From assembly GCA_033816765.1 (NCBI GenBank), contig CM066299.1, forward strand, positions 248,001-312,000: a stretch of DNA of 64,000 nucleotides. Reading direction: 5' to 3'. Below the pieces are notes generated by a model. That model worked only from the letters and a program-made list of their open reading frames with translations, searched no databases and had not been told where the DNA came from. This document shows, piece by piece, positions 1 to 64,000 of the stretch. The DNA is from Nothopassalora personata. Its lineage: Eukaryota > Ascomycota > Dothideomycetes > Mycosphaerellales > Mycosphaerellaceae. How positions within the stretch are numbered: position 1 is the stretch's first letter; each line of letters begins with the position of its first letter. Both the position numbers and the translations under genes were made by a program.

Positions 1-92
1 AGGCATGAAGAGGTGGCGTCAGGAAGAAAGTATGAGACTACAGAATCATCGGACTTGATAGTTCCAAAGACAGAAGGAAGCTGTGCTAGCTA

Positions 93-1137
93 CTAGTGCG
101 TATTGGCCCTTTCCAGCAGGTTCAGGTCGACAGACAAAACATGCGCCCTATCTCTTGCCAACAATTGATCCCCTTCACCCATGCTTGAACTTTCATGATG
201 CTGCATTGGCAGGCGAGCTGTCTCATTACAATGCTTTGACTCAGACAGAGCAAGCTCCTGCTGTGGCCGCGCGAGTGTGGTCTCAAGCTCCAAGTGACTC
301 TCCGCAGTCCGGGAGCGGACAGTATCCTTGAAATTGGTCGCCTTACTGATTGGCACTCCGTTGCGCTCCTTGTCTTGCCCAAATTGGTCAGTCAGCTGCT
401 TCAGAAAAGCAGGGCTTCCGTTGGCCTTCCACTTCAAAGCGTCGGTGACTCGGCGTTGCAAATTGCTTCGCTCAGTACATCCCAGCCCTTCGAGAGGCCA
501 AGTGACATATAGCGCTTACAAATCTCCGTAGCGCATCGCTTGGACGCAAGCCAAAGAAGCAAGTCTCCGGTAATTCTCTTTGGCGGCACACCGGGAGAAT
601 CGAATACGTAGGTCTTGAGCTCCTCGTCGCTGAGCCGCCTCATGTCAGGTACTGGATTGTTGGAATGATCCAGTGCCGTATTAGGCCTCCTCTATTGCTC
701 TTTCAAACATTGAGAGCCGTCGCAGAGTCTTCATGTGCATCTTTCTGTGCTGGTCGCTTCTTCCTGCTAGCAGTGGTATATTTCGCCTCAGCTCTGACCG
801 GAGCAGGTTGAGTCGAAGGGAGCTGACGATCGTTGCCAGCAGATGCCGAATCTGAGCTGAAGCTGACATGAGGTGGAGACCGACTTGGGGGAAAGTGTGG
901 CTCAAGTTCTCGAACGATGGGACCTCCGGGCGATACAGGCAGCTTCAGTCGGTGATCGCGCAAGATTCCGGAATGTAGCGCCGTAAGCGCACCGTCTTTA
1001 CGTATACCGCGACTGCCAGTCATCATCTCTTTTTGGTGATTCTCAAGAAGCTCTTGGAGAGAGTCAAGTGCGCTCTTGTGTAGAGGACCAAACTCTCCCT
1101 TGGACTCATCCTGCACGATCTGAGGCAGCAACTCCAT
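93..1137 (-). CDS. unrecognised protein, possibly split or broken gene
   Basis: Three minus-strand open segments look coding and follow one another: 1137-703 (144 aa, begins MELLPQIVQDESKGE, with a Pro/Ser-rich and basic C-terminal half), 643-434 (MRRLSDEELKTYVFDSPGV, helical, ending NAESPTL) and 461-93 (QRRVTDALKWKANG, ending LLERANTH). I recognise no domain. The second segment stays open upstream of its ATG to a possible acceptor, so it may be an internal exon. The second and third segments overlap in different frames around 434-461 (LSEAI followed by LQRRVTDALKWK), which implies either a short intron or a 1-nt frameshift. I could not find a convincing set of GT-AG junctions, so exon borders are not given. 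It could be a degenerate gene. Amino-acid composition, not homology, is the only evidence for coding. Confidence 0.35.
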
Positions 1138-3195
1138 GTCATTCTGGAAGTCGCGTTGAGCCCGAACTAGTCCAGCACAGGAGGCGCAGTGGTGGGGATA
1201 GTAGGATCAGATGCGTTTCCGTCGTGATTGATTCTGCGTCTTTTCCGCGCCCTACCGCCTTCGTCGGTTATCGATGATGTCAGGTTGCCGATTCCACGAG
1301 CTTGAGGTCTGCATGGCACCTGCTCTGGCCCCAGTCCTCGCTTTGCCGGTGGACCTGGGCAGACAGCGGTGCCGGCTGTGTAGGTCCTGAAGGCAGAGGC
1401 GATGCTTGGTGTGTAAGATGCTCTGAGTTACGGGTGCTTCCATGGCTCGTCTGTTGGTCTGCTTGGCGGCATGAGCGCAAAGGCGAGCCTTCTACTCCAG
1501 ATGTCGGTACTCGCGCGAGCAGGAGCTCTGTACCTTGACAAGCAACCAATCGGCCGCCTTGGATATCTCACTGTCGATGTGAAACCGTTCGTGGCTGACC
1601 ACGAACTCAAGCGCCTACAAAAACACTTGACGAGTGTGATGGGGAGGCCTGCTCAACCTGTGAGGATGCCCCACAAACCAACCTGGAGTGTGCATGTAGA
1701 TGTGCACAAGAATGTGGTTGGCGGTGGATACCAAGCTGGTCCTGTTGGAATGTGCGACCTTGTGGATGAGTGTGATTGATGGATAGCTGTCGTTGATATT
1801 CTCACCCTTCTTAAGCGGATTCGTGGAAATCGTCGCATGAAGCTCTAACTCCTCTCCTGACACACCTGTATACCATCTCTTATATGGACCAATGATGGGG
1901 TATCAGACCAGGGGAGATTTGAAGTCCTTCGCCGCATTATAGTCATTGGCCATCTCCGCGGCAATCTGAATCTACAGATGTCTGTTGCCGTGCGACACCA
2001 CGATGACGTTGTTGTGAGCCTCAGTGGCGCGGACGAGGAGGTGCATAAAGCCGCGCTGCAAGTCGAGGGGGCAATGGACATCGGGTTCGATACGATCTTG
2101 CATGTGTAGGTCTTTCAATGTGCCTATCCGGCGATACTCTGGCGCGAGTTCGAGGAAGACTTCTGAACCGGTCGGTATCGGGCGTCTGCCGGCCTTCTTG
2201 GCCACGGTCGTCTTTGCGCGAGGGACTGACCTCGGCTAGAAGTACCGTTGTCAATCATGACCAGGTACTGTACACATCATCGAAGTGAAGATGCACTCCG
2301 CCTGACGAACCTGTCGTTGAATGTTGCGTGTTTCTGGAAGCTAGGAAGAGTTCGAATCTTCTTCTTCCAGCTCTTCCGGTGAATGTGTGTCGATGCTGCA
2401 AGGCGGGAGGGGTCTGAAGATGTTACTGGTATGAAGTTTGATCGTATCAACCTTGAGCTTAGGATCTCCGTCGTGGCGAGCTGACGTTCTTCGAGGTGCA
2501 GAACACTTTGAGAGGCAGTTCGAGAACGACCAGACCTGGACGCGAAGCAACTTGTGTTGATGTATTCACGCCTGAAGCAGACGCAGTGTCCTTTGATGTG
2601 AGAGCAACTGCAGCGTTGTGGAAGGTCAGCTCGGACGTAGGCTGATCACTCGAGTAAGCAATGACCGCTGCCGGCCTCGATCGTGTTACGATGCCGGAGC
2701 TTGCTTGACTGGTCGCGATGGTAATTGGCTCGTCTTCGATCTGCCACAGCTTTGCATCGTCGCTGAATGTGCTCGACTTACGGCGCTTGGCATTTGCGGA
2801 TTGATGTCTTTAATCCTGTTCGACGGTAGCATGCTTCTCGGATCCGAGGAAGCTTGATTCGTTTCCCAGTCCAAGCAACGAGCCGGTGCCAACGTCATAT
2901 CCCGGGAGTTCCCGGCCAGCAGGTCGTCTGGGTGTAAAGAGACGTGGTTGCAATGAGTTGGTACAGTTTGTGTTGGAGGTATGTAAGCCACTCTGAACTT
3001 AGCTCAGGGCGGCGTTGCTTTTTGCTACAGTTTGAAGCTTTGCTTTGTCTGCGATGTGTGAAAGGGGTGATATTGCTAAGTCGCGATTTGCACTGTTGCA
3101 CTTATGAGCAGTAGTCCTTGTCCTATGCTTGTGCTATACATACCTAGCTTCGTGTTCCGCGATTGTCTTGGGCTCATCGGGCGCGATCGAATGCA
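1138..3195. other. no confident gene; scattered minus-strand open segments
   Basis: This 2-kb stretch has normal base composition but no ORF I can identify. Minus-strand segments at 1972-2205 (MAKKAGRRPIPTGSEVFLEL), 1280-1549 (Ser/Gln/Pro-rich) and 2686-2991 (begins MAYIPPTQTVPTHCNH) have protein-like composition. They could be upstream exons of the gene ending at 93, or remains of another one. No junctions could be assigned. Confidence 0.3.
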
Positions 3196-3459
3196 TCATG
3201 TTGAGTAGTCGTGTGGGTGTAGACGTCCCTGGTGCAGTTCGAATGGAGGGAGGACGAGAGGTGAGTAGTGGACTGCAGTTCTGTTGTCGCGAGCACCGTA
3301 ACCAGGGTCGACAAGACGTCCGTGCATTCGGCTCCCCGTGCGCTCGCAGAAGGGTTCCTGAATGCCGAGACCAGTCACGGATTCTGGCAGCCACGCGAAG
3401 TCGGCGACGAAGAGAATCGGTTGGCCTTGCGGGTTCAACGGCGTTAGATGCACACTCAT
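3196..3459 (-). CDS. small unknown protein or exon, 87 aa
   Basis: The frame runs from an ATG at 3459 to a TGA at 3196 and reads as ordinary protein: MSVHLTPLNPQGQPILFVAD, then a segment with WLPESVTGLG, a GYGARDN stretch and a His/Pro-rich tail ending HDYST. It has no signal peptide, transmembrane segment or motif that I recognise. An overlapping frame (3134-3463) runs into a good donor (GTATGT after GCTAG near 3145). This stretch could therefore be one exon of a longer gene read in either frame. The choice of frame rests on composition only. Confidence 0.3.
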   Translation of the reverse strand: MSVHLTPLNPQGQPILFVADFAWLPESVTGLGIQEPFCERTGSRMHGRLVDPGYGARDNRTAVHYSPLVLPPFELHQGRLHPHDYST

Positions 3460-5182
3460 TCACCTACTTTTGCAAGCCTGAGGCAATCGTCCGGGTGCAT
3501 AACGATGGTTAAATCCTTCTTCTCTTATTTCTTCTTCTTCAACACACCTCACCTGGGCGTGATCCGGCAGCGTGGATATTCGCCCTGAGTACGTTGGACG
3601 TCGAGTCTGTAATATGCCGTACAAGTGGATCCTCAACGGAATTGTCTCGCCTCGCCAGCAAGACCGCTGTCTACTAGTATTCGTCTCTCGCAGGCTCTTC
3701 GCGCTTGTTGCGACTTGATGATGATCGAGTACGGCAGTTAGCCGGTGCCGGCATGACCGGACGTCTACCCCAGACAGTATGGACCCCCCCGATTATCAAA
3801 GCCCGAGACGACCATCAAGTTGCAAAGGACACGCAGGCTGGCACCTGCAGCGCAACCCCCTCGCAGGCTGACCTGTCTTTCCCAAAAGATCTCGACACCC
3901 GCGTCGCCATTGCACCTTCCGGGAAATCGCAAGGTGGCGACTGACCGCTGGCTTCAACACCAGAAAAAAGCAAACTGACTTCTTCTCGCAGCGGTGATCG
4001 CTGGGGTGGCGCCAGATATAGTAGGCAGGCCCTCGCGCTAACTGCTAGCGTGTCGGTGCTCTGTCGAAAGGTGAGTCCCTAAAGCCTACCACTGGTCATA
4101 TCGCCCGATTCGTGAGGGTGCAAGCATATACTGTCTTGGACTGCCCGGCACCAAGCTCCAGTGTGTGTTTGTACGCTTCGAGAAAAGTCTGGCTCCGCCT
4201 GGCAAGGGGTGAAAGGACGTAGCCCTCTTCTTTCCTTTTCCTTCGTCTTTGTCGCCCCGTGCGATGACGCCCGAGAAGAAGGCTCTGTGGTGTCGGTAAC
4301 TCATTGATAGCCACTTCCTCCTGTGAAGTATTCGCTGCGCAGACTTTTCTGCCTCCGATTGAAGGGCACCGAATGACAGTCCTTCCTGGCAGCTACTTCC
4401 CCCTGAAGGCTGTCACATCCCCCAAGAATGCCATGTATTCCTCACTTCCGCCCTGTGACCGCTGCCGGCTCCCCAGACAGTACTACTTCCGCGCAACCCT
4501 GATGCGAGCACCCAATCCGGGCAGGATAATCTCCACGAAGGTCCATTTGTCTTCGAGTCACTTCGCCGCTCCGGCTCAAAGAGGATAAGACAGAAGGTTA
4601 TATCGTCTTTTTCAGCCTCATTGGCCGTCTTCTTATCCTTCCGTTTCACCTTCTTGTACTCGAAGTTGCAACATACATCTCTTCTGGCCGCGGGAGGCAC
4701 CAAAGTGGTCGAAGTTCGAACGGACATAGGTTTGAATGTCGATTGGACAGTACCGGACCACAAAGAGAGCCTACAGCTTACTCCGCTCAATGATCAGGCT
4801 CTGGTGTCCCTATGTTAGCTGACTCCTAGCTCTCCGCCACACTGCTGACGCAAAGCTATAAATACTATGCCAAGTGCAAACAGTTGCCAGCTCCGCACGA
4901 GATCCTCAGGTCTCGCTACTCCGCTCAACTATACCAGCAACCAAGGCACCCGTCTGGGCCCACAGAGACCATCAAGTAGATCGAAACTCTACCTCCACGT
5001 CCTATTTCAAGATGCAAAACTGATTGCTAGGCGACTCGAAAGCCAACGAACCAAAAGGCATGCTTCAGGCCCTTTCGGCAGGCAGACAGACAGACAGCTC
5101 GAGCGACGGCATCATGAGAACGCCAAACCCATCAACGAGGAGCAGAGCATGCGTCGTAGGCCGTAGGCTTCATCACAGCTTT

Positions 5183-5203
5183 CCCCCCCCCCCCCCCCCC
5201 CCC
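5183..5203. repeat. C homopolymer, 21 nt
   Basis: An uninterrupted run of 21 C on the plus strand, preceded by TT and followed by AAATCC. It is likely to vary in length and to be prone to assembly error. Confidence 0.9.
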
Positions 5204-5841
5204 AAATCCTCTCACGCCCTCTCTCTCCTCTGCTCCTTCGAGAAGAGGAGCCATCGCCTCAAACTCGTCCCTTCATTCAGTGGAACCAACCACGATACTC
5301 CAGCACATGCAGTACCTCGCCGACGCCTTCAGTGGAAGTCCAGTAATCCGAACCCGCAAGCATCAATCCGAACGGGCCGAAAAGCAAAGCAGACGACGCA
5401 ACCCTCCAAGTTATGAATGAATGGATGGATGCACGCGTCGGGACCCGAACTCCACCACTTACTTCTACAATGCCCTTTGCCGCACGTACGCAGCGTGGGC
5501 GGTATGGTATATACCCCTCATGACCAAAGACGAGGAAAGCTCCTCACGTGAAACCTCGGCGTTCCGCGAGACAAGCATACCGCACGAACCGTCGGCCCCG
5601 GGGCTCCATCTTGATCATCTCCATACGCAAAGGTTGTAGTAGAAGCCCAGGACAAGGGAAGAGGATTAGAATCCATGGGGGACAACGCCAAGATGCGAAT
5701 CACCTCCCCAGTGTTGTTGCAATGGATCCATTTCGCTAAAGATCCCGCCACTCTTCCCCGTTCGACATTTCGATTTCGAGGTTTGGTCGGTACCGTCCCT
5801 TTCGCGAAATACGCTGGACTGGTGGTTAGCGGAAAGAGTGA

Positions 5842-5875
5842 CGTGGCGTGGCGTGGCGTGGCGTGGCGTAGCGTA
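5842..5875. repeat. CGTGG pentanucleotide microsatellite
   Basis: Five perfect CGTGG units followed by the variant units CGTAG and CGTA. The sequence lies in non-coding DNA. Confidence 0.9.
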
Positions 5876-6246
5876 TACATCCCGTCATTCGTCCAAAATT
5901 TCGCAAACAGCGCTGAAGGTCTCTCTAGTGGATAAATTTGTGCCACGAGACTCGTGTCCGTCGGTGATGAAGGAGAGAAAGCTGAGGACGGCTGAGATTT
6001 GTGATCAGCATTTCGTTCGATACACTATGATTCATAAGTAAGCCATATACAATGACACATTCTGCTTTCGTGCGCACACGTCGTGAGCACTTTTCCCCAT
6101 TCATAACCCAAATGAACACCACAAATCGCCGTCGCTGAAGAAAGCCCACATGTGTCCTCGCACCAACATGATTTCATCAACATTATCCACACATCATGTA
6201 TATATATGTCCTGACACCATGTACAACTCCCCATCCACTGATCTCC

Positions 6247-7416
6247 TCACTTTTCTGCAATGGGACTAATATTCTCCAACGGACTTCCATCCCTCGAGCT
6301 CGTGCTCGGCGTACTGAACGGATCCCTCCCCTGGCCAAGACTGCCACTCCTGGAATTATGAAGTCCCGGCTGGATGACGTTCGGACCACCAGTGCTCATC
6401 CTCGCGGCGCGCGCCGAGTGGATTGACGCCGTGTCGCTGTAGAGAGTGCTGGATATGGAAACTGCCGACCTCGCTGAAGACTGTGGTGGATCGAGTAGGT
6501 CGGCCGCGGGCGGGAGAGGCGCCAGTGTAGAGCCGCTGTTGTCGATTTGCAGAGGCGGCAGGACTGGTGCTCCGCGATTCTGCGGCTTCACGGTATACGC
6601 CGGAGGTGGTATGTCGAAGGTCGTGCCGCCATCTGATGTTCGTCGGTACTGTTCTCCGCCGTGTTGCGCTTCACGACGTGAGACGGAGGCGAGGGAGGAA
6701 GTATCAAGTCCTGTGAAGTATGCATTGTTCTCCCTGCTGGTCACGACGGGGGCGCCTCTTGCTGTTTCCATCTCGGCGCGGTGTTGCGATGTACTGCTGC
6801 TTTGGAGACTGCCCCATTTCTCTCGTAGACCAGGGAGGAATGATGCTCCGCCGTTTCCGTTGGAACCTCGTGCCTTTTGTGCTCGTCTGCGGAGGAGGAA
6901 GAGGGCGAGGGGGACGAGGGCTAGTGCGGCGAGGATGGGCAGGACGATCGCCGCGGCTAGTTCGCCTCCTGATAGGCCATTGTCGTGGTGCTGGCTCGAA
7001 GCAACAGCTGAGGTTGTTTCGCTTGCACTTTCTGCCAGGCCGGCGGTGCTCGGAATCGATGTCGAGGCGGCGGTATTCGTGTTCGATATGGAGGATGGGT
7101 TGAGGTATGCGGCACCAGTGTCGCTTGCGGTCAGAAGTGATGATGTCCCTGTGTACGGACTCGCTGTTCGACTTCCACTGGCATAGAGTGTACTCGTCTG
7201 TATGACATACAGCGTGCCATCGTCGCTGCTCGGACTCGGCGTGAACGAGGCCACTGTGCTGTCTCCATCCTGCGTCGCACTCGCGGTCGCCGCGTAATCC
7301 GAATATTCGCTCGCCCTGGCTGCTTGAATCGAAGCATATATGTCATCAGACTGGTCGTCCGCTCGTGCAGAGAAGTCCTCGCTCTGCGGCTCGCGCGGAA
7401 CAACGTGTCTCGCCAT
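6247..7416 (-). CDS. single-pass membrane protein with Ser/Thr-rich ectodomain and PPxY motif
   Basis: A continuous 389-aa frame starting MARHVVPREPQ. Residues about 45-150 are rich in Ser, Thr and Ala, as in O-mannosylated fungal cell-surface proteins. Residues about 153-176 form one hydrophobic helix (AAAIVLPILAALALVPLALF) followed by RRR, which fits a cytoplasmic stop-transfer end. The 213-residue tail is low-complexity and polar. It contains PPPAY at about 270-274, a PPxY motif of the kind bound by WW domains of Nedd4/Rsp5 ubiquitin ligases, and many SP/TP sites. The layout resembles fungal wall-stress sensor or Mid2-like proteins, but there is no WSC Cys domain and I cannot assign a family. 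No signal peptide is visible at the chosen start. The upstream frame is open and hydrophobic (SSILITITII) back to a TAA without an ATG, so an upstream first exon is possible. Confidence 0.75.
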   Translation of the reverse strand: MARHVVPREPQSEDFSARADDQSDDIYASIQAARASEYSDYAATASATQDGDSTVASFTPSPSSDDGTLYVIQTSTLYASGSRTASPYTGTSSLLTASDTGAAYLNPSSISNTNTAASTSIPSTAGLAESASETTSAVASSQHHDNGLSGGELAAAIVLPILAALALVPLALFLLRRRAQKARGSNGNGGASFLPGLREKWGSLQSSSTSQHRAEMETARGAPVVTSRENNAYFTGLDTSSLASVSRREAQHGGEQYRRTSDGGTTFDIPPPAYTVKPQNRGAPVLPPLQIDNSGSTLAPLPPAADLLDPPQSSARSAVSISSTLYSDTASIHSARAARMSTGGPNVIQPGLHNSRSGSLGQGRDPFSTPSTSSRDGSPLENISPIAEK

Positions 7417-7718
7417 AATTATCGTTATCGTTATCAGTATGGACGACAGCCCGCTGTGTTATCGCGAAGGAGATGTTTCCCTGCGCTCCGGGCGCAGCCT
7501 GAGGAAGACCACGACAGCAGCGGCAGCCGTTCAGGGCGTCTCAGCCTTTCCAGAGGACGCAGTCTCACGGCTTCAGCTGGAGCTCGACATCAGCGAGCGG
7601 AGTACGCGTGAGCTCTTGGTGTGGATCCGTCACAGGGTCGGGGGCACGTAGAGTACTGGGCTATCAGGGATCGCCCCCGAGGTTCCGACGCTGACCTTCC
7701 CGGAGACGGAGGCTCCAC

Positions 7719-7720
<2 letters not shown>

Positions 7721-7756
<36 letters not shown>
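7721..7756. repeat. (ATG)12 trinucleotide microsatellite
   Basis: Twelve perfect ATG units about 300 bp upstream of the membrane-protein start. In the minus orientation it gives a His run in one frame, but I see no supported gene that uses it. Confidence 0.95.
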
Positions 7757-10594
7757 CTCGCTTGCAGGCCCAGTCAGCCAATTGCCGCCGCCATTTCGTG
7801 TTTGAAAGTTCATAAGTATTGCGAAGAGATGTGCAAGAATGCGGGACCAAGGAGAGGAGAAATTCTTGCATGTTGCACAGGGAGGAGAAGCTCGATGTGG
7901 GATGAACTGTTCGTACATGAATTTGGTGGCACAGCATCAGTTCGTGCCAAATAACGGCATCTCTGCAAGGGATGCAAGACGCCTGAAGCTTCTGTTGTGT
8001 TGCAGCTATTTGCAGACACCATAATCCGGACATCGTAATGCCATACCAGTGCGGCTATTGGCGCTGACCACCATACGCTTCCTGAGCCCCATGGTTACTG
8101 CCACGAGACGGAAAGGTTTTGCCAGATTCTGCGACGAGACACGCGGGCGATACACGGTGGTGACCGTGCATCGCGTGCAGCCGTGCGCAGAATGTCTCAC
8201 CAAGAACAAACGCTCTCTCATCTCCCAAACTCCGATTCTTCCACAACACCATTGTTCCTGCATACACGGAGAACATACCACATGCGAAGCTATTGATGTC
8301 TTGCAGGGACCTCATTAGATTTGATGCGGACTCGAGGACCACCTGCAGCTCAGATTGAGCACTTTGTAGACCGAAAGCAGCAATACAAACATACACGGGC
8401 CACGATTTATTGACAGTGGCAAGCAAGCACGCTCTTGCCGTCCGCAAGTGTATGACTAGTAGCCCGACTGGCCATCTAACTTGGACGAGTCTCACAGTGA
8501 CCTCAGGCTTCACAGCTGGGCGTAGGGCACATTCGGGGAGCAAGAAAAATGCCTGGCGCTGGCCGCCTCGGTGTTCTTTCGGGAGTTTATTGCTGCGCAT
8601 TGTGGTGACCTGCTGACGTCGGAGATAGCAGATTACTACGAGACGCCATCGTGCTCAGGATAGCCTTTGCGGTGTCGTCGTTTATTCACATGTTCGTGGA
8701 GGAAGATGAGAAAGTCCCTAGGGGCAGAAACGGCAATACAGTAAAAGCACATGGACCCAGCTCCGTTCATGAGATTGCATCGCATCGCGCTCGCCAAGTC
8801 GCGTCTCATCCTGAACAACAATGTCGAAAGGATTTCATCTCTTCTCTTGCTGAACAATCCCGCCCCAAGCATGGCATCTGCCCACAACGAGAGCAGATGC
8901 ACGCCTGCAGGAAAGCGAAAGCACTGTTCATCCGACAATCCGATCGAAAGGACAGAGGGCCAATGTTATGGATGTCGACAGCGACATTTATGAGGAGTCT
9001 TCGGATGAGCATCTCGTGCAGCGATATGGTCTAATCAAAAATCAAAACCATTCCTGACGTGACCTTCTCGATGTGACTGTGGGTTCCAAACGCTATGCAA
9101 TCCCACAAACGCGTGCTTCAGGCGAAGGCTCCCAAGTTGGCCTCGACAACACTGACTTCGACACCCGGCCACAACCATCGAGCTGTCCTCGACATCGATA
9201 ATCCAGCCCTGTTTGCCATGCTTGTGGCATGGGCCGATCCTGGCGAGCTGCATCCTTAACCCACCGACGAGGAGTCTGAATCGAACAGCGGACGTCAAGG
9301 TGAAAGGCCAGATGCTCGACTAGTCTCGGATCCCATCGGTATCGGAGCTGTACCCAGATGGGACAACGCTGACCTGATCAGTATCTCCGTATTGGCAGCC
9401 ACGTAAAAGATCCATGAGTTGATGGACGCTGTCGTATGTGACCTGTGGGTGCCGAGCAGGACCTTCTGCGCCAGCACTATGGCTGCTGGTATCAGTTGTG
9501 CTTGCCATAATTCTGAAAACTCTCGACTCACCAAGTTCTCGGAACTGGAGGCAGTGGGCTGGCTGCTGTCTGCAACCGAGGAGAACGTTCCGGTGGACAT
9601 GTCTGTTTCTACGAGCCCAGCCACTGGTCAATCAGAGACATTGGTCACGTTGACGGCCTCAAAGTCTGCCGCCGAGACCCAGTTATGAATCGTACGATGA
9701 AGCGTACAGCCCAGCATGAGCATGCCAACCCACCCCTAGGACCTCTCAACGTATGCCATCACCTGCACGAGCATATCAGCGGAAAGGCACGCACGCAAGT
9801 CTGGTCACGAGTCGTCAGCGTCCAGCGGCAGGCCAAGCCACAGAACCAACGGCGACGTGAACTTGAACTTCAGACGCTGAGCTCTGAGTCCGGTCGTCGT
9901 AAGTTGTGAAGTTCAATTCATTCAGATCAGGAGGATTATGGAACGAACACCTGCATAACATAACGGCTTTCGTCCCACACTCTTCTGGGATCTGTGATTG
10001 GCTGGAATGAATGACGAGACTAGCGGCGGGCGGGCGCTAGTGGGATGTCGCATGTGGTCGGGGTGGTTGTCGAGCAGTCAATCAATTAGCTACAGTACAG
10101 TACTACTTACTGCTGGTCGATGTGCTTGCTACTGGATGTTGCTACGCCGACTTTCCCCTCATTGATTGACTCCTACGAAGACGCAGGCGAAGAGCATGGT
10201 CCGGACAGTCATGCCACTAGAAGTTAATTTCAATGCGCTTGCTTGAAGCGAAGTTGTTGTTGACGCCATGCTCATGATCTGGTGGTCACCGGAGGAGGAT
10301 CAGGGATGTGGCACGAGACTGGCATATTGATTGATGAGGAGCCGGGACAGGACAGCCTATCGCTTTCAGTCACAGACAACGATCCCAGAGGCCACTGGCC
10401 TTCTCGCAAAGAGAATGCATTGCGTTCAAAATGGCTTGACGGGGCCATGTCCGAGGTCTCCTTCATTTGCATCCCCAATAGGCGCCACACTTTCACTCAT
10501 GCACAAGTCAACGACGAGTTGGATAGAAAACCACCTCCTGATTATGAAGAATGTTCCATTCGCATGCATTCACATCCGCTAAAGGCGATGGCAA
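7757..10594. other. intergenic region with weak ORFs only
   Basis: No gene is supported. Candidate segments are 9508-9320 minus (62 aa, MASTTDTSSHSAGAEG, then QVTYDSVHQLMDLLRG), an overlapping minus frame at 9624-9295, and several plus-strand ORFs (for example 8651-9034). Composition is mixed, frames conflict, and no known domain or splice structure is visible. Confidence 0.4.
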
Positions 10595-10622
10595 TGCTCA
10601 CTGCTCACTGCTCACTGCTCAC
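10595..10622. repeat. heptamer tandem repeat (TGCTCAC)4 over the stop codon of the alpha-galactosidase
   Basis: Four perfect 7-bp units. On the minus strand the last codons and the stop (SSEQ-stop) fall inside the repeat. Changes in repeat number could therefore alter the C-terminus or the stop context. Confidence 0.85.
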
Positions 10623-12914
10623 TCCTCCCTGCTCCTTATACAACCGTATCAGCTTACTCTGATAATCCATCAGGGGAAACGCCACATTCAAGCCCGCATT
10701 CATATACGTCGCACCCGTATACGTAGCATTATCCGCATCATTAAAGTACCTCGCCGTTGGGTCCAGGCCCTGCAGCCTGAGCGGTGGCGCAGCAGGTTTG
10801 ATCTCCGCCTGCTGCTGGAACGCAAAGACAAGTGCGCGATTGCCGTCCTCTGAGATGAACTGCACTGCGGGGAAGTTGCTGTCATCTGGGAGGCGGAGAC
10901 GGTAGAGGTCGCCTGAGATGACGATGGGGTTGACGTCGTGGGCTTCTCGCATGATGGCTGGGATGTGGGAGGATTCGTCTTCGCTGAGCTCCGAGGGGTT
11001 GAGTTCGAAGCCGAAGGAGCCGCACATTTCCGCGACGTGGGCACGGTATGTGATGGAGATGTTGCGTTTCGTGACGCCGTTTGGCACGGCTGAAACGTGG
11101 CATCCCATGGCTGAAGGTGGGTAGGCGAGAGAGGTACCAAGCTGGATTGTTAGACGGTTCGAGGCGTCGGTGTTGTCGGAGGTCCAGGACTGTGGCCAGT
11201 AGTGGAGTAGACCTGCGTCGAAGCGGCCACCTCCTGATGCGCAGCCTTCCCAGAGGACGTCTGGGTAGGAGGTGGTCAGGTCGTCGATGACGCGGTACAA
11301 GCCGAGGATGTACTCGTGGTCCTGTGCTGGATATGCCATCTCGGAGATACCACGGTTGTTGTCCCATTTGATGTACTGGATGTTAGCCGAGTCCAGGAGC
11401 TTGTGCATGAAGTCGATGACGTAGTCTTGCACTTCTTTCAAGCCAAGGTTGAGGACGAGCTGGCTGCGAGTGAGAGTCCTCGGGCGGTTGCCGCTGTGTA
11501 GGACCCAGTCTGGATGCTCGTGGTAGAGGGTGGAGTTGGGGTTGACCATCTCTGGCTCGACCCAGATACCGAATTGGAGCGAAGCTGTGGAGTTCAGGAC
11601 AGTGTAGCTGTTGACATCCCGCACGAATGGTCCCAGACCTTCGGGAAATTTGGCTGGGTTGGGAGTCCAGTCACCGAGACCCATGGTGTCGTTGTCACGA
11701 GGATACTCTACGCCGAACCAGCCATCATCAGTCACGAAGAGCTCGATGCCGAGCTCCTCTGCCTCGCCGGAGAGTTTGACCAAAGAAGTGTCGTTGATAT
11801 TCGCACCAAGACCTTCCCAGGAGTTGAGCAGAATTGGGCGTGTCTTGAAGGTCTGTTTACCTCTCGACAGGTGGTTCCGATACAAGTCGTGGAAAGACCT
11901 TGACATGCCGCCAAGACCTTGCGCCGAATAGACTGACACCGCCTCTGGTGAAGTAAATGTCTCGCCTGGTGGCACTGGGATGCTGGCATGAAGCGGATTC
12001 AGTCCAAGAAGGACACGGACGTCTCCAGTGGCGTAACGTTCGGCAGATGCTGCAAAGCTGCCAGTGTAGACCAAGTTGAAACCCCAAGCCTCGCCGGATG
12101 ATTCGGTAGTGGTCGGCGATTGAAGTGCGAAGAATGGGTTGTGCCGATGTGATGAGTAACCCTCGCTGCTCCGGAAGCTGGTCTCGCCATAGTCGACTCT
12201 CCTCTTGACACGATTGGCCTCGTGGGACCAATCACCCTGAAGCTCGATCATGTCGAGATCCAGGTTCGGCAGGTCGACACTAAAGCTGGCTGCTCGCTCG
12301 ATGCTGATGTTGCTCGTACCATTGTTGGTGATCTGGAAAGACCGTGCAATGGCGTTGTACTTTGGGAAGACAGAGTATGAAAGCACAGCAGTCACATCAC
12401 TGTAATTGTCGTACAGAGTGACGAGGATAGTAGAGACGTCAGCACTCTCGCCGTACGTGGCTGGCAGACCAGGAAGTTTCGGCTTGCCGTCCACGATTTG
12501 GTGAGACTGGTAGTTGAACTCAGACACTGTGTTGCCGTCGGCGTGCTTGATGTGGATCGCTGGCAAACGGAACTCTGCGCCTCTGCCGATGTCTGGAAAC
12601 TCCCGGCGAATGTTGCTGAGGCCAATGCTTGGTGCTCGCTGATCGACCCATCCGCCTTGATAGAGGCTCACAGGGGGAATGAAGTCGTTCACTGAGCCAC
12701 CCCAGTGATCCGAGATGAGCTCACCGGAGGCTGTGTCGACATGGAACAGGTACGAGGCGTTGTTGGCGGTCAGCGTAAAGTTCGTGCCGTCTGCTGTGAT
12801 GGCTATTTGATTCGGTCAGCATGTTCTCTTGATCTGTCCAGAATTGATGGACATACCCGTCTGGGCGGCAGACAGGCCTGCCAAAAGAGACACTCCAGCT
12901 AGGACAGTCTTCAT
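10605..12914 (-). CDS. aglC-like: secreted alpha-galactosidase, glycoside hydrolase family 36
   Basis: Hydrolyses terminal alpha-1,6-linked galactose from raffinose-type oligosaccharides and galactomannan, outside the cell. Exon 1 (12914-12857) starts with MKTVLAGVSLLAGLSAAQT, a signal peptide. A 54-bp intron (12856-12803) has donor GTATGT and acceptor AATAG. Exon 2 (12802-10605) continues in frame with AITADGTNFTL. The spliced CDS is 2256 nt and encodes 751 aa, close to fungal AglC. The GH36 signatures are clear: KWDNNR with predicted nucleophile Asp500, WEGCASGGGRFDAG, and SWTSDNTDASNR with predicted acid/base Asp562. The 62-residue spacing matches, from memory, characterised bacterial GH36 enzymes. 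Several N-x-S/T sites fit secretion. A frame that begins at codon 57 lacks the secretion signal; the exon-1 start is preferred for that reason. No regulatory site is proposed. The gene lies 0.65 kb from the edge of the transposon block. Confidence 0.95.
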
Positions 12915-13569
12915 CGTAATGAATCTCAACGATCTGGCTCGCCTGCCTCTCACATACGTGAAGGGCAGGCGGGTAGGGAAAAGATAAAATCTCTGCCGTC
13001 GCTGCTGGGGTGCGGCCCTTGGCCATGTGGTGGTGCACTGCACGGCGTTGGTTTGCGGAGAAGTCGTCGGGATGTGGAGGACTTGCAGGTAAAGCCAAGG
13101 CTTCGCCTTTCGTCTTGGGTGGGCACTCTCCTCGCGTTGAGTACGAAGCAATGGCGATGTGGATGGTAAGAGGACGAAGTCCGCAGCCGAACTGGACGAC
13201 AAGACTCAACGTAGCATATTGCACCTGGACTGCATTGCATTCTCGATGTGGAGCCGCCAATGCCTCGGCATCTGACGGCGTCTGGGGAAAGAAAGCTAGC
13301 TTAATGCGGGGAAATCGTTCGTCCAGGAACGCTCCATTTTTGCAATGCTCGATTTCGTATCGGGACAGGTCCGGCGATAGAGTAATATCGTGAATCGTCT
13401 CTAATAACAGGGTAACAGGAGCAGTCATGAGAACCCGTCAATCTTGAGGAGCCAAGCCATTACTACAGCGCCGTCATCTCCAGCATGGCGTCACGCTGAC
13501 ATGGATCGGGATGTGCGTGCCCCTCTCTGCCCCACGAGCACCTTGAAAGTCCTTCATGAGTGGTGACGG
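12915..13569. other. upstream region of the alpha-galactosidase, normal composition
   Basis: About 650 bp between the alpha-galactosidase start and the RIP block. A 235-codon minus frame crosses it and overlaps exon 1 of the enzyme, but I treat that as chance. I recognise no regulatory element with confidence. Confidence 0.5.
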
Positions 13570-13667
13570 CTCAGTGTACCCTAACTTTTAGTGGCTGCAC
13601 CCCGCGTAATTTCCGCGTTCTCGGCGGCGCGAGCCGAGCTAGCGCCGTATTAGCTCGGTGCACCCTA
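13570..13667. repeat. left edge of the block: GTGYACCC-type repeats and a hairpin
   Basis: Position 13570 starts CTCAGTGTACCCTAA, followed by TAGTGGCTGCACCCC. At 13654 CTCGGTGCACCCTA occurs again. Between them CCGAGCTA and TAGCTCGG form an 8-bp inverted repeat. The same CTCGGTGCACCCTAA word occurs in the same orientation at the right edge of the block (58160-58174). Confidence 0.6.
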
Positions 13668-14306
13668 CAACTAACCTCCGATCTCTGATCTAAACCTAAA
13701 CCGGTATGCTACTATTGTTATAGATACTAGTATTTCGGCCGATAGCTAGACTAATACGAATACCGATCCCTTACTCCGTCCTTCTTTAATAAGCTTCGAT
13801 TATCACTAATACATATACTAATCCACCTACCGATCCCCTTACCGGTATACCTACCGGTCTATATACTAATACGATAGGCACCCCCTTCCGCAACTAGTAT
13901 AAGAAGAAGGTTGCTAACAACGAGCCGATTTATAGTCTTAAGACATAGCCGGTAGACGAGAAGGTAAGATATAGGATACCGGTACAAATACCGGTAATCT
14001 AACCGGTATAGGGAATAGTAAACATCTAGCTAGGCGAGAGAATCTACCTTACGCCTAAGAAGCTCGTCGTAAGCTCCGATGTTAACGAGGATAACTAGGA
14101 TAGAGAAGTTAATACGAGTAGTCGCGGTTTATGTATAGACAGTATATACCGGTTAATATACTAGTACATATACTAGTTCGTTAACTAGTATAGAGGCTAC
14201 TAGTATATCTAACCTCCGTAAGCATTTTTAAGAAGTATATCGTCGAGGACTAGTACTAGCTTACGCTAGGAGTCGAAGGAAATAATGCTAAGAGAGATTA
14301 GGATAC
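13668..14306. other. sequence X, segment 1 (RIP-degraded, unidentified)
   Basis: Heavily RIPed DNA without an open frame. It contains several ACCGGTAT / ACTAGTAT short palindromic words (for example 13846-13862, 13978-14010, 14147-14200). It is interrupted at 14306 by the intact chromovirus and resumes at 21021. Confidence 0.55.
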
Positions 14307-14464
14307 TGTAAGGGGCGAGCCCTTGCATCTTGGCACGGGCTGAGCCCGTGCGGACCTGACTCCGTTTTCTTTGTTCCGGGCTTCGCTCGGTTTTCTCCTT
14401 CTTCTGTATCGAACTTATTGCATACCACACAGAACCTCAGTGTACACGTCGTTCACCCGTGACA
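14307..14464 (+). repeat. 5' LTR of the intact chromovirus
   Basis: 158 bp, TG...CA ends, identical by eye to 20863-21020. It contains a 19-nt near-perfect hairpin at 14333-14351 (GCACGGGCT / AGCCCGTGC). It also contains the 10-mer ATCGAACTTA at 14408-14417, which is complementary to the PBS. Confidence 0.95.
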
Positions 14465-14465
14465 T

Positions 14466-14475
14466 TAAGTTCGAT
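14466..14475 (+). other. primer-binding site, self-priming type
   Basis: TAAGTTCGAT lies 1 nt inside the LTR and is the exact reverse complement of ATCGAACTTA at 14408-14417 in the LTR. No TGG (the complement of a tRNA CCA end) follows the LTR. In Tf1-type elements the 5' end of the mRNA folds back to prime reverse transcription. By analogy the transcript start (R) would lie at about 14408. Confidence 0.6.
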
Positions 14476-14522
14476 CCATTCGAATCAACCAGGCACCCGC
14501 CATTAAAGAGACGGAATACGTG

Positions 14523-17500
14523 ATGGCGTCGTCGGGTAGCGAGAACCCCGGGGTTGGTGCCTCGAATGAAAATTTTCAGCTTATGCTCGAGCAATTGTAC
14601 CAGCGACAGGAAGAGATGCAGGCCGAACTGATTGCAACGCGCGCCGCCTTGAAAGAGTCGGAAGACGCTCGACGTCAGTCAACCCCTGCAGTCTCACTAC
14701 CAGTTCCGGACGACGCGTCTACTGGTGACCTAATGAGACAGTTGCTGCAGACGCTGAATGCCGCCGCGAACGCGCCGCGCAGCGGCGGAGAACCGTCGGG
14801 TCCCAGAGGCTGGAACCCGCCCTCATGGGATGGCAAAGCCGAAACATTCAGGGACTACTTCCTAAGGTTGAAAAGTTCCTTCAGGGTGCGTTCCGCACTG
14901 AAACCGACGCTCTCCAATGAATTCTACTGGGACGCGATCAACGACACGTTGCTAGCGAGGGAGCGCACGAGGATGCGGCACTTCTGGGACAAGGGAGACG
15001 GTGAACTTGGGAAGGACCCCGTTGCTTTCTTTGCGCAACTCGAAAAGGTCTTTGGCGATAGCAACGAACGCGCCAAGGCTCTAGAACAACTCACCAAGAT
15101 TAGACACGTGAACGGACAACCGTGGCACGATCACCAGATGAAATTCGACGGACTCCTGTTGACCGCCGGCGGAGAAGACTGGAGCAATGACGCGAAGATC
15201 GGCTACCTCCGCAACACCTTCTCGAATCCCGCCAGAATGTATACGGCAGCCATGCCGAAAAAGGAGGATTACTACGAGTTCGCAGAGGAGGTTAAGCGGA
15301 TCATGACCAACCTCGAGGACACAGACCAGTTTAGAATAGCCCACAAGAAGTGGAAGGACAACAACAAGGACTCCAGTGCGACCACCACGGTTACCACTCG
15401 TTCTTTTGCGGGACCTACCGTTACCCGGGTGGACCATGATGGTGACACCATCATGGCACCAACCCGAACGAACGGAGGCCGCTCTAGAAGTCGTGGAGAC
15501 CGGAAGGAGGACAAGGGGAAGCAGAGAGCGAAATGGGTCGACACCGCTGAGAGAGATCGAAGGCGCCAAGAACAGCTCTGTTTCCGTTGCGGAGCGAGCG
15601 GGCATCGAGTGAAGGAATGTCCGTACGCCGCAGCAGTCAACCCCACCAAGATCAACGCAGCCTCAGTTGCGCCGATCCTGGAAGACGACGGGTTTGGGAA
15701 AAGACTAGCTCCTGGGCGAAAGCCAGCACCAGGAGACAAAGAAGCACTGGTAAAGGGGTGGAACGCTGCCAAGAGTTCTATGAACGGGAACCTTGTATAT
15801 ACCGACGTACTCCTGAACGAAAGTTACGGCACGTTTGCCCTTATCGATGAAGGATGCATGTGTTATGCTGTAATTAACGGAGACCTAGCGAAAGGACTCG
15901 GTCTCACGTATGTCAGCAACGAGAGCCGCAAGGCTACAGGGTTCACCAAAGCGATGCGAAACTCGATTGAAGGAGTAGTTGCTTTCCACATGGAAATCGC
16001 CGGCATCCACGAGGTCGTGTACGCATACGTCGTGCCCGACTTGGACTTCCCGATGATTCTGGGGAACCCTTGGAAAGCGCACAATCAAATCCGAACTGCG
16101 CCAGAAAAGCACCGGTACTACCACGGTTTGGCAAAGAAATGGGTGCCCGAAGGACGCAACCATAAAGAACGCGAGGCGGGCGAACGTTTTGCTACGATCG
16201 CCGCGGCAACCGTGGAGGACATCAAGAAAGCCCTGAGCAAGAAGGAACCGCCCACGAGGGAGGAGCTCAAAATGAAGCTGCCTCCGGAACTTTGGGACAT
16301 GATCCCACTCTTTTCCACGCGGGAAGCCGACAAGCTCGCGCCCCATCGTGGGGAACTTGACCACAGGATCGAGATCCGGACGAAACCAGACGGATCGCAG
16401 GAGCCACTGCCCTGGGGACCGTTGTATAGCATGTCGAAAGACGAGCTGCTGGTGCTACGCAAGTCGCTAACCGAGCTGCATCGCAAGGGATACATCCGTC
16501 CCTCCACCTCAGAAGCGGCGGCCCCCGTCCTGTTTGTGAAGAAGCCCGGAGGAGGACTACGCTTTTGCTGCGATTATAGGGCGCTGAACGCGATTACGAA
16601 GCAAGATCGCTACCCGCTGCCTTTGATCCCGGAGACCATCCGAAATCTAACGGGAGCCAGATGGATGACGAAGGTGGACGTAGTTGCCGCGTTCCACCAT
16701 CTCCGGATGGCAAGAGGCGAGGAGTACAAGACCGCGTTTAGAACGAGATTTGGCCTGTGGGAGTGGTTGGTGTGTCCGTTTGGTTTGTCCGGGGCGCCGG
16801 CAACTTTCCAACGGTATATTAACAGTTTGCTGCGGGAACACCTGGACGACTTCGCCTCTGCGTACGCTGATGACGTAGTGATCTACTCGGATGGGTCGAA
16901 GGAGGACCACTTCAAGAAGGTTCGCATCGTTCTCCATAAGCTTTGGGACGGAGGCCTGTTCTTAGATCCAGGTAAATGCGAGTTCGCACAGAAGAAGATC
17001 AAGTACCTAGGGTTCATCGTCCACGCCGACGGAAAGGGGGTGGGACCAGACCCGGAAAAGGTGGATGCCGTACGGGACTGGAAGACGCCCGTCACTCAGA
17101 AAGAAGTGCGTCGTTTCCTCGGGTTCGCGAATTACTACAGGATGTTCATCCCCAACTACTCGAAGTTGGCCGAACCCTTGACGTCGCTGACGGGAAAGAA
17201 AACGCCGTTCTCCTGGGGGAAACGTCAGGAGGACGCCTTTCAGGCCCTGAAGAAGAAGTACTGTGAAGCTCCTGTGCTGGCCCATTGGAACCCGGAGCTT
17301 CCCACCTTTTTGGAGACGGACTGCAGTGGATTTGCCCTGGGTGGCGCTCTCCTGCAAGAAAAGGACGGGGTAGTGAAGCCGGTAGGGTTCTACTCAAAGA
17401 AACTGAATAAGGCTGAGATTAACTACGACATCCATGACAAAGAGATGCTCGCAGTAGTCTCCTGCCTCAAAGAGTGGGCCCCCGAGCTGAAAACGTGTGG

Positions 17501-19502
17501 TCCCTTTACAATTTGGACGGACCACAAGAACCTTGAGTACTTTATGACAAAGAGGCAGTTGTCTGAGAGGCAGATCAGGTGGGTGGAGCACATCGCGTTG
17601 TTTCAGTTTACCCTGGTATACAGGCCGGGCGCCGAGGCAATTGTGCCGGATGCATTGTCACGGAGGGAGCAGGATACGCTCGGCCAGGACGACAAATTGT
17701 CGCGTTTTCGCAGGGTTTTGCGGCCGGATGCCATACGCAATTGGCCGGCTCCAGGGGGGGGAGGCGAGGTGGTAGCAGATGCACCTTCATCCGCTACGAT
17801 GGTTTCATCGGTCCAGATTATGGCCACCCAATTCGGAGTCGACTCCACCGAGAAAACGTCGGACTCACCGGGCGCATCATCGGGCCCCTTCACAGATCCA
17901 GAATTGAACGAGATCTGGAGGAAGACCGCCGATGAAGACAGCACGTTTCAGGCAGTACTCCACGCAGTAAGAACCGGGGCGCGTTCACTCCCGAGCGAAG
18001 TGAAGCTCAAGGTACAAGCCGGTGACTGCAGCATCGACGACAACGGACACCTGCGGCACCGCGGAAGAATCTGGGTGCCGGGAGCCCCAGCAACGACGGA
18101 AGCCGACTACAAAGAGGCGGGCGCGGAGATATTGCAGAACGATGTCCTGCGGACGAAGCTCATCCAGTCCGTTCATGATTCACCGGTCTACGGCCATCCA
18201 GGCAGGGACTCCACAGCGTCTATCTTGAGACGTAACTTTTACTGGCCTCTACAGTCAAGGCACGTGAGACAGTTCTTGAGGAACTGCGATCACTGTGGGA
18301 GAAATAAGGTATGGAGGGAGCAAAAGCATGGACTCCTTCAGCCTTTACCGGTACCCGATCGTTTCTTCCAGGAGATCTCTATGGATTTCATGACGGACAT
18401 GCCGGAGTCGCAGGGAAACACTTGCTTGTGGGTAATCAAGGACAGACTGAGCAAGACCGTCGTCTTGGAAGCGATGTCCACCATGAAAGCGGAGGACTGC
18501 GCCGAGAGATTCCTGGACTGCTGGGTGAGATACTACGGGATTCCTAAGGCCATCACGAGCGATAGAGGCACGAACTGGACAAGCACATTCTGGAAGACAT
18601 TCTGTCGTTTAACCGGCGTGAAGCAGAGACTTAGCTCCGCCTACCACCCACAAACGGACGGAGGGCCCGAGAGGTTGAACCAAGAAGTGCAGGCGTACCT
18701 TCGGAATTATGTCAACCACGAGCAGTCCGATTGGAAAAAGTGGCTCTCCACCGCTCAGCTGGCGCTGAACGGACGGTACCAAGCGGGCCTAGGCATGAGC
18801 CCCTTCTTTGCCGTCCACGGTTACGAAGCGCCATTCCCCGTCCAGTTGCAGCCGGACTCAACGACTTCGTCGCTGGATGCCGCCAAACGGGCAACGCTCT
18901 TTGTGGAAAGGATGCAGCAGATCACGGACCTGTGCCAAGCGAGCATGGCGGACTCCGCCCAGGAGCAAGAGGAGAGCGCCAACAAAGATCGGAAGCCAGC
19001 GCCGATTTATCGGGTCGGTGACAAGGTGTGGCTGGATCTAAGGAACTACACTACGACCCGGCCGAAGAAGAGTATCGACCATAAGCACGCAAAGTACACG
19101 GTGGCGGAGGTCATCTCACCGCTGTCCATCCGATTGTCAGGGATCCCCGATGGAATCCACCCGGTCTTTCACCCAGACTTGTTGCGACCTGCAAGCCAAG
19201 ACCCGTTGCCTGGACAGGAGATCGACGACAAACAGCCGGACCCCATCCTCATTGAATCTCATGAGGAATGGCATGTAGAGGAGATTCTCTGCGCCAGAAC
19301 CAAGGCGAAAGGGAGGGGCAAAGCACGCGAAGTCCTAGTGAAATGGACTGGATACCACAAGCCTACGTGGGAACCATTGGAGTATCTAGCGGACACAGCT
19401 GCAGCAGACGACTTTGAGAAAAAGCACGGCAACCCGATGACGCACGATGGACCAAGGCAAGCATGGGAAGTCAAGAAGAAGGGCAGGGCGACAGGTAAGT
19501 GA
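14523..19502 (+). CDS. Gag-Pol polyprotein of chromovirus (gag, protease, RT, RNase H, integrase, chromodomain)
   Basis: One uninterrupted 1659-aa frame from the ATG at 14523; the codon before it is GTG. Residues 1-340 are Gag with a coiled N-terminus and a retrotransposon-gag core. A CCHC zinc knuckle (CFRCGASGHRVKEC) is at 353-366. The protease has ALIDEG at 440-444, with DEG where DSG/DTG is usual, and MILG downstream. The RT has YADD at 781-784. RNase H begins around Asp933 (ETDCSG), with HDKEML and WTDHKNL following. Integrase has the HHCC finger (ending CDHCGRNK) and a DD35E triad at Asp1288, Asp1347 and Glu1383. A chromodomain (WHVEEIL...VLVKWTGY...WEPLEYL) covers about 1582-1635 and probably guides insertion to histone-marked chromatin. 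No frameshift or stop is present, so the element may be active. Confidence 0.95.
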   Translation: MASSGSENPGVGASNENFQLMLEQLYQRQEEMQAELIATRAALKESEDARRQSTPAVSLPVPDDASTGDLMRQLLQTLNAAANAPRSGGEPSGPRGWNPPSWDGKAETFRDYFLRLKSSFRVRSALKPTLSNEFYWDAINDTLLARERTRMRHFWDKGDGELGKDPVAFFAQLEKVFGDSNERAKALEQLTKIRHVNGQPWHDHQMKFDGLLLTAGGEDWSNDAKIGYLRNTFSNPARMYTAAMPKKEDYYEFAEEVKRIMTNLEDTDQFRIAHKKWKDNNKDSSATTTVTTRSFAGPTVTRVDHDGDTIMAPTRTNGGRSRSRGDRKEDKGKQRAKWVDTAERDRRRQEQLCFRCGASGHRVKECPYAAAVNPTKINAASVAPILEDDGFGKRLAPGRKPAPGDKEALVKGWNAAKSSMNGNLVYTDVLLNESYGTFALIDEGCMCYAVINGDLAKGLGLTYVSNESRKATGFTKAMRNSIEGVVAFHMEIAGIHEVVYAYVVPDLDFPMILGNPWKAHNQIRTAPEKHRYYHGLAKKWVPEGRNHKEREAGERFATIAAATVEDIKKALSKKEPPTREELKMKLPPELWDMIPLFSTREADKLAPHRGELDHRIEIRTKPDGSQEPLPWGPLYSMSKDELLVLRKSLTELHRKGYIRPSTSEAAAPVLFVKKPGGGLRFCCDYRALNAITKQDRYPLPLIPETIRNLTGARWMTKVDVVAAFHHLRMARGEEYKTAFRTRFGLWEWLVCPFGLSGAPATFQRYINSLLREHLDDFASAYADDVVIYSDGSKEDHFKKVRIVLHKLWDGGLFLDPGKCEFAQKKIKYLGFIVHADGKGVGPDPEKVDAVRDWKTPVTQKEVRRFLGFANYYRMFIPNYSKLAEPLTSLTGKKTPFSWGKRQEDAFQALKKKYCEAPVLAHWNPELPTFLETDCSGFALGGALLQEKDGVVKPVGFYSKKLNKAEINYDIHDKEMLAVVSCLKEWAPELKTCGPFTIWTDHKNLEYFMTKRQLSERQIRWVEHIALFQFTLVYRPGAEAIVPDALSRREQDTLGQDDKLSRFRRVLRPDAIRNWPAPGGGGEVVADAPSSATMVSSVQIMATQFGVDSTEKTSDSPGASSGPFTDPELNEIWRKTADEDSTFQAVLHAVRTGARSLPSEVKLKVQAGDCSIDDNGHLRHRGRIWVPGAPATTEADYKEAGAEILQNDVLRTKLIQSVHDSPVYGHPGRDSTASILRRNFYWPLQSRHVRQFLRNCDHCGRNKVWREQKHGLLQPLPVPDRFFQEISMDFMTDMPESQGNTCLWVIKDRLSKTVVLEAMSTMKAEDCAERFLDCWVRYYGIPKAITSDRGTNWTSTFWKTFCRLTGVKQRLSSAYHPQTDGGPERLNQEVQAYLRNYVNHEQSDWKKWLSTAQLALNGRYQAGLGMSPFFAVHGYEAPFPVQLQPDSTTSSLDAAKRATLFVERMQQITDLCQASMADSAQEQEESANKDRKPAPIYRVGDKVWLDLRNYTTTRPKKSIDHKHAKYTVAEVISPLSIRLSGIPDGIHPVFHPDLLRPASQDPLPGQEIDDKQPDPILIESHEEWHVEEILCARTKAKGRGKAREVLVKWTGYHKPTWEPLEYLADTAAADDFEKKHGNPMTHDGPRQAWEVKKKGRATGK

Positions 19503-19725
19503 CGGATTGCGGGTCAGTTGACATGAGCACAGGCGTTTGGGAGCAGGAGTCAGATTGAGAGCACGTGAGAAAAGGAAAAAGTTTTAAAGAATTTCATTCA
19601 TTCATGCCGCCAAAAGGCAGCGGGGCCCGACCAAAAAGAAGCGGAGGCCGGCCCACCCCATACGGGGATGGCAAAAGCATTGTGATGGCCCGACCGCGGC
19701 CCGCGCGAAAACCACCGGAGACCAC

Positions 19726-20349
19726 TCAAGACATGTCGCGGCGGGTGCCAAGGCGGAGGGCAGGAGGGACGGGGCCGCTGGAAAATGATCGGTCAGCGAC
19801 GTCTTTCAATCGGAGTGCAACACTTACGAGCCAGCTTGCGCGTTGATGGCTCCCTCCATGGAGCCAGTGACCTCAGCAGCCACAGGACTGAGAGACGGTT
19901 AGCGATGGTTTTCAATCGGAGACCGGTGGAAATTACCCGGACAGCAGACCATCGGACTCGAGCTTGGAGAGCGGGCGCCAAGCCTTGATGACCTTCTTGA
20001 GATTGTCGAGTTTGGTGCTTTTCAGGCGTTAGCCGACGGAAAACGATCGCAGGCCGGAGACTTACGCCTTGGAAGCGTTGCCGGCACGGGTCCAGGCCGC
20101 GTACGCCTTGTGGCAGAGTGCTGAGTGTGGGGGGTTAGCGGAGTCCGGTCGAAAGGGGTCGGAGAGCGACTCACAGCGGGCGGCAGCGCTTCTGAAGGCG
20201 GCGGCACTCGTCGCAGCTGCGGACTTGATTGGCGGCCTGCGGATGTTTGTGAGCGGAGTCCGGCTGGAAAACGTCGGACTCAGGCGTCTTACGGCAGGGC
20301 CCACGCAATCGCGGCCAGAGTTGGCGCACTCCAGGCAGTGGTAGAGCAT
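19726..20349 (-). CDS. antisense accessory gene of the chromovirus, Zn2Cys6-like cysteine cluster
   Basis: Lies between gag-pol and the 3' LTR on the opposite strand. Coding exons are 20349-20293, 20236-20175, 20120-20066, 20017-19937, 19887-19828 and 19777-19726 (stop TGA). Introns of 56, 54, 48, 49 and 50 bp have GTRAG or GTAAT donors, mostly CTAAC or CTGAC branch points, and AG acceptors. A 55-bp intron (20409-20355) lies in the 5' UTR. Exons 1-2 read MLYHCLECANSGRDC, then CDECRRLQKRC: CX2CX6C-X11-CX2CX6C, the spacing of a fungal Zn2Cys6 cluster. Exons 3-6 join in one frame (LCHKAYAAWTRAG, TKLDNLKKVIKAW, PVAAEVTGSMEGA, GPVPPALRLGTRRDMS). The six exons total 367 nt, so the exon 2-3 join is off by one with these sites; a different junction or a 1-nt mutation is needed. 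About 121 aa. A DNA-binding or regulatory role is inference. Confidence 0.7.
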
Positions 20350-20354
20350 GTTTT

Positions 20355-20409
20355 CTGCTGGAAACCAGTTAAAAAGCATCGGAGGCCGGCTCAAAAGAAT
20401 CGGACTTAC
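20355..20409 (-). other. 5'-UTR intron of the antisense gene
   Basis: Donor GTAAGTCC at 20409 and acceptor TTTCCAGCAG ending at 20355, 55 bp, just upstream of the ATG at 20349. It shares the TCCGAT...CTTTT...CCGG words found in the coding introns of this gene. Confidence 0.55.
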
Positions 20410-20625
20410 TTGATGGTATTGATTGAAGATGTGGTGTTTGGAGGCTGTTGTGTTGGTGGTGCTGGAATCCGGTTAGTTTCTGTCGGAGCGCGGCGAGAAG
20501 GAATCGGATCGAGGGCGAAGGGGATCGTAGAGAGGGGCGGAGGTGATAGGGCTAGTGGAGGAAGAGGAGGGAGGGTGCTGTCAAGGGGTGTGTTCACATA
20601 CATTCGCTTAATGGTTGCCGAGCAA

Positions 20626-20671
20626 AAAAAAAAAAAAGAAAAAAAAGAGGAAGCTATCCGGTAGATATATT
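20626..20671 (-). promoter_or_regulatory. possible promoter of the antisense gene
   Basis: On the minus strand an AATATATC TATA-like word (20671-20664) is followed by a long pyrimidine tract (20650-20626) of the kind common in fungal promoters. It sits about 310 bp upstream of the antisense ATG. The assignment is inferred from position. Confidence 0.3.
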
Positions 20672-20840
20672 CTGGAGTCCTATTGTTCACATGTGACAAT
20701 AGCCATTGTCACATGGGTAACAACACGAAACCTCACACTCACCTAGGCAACAATACCACAACACAGCGACGGCGGGACCCGACAATGAAGGCACGGCCTT
20801 CGACGGCGACAACAAGCAGGCGGAGGAGACGCTGCAGGCG

Positions 20841-20859
20841 GCGGAGGGGAGAGGGGGGG
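20841..20859 (+). other. polypurine tract of the chromovirus
   Basis: GCGGAGGGGAGAGGGGGGG ends 3 nt before the 3' LTR. This is the expected plus-strand primer for reverse transcription. Confidence 0.75.
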
Positions 20860-20862
20860 TAA

Positions 20863-21020
20863 TGTAAGGGGCGAGCCCTTGCATCTTGGCACGGGCTGAG
20901 CCCGTGCGGACCTGACTCCGTTTTCTTTGTTCCGGGCTTCGCTCGGTTTTCTCCTTCTTCTGTATCGAACTTATTGCATACCACACAGAACCTCAGTGTA
21001 CACGTCGTTCACCCGTGACA
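20863..21020 (+). repeat. 3' LTR of the intact chromovirus
   Basis: 158 bp and identical by eye to the 5' LTR. It is followed by the target duplication GATAC (21021-21025). Confidence 0.95.
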
Positions 21021-21025
21021 GATAC

Positions 21026-22170
21026 TAAGGGTATATATACCGGTAACTATACCGATATGTCTACTAATATATCCTAGCGTACTTTACTAAGATCCTTACG
21101 AACTATAAGGCAGCTAAGAAAGCCGATCCTACGCTCTCTACGAAGGACAAGAAGCGTGAGGATATAGAGGACAACGAGTATATCTACCGGTTAATAAACC
21201 GGTAGAGCTACCGGTATACTAACCGTTTAATAGTAATAAGGGTAAGGAGGAGTCTACTACTAAGCCCGCCCCTAAGAAGACCTACCCTAAGAAGCCCGCC
21301 CTAAAGAAACCGTATATACTTCCGACCGGTAGCCCTACCGGTATACTAACCGGTATAGAAAATCTACCTCTACCGGCCGTTAGAGGAAGTAGAAGGTAGG
21401 CGGCGCATCTAAGAAGGCTACGAAAGAGAGTAAGTGTATCTAACCGGTAACTATACCGGTATACTAACCGGTATAGCTACCCCGATCTCTATACCGTCCG
21501 ATAGGTCTAATAAGGAGGAGAGTAAGGAGGATAGTACTAGCGCTAACCCCTACAATATCGTAGACGAGGCTACTACCGCTATACAAGTAGCATCTAAGGC
21601 CTAGGCGGGTAAACTTAACGAGTAGGTTAACTAGTAGGCCGACTAGTATAGGTACCGATATACTAAATAGTATATAGCTCGGACCTCTACCGTTTCCCCG
21701 ACTTCTAGAATAGTAAGAAGAACTACCGCCTCGTCTAGAAAATTATATAGGCTTAGGGCCTAGAGTATCCTTATAGTTTATATAAGTCTATTAGGCTAGA
21801 GCGTAAGTACTAGTACTCGTACTAGTACTCCTACCGGTATGTATAACGGTATACTAACCGGTTTATAGACTACAACTTAAACATCTACTACTATAACTTC
21901 GGTAAGGTCTTTAGGGTAAATATAGCTAGTAAGCTCTAGACCCTATATAAGAAGTACACTTAAGTAGAGCTTAAGGCTATATATAAGAAGGACAAGTAGT
22001 ACTATAACTAGTTACGATACCCGTTAAAGTACCGGTTAGGATACCGGTACTATGCTTTATATAAGATAGTAATTTAGGCTATCGAGGTCCCTAGTACCGG
22101 TATAGATACCGGTACTATACTTTGTATAAGATAGTGATTTAGGCTATCGAGGCCCCTAGTACTAGTATAG
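21026..22170. other. sequence X, segment 2 (RIP-degraded, unidentified)
   Basis: Continuation of segment 1. ACCGGTATACTAACCGGT-type words recur near 21190-21230, 21325-21355, 21440-21475, 21830-21870 and 22030-22110, separated by stretches that look like degraded coding DNA. At 22051-22084 and 22109-22142 a short stretch is tandemly duplicated (CCGGTACTAT..TTATATAAGATAGT). I do not recognise the protein. Confidence 0.5.
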
Positions 22171-22603
22171 TATTATGTCTCGTTCTAGGGCTAGTCTTAA
22201 AGGAGAGATAAGTTAAGTTACGTAGCGGTATTCTTTAGAGAGACTAGAGCGAGCTAAGCGAAGATAAATAATTAGAGTAAGAGTATATTCCAATTAGTAA
22301 GATAGTAACATAAGTTAAACGTATCGAAACTATAAGGGATTCTTAGCGTTCCTAAATATAAAGGAGATTTGTAGATCTCGGTAATTAGTCTAATTATTCT
22401 AAGTATAAGCAGTCTAATTAGTCTAAGCATAAGCAGTCTAATTGTCCTAAGTCTAAGCGCTTAGGTAGGATAAGTTACGTGCTCGTCTCGTTATTATAAT
22501 TCTAGGGTCTATAGGAATTATTCCGTAACACTATCCCCTTTTTAGCCTAGCTTCGTCCTAAAGCTCTATAAACTGTTATCATTTCTTATAGTAATAGTTA
22601 GCT

Positions 22604-23112
22604 ATGTCTTCTTCCTCCTATAAGCGCCGTTAACGACTTGCTCTAGATACTAAAACCTCTAGTATCGAAATAGCTCTATACACGAATTGTTAGAAGTCTC
22701 GATCCTTAGGCGCGGTAGTAAAGTATATCGTAGGTTCTCGGTCTAGGAAGTGTTCGGCCTATATTCGAAAAGGCTATAAGGATTGCGACGTGTATCTTTC
22801 TCGTCCGGAGTAGGAACGTCTTCGCGATTCGCGCGATAAGCTTAAGCTAGAGCTTAAGAGGATTAAGGAGGAGGAGGTGCGGCTAAAGATGCGTAAGATC
22901 CGTCTCCGGAAACAGCTACGCTTAGCTAAGCGTCGTACTAACGACGCCGTCGCTAAGGAGTTAGAGGAGCTCGAGGAGGAAGAGGCGCGTAAGGAGCTAG
23001 CGTCTCTTAAGTAGGCGTCGGGGGTAGAGGTGTCGCCTTCGCTTATTCTTTCTCGGATATCCTAGAGATGCCCGTAAACGACTAGGCGGCGCTTTCTAGA
23101 GCGGAGCCCTAG
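22604..23112 (+). pseudogene. antisense accessory gene of chromovirus A (Cys-cluster plus coiled coil), RIP-broken
   Basis: Opposite to gag-pol and adjacent to the 3' LTR. The frame opens with ATG at 22604 (MSSSSYKRR). It then shows a Cys-rich part with NC-stop-KSRS, SRKCSAYIRKGYKDC and a following LSRPE-stop-ERLRD. A long charged coiled coil follows (KLELKRIKEEEVRLKMRK, LEELEEEEARKELASL). The Tyr in CSAY is TAT, one RIP change from a Cys TGT, so the motif was probably CX2CX7C. In-frame stops include TAG and one TAA, and a 1-nt deletion relative to copy B lies near 23050. It is equivalent to 49534-50548 in element B. Confidence 0.65.
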
Positions 23113-23180
23113 GGTAAGTCCCTAGGGGTAGAACCTCGTTAGGGTATTTTATTCGTAAGTTGTCCCTATTTCTATTAATC

Positions 23181-23254
23181 GGCTAGGTAGCTTAGTAGTA
23201 GAGCGTAAGCTGTCTACACTCTTAAGATCGTAGGTTCGATTCCTACCCTAGTCG
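23181..23254 (+). tRNA. tRNA-like sequence inside chromovirus A, probably a RIPed tRNA pseudogene
   Basis: The sequence folds as a tRNA. The acceptor arms GGCTAGG and CCTAGTC pair (one G-U). The D stem is GCTT/GAGC, with an A-box-like TAGCTTAGTAGTAGAGC. The T arm is GTAGG-TTCGATT-CCTAC with a canonical B box (GGTTCGATTCC, 23233-23243). The anticodon region is abnormal: TAAG/CTTA encloses an enlarged loop, so the anticodon cannot be read safely. It lies between the antisense gene and the chromodomain end of pol and is absent at the matching place in element B. Confidence 0.55.
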
Positions 23255-23299
23255 CTCGTCGGCCGAGAGATCGATTGTCGTTAGTCGTATCGGCGGACC

Positions 23300-26200
23300 T
23301 ATTTTTAGTATTGTCGGATCTTTTACTAACAGTTTCGTAGGTGTTATTTTAGTTCCTAGGTATTTTCTAATTCGTCGTATCCTTTCCACTTAATAAGGTA
23401 TCGCTAACCTTTTTTATCTAGGATTTTTTTAACTTCGAATTCGGTCTCTTCTTCTAGCTAGAAGTAGAGTGTTTCCTAACATAGCGTTTTAGGGTCTGCT
23501 AGTTCTAATATAGAGATGTGGAATACTAGGTGGATTTTTACGTCCTTCGGTAATCGTAGTCGGTAGTTAACTAGTCCTCGTATTTCTTTAATAATAAATG
23601 GCCCGACTTTTACATAATCTAGTTTTTTAGTCTTTCTTTTTATCTTAAGGTTTTTTATAAGAAGATAGACCTTATCCCCCCTTCTTAGCTAAGGTACTAT
23701 TTATTGTTTTTTCCGAGATTCGGTAAGCTGTTTCTATAATTGCTTAATTCGTTTATTAACGGATTCGTGTATTTTCCTTAAGTCTTCTATTACGGCGATT
23801 GCCCTATCTATCTATAGGTGATTTCTCTTTTTACTAAATAGTATAGGGTGTTTTCCGAAGTTTACGAAGAAAGGTGTTTCGCCTATTGTTTCCAATTTAT
23901 AATTGTTTAGTGTAAGTTATACTATAGGTAGGAGTGATACCTAATTGTCCTACGTATAATTAACGTAGTGTCGTAGATATTGTTCTAAGGTTTAATTGGC
24001 TCTCTCGGTTTATCTATCTATCTATAGGTAATATGCTATAGACAGTTTATATTATATGCCAATTTCTACTATAAGAGTCTTCTAGTAGTTCAATGTAAAC
24101 AGCTTATCTCGGTCTATAATAAAGACCTTAGGGAATCCGTAGTACCGTACTAGGTTATCGAGGATAAGGTATCTAAGTTGCTCTACCGTATATGTTTCGC
24201 TAGTAGGTATAAAGTGTGCATATTTTATTAGGCGATCGACCATAACTAGTATTATGTCGTATCCCGTGCCTATCGCTTTATCTATAGACGTAGGAAGTTT
24301 CGTAATAAAGTCTATTATAACCTCGTCCTATAGTTGTGTGTTACGGATCGGTCTGGGGAAGCCCGTAGCCAACCAATCGATGCCAGCAGACCAGCGGATG
24401 CACCCGATATGCAGAGTGCTCTCAGTGCTCTCGGGTGCTCTCTCGAGAGAGCAGAGAGAGCAGAGAGAGCAGGAAAGATCACGCCAAGACACGGCACTAT
24501 ATAGACGACGCTCTTTTGCAAGTAGATAGGAGCCTCGTGCTCAACTCATTTTAAGTATACACCATATACTGTTTGGGACCACTACCTTCTCAACGAGTCA
24601 GAGACATCACTGCAAAGATCCAAGCCCAGTTGGGATAACGTACAGCGGTTCCTAACATTGTGCCGGTAGGGTCCTAAACTGTATTTACCTATATTTCTTA
24701 TACCGTGTAGCCTTATTCTATTAGTAGTAAACATATTGCTTAATGTAGTTTAACACCTTCTACCTTATTTATAGAAATGAGAAGCTACGTTATATAATCT
24801 TAAGAGTTTTTATAGTTCTAGGATGTCCGTACACTAGATTATCGTAATGTTACCGTATGTATTCTTCTTCTCGTCCTTCCGGTACTTAATATTTTCCCTA
24901 TACTAGTAGGAACTGTTCTTCTATGTCCTAAAGAACGCGTACTATATTATTAAACTCCTTTATATTAGCGCTTAGACTTCTATCGGGATTGGTCTTAAGT
25001 ACTTGTTATCGTACTAGTTTCTTTCCTTCTATATAGTTACTTCTTCGGCTTAGTGTATCGGCCCTACCGTTGTCTTTTCCTACGGTATAGCGGATTTCAA
25101 ACTTGTACTATCTAAGCAGTTCCGACTAGCGGGCCTGTCTTCGGGTTAGTACTTTCGTTATAGTAAAGTAAGTAAGATTCTTATAATTAGAAAGAATCGT
25201 TAGCTTAGGTACTCCTTCCGCATATACTCTCTAGTGCTACATCGTAGCGACAATAGCGAGAAGTTCTTTATTATAGATGTCGTAGTTTTATTCCGCGGGT
25301 GTTATTTTTCTTAAGTAGTAGGCTACTAGGTGTCTTTTCCTATCGTGTTCTTATATAAGGCATGCGCCTATAGCTATATCCGATGCGTCCGTTTCGATCT
25401 AGACTTCCTTAGTTCCGTCGAATAGTCGAAGCGTTAGCGCTAAGGCGCACTGTTTCTTAAGTGTTTTAAAAGCTTATCGTTCTTTACTACCCTAGGTCTA
25501 TTTAGTGTCTTTTCTAGTAAGCGCAGTTATAGCTACAGCCGTCTTAGAGTAGTCCTTAATAAACTTGCGGTTATAGTTCGCGAGTCTAAGGAATAATTAT
25601 ACGTCCTTAATGTTAGCTAGCGTTAGCTATTCTTCGATAGACTATGTCTTTACTAGGTCGATCTAGATTCCTATTATGCTTATAATGAATCCGAGGAACT
25701 TAACTTATTTCTTATAGAACTCGCATTTTTCTAGTGCCGTCTTAAATCCTACTTATGTAAGGCGCTCGAAGACGTTCTAGACTTATCTAATGTAGTCCTA
25801 TAGCAATTCCTTAGTATAGACGAGGATGTCGTCTATATAGGCAATAACGCACACGTCGAGAAGTTCTCTTAGTGTCTTATTAACTAGGTCTTAATAGGAT
25901 GCGGGTGCATTAGTTAGTCCTATTAGCATAACTAAGAATTCGTAGAGTCCATATCGTGTCCTAAATGCGGTTTTCTATTCCTCTCCTTCTACTATTCGGA
26001 TAGCGTAGAAGGCGTCTCGTAGATCAATTTTCGTGTACTAGTCAGATCCGGTAAGTCGGTCCTATGCCTCTTCGATGTTTAGTAATAGATATCGGTTCTT
26101 TATTGTAATCTCATTTAACTTTCGGTAGTCTTATACGAGTCGTAGTTTCCCGTTTGGTTTTAGAATAAACATATATAGAGTTCCCGTACTTAAGGTAGAT

Positions 26201-28990
26201 TGTCTTATCTATCCTTTATCGAGTTTCTCCTTTAGCTATTCTCGTAGGGTTTTAAGCTCTTTTTCGGACATTTAATATAGGGGTCCCTATAGAGGCTCCT
26301 TCCCTAGCTAAATGTTTATCTTATAGTCCTATAGTTAGTGCTTAGGTAAGGCGTCTCTACCCTTTTTCTCTTTAAAGAGCCTTTCTACTTAAGGTACTCC
26401 TTAGGGATGCTTAGCTCCAATATACTAGTATCCTTCGATAGTACGTTACTTCTATCTATTCTAGTAATTTTGTAATCCGGCGGCCCTACGCTAGTATCTA
26501 TCCCGGTCGAAGGTGGTTCTTAGTTCCTTCTATTTAGTATAAGCTCGAATACGTTAAGCTGTTTCCTTGCCTTATCTACTATTGTCCGCTGTCGATACGT
26601 AGGCTAAATGTTAATAACGTAATTGCATTCCCTAAATGTAAGTACTCCTTTTCTCTAGTCGATAGCTAGATTATGCTTTCTTAACTAAGGCATACCTAAT
26701 ACTATGTTATAACTAGCTATATTAGTAACATCTAAGGTAATATTCTCGTAGTGCTATTAGATAGCTAGTAGTAATAGTGTCGTCTCCTATTCTACGTTAG
26801 GTAACGATAATCCGTCTACCGCGATTAACTCGTAACCCTATTTCTTCTTTAGGGTAGCTAACCCGTTTCTTATTGCGAAAGACTCGGAGATAAAATTCCC
26901 CGCTACTCCTAAGTCGATTATAACACTAGTCCTATGTCTATTAACGATTACTTATATCTAGAAAACTGTGTTTAGTGTCGATGCGTGAGCCTAAGTGTTA
27001 TATAACTCCCTTTAGTTACTTATTCCTAGGGAGCTAATTCTTTTCCCGAATAGTATATAGTTTGCTATACTTCGTGCCTAGAGGCTTTGGCTAGAACCTA
27101 TAGCCCGTTACCCTATGTCTATACTTGTAGCCTATTACGTTCCTAGATCTTCTACGATTCTAAGTAGAGAGCCCGTACGTGCTATAGTACTATTCGTAGT
27201 TCGTTTAAGACGAAAGTTCCTACCGGTGTTAGGTATCCGGTATCCGTTATTTAGCTTCCTATAGGTAGTCGTTCAATAACCGTTTTAGCTAAGTTCTTAG
27301 TATTGTTTATAGTTAGGTAGCCCTATACTATGCCCCTTATCGTGTCGAGTGTCTTATCGAATTCGTTAGGGTTTAGGTATCGTTTCCCTAAGAACTTTAG
27401 TAGGAATTCTTCGTGCCTTCGTTAGAGGTAGATAATTAACTTATAGAGTTTCCTTAGCGCGTCTACCGTAAACGTGTATACTTCGTTTTCGTCGTCTATG
27501 TCGCTCTCTTCTTCTTTAGATAAGTCCTCGCTTAACTCCTCCGGTACGTAATCTTCTTCGATAGTACCTAGTTCGTTTATTTATTGTTCTAGTGCTAGTA
27601 ACTAGCGTCCGTCCTATTCTAGATCCTAGTTTTCTTTATTATAGTTATCGAAGTAAGATTTGTCTATATCTACTTCCTAGAGCTTGTTTTATCCGTACTA
27701 GGCTCCTAGGGTTCCTACTAGTTGTCGTAGCTAGTACCCTACGCCTAACTTAGTATCGTAGTAGGTTTAACACGAGTCCTAGTAATAGAATCGCTAGTAA
27801 AGGCTTCCGTAACCGCGTTAAGATTCCTTCTTAACTTTATAGTTAACTCCTCGTGCTATTATACTAAACAATCTAATAGTCTTTAATTATTAGTTATTTA
27901 GTAGTAGTGTATGTTATTAAACATAGTATCCTCCTCGTCCTTATAAGGGGTCTAGGAGAGGCGTCGCAACCCGGTTACTATCCTTCTCCTCTACTCTCTA
28001 GGTATAGTTAAATTGTCGGGGTCTAATACTACTCCTAGATTTACCTACCTTTAGTTGCATTATATTGAACTGCTTGCGGCGCACTATATTTTTACCGCGG
28101 CAATCCCGCGCTATATAGCCTTCTCTACTATAGGCATAGTATATAAGTTTTCCTTTTTCTTTAAAGGGCTTTCCGTAGCCCTTACTCTTGTCGATCCTCC
28201 GTCCCCGTTAGGTAACGTCTAGTTCTATTAGCTATAGTCTATAATAGGGCTAGCTTTATTGTAAGAATCCCCCCTTCGCGACGTATCCCCCTAAGGGTTT
28301 GCGATCCAAGGTGTATCCTACTATGCCTCCTACTTTAGAGTCGTATGTCTTTTCCTAGTACCGTTCCTAGAGCTAGTTATTGATGTCGATCGACGCCTTT
28401 ATTAGCCCTTCGAGGTTAGTAATCGTTCCTCCGTGCCTTATTAACTCGTCTTTAACGGAGTCCTTAAGCCTACGTCGGAATATAGTTATTAACGCCGTCT
28501 AGTCCTATCCGGTAATCTATCCGTATTCTTCGAATTTAGCGGCATACTCTAAAGTAGACGTCTTCTACTTTAGGTGTTAAATTATTCGTATAGCCTATTA
28601 GACTTCGTTCGAGGTTCTAAAGATTAACTTTATCTTATCTTTAAAAAGGGTGTAGTTCCTAAACATTCCGGTAGGGTCTAGTCGCCCTATACCGTCAAGC
28701 TATTCCTTAAGGTAAGGTTTAATCCAGTTCTACGTACTTCCGCGAAGGAACGTAATAGCGAAGATAGTTCTTTTATCGGCATCGACTAGGTTGAACATAA
28801 GGTACATGTCTATCTAATTGACCTAATCGTCGAACTTAGTCCTATCTCTATAGAAGAGGTCTAGCTTAGTAGCCTTAATGTCGTTCTTCCTTAGAGTAGG
28901 CTCGTTATCGTTATCGGACTTATCGTCCTTCGTAGTAGTCTATCGTAGTAGCGTACGGCGGATGCTTCCTACTTCGCTAGGGGCGGGTGT
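23300..28990 (-). pseudogene. gag-pol remnant of chromovirus A
   Basis: The minus-strand order is Gag, zinc finger region (about 28.1 kb), RT with AYIDDILVYT (25842-25813), RNase H/integrase, then a chromodomain (EFEVKKILD...YLIKWKGYDELENT, about 23445-23345). Many TAG stops and missense changes have the RIP pattern. It is interrupted by the solo LTR at 24339-24657. Exact gag start and pol end are not determined. Confidence 0.8.
24339..24657 (+). mobile_element. un-RIPed solo LTR inserted in chromovirus A
   Basis: 319 bp from TGTTACGGATCGG to CGGTTCCTAACA, flanked by the 5-bp duplication TTGTG (24334-24338 and 24658-24662). Element B is uninterrupted at the matching place. CA and TG are abundant, unlike the surrounding DNA, so it inserted after the host copy was RIPed. 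It contains GAGAGCA-type repeats (about 24420-24475) and a TATA-like ACTATATAG (24496-24504). Confidence 0.85.
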
Positions 28991-29566
28991 TTCCCTACTA
29001 GCTACTTAAGTAGCACTTATCCTAAGGGCGTTTAAAGTGTTATGTCTCGTTCTAGGGCTAGTCTTAAAGGAGAGATAAGTCAAGTTACGTAGCGGTATTC
29101 TTTAGAGAGGCTAGAGCGAGCTAAGCGAAGATAAATAATTAGAGTAAGAGTGTATTCCAATTAGTGAGATAGTAACATAAGTTGAACGTATTGAAACTAT
29201 AAGGGATTCTTAGCGTTCCTAAATATAAAGGAGATTTGTAGATCTCGGTAATTAGTCTAATTATTCTAAGCATAAGCAGTCTAATTAGTCTAAGCATAAG
29301 CAGTCTAATCACCCTAAGTCTAAGCGCTTAGACAGGATGAGTCACGTGCTCGTCTCGTTGTTATAATTCTAGGGTCTATAGGAATCATTCCGTAATATAT
29401 AGATACCGGTTTAGCGACTAGTAGAGGTTTAATATATAAATATATGTTCTAAAAATCCCTTACCGTAGTAATTAATACTATTAAGCTTCTATATACTATA
29501 ATTTAGCTATCTTAAAGATAAGTCGAACTTATAATTATATAGATTTAAGGATCCTTATATAGTAGC

Positions 29567-32500
29567 TGTAAGTTAAGACCTTACAGGATACGTAGTTAGC
29601 AGCGGAGTGGAGTAAGAGATCAATCTTTAACTGGCTAATAGCTATAGGGCATGTAGCAATATATTAGGAACTAATGTGTTGATTGTATTAGATGTCTATC
29701 TAAGCTAAAAGGGAGAGAAGGTGTCTTCCGACAAGCTGAGTTATCGTAGATGCCTTAGGCTATTAGATCATAACCTAACTGTTAGCTCCCCTTAAGATGC
29801 TATATCTTAATACTCCTACTTATCTTATATAGGAGGTCACAGTCTGCTCTTCTCCTGTTAGTAGTATTTAGACCTCTATAATAGGTTAAGCTAGCTTACA
29901 AACCTCTAGAAGTGTAGACTAGTCTTTAGCTTTGTGAACCTATCTATAACTATCTTAGATGTTAGGGTGTACTTAATAGTAATAAGCCTTCTCTACTAAA
30001 GTTTCCTAATAGCATTGTAGGCAATGTTAATATACTTTGACTTATTATAAACATATGCATCCCTTACTAGGGTAAGGGCAGCTTAGTTGTTACCTCTTAA
30101 TTGGACTGGTCTTAAGCTTAACATAGTCTCCTAGTTTCTAGTGATCCTTAGTTAATAGGAACAGTCTCCTACTAACTCTAGACAGTCTATCTCCCTTAGC
30201 AGTAAAGCTAGGAATTAGGATTGCTTTGCATATGCATTTATAGCTATGTATTTAGCTTCTATTATAGATGTTGCTATAGACTTTTACTTCTTGCTCATCT
30301 AGGAGACTAGTGCCCTATAGAGGAAGAAGACATACCTAAGGATAGAGACTCTATCTGCTTTGTCTATTGCATAATTGGAGTCACAGTATCTAACTAGGCA
30401 TCCTTCTCTATGCCTAGAGAAGACAAGGCTAAGATTAGGATATAACCTTAGATATCTTGTAATCTTCTTTAAAGCCTTTATATAGTAGGTAGATAGGTCA
30501 CTTATAAATGAGCTTATCCTTCCTAGGGCAAAAGTAATGTCTAGCCTTGTAATCGTTGCTAGCTACATCTATGTACTATTAATACTCTAGTACTCTGCCT
30601 TGTTACACCTCTTATCTATGTGGCTTAAAGGTTTAAGAGCCTTATAGCTATCTATAGGTAAGTATGTAGGTGCTGCCTTCTTATAGTTTATCCCTATCTT
30701 AGCAAGGTTGTCCCTAACAAAGTGTCCCTAGTTAAGTTTTAGGATTCCTCTCCTCCTGTCCCTTGTAACTCTTATGCTAAGGATCTTTTTAGGTTTACTA
30801 AGATCTTTGATCTTAAAGACTTTGCTAAGTTCTCTTTTAAACTAGAGAACATCTATTAACTTTAGTGTAGTAATTAGAATGTTATCTATATATATAAGAA
30901 TTATGATCTCTTTTTCCTTATAAATAAGTAGGCATAGATCTACCTCTAACTATGTAAATCTAATCTCTCTAAGCTTTAACACATAGAGTTAATTCCAATC
31001 TCTAGCTGCTTACTTAAGTCTATATAAGCTTTTAAGGATCTTAAACACTATGTTTAGTAGAAGCTTAACTCCTAGTAGTAGTAACATAAAGATGTCTTTA
31101 TAGAGGGTGCTTTCTATAAACGTATTGTTTATATCTACTTAGTAAAGATGGAGATCCTTCTTGTATATAATAGCTATAAACACCCTAAGGGTGTCCTATC
31201 TAACTGTAGGCGCAAATGTCTCTATAAAGTTAACACTAAACTTCTATAAAAAGCCCCTTATAACTAGCCTAGCCTTAAACTTTTTAATGGCTCTACTAAT
31301 GCTTCTTTTAATATTAAAGACCTATCTTAACGTAACTAAGTTTACTCCTTTTAGTAGAACAGCATTCTCCTAGGTGTTGTTACTCTATAGAGCATCTAGC
31401 TCCTTCTAGATTGCTTCCTTCTAAAGGTGTCCCTATTTCTTATTATTTATAGCATCCTTATAGGACTTTGGAATTGGGATCTCTTACTTATATGTAATAA
31501 CTTCTGTAGTTACTGCAAAGGCTATCTCCTTAACTTCTTCTAGGAATTTACTATCCTATAGTACTAAATTATCTACTAATTGTATAGCTGTAAAGAAAGC
31601 TTAGTAGTAAGCAGCAAGGTTCTCTAAGAGGTCTATTGCTTCTCCTACTTTAGTAGCTAGTTTAGGTATAGGGACTATAGATCTTAGGGCTTTCTGTTTC
31701 TATTTATAGCCCTTAACATTATAGTTAGCCCTCCTCTTACTAAGGGATAATCTAAGAGTAGTTACTTGTGTCCTAGTGACATTCTTTTCCTAGAGATCTA
31801 GTAAGCTTATCTTAATTAGCTTATCGATTTTCTGAAATTCCCCTATATTCTTTAGAGGCTAGGGAAGTTGCATAAACAGCTTTCTTAGCTAGGCTATTAC
31901 TAGGCTACTCTGCTAAATGATTGAATGGTGAATAGGTTGCTCTAAGGATATGTCCTTCCTTAGCCTCCCTAAGGGTCTCCTAGCTAGTGCATTGCTTAAT
32001 AGATTCAACTTTGTAACATTAAGATCTATATTACCTCTAGGTTAGTCCTTAAAGAAGTCTGCATGTGTGTGTTATTTTATAGCTTTTATGTCTAGTTCCT
32101 AAAAGAGCTAGGCCTTAGCTGTGTTTTTAACGTATCTAATAAACACTGCTTCTTTACCTCTGTTTATTAGTTTATTACTTCTTGCCTATTAAGGCTAGGA
32201 TCTTATGTCTATATAGACAATAGCTTTGCATCCCTAAACCTTTAAATGGTTAATAGTTAGCTTAATACTATTAAAGGCTTTATCTAGTAAAACCTTGAAC
32301 CTATTATAGTCTAGACTATTTAGTAGTTTGTTCCTTATATAGGTTTAGGCTTCTAGTACTTTAGGCTAGAATTTAATTAGCATCTTAGCCTCTTTAAGCA
32401 TTGCCCTTATAGAGTCTTCTAAGGTTTGTATTGACCTTTTAACTAGTCTATTTTAGAGCGAGTTGTATGCCTTAGTATGCTCTAGCCTAATTCCTAAATC

Positions 32501-34958
32501 CTTCTCCTACTACTTAACTAATGCAATAAGTTCCCTTATATTGTTAAGCCTAACTGCTTTTAACTGTGCTAATGATTTCCTCTCTACCTTAATCTTCTAG
32601 TTCTAGAGAGTAACTAGAGCATCTTCTCTTTTCTTAAGAGGATAGGTCTACTTTTTTCTAGAGAAGTTGTTAACAATCTTAAGCTAGTATTTGAACCCTA
32701 GCCTTAATGTTAGTAGTAGACTATATATGTTAATAGATACAAGGGCAAGTCTTTTAGGTCTTCTCTTAGTAACTTTGCCTTTGTACTTCTTTATCTTTGC
32801 TATTAAACATACTCTACACTAGTAGAAGCTATCCCTAGGAATAGGAATAGGTTCTTTTAAGTCTATTACCTTATAAAGATTCTAGAGCAAGTTCTTCCTA
32901 AAGTGTGCAAATCTTCTATACTAAAGCTCCTACTGTTTTAGGTCAGTCTCTAATTTAGCAGTTATAAAGGCATTCTCTATTAGTAGTGTATATAATAAGT
33001 AATGTGCCCTTTATTATAGTAGAGGAGAAATCTTATTAATGAATAGAACCCTCCTAAGAAGCCTTGTCTAGACAATAGTTTAGCTAGAGGGGGATATAAG
33101 AGAAAATAAAGGAGGTTAGACACTAAACTACTTGCTAAACTAGTTCTAAGAAACTAGGTTCACCCCTAGCTTAGGTACAAGTAGAACATCTTCTAAAACA
33201 ACTTTCCTACTAGATCTCCTACTTATCTCTATAGTCCTAATATAAGTAGCTAATAAATGCCTACCTCCTACTTTAATCTATTTCTTCTTTATTAAGGGAG
33301 TTATAGATCTAAAGAGGCAGTTCTAGTTAGTTATATAGGATAAAGCATAAGAATCAAGTAACTACTCTAATAAGGGGAACTTGCCTTAGACTTCTGTAGT
33401 TAAGTGAGCTACTTTATTATACTTATTATTATTAGACATTGTCTTCTAGGATAAGTTGTATAAGTTAGGTAGCTCTTAGGTAGAGAAACCTTTCCTAGTC
33501 TTCCTTGTTTTAGAGGAAGGAGACTAGGCCTAGTTCTTCTAGAGTAACAGCATGTTAGAGCTAAGTTTCTTTACCATTTTCTTAAGTTCCTCTATAGAGG
33601 ACTTCTCTCTTAGTGTTCTTCTTAAAGATGGTAGTAGAGATCTTCTCTTCTTAATATATGTTGCATTCTAGGAGGATAGTACTTAGGAATAAGATCTAAG
33701 GACCTTCTTTGCCTTAGAGAGACCAGGGCAGTCCTTAATAAGATAGTCCTTCTTATAGAGAAGGCAGGAAAGTGATCTTGCCTAACCTAAGGGCCTAACC
33801 TAGGTAGCTACTATACTATACTTAGCCTTAGAGGGATTTAATCTAGCCTCTTAAGCCTTAAGGATCTTTAAGGTCCTTTTATAATCTATCTTTAGCTGAG
33901 CTATAATAGTATCCCTAGCTACATAGTAGTTAGGTGGCAGTAAGCTTAAAAGCTAGGTTATTCTTACATTAGCTTTCCTATAGTGCTAGCCCTCTAGGTT
34001 AACATTAGCAATCCTCCTTCTAAGAGACACTAGGTGTGCCTATGCAGATCTAATAGTGAACTCTTTACTTATCTCAAAGTTCACAAACTGTTTTGTAAGC
34101 TTATGTGTATAGGTTACCAATACCTACGTATCCTGTTAGGTCTTAACTTAACAACTAGCTCTCTATCTTGTATCTCTAAAGGTTGAACTATCTCTTCTAG
34201 TTGTCTCTCCTAAGAAATTGGGATTTTAGTTCCCTTTTCTTCTCCTTTCTCTTAGTGTGAATCTATAATGAATTGAATGTAATAAAACAAGGTGTATATG
34301 CTTCAAAGTCGTGGCTTAGGTCCTGCTAAGGCTTTTAGTGTAGAATAGTAAGGTTCGTAGGTGTAGATACTAAGGCCTGCTTAGTAGGGTAAAGAAAGAG
34401 CGGTGTAGTCTCGGAGCTAGGATATAGGTCTGTCTCTCCTAGTAGAGTTCTAAATGACTTACTTAAAGTCCTTCTTAATAGTATCTCGATGCAGTTCTAC
34501 CTACAGAGTGTCTTTAAGGTATTAGCTTATATTAAGCCGCATAGAGTCCTTTTCTAGATTACCTATTACTTAGTATTAAACTAAGCTCCTTAATAGGATA
34601 GATGGGGTAGACTTCTGCTTCCTAGATGTTTTCTACTATAATAGTAAGGGATACAAGTAACCTATACTAATATAGGTTGCTCTTACTCCTATACAAACCC
34701 GGGCTTATAACCTATAAGTTAAGACCTTACAGGATACGTAGTTAGTAGCGGAGTGGAGTAAGAGATCAATCTTTAACTAGCTAATAGCCACAGGGCATGT
34801 AGCAATATATTAGGAACCAATGTGTTGATTGTGTTAGATGTCTATCTAAGCTAAAGGGGAGAGAAGGTGTCTTCCGATAAGCTGAGTTATCGTAGATGCC
34901 TTAGGCTATTAGATTATAACCTAACTGTTAGCTCCCCTTAAGATGCTACATCTTAACA
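29567..34958 (-). mobile_element. Ty1/copia element C, RIP-degraded, full length
   Basis: 5392 bp between 246-bp LTRs (29567-29812 and 34713-34958; TGTAAGTTAAGACC...ATCTTAACA), with target duplication GTAGC (29562-29566 and 34959-34963). Pol is on the minus strand. More CA/TG is left here than in the neighbouring chromoviruses, suggesting lighter RIP or later arrival. Confidence 0.85.
29830..34320 (-). pseudogene. gag-pol remnant of copia element C
   Basis: Minus-strand remnants show a zinc-knuckle-like CLLYKKDYLIKDC (about 33790-33745; Tyr in place of Cys and His fits RIP). They also show RT with IYIDNILI (YIDN at 30892-30881, from YVDD/YIDD by G-to-A) and a copia-type RNase H (CLVRYCDSNYAIDKADRV, about 30390-30335). 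Gag-to-RT order with RNase H next to the 3' LTR is that of Ty1/copia. Borders are approximate. Confidence 0.7.
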
Positions 34959-35622
34959 GTAGCTATAGTAATCTAATAGATATAATACTATTAAAGTTAC
35001 TTTAAATTAATTATACTACTCTCTTTTAAAATTCGTAGCTACTATACCTCTAGTACTATAATATATAATCTATAGTACTATACTACTATTTAGTATGTAT
35101 ATATTAGTAATTAAGGTATAGCTATTAAGGGATGTCGTAATGTATAGCACGCCTACGACCTACTAGTCGTAGATGAACTAATTCTTGCCTTTTGTTTAAG
35201 ACGCATTACGCGTCGCAAGGTGTACGTATGCGTGTCACGTGCGGCTTAGTAGCCGGTCGCGACCGCATGTTACATGTAAGGCTATATGTAAGGGTTAGCT
35301 ACTAGGCTGCCCCTTACAATTATCTCCCCTCCCGTACGAGCTATCCTTAGCTCGCTAGTTACTACGTAGAGGTTCCTACGTACTTCTAGAACTATAGTTG
35401 CTATACGGCCTACATGCCGGTTGCGTGCGTGTCGTTATGTAGGTGTAGGTAAGTAAGGCTTAGTTACTATACCGACGTAGCTAGTTAGGGGTATAAGACT
35501 CTAGCCTAACCTAGCCCTATTCTCCTAGCACGTTCCCTAGCGCACTACCCCCGTTATACTACTACTACGTACCCGTACCGCACCCGCACCGTAAGCGCCT
35601 CACTAGTATCATTATTATTATT

Positions 35623-36554
35623 ATGTCTAACTCGCCTCCATCCTCTAGCCGCTCCGCCTCCTTCTATAGCATTAGTAGCGATAGCACTACTAGCGCCTTA
35701 GAAGACGAGCGCCGCTAGGCGGCTCTAGTGCGCGACGTACCTAGAACGCCTAGTGGTCGTAAGCGACTAGCATCCCCCTCGTAGCTACTAACGCCCTCGC
35801 CTACTACTAAGCTCTCGTAGAGGATTAACATATATATACGGTACCTCCCCTACTTCGTTAAGGGTAAGTCTCTACGCGCGCCGCCTACGATTTGTATACT
35901 AACTACTTACTAGACGAAGCCGATGACTATAATAGTATTACTACCGGCGAGCTCTTAAAGAAGTGCGGCCGCTGTAGGCGTAATAGACATAAGTGCGCGC
36001 CTAATACTAGCTACGCTATCGCCTCGCTAGTAAGCCGCCTACGCGCCGCGCGCTCCTAGCGCGACTTCCTTACGGCTATAATAGGCTAGGCGCCTATAGA
36101 CCTCTAGCAGTAGGAGCTAGTAGAGTAGATCTGCCTATGTGCCTAGCTAGGTAACGATATTACGGAGGTAAGTCGCTACTTCGCTCCTACGAGTTAACTA
36201 CTACTCGCGGGGGGGGGGGGCTCTAGTGCGTCTCCTATGCTTTAGCTAACCCTTTCTATAGGCTATTAGGTAGTTTAATGCCTATAAGCATAAGCGTGCC
36301 GGGGAAACCCGTATACGTGCCCCCGCCGCCGCTACTACTACCGCCGCCCCCGCCGCTACAGCCCTCGCGCTCTAGTAGGAGTAGAACCGCGCCCTTAATG
36401 GGCTGTTCGAACTCGGCCGCGCCGTAAGTCGTATGTTCCTCGTATACGTATACCCTACTAACCGTAGTCCTAGTTCCTATAGGCGTAGAACATCGATACT
36501 ACCGCCGCCGACTAGGCATTCCTACCTAAGTTACTACGCGACGATAATAACTGA
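35623..36554 (+). pseudogene. antisense accessory gene of chromovirus D1 with introns and CX2CX6C motif
   Basis: Opposite to gag-pol and next to the 3' LTR. Exons 35623-35863, 35914-36167, 36262-36423 and 36483-36554 join in one frame of 729 nt (242 codons plus TGA). Introns of 50, 94 and 59 bp have GTAAGT donors, CTAAC branch points and TAG acceptors. The product starts MSNSPPSSSRSASFYSISSD, has ELLKKCGRCRRNRHKC at exon 2 (motif at 35964-35996), an Arg-rich helix (SLVSRLRAARS) and an Ala/Thr-rich stretch in exon 3, and ends PKLLRDDNN. About 15 in-frame stops are present; all I read are TAG, as expected from CAG or TGG after RIP. The frame is otherwise preserved, which supports a real gene before RIP. 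The inverted copy in D2 (46707-47645) has the same structure. Confidence 0.75.
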
Positions 36555-36697
36555 GGCGCTCGCCTTACACGCTACTCGCGGGCTCCTCGCCTACTACTAC
36601 TCTACGTAGCCCCTAGTAGGCGCGCTACTCTTTAGCTTTTGTTTTTGTTTATAGTTAAGAAAAGTTTTATTTATGCTCTAGTACTCCTATACTAGTC

Positions 36698-39600
36698 TTA
36701 TTTGCTTCTCCTTAACGCCTTATAGTCGGCTACTATACGATCCGCATTCGCGAGGCCCTCCGCCGGTTCCTAGCTATTACACTCCTCTAGCTAGTCCTTC
36801 CACTAGACTAGATACTATAGCTTACCCTTACGCTTACGCCTATCTAGTACTGCCTCTACCTTATACTCTCCGTCCTTATTAGCTAGAGAGGGTACGGGTC
36901 CATCCTTATCGCTACCGATATACGGCTCGAGGAGAGAGACATAGAAGACGTTATAGAGCCTTAAGTTAGCTAGTAGCGCTAGGCGGTACGCCTACGAACC
37001 GACAGCGTCCGTAATGCGGTATAGGCCGATAAACTTCGGACCTATCTTCTTCTTTAGCACTGCTAACTTAAGGTTCTTCGTTAATAATAGGACTAAGTTA
37101 CCTACGCGGTAGGTCTTAGCTTAGTGGGTCTTGTTATAGTAGCGAGCCTAGCTTTCTACTGTAGCCTTCTATCGCTCCTCGAGTGTAGCGCGTAGTTTTC
37201 GTATGCGACTCGTAGCTATTACCGCTGCTAGTACTTCCCCCCCCTAGGTCTCGTCTCGAGATCTAGTTAGTATAGGGGTAATCTTAGGTCGCTAACCGTA
37301 CGCTATCTCGAACGGACTCATCCGTAGTATTAGGTGGATGCTGTTATTAACTGCAAATTTAGCAACTATAAGCCACTTAGCCCACTTAGTTTAATTATTA
37401 CTATAGTAATAACGAAGATATTGTTCGAGGGTTTAGTTTACCCTCTCAGTTTAGCCGTTAGTCTAAGGGTAAAAGGCCGTAGATAGCTTACGCTTTATAC
37501 GCGCCTCGAAGTAGAAGTTACTCTAAAATTAACTAGTAAAGACCGGACCTCGGTCGCTTACTATACCTAACGGAATACTATAGTGTCGTACGACTTCGTC
37601 TCGTAGGAGCCTCGTAAGCTCTACGGCTATACAAGTCTTCGTCGTTAGGATGTATAAGCTCATTTTTAAGTAGCGATCGACTATTACTAGGATCGCATTA
37701 TACACGTAACCGGCTCGCGTGCTTAGAGGTAGGTCCGTAATGAAATCTATAGTGATTTCCTACTACGGCCGCTCCGGTCTAGGAAGCGGTTATAGCCTAC
37801 TATAGGGTCGATGGCGTTTAGCCTTCGAACCCTAGTAGGTTCTATAGGCTTAGACGTATTGCTTTACGTCCGTGCTAAGTAAGTCCCACTAATAATTACG
37901 TCGTAATAGCTCTTTAGTCTTAGTTCTTCTAAAGTAACCCGCGAGGACGTCGTCGTAGTGTATACGAATTAGATACGACCTAATTACGTGATCCCTAGGT
38001 ACTACGATCGCGTCTCCGTAGTACATAAGGTCATCCTTTACATACTATCCCTTAGCGTCCCTCACGCTTAGCGCCTACGCTAAGCATACGATACACTAGT
38101 CGTCTTACTACTACGCGATCTTTATTAAGAGTAGGATTAACTTACCCGTCGAGCTATAAGCTTAACCCTATATTACTGTAGCGTACACTACTACTAGTAA
38201 CGACGGCTTGTCTTAACAGGGAAGGTCACCTCTCCGCACTACTATTGCCGCGCCTATGTCGCCCTATATCGCCTCGTAGGTAGAAAGTACGCGCTTTACC
38301 GTCGGCTCGCTTGTTCCTTCTAGAGACTCCTTCTAGAAAGACAGCTTACTTTATAAGGTAGGTAGCAAGTTCGAAGTTTATTACGTTATAGCTACGTAGT
38401 TACTACGTCTCGAAGGCGCGTCGGCTAGGTTAGTCTTACCCGGCCGATGCTCTACTATAGAATTAAAAGACTATAGGAACGTAGCCTATCGAGCTTACCG
38501 CCCATTTAGCTACTTTACTATTATAAAGCCCTATAGGTTAGCGTAGTCGACTAGTACTCGTACCGTATACGTAGCGCCCTCTAAGTATAGCCTCTAATGC
38601 TTAAAAGCCTTAACTACTACAAGTAGCTCCTAATCGTGCGTCTCGTAGTTATACTCGGCTAGTATTATCTTACGTAAATAGAACGCGATAGGATGCTACT
38701 TAGTACTAAACAATTAGGATATAATACCTACGATCGCGAAACCTAACGCGTCGGTTTCGACTCGCGTGCGTAGCGTAGGATCGAAGTGCCTAAGTATTAG
38801 TGCACCTAAGAATCCGGCCTTAAGCTATCGAAACGCCTACTCTTCGCTTAAGGTCTACGTAAGAGGGCCCTACTTCTTACCGTCCTTGGATCCCTTTAGT
38901 AGGTCCGTTAGGGGCTTGTAGACCCTTAAGTATCCTTCTATAAAACGCCGGTAGAAGTTGCAAAACCTAAGGAAGGACTAGACCTTATAAAAGGTCGTAG
39001 GTGTAGGCTATTCCTCGATAGCGGCTACCCTACTCCTATCTATCGACACGCCTACGGCGCTTACGATAAACCTAAGGAACTCTACACTCTCCTAGAAGAA
39101 GTGGCACTTCTTAGGGTTTACGAATAGAGTAAACTTCCGTAGCCTCGTAAGCACTTCGCGCACGGCTCGTACGTGTGCCTTACGCGTCTCGCTATAGATA
39201 AGGATATTATCTAGGTAGACTACGTAAATGTTATTAACTAAGCCGGTTAGCGCCTTATTAATATACCCTTAAAAGGTTACTAGTGCGTTAGTTAACCCGA
39301 ACGGCATTACTAGGTACTCGTAGTATCCGTATCGCGTGCGAAACGCAGTCTTCTACTTATCGCCTCGCTTAATAGGGATACGATAGTAGGCGTCCTTTAA
39401 ATCGATTATAGTAAAGAACCTAGAACCTAATAGCCTATCTAGCGTCTCGCTAATTAGGGGTAGGGGGTATCGGTTCTTTACTATAATCTCATTTAAGCCT
39501 CTATAGTCTACATAGAGCCTAAGGGTGCCGTCTTTCTTTAGTACGAACAGGATAGGCGCACCCGCCTCGCTTACGGACCGCCTAATCCACCCCTTCTCTA

Positions 39601-41580
39601 TTGCTTACGTAAGGTACTCCTTTAAGGCCTCTAGCTTAGTTAAGGACTAGTAGTACAGCGGCTTAAAAGGGGGTTTCTTTCCTTTAACGAGATTGATTGT
39701 ATACTTAATCCCGTCGGGCATCTTGCGCTTCGCCTACTTATTAGGTGCGTATACATCTCGGAAGTCTACAAATTCTTTAGGCTACGAGGGGCCCTCTCCT
39801 TCGGGTACTGCTATAGCAATAGCCCGAACACTTATTGTATAAACCTACTTTAAGCTCTCGAGATCCTTAAGGAACTCGCGTGCGTCGCGCTACTAAATCG
39901 TAGGCGTCTCTATACCGTAGTACTACTAGTTATCCTTATTGGCCTTTACTATCCGATTACGATGCCGCTAGGGTCTACCTAAAATTACTAATAGCCTACC
40001 TATAGGTACCGCGTAGTAGATGGCGTTACTTACGCGCTCTACTCCCGCGTTATTAGCGAGTCGTAGCCGAACCGTAAAGGCGCCGTAGCAATACCCTAGG
40101 TTATGCGTATACGACTCTAACTTCGGTAGCCTTACCCTATTAATAGGTTGCATTTAATGTCGGAGTATATACTTATATAACACTAGGCTAAGATCCGCAC
40201 AGTTATCTAGGAGAAACGTAGCCTCGCGAAAACCCTTACGAGTCTCGACTGCGCCTCGTAAGTAACGCGCTAGACACGCATCCACTCGCCTTAAAGGGTT
40301 GACTTTAGGAAAACTCGGACTTAGGAGCGACCTACTTATAGTCCTCTACCTTTTCCCTAGTCGCTACGCTAGACACATATCTACTCGCCTTAAAGGGTTA
40401 ACTTTAGGAAAACTCGGACTTAGGAGCGACCTACTTCTAGTCCTCTACCTTTTCCCTAGTTACTGCCCTTCTTAGTTAGAGCCTTCGTAGCGTCTACCCT
40501 ACGAACCGCTTACGCGTTACGGTCCTTCCATAGGTGCCTATTCGGGTAATCCGTCTTAATGTAACCCCTCTTATAGCATCTATAGCACTCCGCTTTAGTC
40601 CTATCGAAGGTTATAGACGATCCGCCGGCGTCCCGCTAGTAACTCGTACCCGGGTCGCGCGACGCCTAACTATGCTTCTACTACTTCGAGCTACGATCGC
40701 TTCGCCCTTAGTCGCCCTTAGTCTCTCGCCTACGGCGACTATGCTACCCGCGGTCGTACCCTCCGCTACTACGCTCCGTGCTTTTAATGCGCGAAGCTAG
40801 GATTACTAGTTCCTCTCTAGTTGTTAGGATGTTATAAAACTTAACGATTGCGGACCGTAGGCTAGGCGTAAGCTTAGCGAGCATATATCGCACGCGTTAC
40901 GCCTCCGTATAGTCCCCTAACTAATCCTCTATAAGATCTAGCTTAGTCGTAAACTAACGTACTATCTAGTTGTCCTTCTATTTTACCGCGTTATACTCTA
41001 ATATTACGTTAAGCACGCGGTTTATAGGGTTACCGTATACGTCTCGATAGAACTCCTTAAAGTCCTAGTATATATACCCTTTAAGGTTAAGGACGCTATA
41101 GTTAGCGTACTATCGCTTACTTACCTCTCCGCTTAGGTACATAACCCTATATAGGACCTTTAACTCGTTCGTCGTATACGTGCCGCCTAAGAGGGTAAAG
41201 ATAAGAGAGAGCTCCCTTAGGAATACCCGTGCTTTCTTAATCGAGTCCCCTCTAAAAGGCGTAGGTTCTTTAAGACGTAAACGTGTCGTATACGATACGA
41301 CCGCGCCTCGAGCTACGATATTATCGTTAGTTACTATAGATAGAGGAGGGGGAGTAGGGGATGGTTCTCCGCCGGATTCGCCCTAAGGGTCCGCCGGCGG
41401 CACGCTTACGTCCCGTAAGATCTCTAACTGTTTAATCTCCCTCTATATCTCCTTCTCCTTAACCTCTGCCCGAAGGGCATCCCTCCTTACGACTAAGGCT
41501 ACACGCCTCGCTTGTTGCTAGGCCCTAGGGCTTAGGGGAGCCGTAGGCGTAGCGCTACTATCGTCGCGTTCGGACTCCAT
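36698..41580 (-). pseudogene. gag-pol remnant of chromovirus D1
   Basis: The ATG at 41580 opens MESERDDSSATPTAPLSPRA. Gag is recognisable (about 41400-40500). RT has VVYLDNILIY (YLDN at 39218-39207, from YLDD), followed by RNase H and integrase. A chromodomain (EYKVEAVLDRRKRKG, then EPAEGLANADRIVADYK) lies at about 36880-36710, before a TAA at 36700-36698. Stops are of the RIP type, and at least one indel disturbs the frame. Confidence 0.8.
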
Positions 41581-41813
41581 AGCGTATATAGATTGTAACG
41601 AAGAGAAGAATTAGAACTGTTAAGGGATGTCGTAATGTATAGCACGCCTACGACCTACTAGTCGTAGATGAACTAATTCTTACCTTTTGTTTAAGACGCA
41701 TTACGCGTCGTAAGGTGTACGCATACGTGTCACGTGCGGCTTAGTAGCCGGTCGCGACCGCATGTTACATACAAGGCTACATGTAAGGGTTAGCTACTAG
41801 GCTGCCCCTTACA

Positions 41814-43627
41814 ATAGCTATCTTCCTTTACCTTAACCTCACGTTCGGTTTATCCCTTATAGTATTTTATAGATAATAGTACTACGCCTCTAGACTATTT
41901 AGACCTATATTATATTTACTATATAACAGTTATATATAATATATAATCTATAGTACTATACTACTATTTAGTATGTATATATTAGTACTTAAGGTATAGC
42001 TATCTTTCTTTACCTTAACCTTACGTTCGGTTTATCCCTTGTAGTATTTTATAGATAATAGTACTACGCCTCTAGACTATTTAGACCTATATTGTATATA
42101 CTATTATACAGTATATTACTACTAGATATCTATATACTAGTAGTAAAGCTATAGTTAATCTCTATGGTCTAATAGTATACTAGATCTATCTTTTATAGCG
42201 TATTTATTTATATATATTAGGTGTCTACCTATTCTATAGTATAGACAAAATAGTATTTATTAACTTCTAGTTAAATTTAGGTATATAGTATAGTTTTAAG
42301 CTCTATAATTACTTAATCGGTACTACTTCATTTACCGCTAGTAAGGTACTCCTAAATAGTAATTCTAATCTTATACCTCTACTATTAGACCTATATTTTA
42401 AGTTTATAGGCTAAATAGTATAGTAATAGAGTAATATAGGTTAGGATATAGCCTTATACTATGGTAGATAGCTCTATAATTACTTAATTAGTACCGCTTT
42501 TCCTACTACTACTACTAGGATACTCCCTATTAGAGGTTCTAGCTACTGTACCTCTAGTACTATAGGTCTATATATATATCTACTACTAGAGATAGAGATA
42601 TACGAAGAAATAGAGTTCAATAGTAGTAAAGAAGATAAGATAAATATAGTTTAAAAGAATATCTAGTATATATAGTAGGGCTTTTTCCTCTTAATTTAGT
42701 ATTTCCTAAGATAGATAGACTCTATAGGCTCTATAAACTTCTATAAATCCTCTTTAGTATATAACAAAAATACCTATTATAGTAGTAGTCCTAAATAGTA
42801 TGTATATTACTATCTACTAATTTAAAATGCTTTAAGTGTCTATTTTAATTATCTATTATTTACATGTCTCATAATACTTATTAATTCTATCTACTTAACT
42901 TAGGAATTCTTCTTTAATATTGTTGTTATAGATTCCCTATTATACGTATATAATTAAATAGGAAGTATAGTATTAGGAATATATTAATAAGAATTATACT
43001 AGTATATATACTAGTTACTCCTCCTATGTACGGCGTAACTACTCTCTACGCTCCGCTTACTATATTTCTATCTTAAATCGTTTACGCTTAAGTTACAATC
43101 GTTAATGTTTACTCTTAATTTAATGTTGCTCCCTCTTATAGCGTAGCCGTTCCTCTCGCTCTTCTAGCTACACTCTTTGTTCTTATAGGCGTAAGGCTAT
43201 AGCCTTATCCTATGCCCTATTAATAGCCTAATTAAAGAGCCTATACCGGTGCGTTAGCTAGTCGGTCTACCGGTATATATAACGGTACGTACGGTAGGGA
43301 GGACCGTAGCGAGGATCGTAGTAGTAGTAATGAACGTAACTAGACACTTTACCGTGTACTACCCCGTATAGACGGCGTTTATAATCTCCTTCGAGTCGAC
43401 ACGCTTACGCTTTGTCTTATAGGGGGGTTACTATAAAGGCTTAATAAACCTCTTCGGCTTATATTAATTAGTTGTCTAGTTACATAAGTTAGCTCGAATA
43501 CCTTATCGCTAAGTACCGGTACCTCGACCGGTAGCCCTTTAGTACGCCTACGTTTATCGAGCATTACCTGCCTTTTACGCTCTATAGTATATTAGTAGAC
43601 GAACCGGTAAGGATACTAGTATATATA
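41814..43627. other. AT-rich RIPed segment with a 182-bp tandem duplication; sequence X continues
   Basis: The first part is a tandem duplication: ATAGCTATCTTCCTTTACC at 41814 and ATAGCTATCTTTCTTTACC at 41996, both followed by the same TTCGGTTTATCCCTT sequence. The stretch preceding the second copy also precedes D1 (about 35050-35122), so D1 inserted into this repeat. 42100-43000 is very AT-rich and has no recognisable content. From about 43240 the ACCGGT words of sequence X return. A 61-codon minus frame (43564-43379, MLDKRRRTKGLPVEVPVL) contains one of them; I do not assign it a function. Confidence 0.5.
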
Positions 43628-43860
43628 TGTAAGGGGTAGCCTAGTAGCTAACCCTTATATATAGCCTTACATATAACATGCGGTCGCGACCGGCTACTAA
43701 GCCGCACGTAACACGCATACGTACACCTTGCGACGCGTAATGCGTCTTAAACAAAAGGCAAGAATTAGTTCATCTACGACTAGTAGATCGTAGGCGTGCT
43801 ATACATTGCGACATCCCTTAACAGTTCTAATTCTTCCCTTCGTTACAATCTATACACGCT

Positions 43861-46548
43861 ATAGAGTCCGAACGCGACGACAGTAGCGCTACGCCTACGG
43901 CTCCCCTAAGCCCTAGGGCCTAGTAATAAGCGAGGCGTGTAGCCTTAGTCGTAAGGAGGGATGCCCTTCGGGTTAACTAACGCACTAGTAACCTTTTAAG
44001 GGTATATTAATAAGGCGCTAACCGGCTTAGTTAATGACATTTGCGTAGTCTACCTAGATAATATCCTCATCTATAGCGAGACGCGTAAGGTACACGTGCG
44101 AGCCGTGCGTAAAGTGCTTACGAGGCTACGGAAGTTTACTCTGTTCGTAAACCCTAAGAAGTGTCACTTCTTCTAGGAGAGCGTAGAGTTCCTTAGGTTT
44201 GTCGTAAGCGCCGTAGGCGTGTCGATTGATAGGAGTAGGGTAGCCGCTATCGAGGAATGGCCTACGCCTACGAGTTTTTATAAGGTTCAATCCTTCCTAG
44301 GATTCTATAACTTCTATAGGCGCTTTATCGAAGGGTACTCGAGGATTGCGAAGCCATTAACAGACCTACTAAAGGGATGTAAGAATGGTAAGAAGCAAGG
44401 GCCTCTTATGTAGTCCGCTTACGAGGAGTAAGCGTTCTAACGGCTAAAAGCTAGGTTCCTCGGAGCACCTATCCTAAGGCACTTCGACCCTTCGTTACGT
44501 ACGAGGGTTAAGACGGATGCGTTAGGTTTTGCGATTGTAGGCATTATCTCTTAGCTGTTTAGGACTAAGTAGCATCCAATTGCCTTCTATTCTCGTAAAA
44601 TAATACCTACCGAGTGCAATTATAAGACCTATAACTAAGAGCTACTTGTAGTAGTTAAGGCTTTTAAGCATTGGAGGCTATACTTAGAGGGCGCATCGTA
44701 TGCGGTTTAGGTACTAGTCGACTATACGAACCTATAGGGTTTTATAATAGTGAAGTAACTAAATAGGAGGTAAGCTCGATAGGCGACGTTTCTACAATCT
44801 TTCGACTTCGTAGTAGAGCATAGGTCGGGGAAGAGTAACCTAGCCGATGCGCTATCGCGACGCAGTAACTACGTACGCGTAGCGCAGTAGACGTCGAACT
44901 TGCTTCCTACGCTACAAAGTAAGCTATCTTTCTAGAAGGAATCCCTATTAGGAGAGGACGAGCCTATAGTAAGGCGCGTAACCGCTACCTACGAGAAGAT
45001 GTAGGATGAGGCGACGACAATAGCACTAGTAGCCTACGAGCCGTAGGGGACCCGATCGCTACTAGTAAGAGTGTGCGCTATAATAATGTAGGGCGGCCTA
45101 GGTGAACTGCTTACAATACTAATGAAAATCGTGTAGGAGAGAGACGATAGGTGCGTCGTATACTTATCTTAGGCGCCTAGCGAAGGGGACGCTAAGGACT
45201 AGTATGTAAAAGACGGGTTAGTCTATTGCGGGAACGCGATTGTAGTACCCGAAGACTATGTAGTAAGAGCATAGCTACTCTACATGCATTATAACGACCT
45301 ACTAGTAGGGCACTTTAGTAAGGTAAAGACTAAAGAGCTACTACAACGTCATTACTAGTAGGAATCACTAAGTAAGGATGTAAGGGAGTATGTTAGAAAC
45401 TGTAGGGCTTATTAGACCTCGAAGGCGAGGCGCTATCGACCCTACGGCGAGCTATAACTACTACCTAGGCTAGACGGTCCGTAGTAGGAAATCACTACGG
45501 ATTTTATTACGGACCTACCTCTAAGTACGCGAGCCGGTTACGTGTATAACGCGATCCTAGTGATAGTCGATCGCTACTTAAAAATAAGCTTATACATCCC
45601 GACGACGAAGACTTGCATAGCCGTAGAGCTTACGAGGCTCCTACGAGACGAAGTCGTGCGACACTATAGTGTCCCGTTAGGCATAGTAAGCGACCGAGGT
45701 CCGGTCTTCACTAGTTAGTTTTAGAGTGACTTCTACTTCGAGGCGCGTGTAAAGCGTAAGCTATCTACGGCCTTTCACCCTTAGACTAACGGCTAAACTA
45801 AGAGGGTAAACTAAACCCTCGAACAATACCTTCGTTATTACTACAGTGACAATTAAACTGAGTAGGCTAAGTAGCTTACAGTTACTAAATTCGTAGCTAA
45901 TAACAGCATCCACCTAACACTACGGATAAGTCCTTTCGAGATAGCGTACGGTTAGCGACCTAAGATTGCCCCTACACTAACTAGATCTCGAGACGAGACC
46001 TAGGGGGGGAAGTACTAGCAGCGGTAATAGCTACGAGTCGCATACGAAAACTACGCGCTACACTCGAGGAGCGATAGAAGGCTACAGTAGAAAGCTAGGC
46101 TCGCTACTATAATAAGACCCACTAAGCTAAGACCTACCGCGTAGGTAACTTAGTCCTATTATTAACGAAGAACCTTAAGTTAGCAGTACTAAAGAAGAAG
46201 ATAGGTCCGAAGTTCATCGGCCTATACCGCATTACGGACGCTGTCGGTTCGTAGGCGTACCGCCTAGTACTACTAGCCGACTTAAGGCTCTATAACGTCT
46301 TCTATGTCTCTCTCCTCGAGCCGTATATTGGTAGCAATGAGGATAGACCCGTACCCCCTCTAGCTAATAAGGACGGAGAGTATAAGGTAGAGGCAGTACT
46401 AGATAGGCGTAAGCGTAAGGGTAAGCTATAGTATCTAGTCCAGTAGAAGGACTAGTTAGAGGAGTATAATAGCTAGGAACCGGCGGAGGGCCTCGCGAAT
46501 GCGGATCGTATAGTAGCCGACTATAAGGCGTTAAGGAGAAGTAAATGA
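43861..46548 (+). pseudogene. deleted gag-pol remnant of chromovirus D2
   Basis: The start codon is ATA (43861) where D1 has ATG, a RIP change. After about 110 nt of gag the frame jumps to RT (VVYLDNILIY, YLDN at 44051-44062). It continues through a well-preserved stretch (44219-44413, [20 protein letters not shown]), RNase H, integrase and a chromodomain (46374-46540), to TGA at 46546. Confidence 0.8.
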
Positions 46549-46706
46549 GACTAGCATAGGAGCATAGGAGCATAGGAGCACTAGAGTATAAATAAAACTT
46601 TTCTTAACTATAAATAAAACAAAAGCTAAAGAGTAGCGCGCCCACTAGAGGCTACGTAGAGTAGTAGTAGGCGAGGAGCCCGCGAGCAGCGTATGAGGCG
46701 AGCGCT

Positions 46707-47645
46707 TTAGTTGTCATCGTCGCGCAGTAACTTAGGTAGGAATGCCTAGTTAGCGGCGGTAGTGTTGATGTTCTACGCCTATAGGAACTAGGACTACGGT
46801 TAGTAGGGTACACGTATACGAGGAACATGCGACTCACGGCGCGGCCGAGTTCGAATAGCCTATTAAGGGCGCGGTTCTACTCCTACTAGAGCGCGAGGGC
46901 TACGGCGGAGGGGGCGGCGGCAGTAGTAGCGGCGGCGGGGGCACGCATACGGGTTTCCCCGGCACGCTTGTGCTTATAGGCATTGAACTGCCTAATAGCC
47001 TATAGAAAGGGTTAGCCGAAGTATAGGAGACGCACTAGAGCCCCCCCCCCGCGAGTAGTAGTCGACTCATAGGAGCGAAGTAGCGACTTACCTCCGTAAT
47101 GTCGTTACCTAGCTAGGCACATAGGCGGATCTACTCCACTAGCTCCTACTACTAGAGGTCTATAGGCGCCTAGCCTATTATGGCCGTAAGGAAGTCGCGC
47201 TAGGAGCGCGCGGCGCGTAGGCGGCTTACTAGCGAGGCGATAGCGTAGCTAGTGTTAGGCGCGCACTTGTGTCTATTGCGCCTATAGCGGCCGCACTTCT
47301 TTAGGAGCTCGCCGGTAGTAACACTATTACAGTTATCGGCCTCGTCTAGTAAGTGGTTAGTATACGAATCGTAGGCGGCGCGCGTAGAGACTTACTCTTA
47401 ACGAAGTATAGGAGGCACCGTATGTACATATTAATCCTCTACGAGAGTTTAGCGGCGGGCGAGGGCGTTAGTAGCTACGAGGGGGATGCTAGTCGCTTAC
47501 GACCACTAGGCGTTCTAGGTGCGTCGCGTACTAGAGCCGCCTAGCGGCGCTCGTCTTCTAAGGCGCTAGTAGTACTGTCGCTACTAATGCTACTAGAGGA
47601 GGCGGAGCGGCTAGAGAACGGAGGCGAGGAGTGAACGTTAGACAT
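46707..47645 (-). pseudogene. antisense accessory gene of chromovirus D2
   Basis: Mirror copy of the D1 antisense gene: ATG at 47645 (MSN start) and TAA at 46709-46707. The CX2CX6C motif (about 47301-47269) has Tyr (TAT) instead of the second Cys, a RIP change. The same intron positions are visible. Comparing D1 and D2 shows CA/TG retained at different sites in each copy, so they were mutated independently. Confidence 0.7.
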
Positions 47646-48147
47646 AATAATAATGATACTAGCGAGGCGCTTACGGTACGGGTGCGGTACGGGTACGTAG
47701 TAGTAGTGTAACGAAGGTGGTGCGCTAGGGAACGTACTAGGAGAAAAGGGCTAGGTTAGGCTAGAGTTTTATGCCCCTAACTAGCTACGTCGGTATAGTA
47801 ACTAAGCCTTACTTACCTACACCTATATAACGACACGCACGCAACCCGTATGTAGGCCGTATAGTAACTATAATTCTAGAAGTACGTAGGAACCTCTACG
47901 TAGCAACTAGCGAGCTAAGGATAGCTCGCACGGGAGGGGAGGTAATTGTAAGGGGCAGCCTAGTAGCTAACCCTTACATGTAGCCTTGTATGTAACATGC
48001 GGTCGCGACCGGCTACTAAGCCGCACGTAACACGCATGCGTACACCTTACGACGCGCAATACGTCTTAAACAAAAGGCAAGAATTAGTTCATCTACGACT
48101 AGTAGGTCGTGGTCGTGCTATACATTGCGACATCCCTTAATAATATA

Positions 48148-49056
48148 CTCTCCTTCCTAAGATCCCTATTTATACGATTAACGATATTCCTCGAGCGATC
48201 ATCGTCTTTAATACTATACACCTTAAAGGTAAAGTATTTATCGTAGTCTTTTCGATCTAGGTGTATACTTATAAGGATAGCCGGTAGGAGGTTCCTCCTT
48301 ATACTAGTTAAGTTACTCTTATTTATAGACTACTCGATAGTATTATCGTAGCTATTAATCTGCTTAGAGATGTAATATAGCATCCGGGTATAGGCCTCAT
48401 AAGTACCTACACGTATTATAGGGTAGGCTTTATAAGCTACCTATACTTAATAATCTAGTCTATAAGCTAGAAGAAGTTAGTAGCTACCGTTATATCGACC
48501 GGTATATATACTGTAAATAGCTCTAAGTATCTCTATATACGAAGCCTCGCTCCGTGCTATACGAATCTAAAGTATATAGCTACTAGGACTAGAAGCCGCA
48601 AATGCCTAGCTAACGACGCCCTCGATAGTTCTTCGAAGGTAGATCCGGTAAAAGACAACTTAATTCTAGAGATTCTTAACCTATCTACGTTAATTAGGGT
48701 CCTTTGAGTCGAGGTACATTCCGAAGCCTCTACCGGTTAGTCTACCGGTATGTTAACCGGTAAAGATAGGATATACTTTCTAATTGCCTAGGCCCTATAT
48801 CTATCGTATAGCCTTGGAAGCTAGCACCGTCTAGGTTATAGTGTCGCTAACGAACGACTCGACCTATAACCTCCTAAAGTAAAGAAAAATTCGTTTAAAC
48901 ATTACCTTATACGTCTCTATAGTCTTACTACCTATAAACGCCCGTCTAAGTGTACATACTATTAATTAGCTACCAGTTTATATACTAGTCGACGAACCGG
49001 TTCTTACATTTGCCTTACTCTTCTACTAGCGTTGTAAAGATAATCTCGTTTATATC
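48148..49056. other. sequence X, segment 5 (RIP-degraded, unidentified)
   Basis: RIPed DNA with degraded coding character and ACCGGTAT words near 48495, 48725-48765 and 49000. It is interrupted at 49056 by element B. Confidence 0.45.
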
Positions 49057-49533
49057 TGTTAGGTTTAGTATAACCTAATAATATTACAAGTTAAGAAGAC
49101 AAGCTTAATCGGGTTTGTTCTCGGGCCAATAGGAAGTTAAGGGAGAGTAATAAAGTAGTAGCTGTCTTGTCTTATAAAGACTAAGCAGTAGTAAGGTAGA
49201 GGTTAGGTTATAGTGTATTCTAAACAGTAATATTAAACAGTGAGTTAAACGCATCGAAACTATAAGGGATTCTTAGCGTTCCTAAATATAAAGGAGATTC
49301 GTAGATCTCGGTAATTAGTCTAATCATTCTAAGCATAAGTAGTCTAATCAGTCCGAGCATAAGCAATCTAAACGCCCTAAGTCTAAGCGCTTAGGTAGGA
49401 TGAGTCACGTGCTCGTCTCGTTATTATAATTCTAGGGTCTATAGGAATTATTCCGTAATACTATCCCCTTTTTAGCCTAGCTTCGTCCCGAAGCTTTATA
49501 AGCCGTTATTATTTCTTATAGTAATAGTTAACT

Positions 49534-50548
49534 ATGTCTTCTTCCTCCTATAAACGCCGTTAACGACTTGCTCTAGATACTGAAATTTCTAGTATTAAAA
49601 TAGCTCTATACACGAATTGTTAGAAGTCTCGATCCTCGGGCGTAGTAGTAAAGTGTATCGTAGGTTCTCGGTCTAGGAAGTGTTTAGCCTATATTCGAAA
49701 AGGCTATAAGGACTGCGACGTGCGTCTTTCTCGTCCGGAGTAGGAACGTCTTCGCGATTTGCGCGATAAGCTTAAGCTAGATGTTACGGTTCGGATGAAG
49801 GACGGTGTAGGACGTAGTATAGGGAGGAAGAATTAGAAGATAAGAACTAATCGCTAGAAAGAGGAAGGGACCCTACGTTCGGGTCACGTGCACGACCGCG
49901 CGCTTAGTGCATGGTCGAACACGACCGTAGAAGTAGCGTATGGACGTACACGACTACACGACTAGGCGACCGGTCGAGTGGATAGACGGACGCCTAACAC
50001 CGGATGGCATACGAGTCTCCTTTGTATTTAGGAACGCTAAGAACCCTTATGGTTTCGACGCGTTTAACTTATGTTACTATCTTACTAATTGGAATATAAC
50101 TCTTATTCCAATTATTCATCTTCGCTTAGCTTACTTTAGCCTCTCTAAAGAATACCGCTACGTGACTTGACTTATCTCTCCTTTAAGACTAGCCCTGGAA
50201 CGAGACATAACACTAGAGCTTAAGAGGATTAAAGAGGAGGAGGTACGGCTAAAGATGCGTAAGGTCTGTCTTCGGAAATAGCTACGCTTAGCTAAGCGTC
50301 GTACCGACGACGCCGTCGCTAAAGAGTTAGAGGAGCTCGAGGAGGAAGAGGCGCGTAAGGAGCTAGCGTCTCTTAAGTAGGCATCGGGGGTAGAGGTGTC
50401 GCCTTCGCTAGTTTCTTTCTCGGATATCCTAGAGATACCCGTAAACGACTAGGCGGCGCTTTCTAGGGCGGAGTCCTAGGGCGAGTCCTTTAACTGCTTT
50501 CTAGTAGATTAGTCTCTAGCGGAGGTTAATCTACTAGTACGTTTTTAG
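49534..50548 (+). pseudogene. antisense accessory gene of chromovirus B, split by a solo LTR
   Basis: ATG at 49534 (MSSSSYKRR). It has the same Cys-rich region as element A (KCLAYIRKGYKDC) and the same coiled coil. The C-terminus is in a better frame than A (FSDILEIPVND, then SFNCFLVD) up to TAG at 50546. The insertion at 49782-50212 falls between the Cys-cluster region and the coiled coil. Remaining stops are of the RIP type. Confidence 0.65.
49782..50212 (+). mobile_element. solo LTR inserted in the antisense gene of chromovirus B
   Basis: 431 bp, TGTTACGGTTCGG...GAGACATAACA, flanked by CTAGA (49777-49781 and 50213-50217). Element A is uninterrupted at the matching place. Its last ~110 bp match the reverse complement of the start of the element A LTR, so it belongs to the same wider family in opposite orientation. 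It is less RIPed than its host. Confidence 0.85.
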
Positions 50549-50559
50549 TACTCCTAGAT

Positions 50560-53500
50560 CCTTTACTAACAGTTCTATAGGTGTTCTTTTAGTTCCTAGG
50601 TATTTTCTAATTCGTCGTATCCTTTCTACTTAATAAGGTATCGCTAACCTCTTCTATCTAGGATTTTTTAGACTTCGAATTCGTTCTCTACTTCTAGCTT
50701 GAAATAGAAGCTCTCTTAGTAAGGTGTCTCGGTGTCCGCTAGTTCTAGCTTAGAGATATAGAAGACTAGGTGAATTTTTACATCTAGTAGTAGCCGTAGT
50801 TGGTAGTTAACTAGTCCTACGATTTTATCGATTAAAAATAGTCCGACCTTAACGTAATCTAGCTTTTCAGTCTATCTTCTTATTCTTAAGTTTTTTATAA
50901 GGAGATAGACCTTATCCCCCTCTTTTAGTAGAGGTGCTATTTTTCTCGTGTCTTGCCGTTATTAAGACAGTTTATATTATATATTATTAATCGCCTTATG
51001 CGCTTCTTCATACACTTCCTTAAGAGTATCCGTCGTTACGATCGCTCTTTCGGCTTATAGATAGGGTCTAGGTGTTCCGAATAGGTTAGGATCTTTACTA
51101 AAGTTCGTATAGAATAGTATCGTTAAAGTTGTCTCTAATTTGTAGTTATTTAGTGCAATCTATACTATTAGCAATAGTGAAACCTAGTTGTCTTATACGT
51201 AGTTAATATAGTGTCGTAGGTATTATTCTAGCGTTTAGTTCGTTCTTTTAGTTTGTCCGTCTATCTCCGGATAATATACTATTAATAGCTTATGTTTAAT
51301 TCCAATAGTTCCTATAAGCGTCTTCTAGTAGTTCGATATAAATAGTTTGTCTCTATCCGTTATAAACGCTTAAGGGAATCCGTAGTATCGGATAAGTCTA
51401 TCTAGTACGAGGTATCCGAGCTGCTCTACATTATATGTTTCTAATGTAGGAATAAAGTGTGCGTATTTCGTAAGTCTATTAACTATAACTAGTATTATGT
51501 CGTATAGTTATTTCGTAACTTAATCCTTTAACGGTAGGAGTTTCGTAATAAAGTCTATTATAACTTTATCCTATGGTTTTGTCGGTAGTGTTCTAAACTA
51601 TAGGTGACCGTATTTCGTATGTCTCGGAGCCTTGTTTCGTTAGTAGTATATATATTGTTTAATGTAGCGTAACACCTTAAGTCTTATCTATAGGAATAAG
51701 AAGCTACGCTATATTAGGTCTATTGTCTTTAAAGTTCTAGGGTGTCCGTAAGTTAGTCCGTCGTAATGTTGTCGTATATATTCTTCTTCTCGATTCTTTA
51801 GTACTTAGTACCTTCCTTATAATATAGGGAATTGTTCGTCCTTATCGCCTAATATCCGTACAATATTGTTAAATTCTCTTATGTTAGTACTAAGACTTCC
51901 GTCGGGGTTCGTCTTTAATACTTTGTGTTACACTAGTTCTTTTCCTTCTATGTAGTCGCTCCTTCGGCTTAGCGCGTCGGCGCGGCTGTTCTCTCGTCCT
52001 AGAGTATATTTAATTTTGAACTTATACTGTCCTAGCAGCTCCGACTAGCGGGCTTACCTTCGGGTAAGTTCTTTCGTCGTCGTGAAGTACGTAAGATTCT
52101 TATAGTTAGAAAGAATCGTTAACTTTGGTAGGCCCTCGACGTATACTCTCTAATATTGTATAGTAGTAACAATAGCTAGAAGCTCTTTATTATAGATGTC
52201 GTAGTTCTGTTCCGCTATAGTCACTTTCCGGGAGTAATAGGCTACTAGGTATCTCTACCTATCGTATGTCTATGTTAGACATGCGCCTATTGCTATATCG
52301 GACGTATCGGTCTCGATATAGACTTCCTTACTACTATCGTATAGTCGAAGGATAGGGGCTAAGGCGTATTGTTCCTTAATTTTCTTAAACGCTTTAATCT
52401 ATTCCTTTCCCTATTTCTAGGTAACGTCTTTTCTCGTAAGTATCGTTATTAGTACTGCTGTCTTTACGTAGTCCTTAATGAATTTTCGGTTATAGTTCGC
52501 TAGTCTAAGGAATAATTATACGTCCTTAACTGTCTTTAGTTCTAGCCATTCTCTAATTAACTATGTCTTCGTAGGGTCGATTGTTATCCCTATAGTGCTA
52601 ATAATAAAGCCTAAGAATTTAACTTCTTTCTTATGGAATTCGCATTTCTCGGGTACCGTCTTGAATCCTAATTGCGTGAGTCGTTTAAAGACGTCCTAGA
52701 CTTGTCTTATGTGTTCCTATAGGGATCCTTTCGTGTAGACTAGTATATCGTCTATGTAGGCGATAACACATACGTCGAGTAGGTCTCTAAGTGTCTCGTT
52801 AATAAGGTCCTAATAGGATACGGGTGCATTAGTTAATCCTATTAGCATAACTAAGAATTCGTAAAGTCCGTATCTTGTTCTAAAAGCGGTTTTCTATTCT
52901 TCTCCTTCCGCTATCCGTATAGCGTAGAAGGCATCTCGTAGGTTAATCTTCGTATACTAGTCTAATCCGGTTAATCTATCTTATGCTTCTTCGATGTTAG
53001 GTAGCGGGTATCGGTTCTTAATCGTGATCTCGTTTAACTTCCTATAGTCTTATACGAGTCGTAACTTCCCGTTTGCTTTTAGAACGAACATATATAGAGT
53101 TCCTATACTTAAGGTGGATTTTCTTATCTATCCTTTAGCTAGCTTCTCCTTTAGCTATTCTCGTAGGGTCTATAGCTCTTTCTTAGACATTTAATATAGG
53201 GGTCCCTATAGAGGCTCTTTCCCTAGCTAAATGTTTATCTTATGATTCTATAGTTAGTGCTTAGGTAAGGCATCCTTATCTCTTTCCTCTTTAAAGAGTC
53301 GCGACCACTTGCGATACTCCTTAGGAATACTTAACTCTAAGATATTAGTATCCTTCTATAGTACGTTACCTCTATTACTACTAGTAACTTCGTAACCTAG
53401 CGGCCTTACGCTAGTGTCTATCCCGGTCGAAGGTAGTTCTTCTATCCTTCTAGTCGGCGTAAGCTATATCTTGTTTAGCTATTTCCTTACCTTATCTACT

Positions 53501-55950
53501 AGTAAACGCTACTACTACGTAGGCTAAATGTCGATAACGCAATCGTATTCCCTAAATGTAAGTACTCCTATTCTCTAGTCGATTACTAGATTGTGCTTTC
53601 TTAACTAAGGCATACCTAGTACGATGTTATAACTAGCTATATTAGTAATATCTAAGATAATCTCCTCGTAGTACCGTTAGATAGCAAGTAGTAGCGGTAT
53701 CGTCTCGCGCTCTATACTAGGTAAGGATAATCCGTCTACTGCGATTAATTTATAACCCTCTTTCTTCTTATAGGTAGCGATCCTATGTCTTATAATAAAT
53801 AATTCGGAGGTAAAGTTCCCGCTTACTCCGGAATCTATTATAGTATCTATCTTATGCCCGTTAACGATAATCTTAGTTTAAAACACTATTATCGTTAGTA
53901 ATACTTAAGCCTTTTCTATGTCGTATAACTCCCTTCGGTCGCTTATTCCTAGGGAGTTAATCCTTTTTCCTATTCGTATATAGAACGTCGTACTTCGTGT
54001 CTCGAGGCTTCCGCTAAAACCTAGCGCGAGCCTTTCTATATCCGTACCTATATTTAGTAACGTTCCTAGATCTTCTACGTTTCTAAGTAGAGTACGCGTA
54101 CGTGTTGCACTATATTACGTAATTCATTCGATATAAATGTTCCTAACGGTATAAGGTATCCGGTTCCGGTTATTCGGCTCTCTATCGGTAGTCGTTCTAT
54201 AATAGCGGTTGCTAGATTCTCGGTTGTTTCTATAAGTAGGTATCCCTAAGCTATGCTTGGTAGGCCGTCGAGTGTCTTATCGTACTCGGTAGGGTATAGC
54301 ATTCGTCGTCCGCCTATCTTAGGTAGGAATTCTTTATGCCTTCTTTATAGGTAGACGATTATGTCGTATAGTTTCTTAGGTGCGTCTACCGTAAAGGTCA
54401 CTTATTTGTTATCGTCGTTAGTGTCGCTCTCTTCTCCTTCGGAGGAATCTTCTTCGCTCGATTCTTCCGGATCCTAATCTTCCTTAATAGTATCTAGCCC
54501 GGTAGTTTCTTAACTTTCTTCCTATGATTCTAGTAACTACGATCCGTTCTATCCTAGGTCTTGGTTTTCTTTATCGCTTCTATTATCGTTAAAGTAGAAT
54601 TCGTTAATGTCTACTTCTTAGAGCCTAGTATTCTACCGGTGTTCTACTCCTAGGGTTCCTCGCGGTTACTAAGGCTAATACCCTACTCCTATCTTCGCGG
54701 AGTAGTAAACCTAACACGGGTCTTAGTAACAGAATCGCTAATAAAGGCTTCTATAACTATTTCGAGATTCGGATTCGATCTCGTAGTCGACTCTTCGTAC
54801 TATTATATTAAACTGTCGTAGTTAGTTCTTCGTATTAAATGGAATAACTACTATTTGCTACCTATAGTATTCTCCTCGTCCTTCTAAGGGGTCTAGGAGA
54901 GGCGTCGTGCTTCTATTACTAGCTCTCTCTCCTACTCTCCGAGTATAGTCGGTATCTCCTCGAGATCTAACGCTACTCTTAGATTTACTAGTTCGGGGTT
55001 GTATTATATGAAACTGTTCGCGGCGCACTATATTCTTACCGCGGTAGTCCCTTACTAGGTAGCTAGGTTTGCTATATCTATAGCAAGTTCGTGTTTCTTT
55101 CGAACTCCGGGATACTCTATTCCCGTTACTATTTCTAATCTTACGACCTTTCTCGGTAACGTCGAGTTCTATTAGCTATAGTCCGTAGTACGGTTTGTCC
55201 CTAGGCTTACTATTGTAGTTGTCGTAGAAGCCTTTATTGCGGTTGTCGTAGCCTAGTGTATATCTAGCCTTTCCGGATATCTTAGAGTCGTATCGTCGTT
55301 CTATAGCTCTCTCGTAGAGCTTGTCGTTAAGATTAATCGTAACTCTAACGAGGTCGCCTAAGCTATCGATCTTCCGACCGTCCCTTATTAACTCGTCCTT
55401 AATATACTCCTTTAGTCCTCTTCGGTACATAACTTAAAGTGCTTCGTCGTCCTAATCGGTAAGTTGCGCGTATTCTTAGAATTTAGTAGCATATTCGGCC
55501 GTAGATGTCTTCTAGGTTAAATGCTAAATAATACAAACGGCAGTAGCAATCTTATTAGAGACACTAAAGACGCTCTTTATAGCATGCTTAAGATGGTTAT
55601 ATAACCTAAAGATTCCGTCGGTATTATCTTCTCCGTTACTGTCTAGGTATTTCCTAAGGAATAGTTTGACCTAATGCTATACTCGTCCTCTTAAAAAGGT
55701 AGTAGTAAAGATAGGCTTAAGGTTCTTAGGCATAGAGTTAAATAAGAAGTACATATCTATCTAAGAGACCTAAGTGTCGAACTTGTCTCGGTCGCTATAA
55801 TAGTATTCTAGCTTGCTAACCTTAAGGGTGTCGTTACCTATATAAGTAGCTAAGGCATTAATAGCATCGTTCGCGGTCTAAGGTCGTCGGGCTCTACTTG
55901 CTTTACTAGGGGCGGGTGTTCCCCGTTTACTCTGTCGGTCTCCTATTGTA
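50560..55950 (-). pseudogene. gag-pol remnant of chromovirus B
   Basis: Minus strand. Gag includes an open stretch at 55430-55176 (MYRRGLKEYIKDELIRDGRK). RT has AYIDDILV (52761-52738). The chromodomain is at about 50690-50590. RIP-type TAG stops occur throughout. Confidence 0.8.
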
Positions 55951-56374
55951 GAGGGCGTTTAAAGCTGTTAGGTTTAGTATAACCTAATAATATCATAAGT
56001 TAAGAAGATAAGCTTAATCGGGTTTGTTCTCGGGCCGATAGGAAGTTAAGGGAGAGTAATATAGTAGTAGCTATCTTGTCTTGTAAAGACTAAGCAGTAG
56101 TAAGGTAGAGGTTAGGTTATAGTGTATTCTAAATAGTAATATTAAACAGTAAGTTAAACGTATCGAAACCATAAGGGATTCTTAGCGTTCCTAAATACAA
56201 AGGAGATTCGTAGATCTTAGTAATTAGTCTAATCATTCTAAGCATAAGTAGTCTAATTAGTCCGAGCATAAGCAGTCTAATCGCCCTAAGTCTAAGCGCT
56301 TAGGTAGGATAAGTTACGTGCTCGTCTCGTTGTTATAACTCTAGGGTCCATAGGAATTATTCCGTAACAATATC

Positions 56375-58159
56375 CTTTTATCGGATCCGTTTATAAGACA
56401 TATCTACCTTGGAGGTACCCTAGTTAAGGAAGATTTCTACTTGTCTCCGGAGGAAGTAGATTACTATAGGACTATGTTCTATATTATCGTAGACCTATTA
56501 GATGTATTACTAGTTATAATTAGCTATTAGTAGGGATACCGGTATATAGACTAGTATACTATGCTTAGGTCTAGTCTTTACCGACTAAATTTAAACTTAA
56601 CACTAGTAAAGTGCGGACCTTTAGGGTACTCGAGAAGCTTATTAAAAGCAATAAGAGCTCGTAGTCGTAACTTCTTTATAAATAAAGGGTAGAGGTTAAC
56701 AAGGGAATTTACCTACTTTTTAGTAAGGAAGTGTCGGTAAAACGATAAGATAAGAAGGATAGCTATAGGATATTAGTAGTATAACTAGTAGGAATACCGG
56801 TATACGTACTATTTGTAAGGGATCTATCTTTAGCCTTCCTTACTATATCGCTTACTACCTCCTATAGGTAAGCTAGTGTTCGGGCTAGATGTAGTAGTAG
56901 ATAGGTATAAACACCCTAAGAAGTAAAAATTGCGAAGCGGTTTTCTAGGCGTATAAGGTCGTTAGGAATTATAATATTAAACTAGACATTACACTTAATG
57001 TTAATTAGTTGACCCTTATACCTATTAGCGTAGAGAACGCCTAGGTTATTAGTACATATACCGGTAGATATACTAGTTAATAGCTTACTACAATTATGTA
57101 TTCTTAAAGCTTAATTCTTATGTATTATATAGTGCTATATGCCGTGCCGTAGGCCTTAAAATTCAAGCCGTTCTTATAGTAGCTAAGGTAGGAGGTCGAC
57201 GTCGATTCCTTATTTGCGTAGAAAAGACTTAAAAAAGTAGTTCTCGTAGTTAATACTATTCCCTTCCTATAATAGTAGTTTATTAGCATAACGGATAAAT
57301 CCTAAACGCTGCCTATTAAGATCCTATACTAATTAATTAATCGGTCGGTATACCGGTATATATACTAGTACGTACCTTAGCTAACTACTTAAAGACTAGC
57401 CTATAGGTTAGTCCCTACCTATAATAGCTATCCTTACTATAAGCAATGCCTTTGTTATACCACTCTATAATAGCTGCGATCGTAGCCTTTACGCGGTAGA
57501 TTAACTTATTTAGCTCTAATAGGTCGAGGAAAAGCCTTGTCCTTGTTTAATGCTCCTAGTAATTATTACTTATATTTTAATATAACTAGCTAGCCTCTTT
57601 AACTAGGAAGAATTAACATTGCTTTATACCGGTATAGGTAGATTTCTAGCGTATATAAGGGACGTTACAGAGGAAGGGGGATTTAGTCTACTTTAGATAG
57701 CCCTTCGCCCGCGTAGAAGAGTACTATAACTACGAGATATTAGTAGAGTACCGGTATCTCTACCGGTCTATAGACTAGTAATACTATCGGTAGATTCTTT
57801 AGTTTGCTATCTTCTAGTAGTTCTCCGTTAAGGTTAATACAATACGCGAAGCTATCTAGCGCTATATAGGGGTATTTAGGAAGGCGAAAGACGTATCGTA
57901 ACTATCGTGTAGTTAGCCTACGAGATATAAGCTAAGTTAGATACTCTAGCTATAATACTTTTAGGCTACTAGTATCGCGACCGGTATATATACTAGTAGC
58001 TTACTCGATCCTCGTCTCTTTAATCTTCTTATATAAGACCCTCTATAATTTAGTGTCGATACTACTAAAACATCTCTTCGTTTGTAACCTACGTACGAAC
58101 ACGATTATAGTCCTCTATAATAATAGTACGTTGTAGTAAGAATAAAGGGGAATAGGTTA
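56375..58159. other. sequence X, last segment (RIP-degraded, unidentified)
   Basis: Degraded coding DNA with ACCGGTAT...ACTAGTA words near 56538, 56803, 57061, 57345, 57627, 57748 and 57970, spaced 150-300 bp apart. Open stretches on the plus strand (near 56430, DFYLSPEEVDYYRTMFYIIV) and the minus strand (near 57270-57120) look protein-like, but I do not recognise a family. Confidence 0.45.
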
Positions 58160-58210
58160 CTCGGTGCACCCTAAAATCTATAGTGCACCCTTAGCGCGGG
58201 GGCTGCTATT
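58160..58210. repeat. right edge of the block: GTGCACCC repeats
   Basis: CTCGGTGCACCCTAA (58160-58174) is followed by TAGTGCACCCTTAGCGCG (58181-58198). The order and orientation match the left edge at 13570-13606. Confidence 0.55.
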
Positions 58211-59046
58211 TTTTGCCTCCATTACTCCTTAGCGTGCATTAGTGTTATAGTACAGCCGAAAATTAGTAGGGCGCACCCACCTGTATACTCCCTTCATAAT
58301 GGTCGAGAAGATGTCAAGTATCGCCGATATCAAGCCGCGCGGTTGTGGAGAGGTATGGCGTGGTGAAGGCTGTGGGGTGGCACGATGCAGCCATGACAGT
58401 CACGAGATCCGGAGCATGCCGAGGCGTTCGACCTCACACAAAGCCAGAGGGAGCTGGAAGCCGTCGGAATAGACCTGGCAGATCAGAAGCGCATGCATAC
58501 GCACATCACGACCAAGCTTTATGAGGTCTTACAACAGGCCTTGAAAGTGATCAGTGATCTGGTGCAGCAGAGAATCGACCTTTCAGAGCCTCCAAGGTGA
58601 GCGAGCGAAAGTTGCTCGCTAGAAGAAGAAGTCTCCTGTACCCACTCTGTACAGCTGCATTGTCCCAGCCGAAGCGGACGACGGGGAAGTTGCGAAGATG
58701 AAGGACGATCCCTGGACCAAACATCTAGAGGAACGCCGCAAGTCCACGCAGACCTGGGATAACCAAACTTCTGTCTTGGTAAAATGGTGGGATCGCTTCG
58801 CTGGCGATAAGGCGGGAGGTCTTGAAGATAGCGAGGCGTCGTAGCGGTGTGGGCCGAGCGGGAGTTATGGCAGTCCTTTGCTGTGCAGCGACATCTTGAA
58901 GCCGGGAACTTCTGCGTGGGTCGTTGGTCCGCCGAGCAGTTGAGGAGAAAGCTCTTGATGGGATCCCGACTGACGCTGGAACTTCCACACCACTCTTTAT
59001 TGACATGTCTTCTGAGCTTCGCTCTTTTTGGGCCCTGACCTTTGTG
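58211..59046. other. normal-composition flank, no confident gene
   Basis: CA/TG frequencies return to normal by about 58290. A minus frame (59006-58725, MSIKSGVEVPASVGIPSRAF) could be a further exon of the F-box-like gene that starts at 59184, but no sure junction is visible. Confidence 0.4.
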
Positions 59047-59184
59047 CTACACGTCCAGCGCTTCTGTCAGCCACGCCAGGTTTGCAGACTCGAGCTCGAT
59101 CGATGCTGGGTCGCTGATCAGGGACTGGTGGATGATGTAGCGGATTTCTTCTGGGATGTCGAGAAGGCCGCCTGGCTTTCCCAT
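59047..59184 (-). CDS. F-box-like N-terminal fragment
   Basis: A 45-codon frame from an ATG at 59184: MGKPGGLLDIPEEIRYIIHQ, then SLISDPASIELESANLAW, ending TEALDV-stop. LLDIPEEIRYIIHQSLI closely resembles the LLDLPPEIRNxIY start of the F-box-like proteins that are numerous in Dothideomycete genomes. Usual members are 200-400 aa. This is therefore either a first exon (possible donor GTGTAG at its end, with continuation in 59006-58725) or a truncated gene at the edge of the repeat block. Confidence 0.4.
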   Translation of the reverse strand: MGKPGGLLDIPEEIRYIIHQSLISDPASIELESANLAWLTEALDV

Positions 59185-60656
59185 CTTGCTGTGCAGCAGG
59201 CGTCGACGAGATTGGGGCCTCGAGGTGCTTGCAAAATATGAGTTAACAGGCAAACGGCGTTCAAGATTCGTCGGCGCATTGACCACAAAGGAAAGTGCGG
59301 CATTCCACGGCCACGCTGCAAGCAGCGGGAGCATCACCATGCACTGATCGCTTTGTTGAACATGGCGATGTCTAGTACTGGGCGGATTATACTCTTCTTC
59401 GGGGGTCATTCCGGTACGAGTGAATGCGAAAGGGAGGCCAGTCCACCATGCCATCGGTGCAGAGTGCCACTGCTTCTGGCCGCACGACCAGGACCTTATC
59501 CTCCCATCTTGCGCAGGCGTATCCGAGGAGAAGTCGAGGCCTCGGGACTATCCCAGGTGCTTCAGCGATATATGGAGCAACCTATCCGCACATCTTCGCC
59601 TTTCACAAGAATCCATACTGCTGGCACAAGTGTCGATGTTGCTAAGGCTGATCGGCACCTGGCAAGTCTAGCAAAAGGCGACTTCGCCCTGAGCTAAGTT
59701 CAAAGTGGCTTATATCCCTTCGACACCAAGCTCTGCCATGCGTGTACTGCGCATCCCTCTCACTGCAGCCGAGGACCGTATTCGGGATACTCTGTGGATA
59801 CTCACTGTCAGAACGCTCAATCTTGTCCTCGATGACTACTCCAGCTTACCGCAGCGGTGGGAGATACCATATCATGTTCCAATGCTGACTATCTGCCTTG
59901 GAGAGGCCTAGATTTCTCCAGAGGGATCTCGTACCGCAATGCGTACGTACCACTAACGCAGGAACGCAAAGGGTACTCGCTTGAGCACGGCATGGCATGA
60001 CATGGCTGCACAGATGGCACGGCTCGATCCAGGAAACAACCAGGTGTGGTCATAACGGACATGTCAATCGCGCCTGCATGAGTCTTGCTGTCCTAGCTTT
60101 TTTCAGGTACACCGCAGCAGGGGTAATGCCTCGGAAGTCGAGGGGCGCAAGCTAGATGTCATGATGCGGATTGCTCTCGGTAGGGGTTCTCGAGGGGTTG
60201 CGATCACTTGTTATGCTTCAACGTGCTGGCTGCCATTGACTTTGGTGCTGTGGGCGAGACCAGTGCTTGTCCAGTGCTCTGGTTGGTTTTGTTCGACTTT
60301 GATGAAGAAGGTTCTCGCTTGAGTAATGCAGGACCTGACACGAAGTTTTTCATGACAGTGCCCTGTGCCTGAGTCATCTCTTGTCAGACAATGACGATGC
60401 ACGACCGCTCCAGACCCTTTGGCTGACCGGGAGAGTGCACTTTCCCTCGACTGAATGACGCTGGTTCAGAGGCAGAGTCATGCTCGCACTCAAGCCGAGA
60501 GAAGATTACCGCTTTGCTGCAGGTCTTACTTCTCCGGCAGCCGCGACAACCAGCTGAATTGAGAGGTCTTGCTCGTGGACCAAGATCGAAGATGGGCAGG
60601 CATAGCCATGTCTGAAACAAGGTAAACATTCCTGACTGTGCACGCAGCATGGATGT
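59185..60656. other. weak coding remnants only
   Basis: A plus frame at 59420-59671 (GRPVHHAIGAECHCFWPHDQ, then LSQESILLAQVSMLLRLIGTW) and another at 59705-59911 look protein-like but have no recognised domain and conflict with other frames. They may be remains of a decayed gene next to the transposon block. Confidence 0.3.
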
Positions 60657-61296
60657 TTAGTCGATCCGTGATGGCGGATCACATGGTGTAGGAACGTCTC
60701 TCCTGGGCGACTGCTCAATGACGAAGTGATGGTCAATCGAATGCTGCCCGATTTTGAGCTCCTGCAGCACCATGGCTTCGATGTGCTCGGTCAGACAGAT
60801 ATCGGCAGAGAGTGCCGCCAGAGTCAGGAAGTGCTTCTGATCCACATCGAGGTCCTGGAGATCGGTACGTGAGTCGTGGTCTGCAGATCCCGAGCTATGG
60901 TTCGCGGTCGGAATTGTTCCTGCATTGGTGCTTTTCGTGGGGAAGCTGTTCCATAGGACGTCTTCTCGGATATTCGACTTCGTGCTTCACGAGAACACCG
61001 CTATAGCCATCGTCAAGAACTGGCCGGATCAACCATTCTCGAATTCGAACAGCCAATTGCGCTCCGTCAACATAGTGAAGATGGTTGTCCGAAGGCGTAC
61101 GATGATGTCTGTGGAAGTAGGCCGAGTCATGGTCAGGGTCGTGATGATGACAGCTGTGGAGAGAATTCGAGTCAGTGTCGTGCAGCAAATGGCTCTCCAA
61201 ATCGACGTCACGTCCTAGATCAGCCATCAAGCAATGGGGTATATTACCTTGCTTGTAGAACCTGATAGTTTCACTTCTCTCTCGTATCATACACAC
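60657..61296 (-). CDS. candidate unknown gene in two frames
   Basis: Two minus-strand segments look coding. One is 61296-60895, with a plausible internal start MADLGRDVDLESHLLHDTD, a His/Asp-rich stretch and then VRIREWLIRPVLDDGYSG. The other runs from about 60945 to 60657: TANHSSGSADHDSRTDLQDL, then DVDQKHFLTLAALSADICL and EHIEAMVLQELKIGQHSI. They overlap in different frames near 60900-60945, so an intron or a frameshift is required. No DNA-binding or enzymatic motif was identified. Confidence 0.3.
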
Positions 61297-61405
61297 AGAC
61301 CCTCGTATGAACCCGGAATCAGCAATATTTGACCCGGCAAATAATATTCACCTCACCGCATTCACAGTCAATCAAGTCACGAATACCTCAATTGCAAGCA
61401 ATACC

Positions 61406-61735
61406 ATGGGCTACGGTAACGATTACGGTAACTCCGACCGATCAAGCGGGTACGGCGGATGGTCTGGCGGTGGTTACGGTGGCTCATCAGGCGGCGGCAG
61501 CAACTACGGCGGTTCCGGTGGAGGATACGGAGGTGGCTCCAGCAACAACAACAACCACAACAACAACAACAACAATTCTTCCTACAGCCGCGGTCCAGGT
61601 CTCAGTTCCGAGAAGAAGATGGATATGGCATACGAGACTGGTTACAAGGACGCCATGGACAAGGTCAAGGAGGACCTGATGGGCCAGATCGGTGGCAACA
61701 ACAACAACAGCAACAACTACGGCGGCCGCAGGTAG
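61406..61735 (+). CDS. small Gly/Asn-rich low-complexity protein, 109 aa
   Basis: I chose the ATG at 61406 because of its ACCATGGG context; an upstream in-frame ATG at 61307 would add 33 residues with no low-complexity character. Residues 1-45 are Gly/Tyr/Ser repeats (GYGGWSGGGYGG), followed by a poly-Asn run. The C-terminal part has a conserved-looking charged segment: SSEKKMDMAYETGYKDAMDK, then VKEDLMGQIGG, ending NNYGGRR. There is no signal peptide or transmembrane segment. Such G/N-rich proteins in fungi are often stress-related or RNA-associated, but function cannot be assigned here. Confidence 0.65.
   Translation: MGYGNDYGNSDRSSGYGGWSGGGYGGSSGGGSNYGGSGGGYGGGSSNNNNHNNNNNNSSYSRGPGLSSEKKMDMAYETGYKDAMDKVKEDLMGQIGGNNNNSNNYGGRR
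61542..61574. repeat. CAA/AAC trinucleotide repeat encoding poly-Asn
   Basis: An almost pure AAC repeat inside the Gly/Asn-rich gene, with one CAC unit. It is likely to vary in length between strains. Confidence 0.85.
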
Positions 61736-64000
61736 ATGCAGGAGAAGTCTGCCGGTCCAAGACAACGACAGAATTCGGAAGACAGGACATGATGACTTAT
61801 GTCGTTGAAGCGCAAGCGGATTGTACCATATCAGCGGATATAGTTCTTGATTAACTTACTGCAATACGCAGCTCTGCAACGAGGAAATTTATTGAGCAAC
61901 TCCACACTTATATATACTCTCTCATACCACTGCGCTATTGTGTGATACGTCAGACGCCGTATAAAGCCATTCAGTGTAAGAGAGCTTCAACTCGGTCGTG
62001 CTAGATGGCTGTTGCTGTCAATCGTCATGATCCAAGTGCAACGGCAGCACCTTCAGTAGGCGGAGAATACACCAATGACCAGGGAAAGTGATCAAATTTG
62101 TGAGAGCAACGGTTTGTAAGTCGCCGGAGACTCGCATTGTCGACATGTGTCGTGTAGTTTTCTGTGGACGAAGCAGTCACGAAAATCTCGGATTGCGACC
62201 GCGGCAGCTGAACCATCCTGGCGTCCTCCAAAGCATCAGTGCTCTCGGCTCCCATCAACGATAACACAAGACCGTCTTAGCATTCACTGCACGCATCTGC
62301 CCGAGGCAGCATCCCTCGCTACGATCATGTCAAACTTGCCGTACTCACTTCTCCCAAATTCGATCGGCCAGCGCCCTTCACGATGCACCACTGCACGACG
62401 CGACGAACCTCCCTAGAGCGAACGGCTAGCCCTTCCAACTGGCCAAATCGCGCACGCCAGCAGTAAGAGACATGTGAACTCTCGAAAGCATGTCTGACCT
62501 TGCCGGAATATGTACACCATGAAGGCTCACGGCCCCTGCGCTCTCTCCTTCTGTCATCCACGTACACTCTCCGAACCTGAACACATTGGACAGCGCATCG
62601 GCTCCTCCGATCATGTAACCAGTCGCGGCAATATGTTGTGCAAAGAGATACAGAAGGATGTAGCGGTGGCATGCGGTCGGTGGCAGCGATTGCGAAGTGC
62701 ATACAACATATCGGCTATGCCTTCGTTCTGAGCCTTCAGCAACGTGACGTGTATGACATGGTCCACGATGCAATGCTAGTAAATGTAGTTGGGACGCTAG
62801 ATACGTTGGCATTCACTGACTGAATGAGAGATAACACGTCTCTTCGTAAAGTCGACCACTGTTTTTCTTGGTCAGCAAATGTAACACATTCCAGACAACT
62901 AGACATGCGCAACGGTATGGATATCCAGCAGGTCCTTGCTGTTGCATTGACTGCGACGCAGCCGCGCTTCCTGTTTTGCGTCTCTTCCGATCAGTGAACA
63001 CCAACTCGCTAATAGCCCCTCTCGCTGGCTGCCAACATATGGATAACGGCCTATACTACGGCACCTTGACCTCGATGTCATGGGAGCATGCGTGCACCAT
63101 GTTACACTGACATTTTCTCGGAGATACATACTACGAATATGCTTCTGGCTTCAGCTCATGGTCCGTCTCTCTGCTCTGGATGACCATTGCATTCGCAAGT
63201 CTTCGTCGCACGAAGGTGCCGTGCGAAGATACGCAATACTTGCTGGCAGATCTTGATCGCTTGCCGTGCAGGACAATCGAGTGTTGGTCGGTAGAGAAGG
63301 AGGTTCATGGTGATATCGAAGAGCATAAGCAGATAGTGAGCATGTGGCTGTTGTTTCAGGCGTTGCAGAAGGTGTGATATGCTGACCAGGCACACATCGA
63401 ATCGTTCCAGGTACTCATGTGCGGCATTTCTTCACCAGACTCTTGAATAAGGGTCCTGATCAGCAAAAGGCCACGGTCTATTGCCCTACTCAGGCATGAT
63501 ATTGTGTCAGACAGAAAAGCGCCTGGAGTTACAGGCGAAGATGGTCGCTGGCGGCGTCTGGGAACCAACCAATACAATATCTCGGAACTCCACTTGCATC
63601 CGAAGCTGCGCGCCAAGGTTCGACTTGCTCGCCCAATACGAAGGCGTACCAGTTCTGCGCGAGCACGTCTCATTTCTTGACGCTGAGCACAACCAGCAGT
63701 ACAGCGTGAGCAGGCAATCGTTTGGCCCATGGTACACCGTCAAGTGAATGCCAGACGTTTGCCAAGAAGTCGTGCGACATCAGGTCTGGAAGCAAGCACG
63801 CCGGATCGTGAATGTCGAGCGACGCGAGCGCCATAAAGCACGCCCTGTTTGCGGGAAACATCACCAGAGGCCATCAACCCTTCTTCGTGGACGATGGCCA
63901 GATCATCTCGGAAGTGTGGCTGTCACATGCGGACCACACCTAATAACCTGTCCTGCTCGAGCACCAAGGATTGTGTCATGTCCTCGCCTTTGCGCTTGAT
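61736..64000. other. no confident gene; one candidate plus-strand exon at 63481-63747
   Basis: The most protein-like frame is 63481-63747 plus (FDLLAQYEGVPVLREHVSFL, ending SFGPWYTVK-stop), possibly the last exon of a gene. Other frames in the same place (plus and minus) are also open, so strand is uncertain. The rest holds only short conflicting ORFs. Confidence 0.35.

Follow-up and report, generated by a model that had tools for sequence, protein, structure and literature searches.

Chromoviruses and antisense genes at the locus

The window, by which we mean the whole stretch of 64,000 nucleotides that was analysed (G000:C13:248001-312000), holds a nest of LTR elements flanked by GC-richer DNA (Table 1). 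The genome searched comprised 54.5 Mb in 40 contigs, and its content marks it as fungal: it shows mutation of the RIP type, holds Ty3/chromodomain elements and gives 112 matches to Zn_clus. E1 is a young element with LTRs of 158 bp; the chromodomain of its open frame scored 25.2 bits (cut-off 25.1) and the zinc knuckle 20.5 bits (cut-off 20.8). Elements A, B, D1 and D2 are GC-poorer and interrupted by stops, which are mostly TAG, as RIP gives. The first-pass annotation had claimed that an opposite-strand Cys gene lies between pol and the 3' LTR in all three chromovirus families of the window, and the gene was indeed located in E1, in D1/D2 and in A/B.

Table 1. Elements and genes located in the window (window positions).
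Feature	Position	Strand	Details
E1, chromovirus	14307..21020	+	LTRs 14307-14464 and 20863-21020; GATAC target duplication
E1 gag-pol open frame, stop to stop	14469..19502	+	zinc knuckle, RT, RNase H, integrase, chromodomain
E1 antisense Cys/coil gene	19726..20354	-	model exons in the next row; upstream start unsure
E1 antisense model exons	20354-20293, 20236-20175, 20120-20066, 20017-19937, 19887-19828, 19777-19726	-	
Element A, RIP-mutated	22166..29395	-	LTR matches 22166-22528 and 29033-29395
Antisense Cys/coil gene of element A	22604..23132	+	RIP stops; CSAYIRKGYKDC; 86% nucleotide match to intact F3 gene
tRNA-like gene behind A antisense gene	23181..23255	+	RF00005, 54.4 bits
Element D1, RIP-mutated	35117..41815	-	
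Antisense gene of D1	35631..36349	+	CGRCRRNRHKC at 35964; 82% nucleotide match to intact L059 gene
Element D2, RIP-mutated and truncated	43628..48140	+	
Antisense gene of D2	46918..47645	-	CGRYRRNRHKC
Element B, RIP-mutated	49047..56375	-	LTR matches 49047-49466 and 55956-56375
Antisense gene of B	49534..50488	+	split by insert at about 49782-50212

On the minus strand of E1, the reading frame of CLECANSGRDC (20337) is not that of CDECRRLQKRC (20215), and removing a 56-nt GT..AG intron (20292-20237; signals GTAAG, CTCAC and CAG) joins the two Cys halves into CX2CX6CX11CX2CX6C. The full model has six introns, the five beyond the 56-nt one being predicted on the minus strand. The frame of exon 3 does not fit that of exon 4, and in an alignment of 16 further E1 copies the only exon 3/4 indel listed was the loss of 9 nt across the acceptor in L063, differences unique to the RIP-mutated L064 being left out of the listing. 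Given that so young an element has mismatched frames, E1 may do without the full gene, and its antisense protein may be shorter than the model. The exon layout and donor sites were recognisable in L071 and L072, the two sequences read of the RIP-mutated relatives L071-L077 (a further one, L070, was masked); L071 has Tyr codons at all three Cys positions of the first cluster. Among the genome copies of the E1 piece, 16 of 19 rows were full length without stops, two were partial and one had stops.

The six predicted E1 introns (window 19778-20409, minus strand) are 48-56 nt long, each contains TCCG one to three times, and five of the six have a CTNAC-like branch site. They resemble one another and are perhaps copies of one intron. 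Elsewhere in the genome, E1 copies with identical RT stand at G000:C1:5.717-5.773 Mb with a spacing of 10,775-10,779 nt, three per orientation, which suggests an array including the element.

The D antisense gene was intact in three unmutated copies read. The intact copy in L059 encodes 209 aa in three exons, with two antisense-strand GT..AG introns of 50 and 91 nt, and among the matches listed 24 of 150 genome copies were without stops. The sense genomic RNA is not spliced at introns of the opposite strand; they would thus survive retrotransposition, as reasoned from the known replication cycle. For the A gene, the first genome search found at least one stop in each of the 150 matches scored, and in a later count of the A/F3 gene 16 of 150 among the matches listed were without stops. 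Part of the insert in the B antisense gene (50010-50215) is an inverted match to the A LTR.

Intact families elsewhere in the genome

Intact elements were recovered by an RNase H scan of the genome, and one copy each of F1, F3, F4, F5, F6 and F7 was read. F3 is the intact form of A/B and has an intact A-type gene. The intact antisense proteins of F1, F3, F4 and F5 are 186, 179, 213 and 167 aa long, respectively, and their frames span the interval between the stop of pol and the PPT/LTR edge: the genes end no more than about 150 nt away from that stop, overlapping the end of pol by 115 nt in F1, and start near a conserved polypurine/LTR edge motif. The chromodomains of these four families scored 55.6-63.5 bits. 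Two further genes that were read alone (L109 and L110) had the same pattern, with RNase H matches on the other strand at a distance of about 2 kb.

In F6 and F7 the Cys motif was absent from both strands of the 3.2 kb read (3' LTRs not delimited), and their pol ends matched the chromodomain weakly, with 18.9 and 22.7 bits (cut-off 25.1). The gene is not universal, being carried by the other six of the eight groups sampled (F1, F3-F5, D and E1).

Evidence for a real gene

The six-Cys pattern was present in the four stretches with intronless genes and never appeared when each of eight stretches was Markov-shuffled 100 times; since the D and E1 genes are spliced, the pattern is invisible in their unspliced stretches. 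All six Cys are invariant in the eight proteins aligned, which are 22-62% identical to the first row and four of which are metagenomic homologs 40-52% identical to A. These four were the only homologs of A in the protein database searched. Homolog searches with the D and E1 proteins found none at E 0.1 (1396 and 12 candidates, respectively), and an A1 query found no match among viral contigs.

RIP does not make transversions. Relative to F3, 25 RIP-mutated copies of the A gene carry 12/3/25 distinct transversions at codon positions 1/2/3 (p 1.5e-4, a value to be taken as indicative because the copies share ancestry), and the A gene appears to bear traces of past purifying selection. The corresponding counts for D, 10/9/15, were not significant (p 0.13), and in the codon-position comparison for E1 only two of nine loci were aligned.

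The first-pass annotation had also proposed an ancestral accessory gene or repeated capture of one gene type. The former holds for F1, F3, F4 and F5, which leave-one-out profile comparisons joined at 92.8-98.6% probability; in Cys-keeping shuffles, made for F5 only, none of 60 reached the F5 score. Against the A profile, D and E1 reached probabilities of 6% and 35%, and Cys-keeping shuffles scored as well in 14 of 60 and 4 of 60 cases, so that homology of D and E1 to the A type beyond the Cys pattern is not supported; the intron counts differ as well (none in the A type, two in D and six in E1). A tree of eight antisense proteins had no supported branch, with F5 very divergent, and rejected neither pol-like pairings nor F1 with F4. 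Gene exchange between families is accordingly not supported by this phylogeny. In our view, these chromoviruses carry the antisense gene as a genuine accessory gene.

Protein architecture

These are small proteins with a six-Cys cluster and a long coiled coil, to which several families add an acidic/aromatic tail. The Zn(II)2Cys6 spacing, which we take to be CX2CX6CX5-12CX2CX6-8C, is found in F1, F4, F5 and E1 and not in F3/A, D and the four proteins P0001-P0004, in which the first loop is 11-13 residues long. Pfam Zn_clus (PF00172) matched four of the eight proteins scanned at 7.7-13.9 bits, below the cut-off of 21; no Pfam domain exceeded its cut-off in these eight, and PF04195 (TRP28) was absent from their matches. 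A profile of the A core compared with a profile of 20 host Zn_clus domains gave 83.9% probability, and 2 of 60 Cys-keeping column shuffles were as high. The cluster is Zn(II)2Cys6-like, a candidate for rather than an established member of the family.

The AF2 model of P0001 (mean pLDDT 81) has a short helix after each CX2C and a 78-residue helix at 67-144. No related structure was found by Foldseek or VIA, and a sequence search of the PDB returned weak matches only, many of them coiled coils (best E 0.021).

Joint divergence of the antisense gene and U3

The degree of conservation along the element was compared among F1, F3, F4 and F5. Nucleotide identity between families was 70-84% for pol (shuffles 61), 56-63% for the antisense CDS (shuffles 53-59), 42-63% for the U3 body (shuffles 42-60) and 66-92% for R-U5 (shuffles 54-59), the contrast between U3 and R-U5 being partly built in because their borders were set from blastn matches. 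At the protein level, the pol ends were 72-87% identical, whereas the antisense proteins were 25-40% identical. The antisense gene and the U3 body, near the shuffle level, cannot be aligned between families whose pol and R-U5 can. The antisense gene and U3 change together, forming a fast-changing cassette between a conserved pol and a conserved R-U5.

The blastn similarity between the pol ends of F1 and F3 (L084 and L085) reaches no further than the F1 antisense gene's stop codon; because it stops there, the pol tail of F1 that overlaps the antisense gene differs too, as if gene and overlapping tail had been exchanged together.

Direct repeats occupy 73%, 43% and 52% of the bases in the U3 bodies of F1, F3 and F4, respectively (shuffles average 1-2 bases). 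They are specific to each family, none were found in the R-U5 or pol pieces tested, and the A LTRs of the window contain three copies of a 24-nt unit. No direct repeats were found in the U3 of F5 or in the E1 LTR, and few (9%) in the LTR of the pol-less element L108 described below (211-aa type), which argues against the repeats being required.

Elements without pol retain the antisense gene

Searches with the F1 and F4 proteins revealed many more intact groups. In one of these, L108, two LTRs of about 320 bp enclose a gag frame of 347 aa (Retrotrans_gag 42.3 bits, zinc knuckle 26.3 bits) and the antisense gene, leaving no room for pol. L108 is the one pol-less carrier that was sequenced, the others being inferred from coordinates. 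Its Gag is matched at 97-100% identity in the best 150 of 1021 candidates. An opposite-strand antisense gene pairs with 86 of the 150 gag rows listed, at a spacing nearly fixed for each type; 102 antisense genes were listed, 16 of them without a listed gag, and 64 gag rows remained untyped. Among the listed gag elements the antisense genes fall under 13 length labels, or about ten types after near-equal ones are merged. Between types, the score, the span and the identity to F4 as query (29-40%) vary, the 211-aa type being the one for which the sequence was obtained.

The linkage of gene type and U3 was then assessed with a marker of 34 nt from the U3 of the 211-aa type, allowing at most three mismatches (100 of 109 sites listed; reversed control 0). 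Among the sites listed, two per element span were found in 27 of 30 elements of the 211/206-aa type and in 0 of 56 others; the nine unlisted sites could belong to either group, and with types as the unit the contrast is one type against about nine.

At G000:C12:1356395-1367415, six gag copies of the pol-less element follow one another at an exact spacing of 2,056 nt and are likely a tandem LTR-gag array. In the window, a solo LTR at 24338-24657, inside the RIP-mutated element A, is 97% identical to the LTR of L108.

A candidate regulator of its own U3

We propose that the antisense gene encodes a DNA-binding regulator that is co-inherited with its own U3, which it would activate or shield, and that is kept where pol is lost; we give this reading about an even chance of being correct. 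By its layout, the protein could be a minimal dimeric DNA-binding regulator. In integrated copies the 3' LTR would drive transcription of the gene, and its product would bind the U3 promoter repeats of its own element type, so as either to activate that U3 or to shield it from silencing. We infer transcription, metal binding, dimerisation, the DNA target and the direction of the effect. Gene and U3 would travel together as one cassette. Since pol can be borrowed from other elements and a matched regulator cannot, pol-less elements would keep the gene. Gene and U3 are also neighbours, so a single template switch could carry both without functional matching.

With regard to the direction of the effect, activation or protection from silencing is preferred and copy-control repression is the main rival. 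A repressor would bind the U3 of its own or of closely related elements and shut it down, serving copy control or the exclusion of rivals, and types would escape by changing gene and U3. This would account for the joint change of the two and for the many types side by side in one genome, and antisense HBZ of HTLV-1 shows that a protein encoded in antisense can play a part in an element's life cycle. Repression gives pol-less elements a less obvious reason to keep the gene, and several types have many near-identical intact copies; we therefore regard it as unlikely.

Somewhat less likely still is a passenger, that is, a captured host-type zinc-cluster gene that is drifting, its hypervariability reflecting relaxed constraint and its neighbouring U3 hitch-hiking. 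The low similarity between families, the divergence of F5 in the tree, the frame mismatch in E1 and the adjacency of gene and U3 are what such drift would produce. It is at odds with the intact genes of those unmutated copies that were read, one each for F1, F3, F4 and F5 and three for D, and with the retained Cys, the apparent purifying selection in A and the presence of the gene in a pol-less element. We would be surprised if the functional product were the antisense transcript rather than the protein (e.g., through double-stranded RNA or termination of the sense transcript), because a Cys pattern that is invariant across such divergent proteins, the third-position excess in A and the frame-compatible introns of D speak for a protein, even though the gene is convergent with pol and overlaps it in F1, F3/A has a tRNA-like gene between the two, and antisense transcripts are described as widespread in retroviruses.

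Returning to an activating or shielding regulator, we tentatively extend it, with somewhat less confidence than the regulator itself, to a swappable self-recognition module that would consist of the antisense cluster/coil protein and the U3 repeats that it reads. About ten or more distinct specificities would exist side by side in this one genome, and pol-less parasites would keep the module, which cannot be borrowed. If this is true, the module would be the retrotransposon counterpart of the co-evolution of VANC and its targets. The many natural pairings of gene and U3 on a near-constant gag in one genome make recognition of the own LTR directly testable. Such recognition would show how related elements avoid cross-regulation, and it would explain unannotated Cys/coiled-coil proteins as transposon regulators.

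Relation to known antisense genes and regulators

The first-pass annotation had known of no description of such an antisense gene, a statement overtaken by brtn, which has been reported as an antisense gene in Boty of Botrytis cinerea (Zhao 2011). The passages available of a 2020 review place the brtn ORF in antisense orientation between pol and the 3' LTR and mention it for Sclerotinia as well. Boty, like the elements studied here, is a chromodomain Ty3 element of an ascomycete with an antisense gene in this position, although these passages are silent on hypervariability, U3 linkage and pol-less carriers, and the comparison is one of descriptions, not of sequences. BRTN may be a member of the Cys/coil family.

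In the plant elements Retand, Grande and RIRE2, as far as the excerpts describe them, antisense genes likewise lie between pol and the 3' LTR and are suspected DNA-binding regulators, and some carriers of the Retand gene are non-autonomous. They differ in domain and lineage, Retand having a TRP28 domain and being a non-chromovirus, and the six-Cys cluster is absent from these partial descriptions. The fungal Zn(II)2Cys6 factors (PF00172) share the Cys spacing of F1, F4, F5 and E1 and a weak profile similarity, but the match stays below the cut-off, and the first loop is longer in A/F3, in D and in the metagenomic homologs. L108 resembles TR-GAG elements in being an LTR pair with gag and without pol, and differs from them in its extra antisense regulator-like gene.

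VANDAL elements are DNA transposons, and HBZ is a bZIP protein. The VANC proteins of VANDAL elements in Arabidopsis, with their fast-changing repeat targets, would by analogy be the closest in logic. They are described as sequence-specific regulators encoded by TEs, whose targets, often tandem repeats, vary considerably between related TEs; the protein is a different one, and anti-silencing, which is shown for VANC, is a guess for the antisense gene here. HBZ is like the present gene an antisense protein gene under the 3' LTR, but it has no Cys cluster and belongs to an animal retrovirus.

Searches of an open library on antisense and zinc ORFs brought up brtn and plant and retroviral cases and, among the entries listed, no Cys-cluster antisense family, U3 linkage or pol-less carriers, the brtn paper lying outside their reach, and the passages seen of a fungal LTR survey (PMC3248453) do not mention a Cys-cluster antisense family. 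Recent reviews and surveys continue to describe what antisense genes do in LTR retrotransposons as unknown. What is new here is the Cys/coil family, its hypervariability, its linkage to U3 and its retention without pol.

A tRNA-like gene behind the A-type antisense gene

The tRNA-like gene of element A has a counterpart in intact F3, directly behind the antisense gene (L079 35-109, RF00005, 52.5 bits). Given that the RIP stops are mostly TAG, it could be asked whether this gene has an amber-reading role or acts as a Pol III boundary. In the RIP-mutated A family, whose window copy is L009, ARAGORN located the gene at 17 of 25 loci, with an enlarged anticodon loop that was read as CTA (amber) every time.
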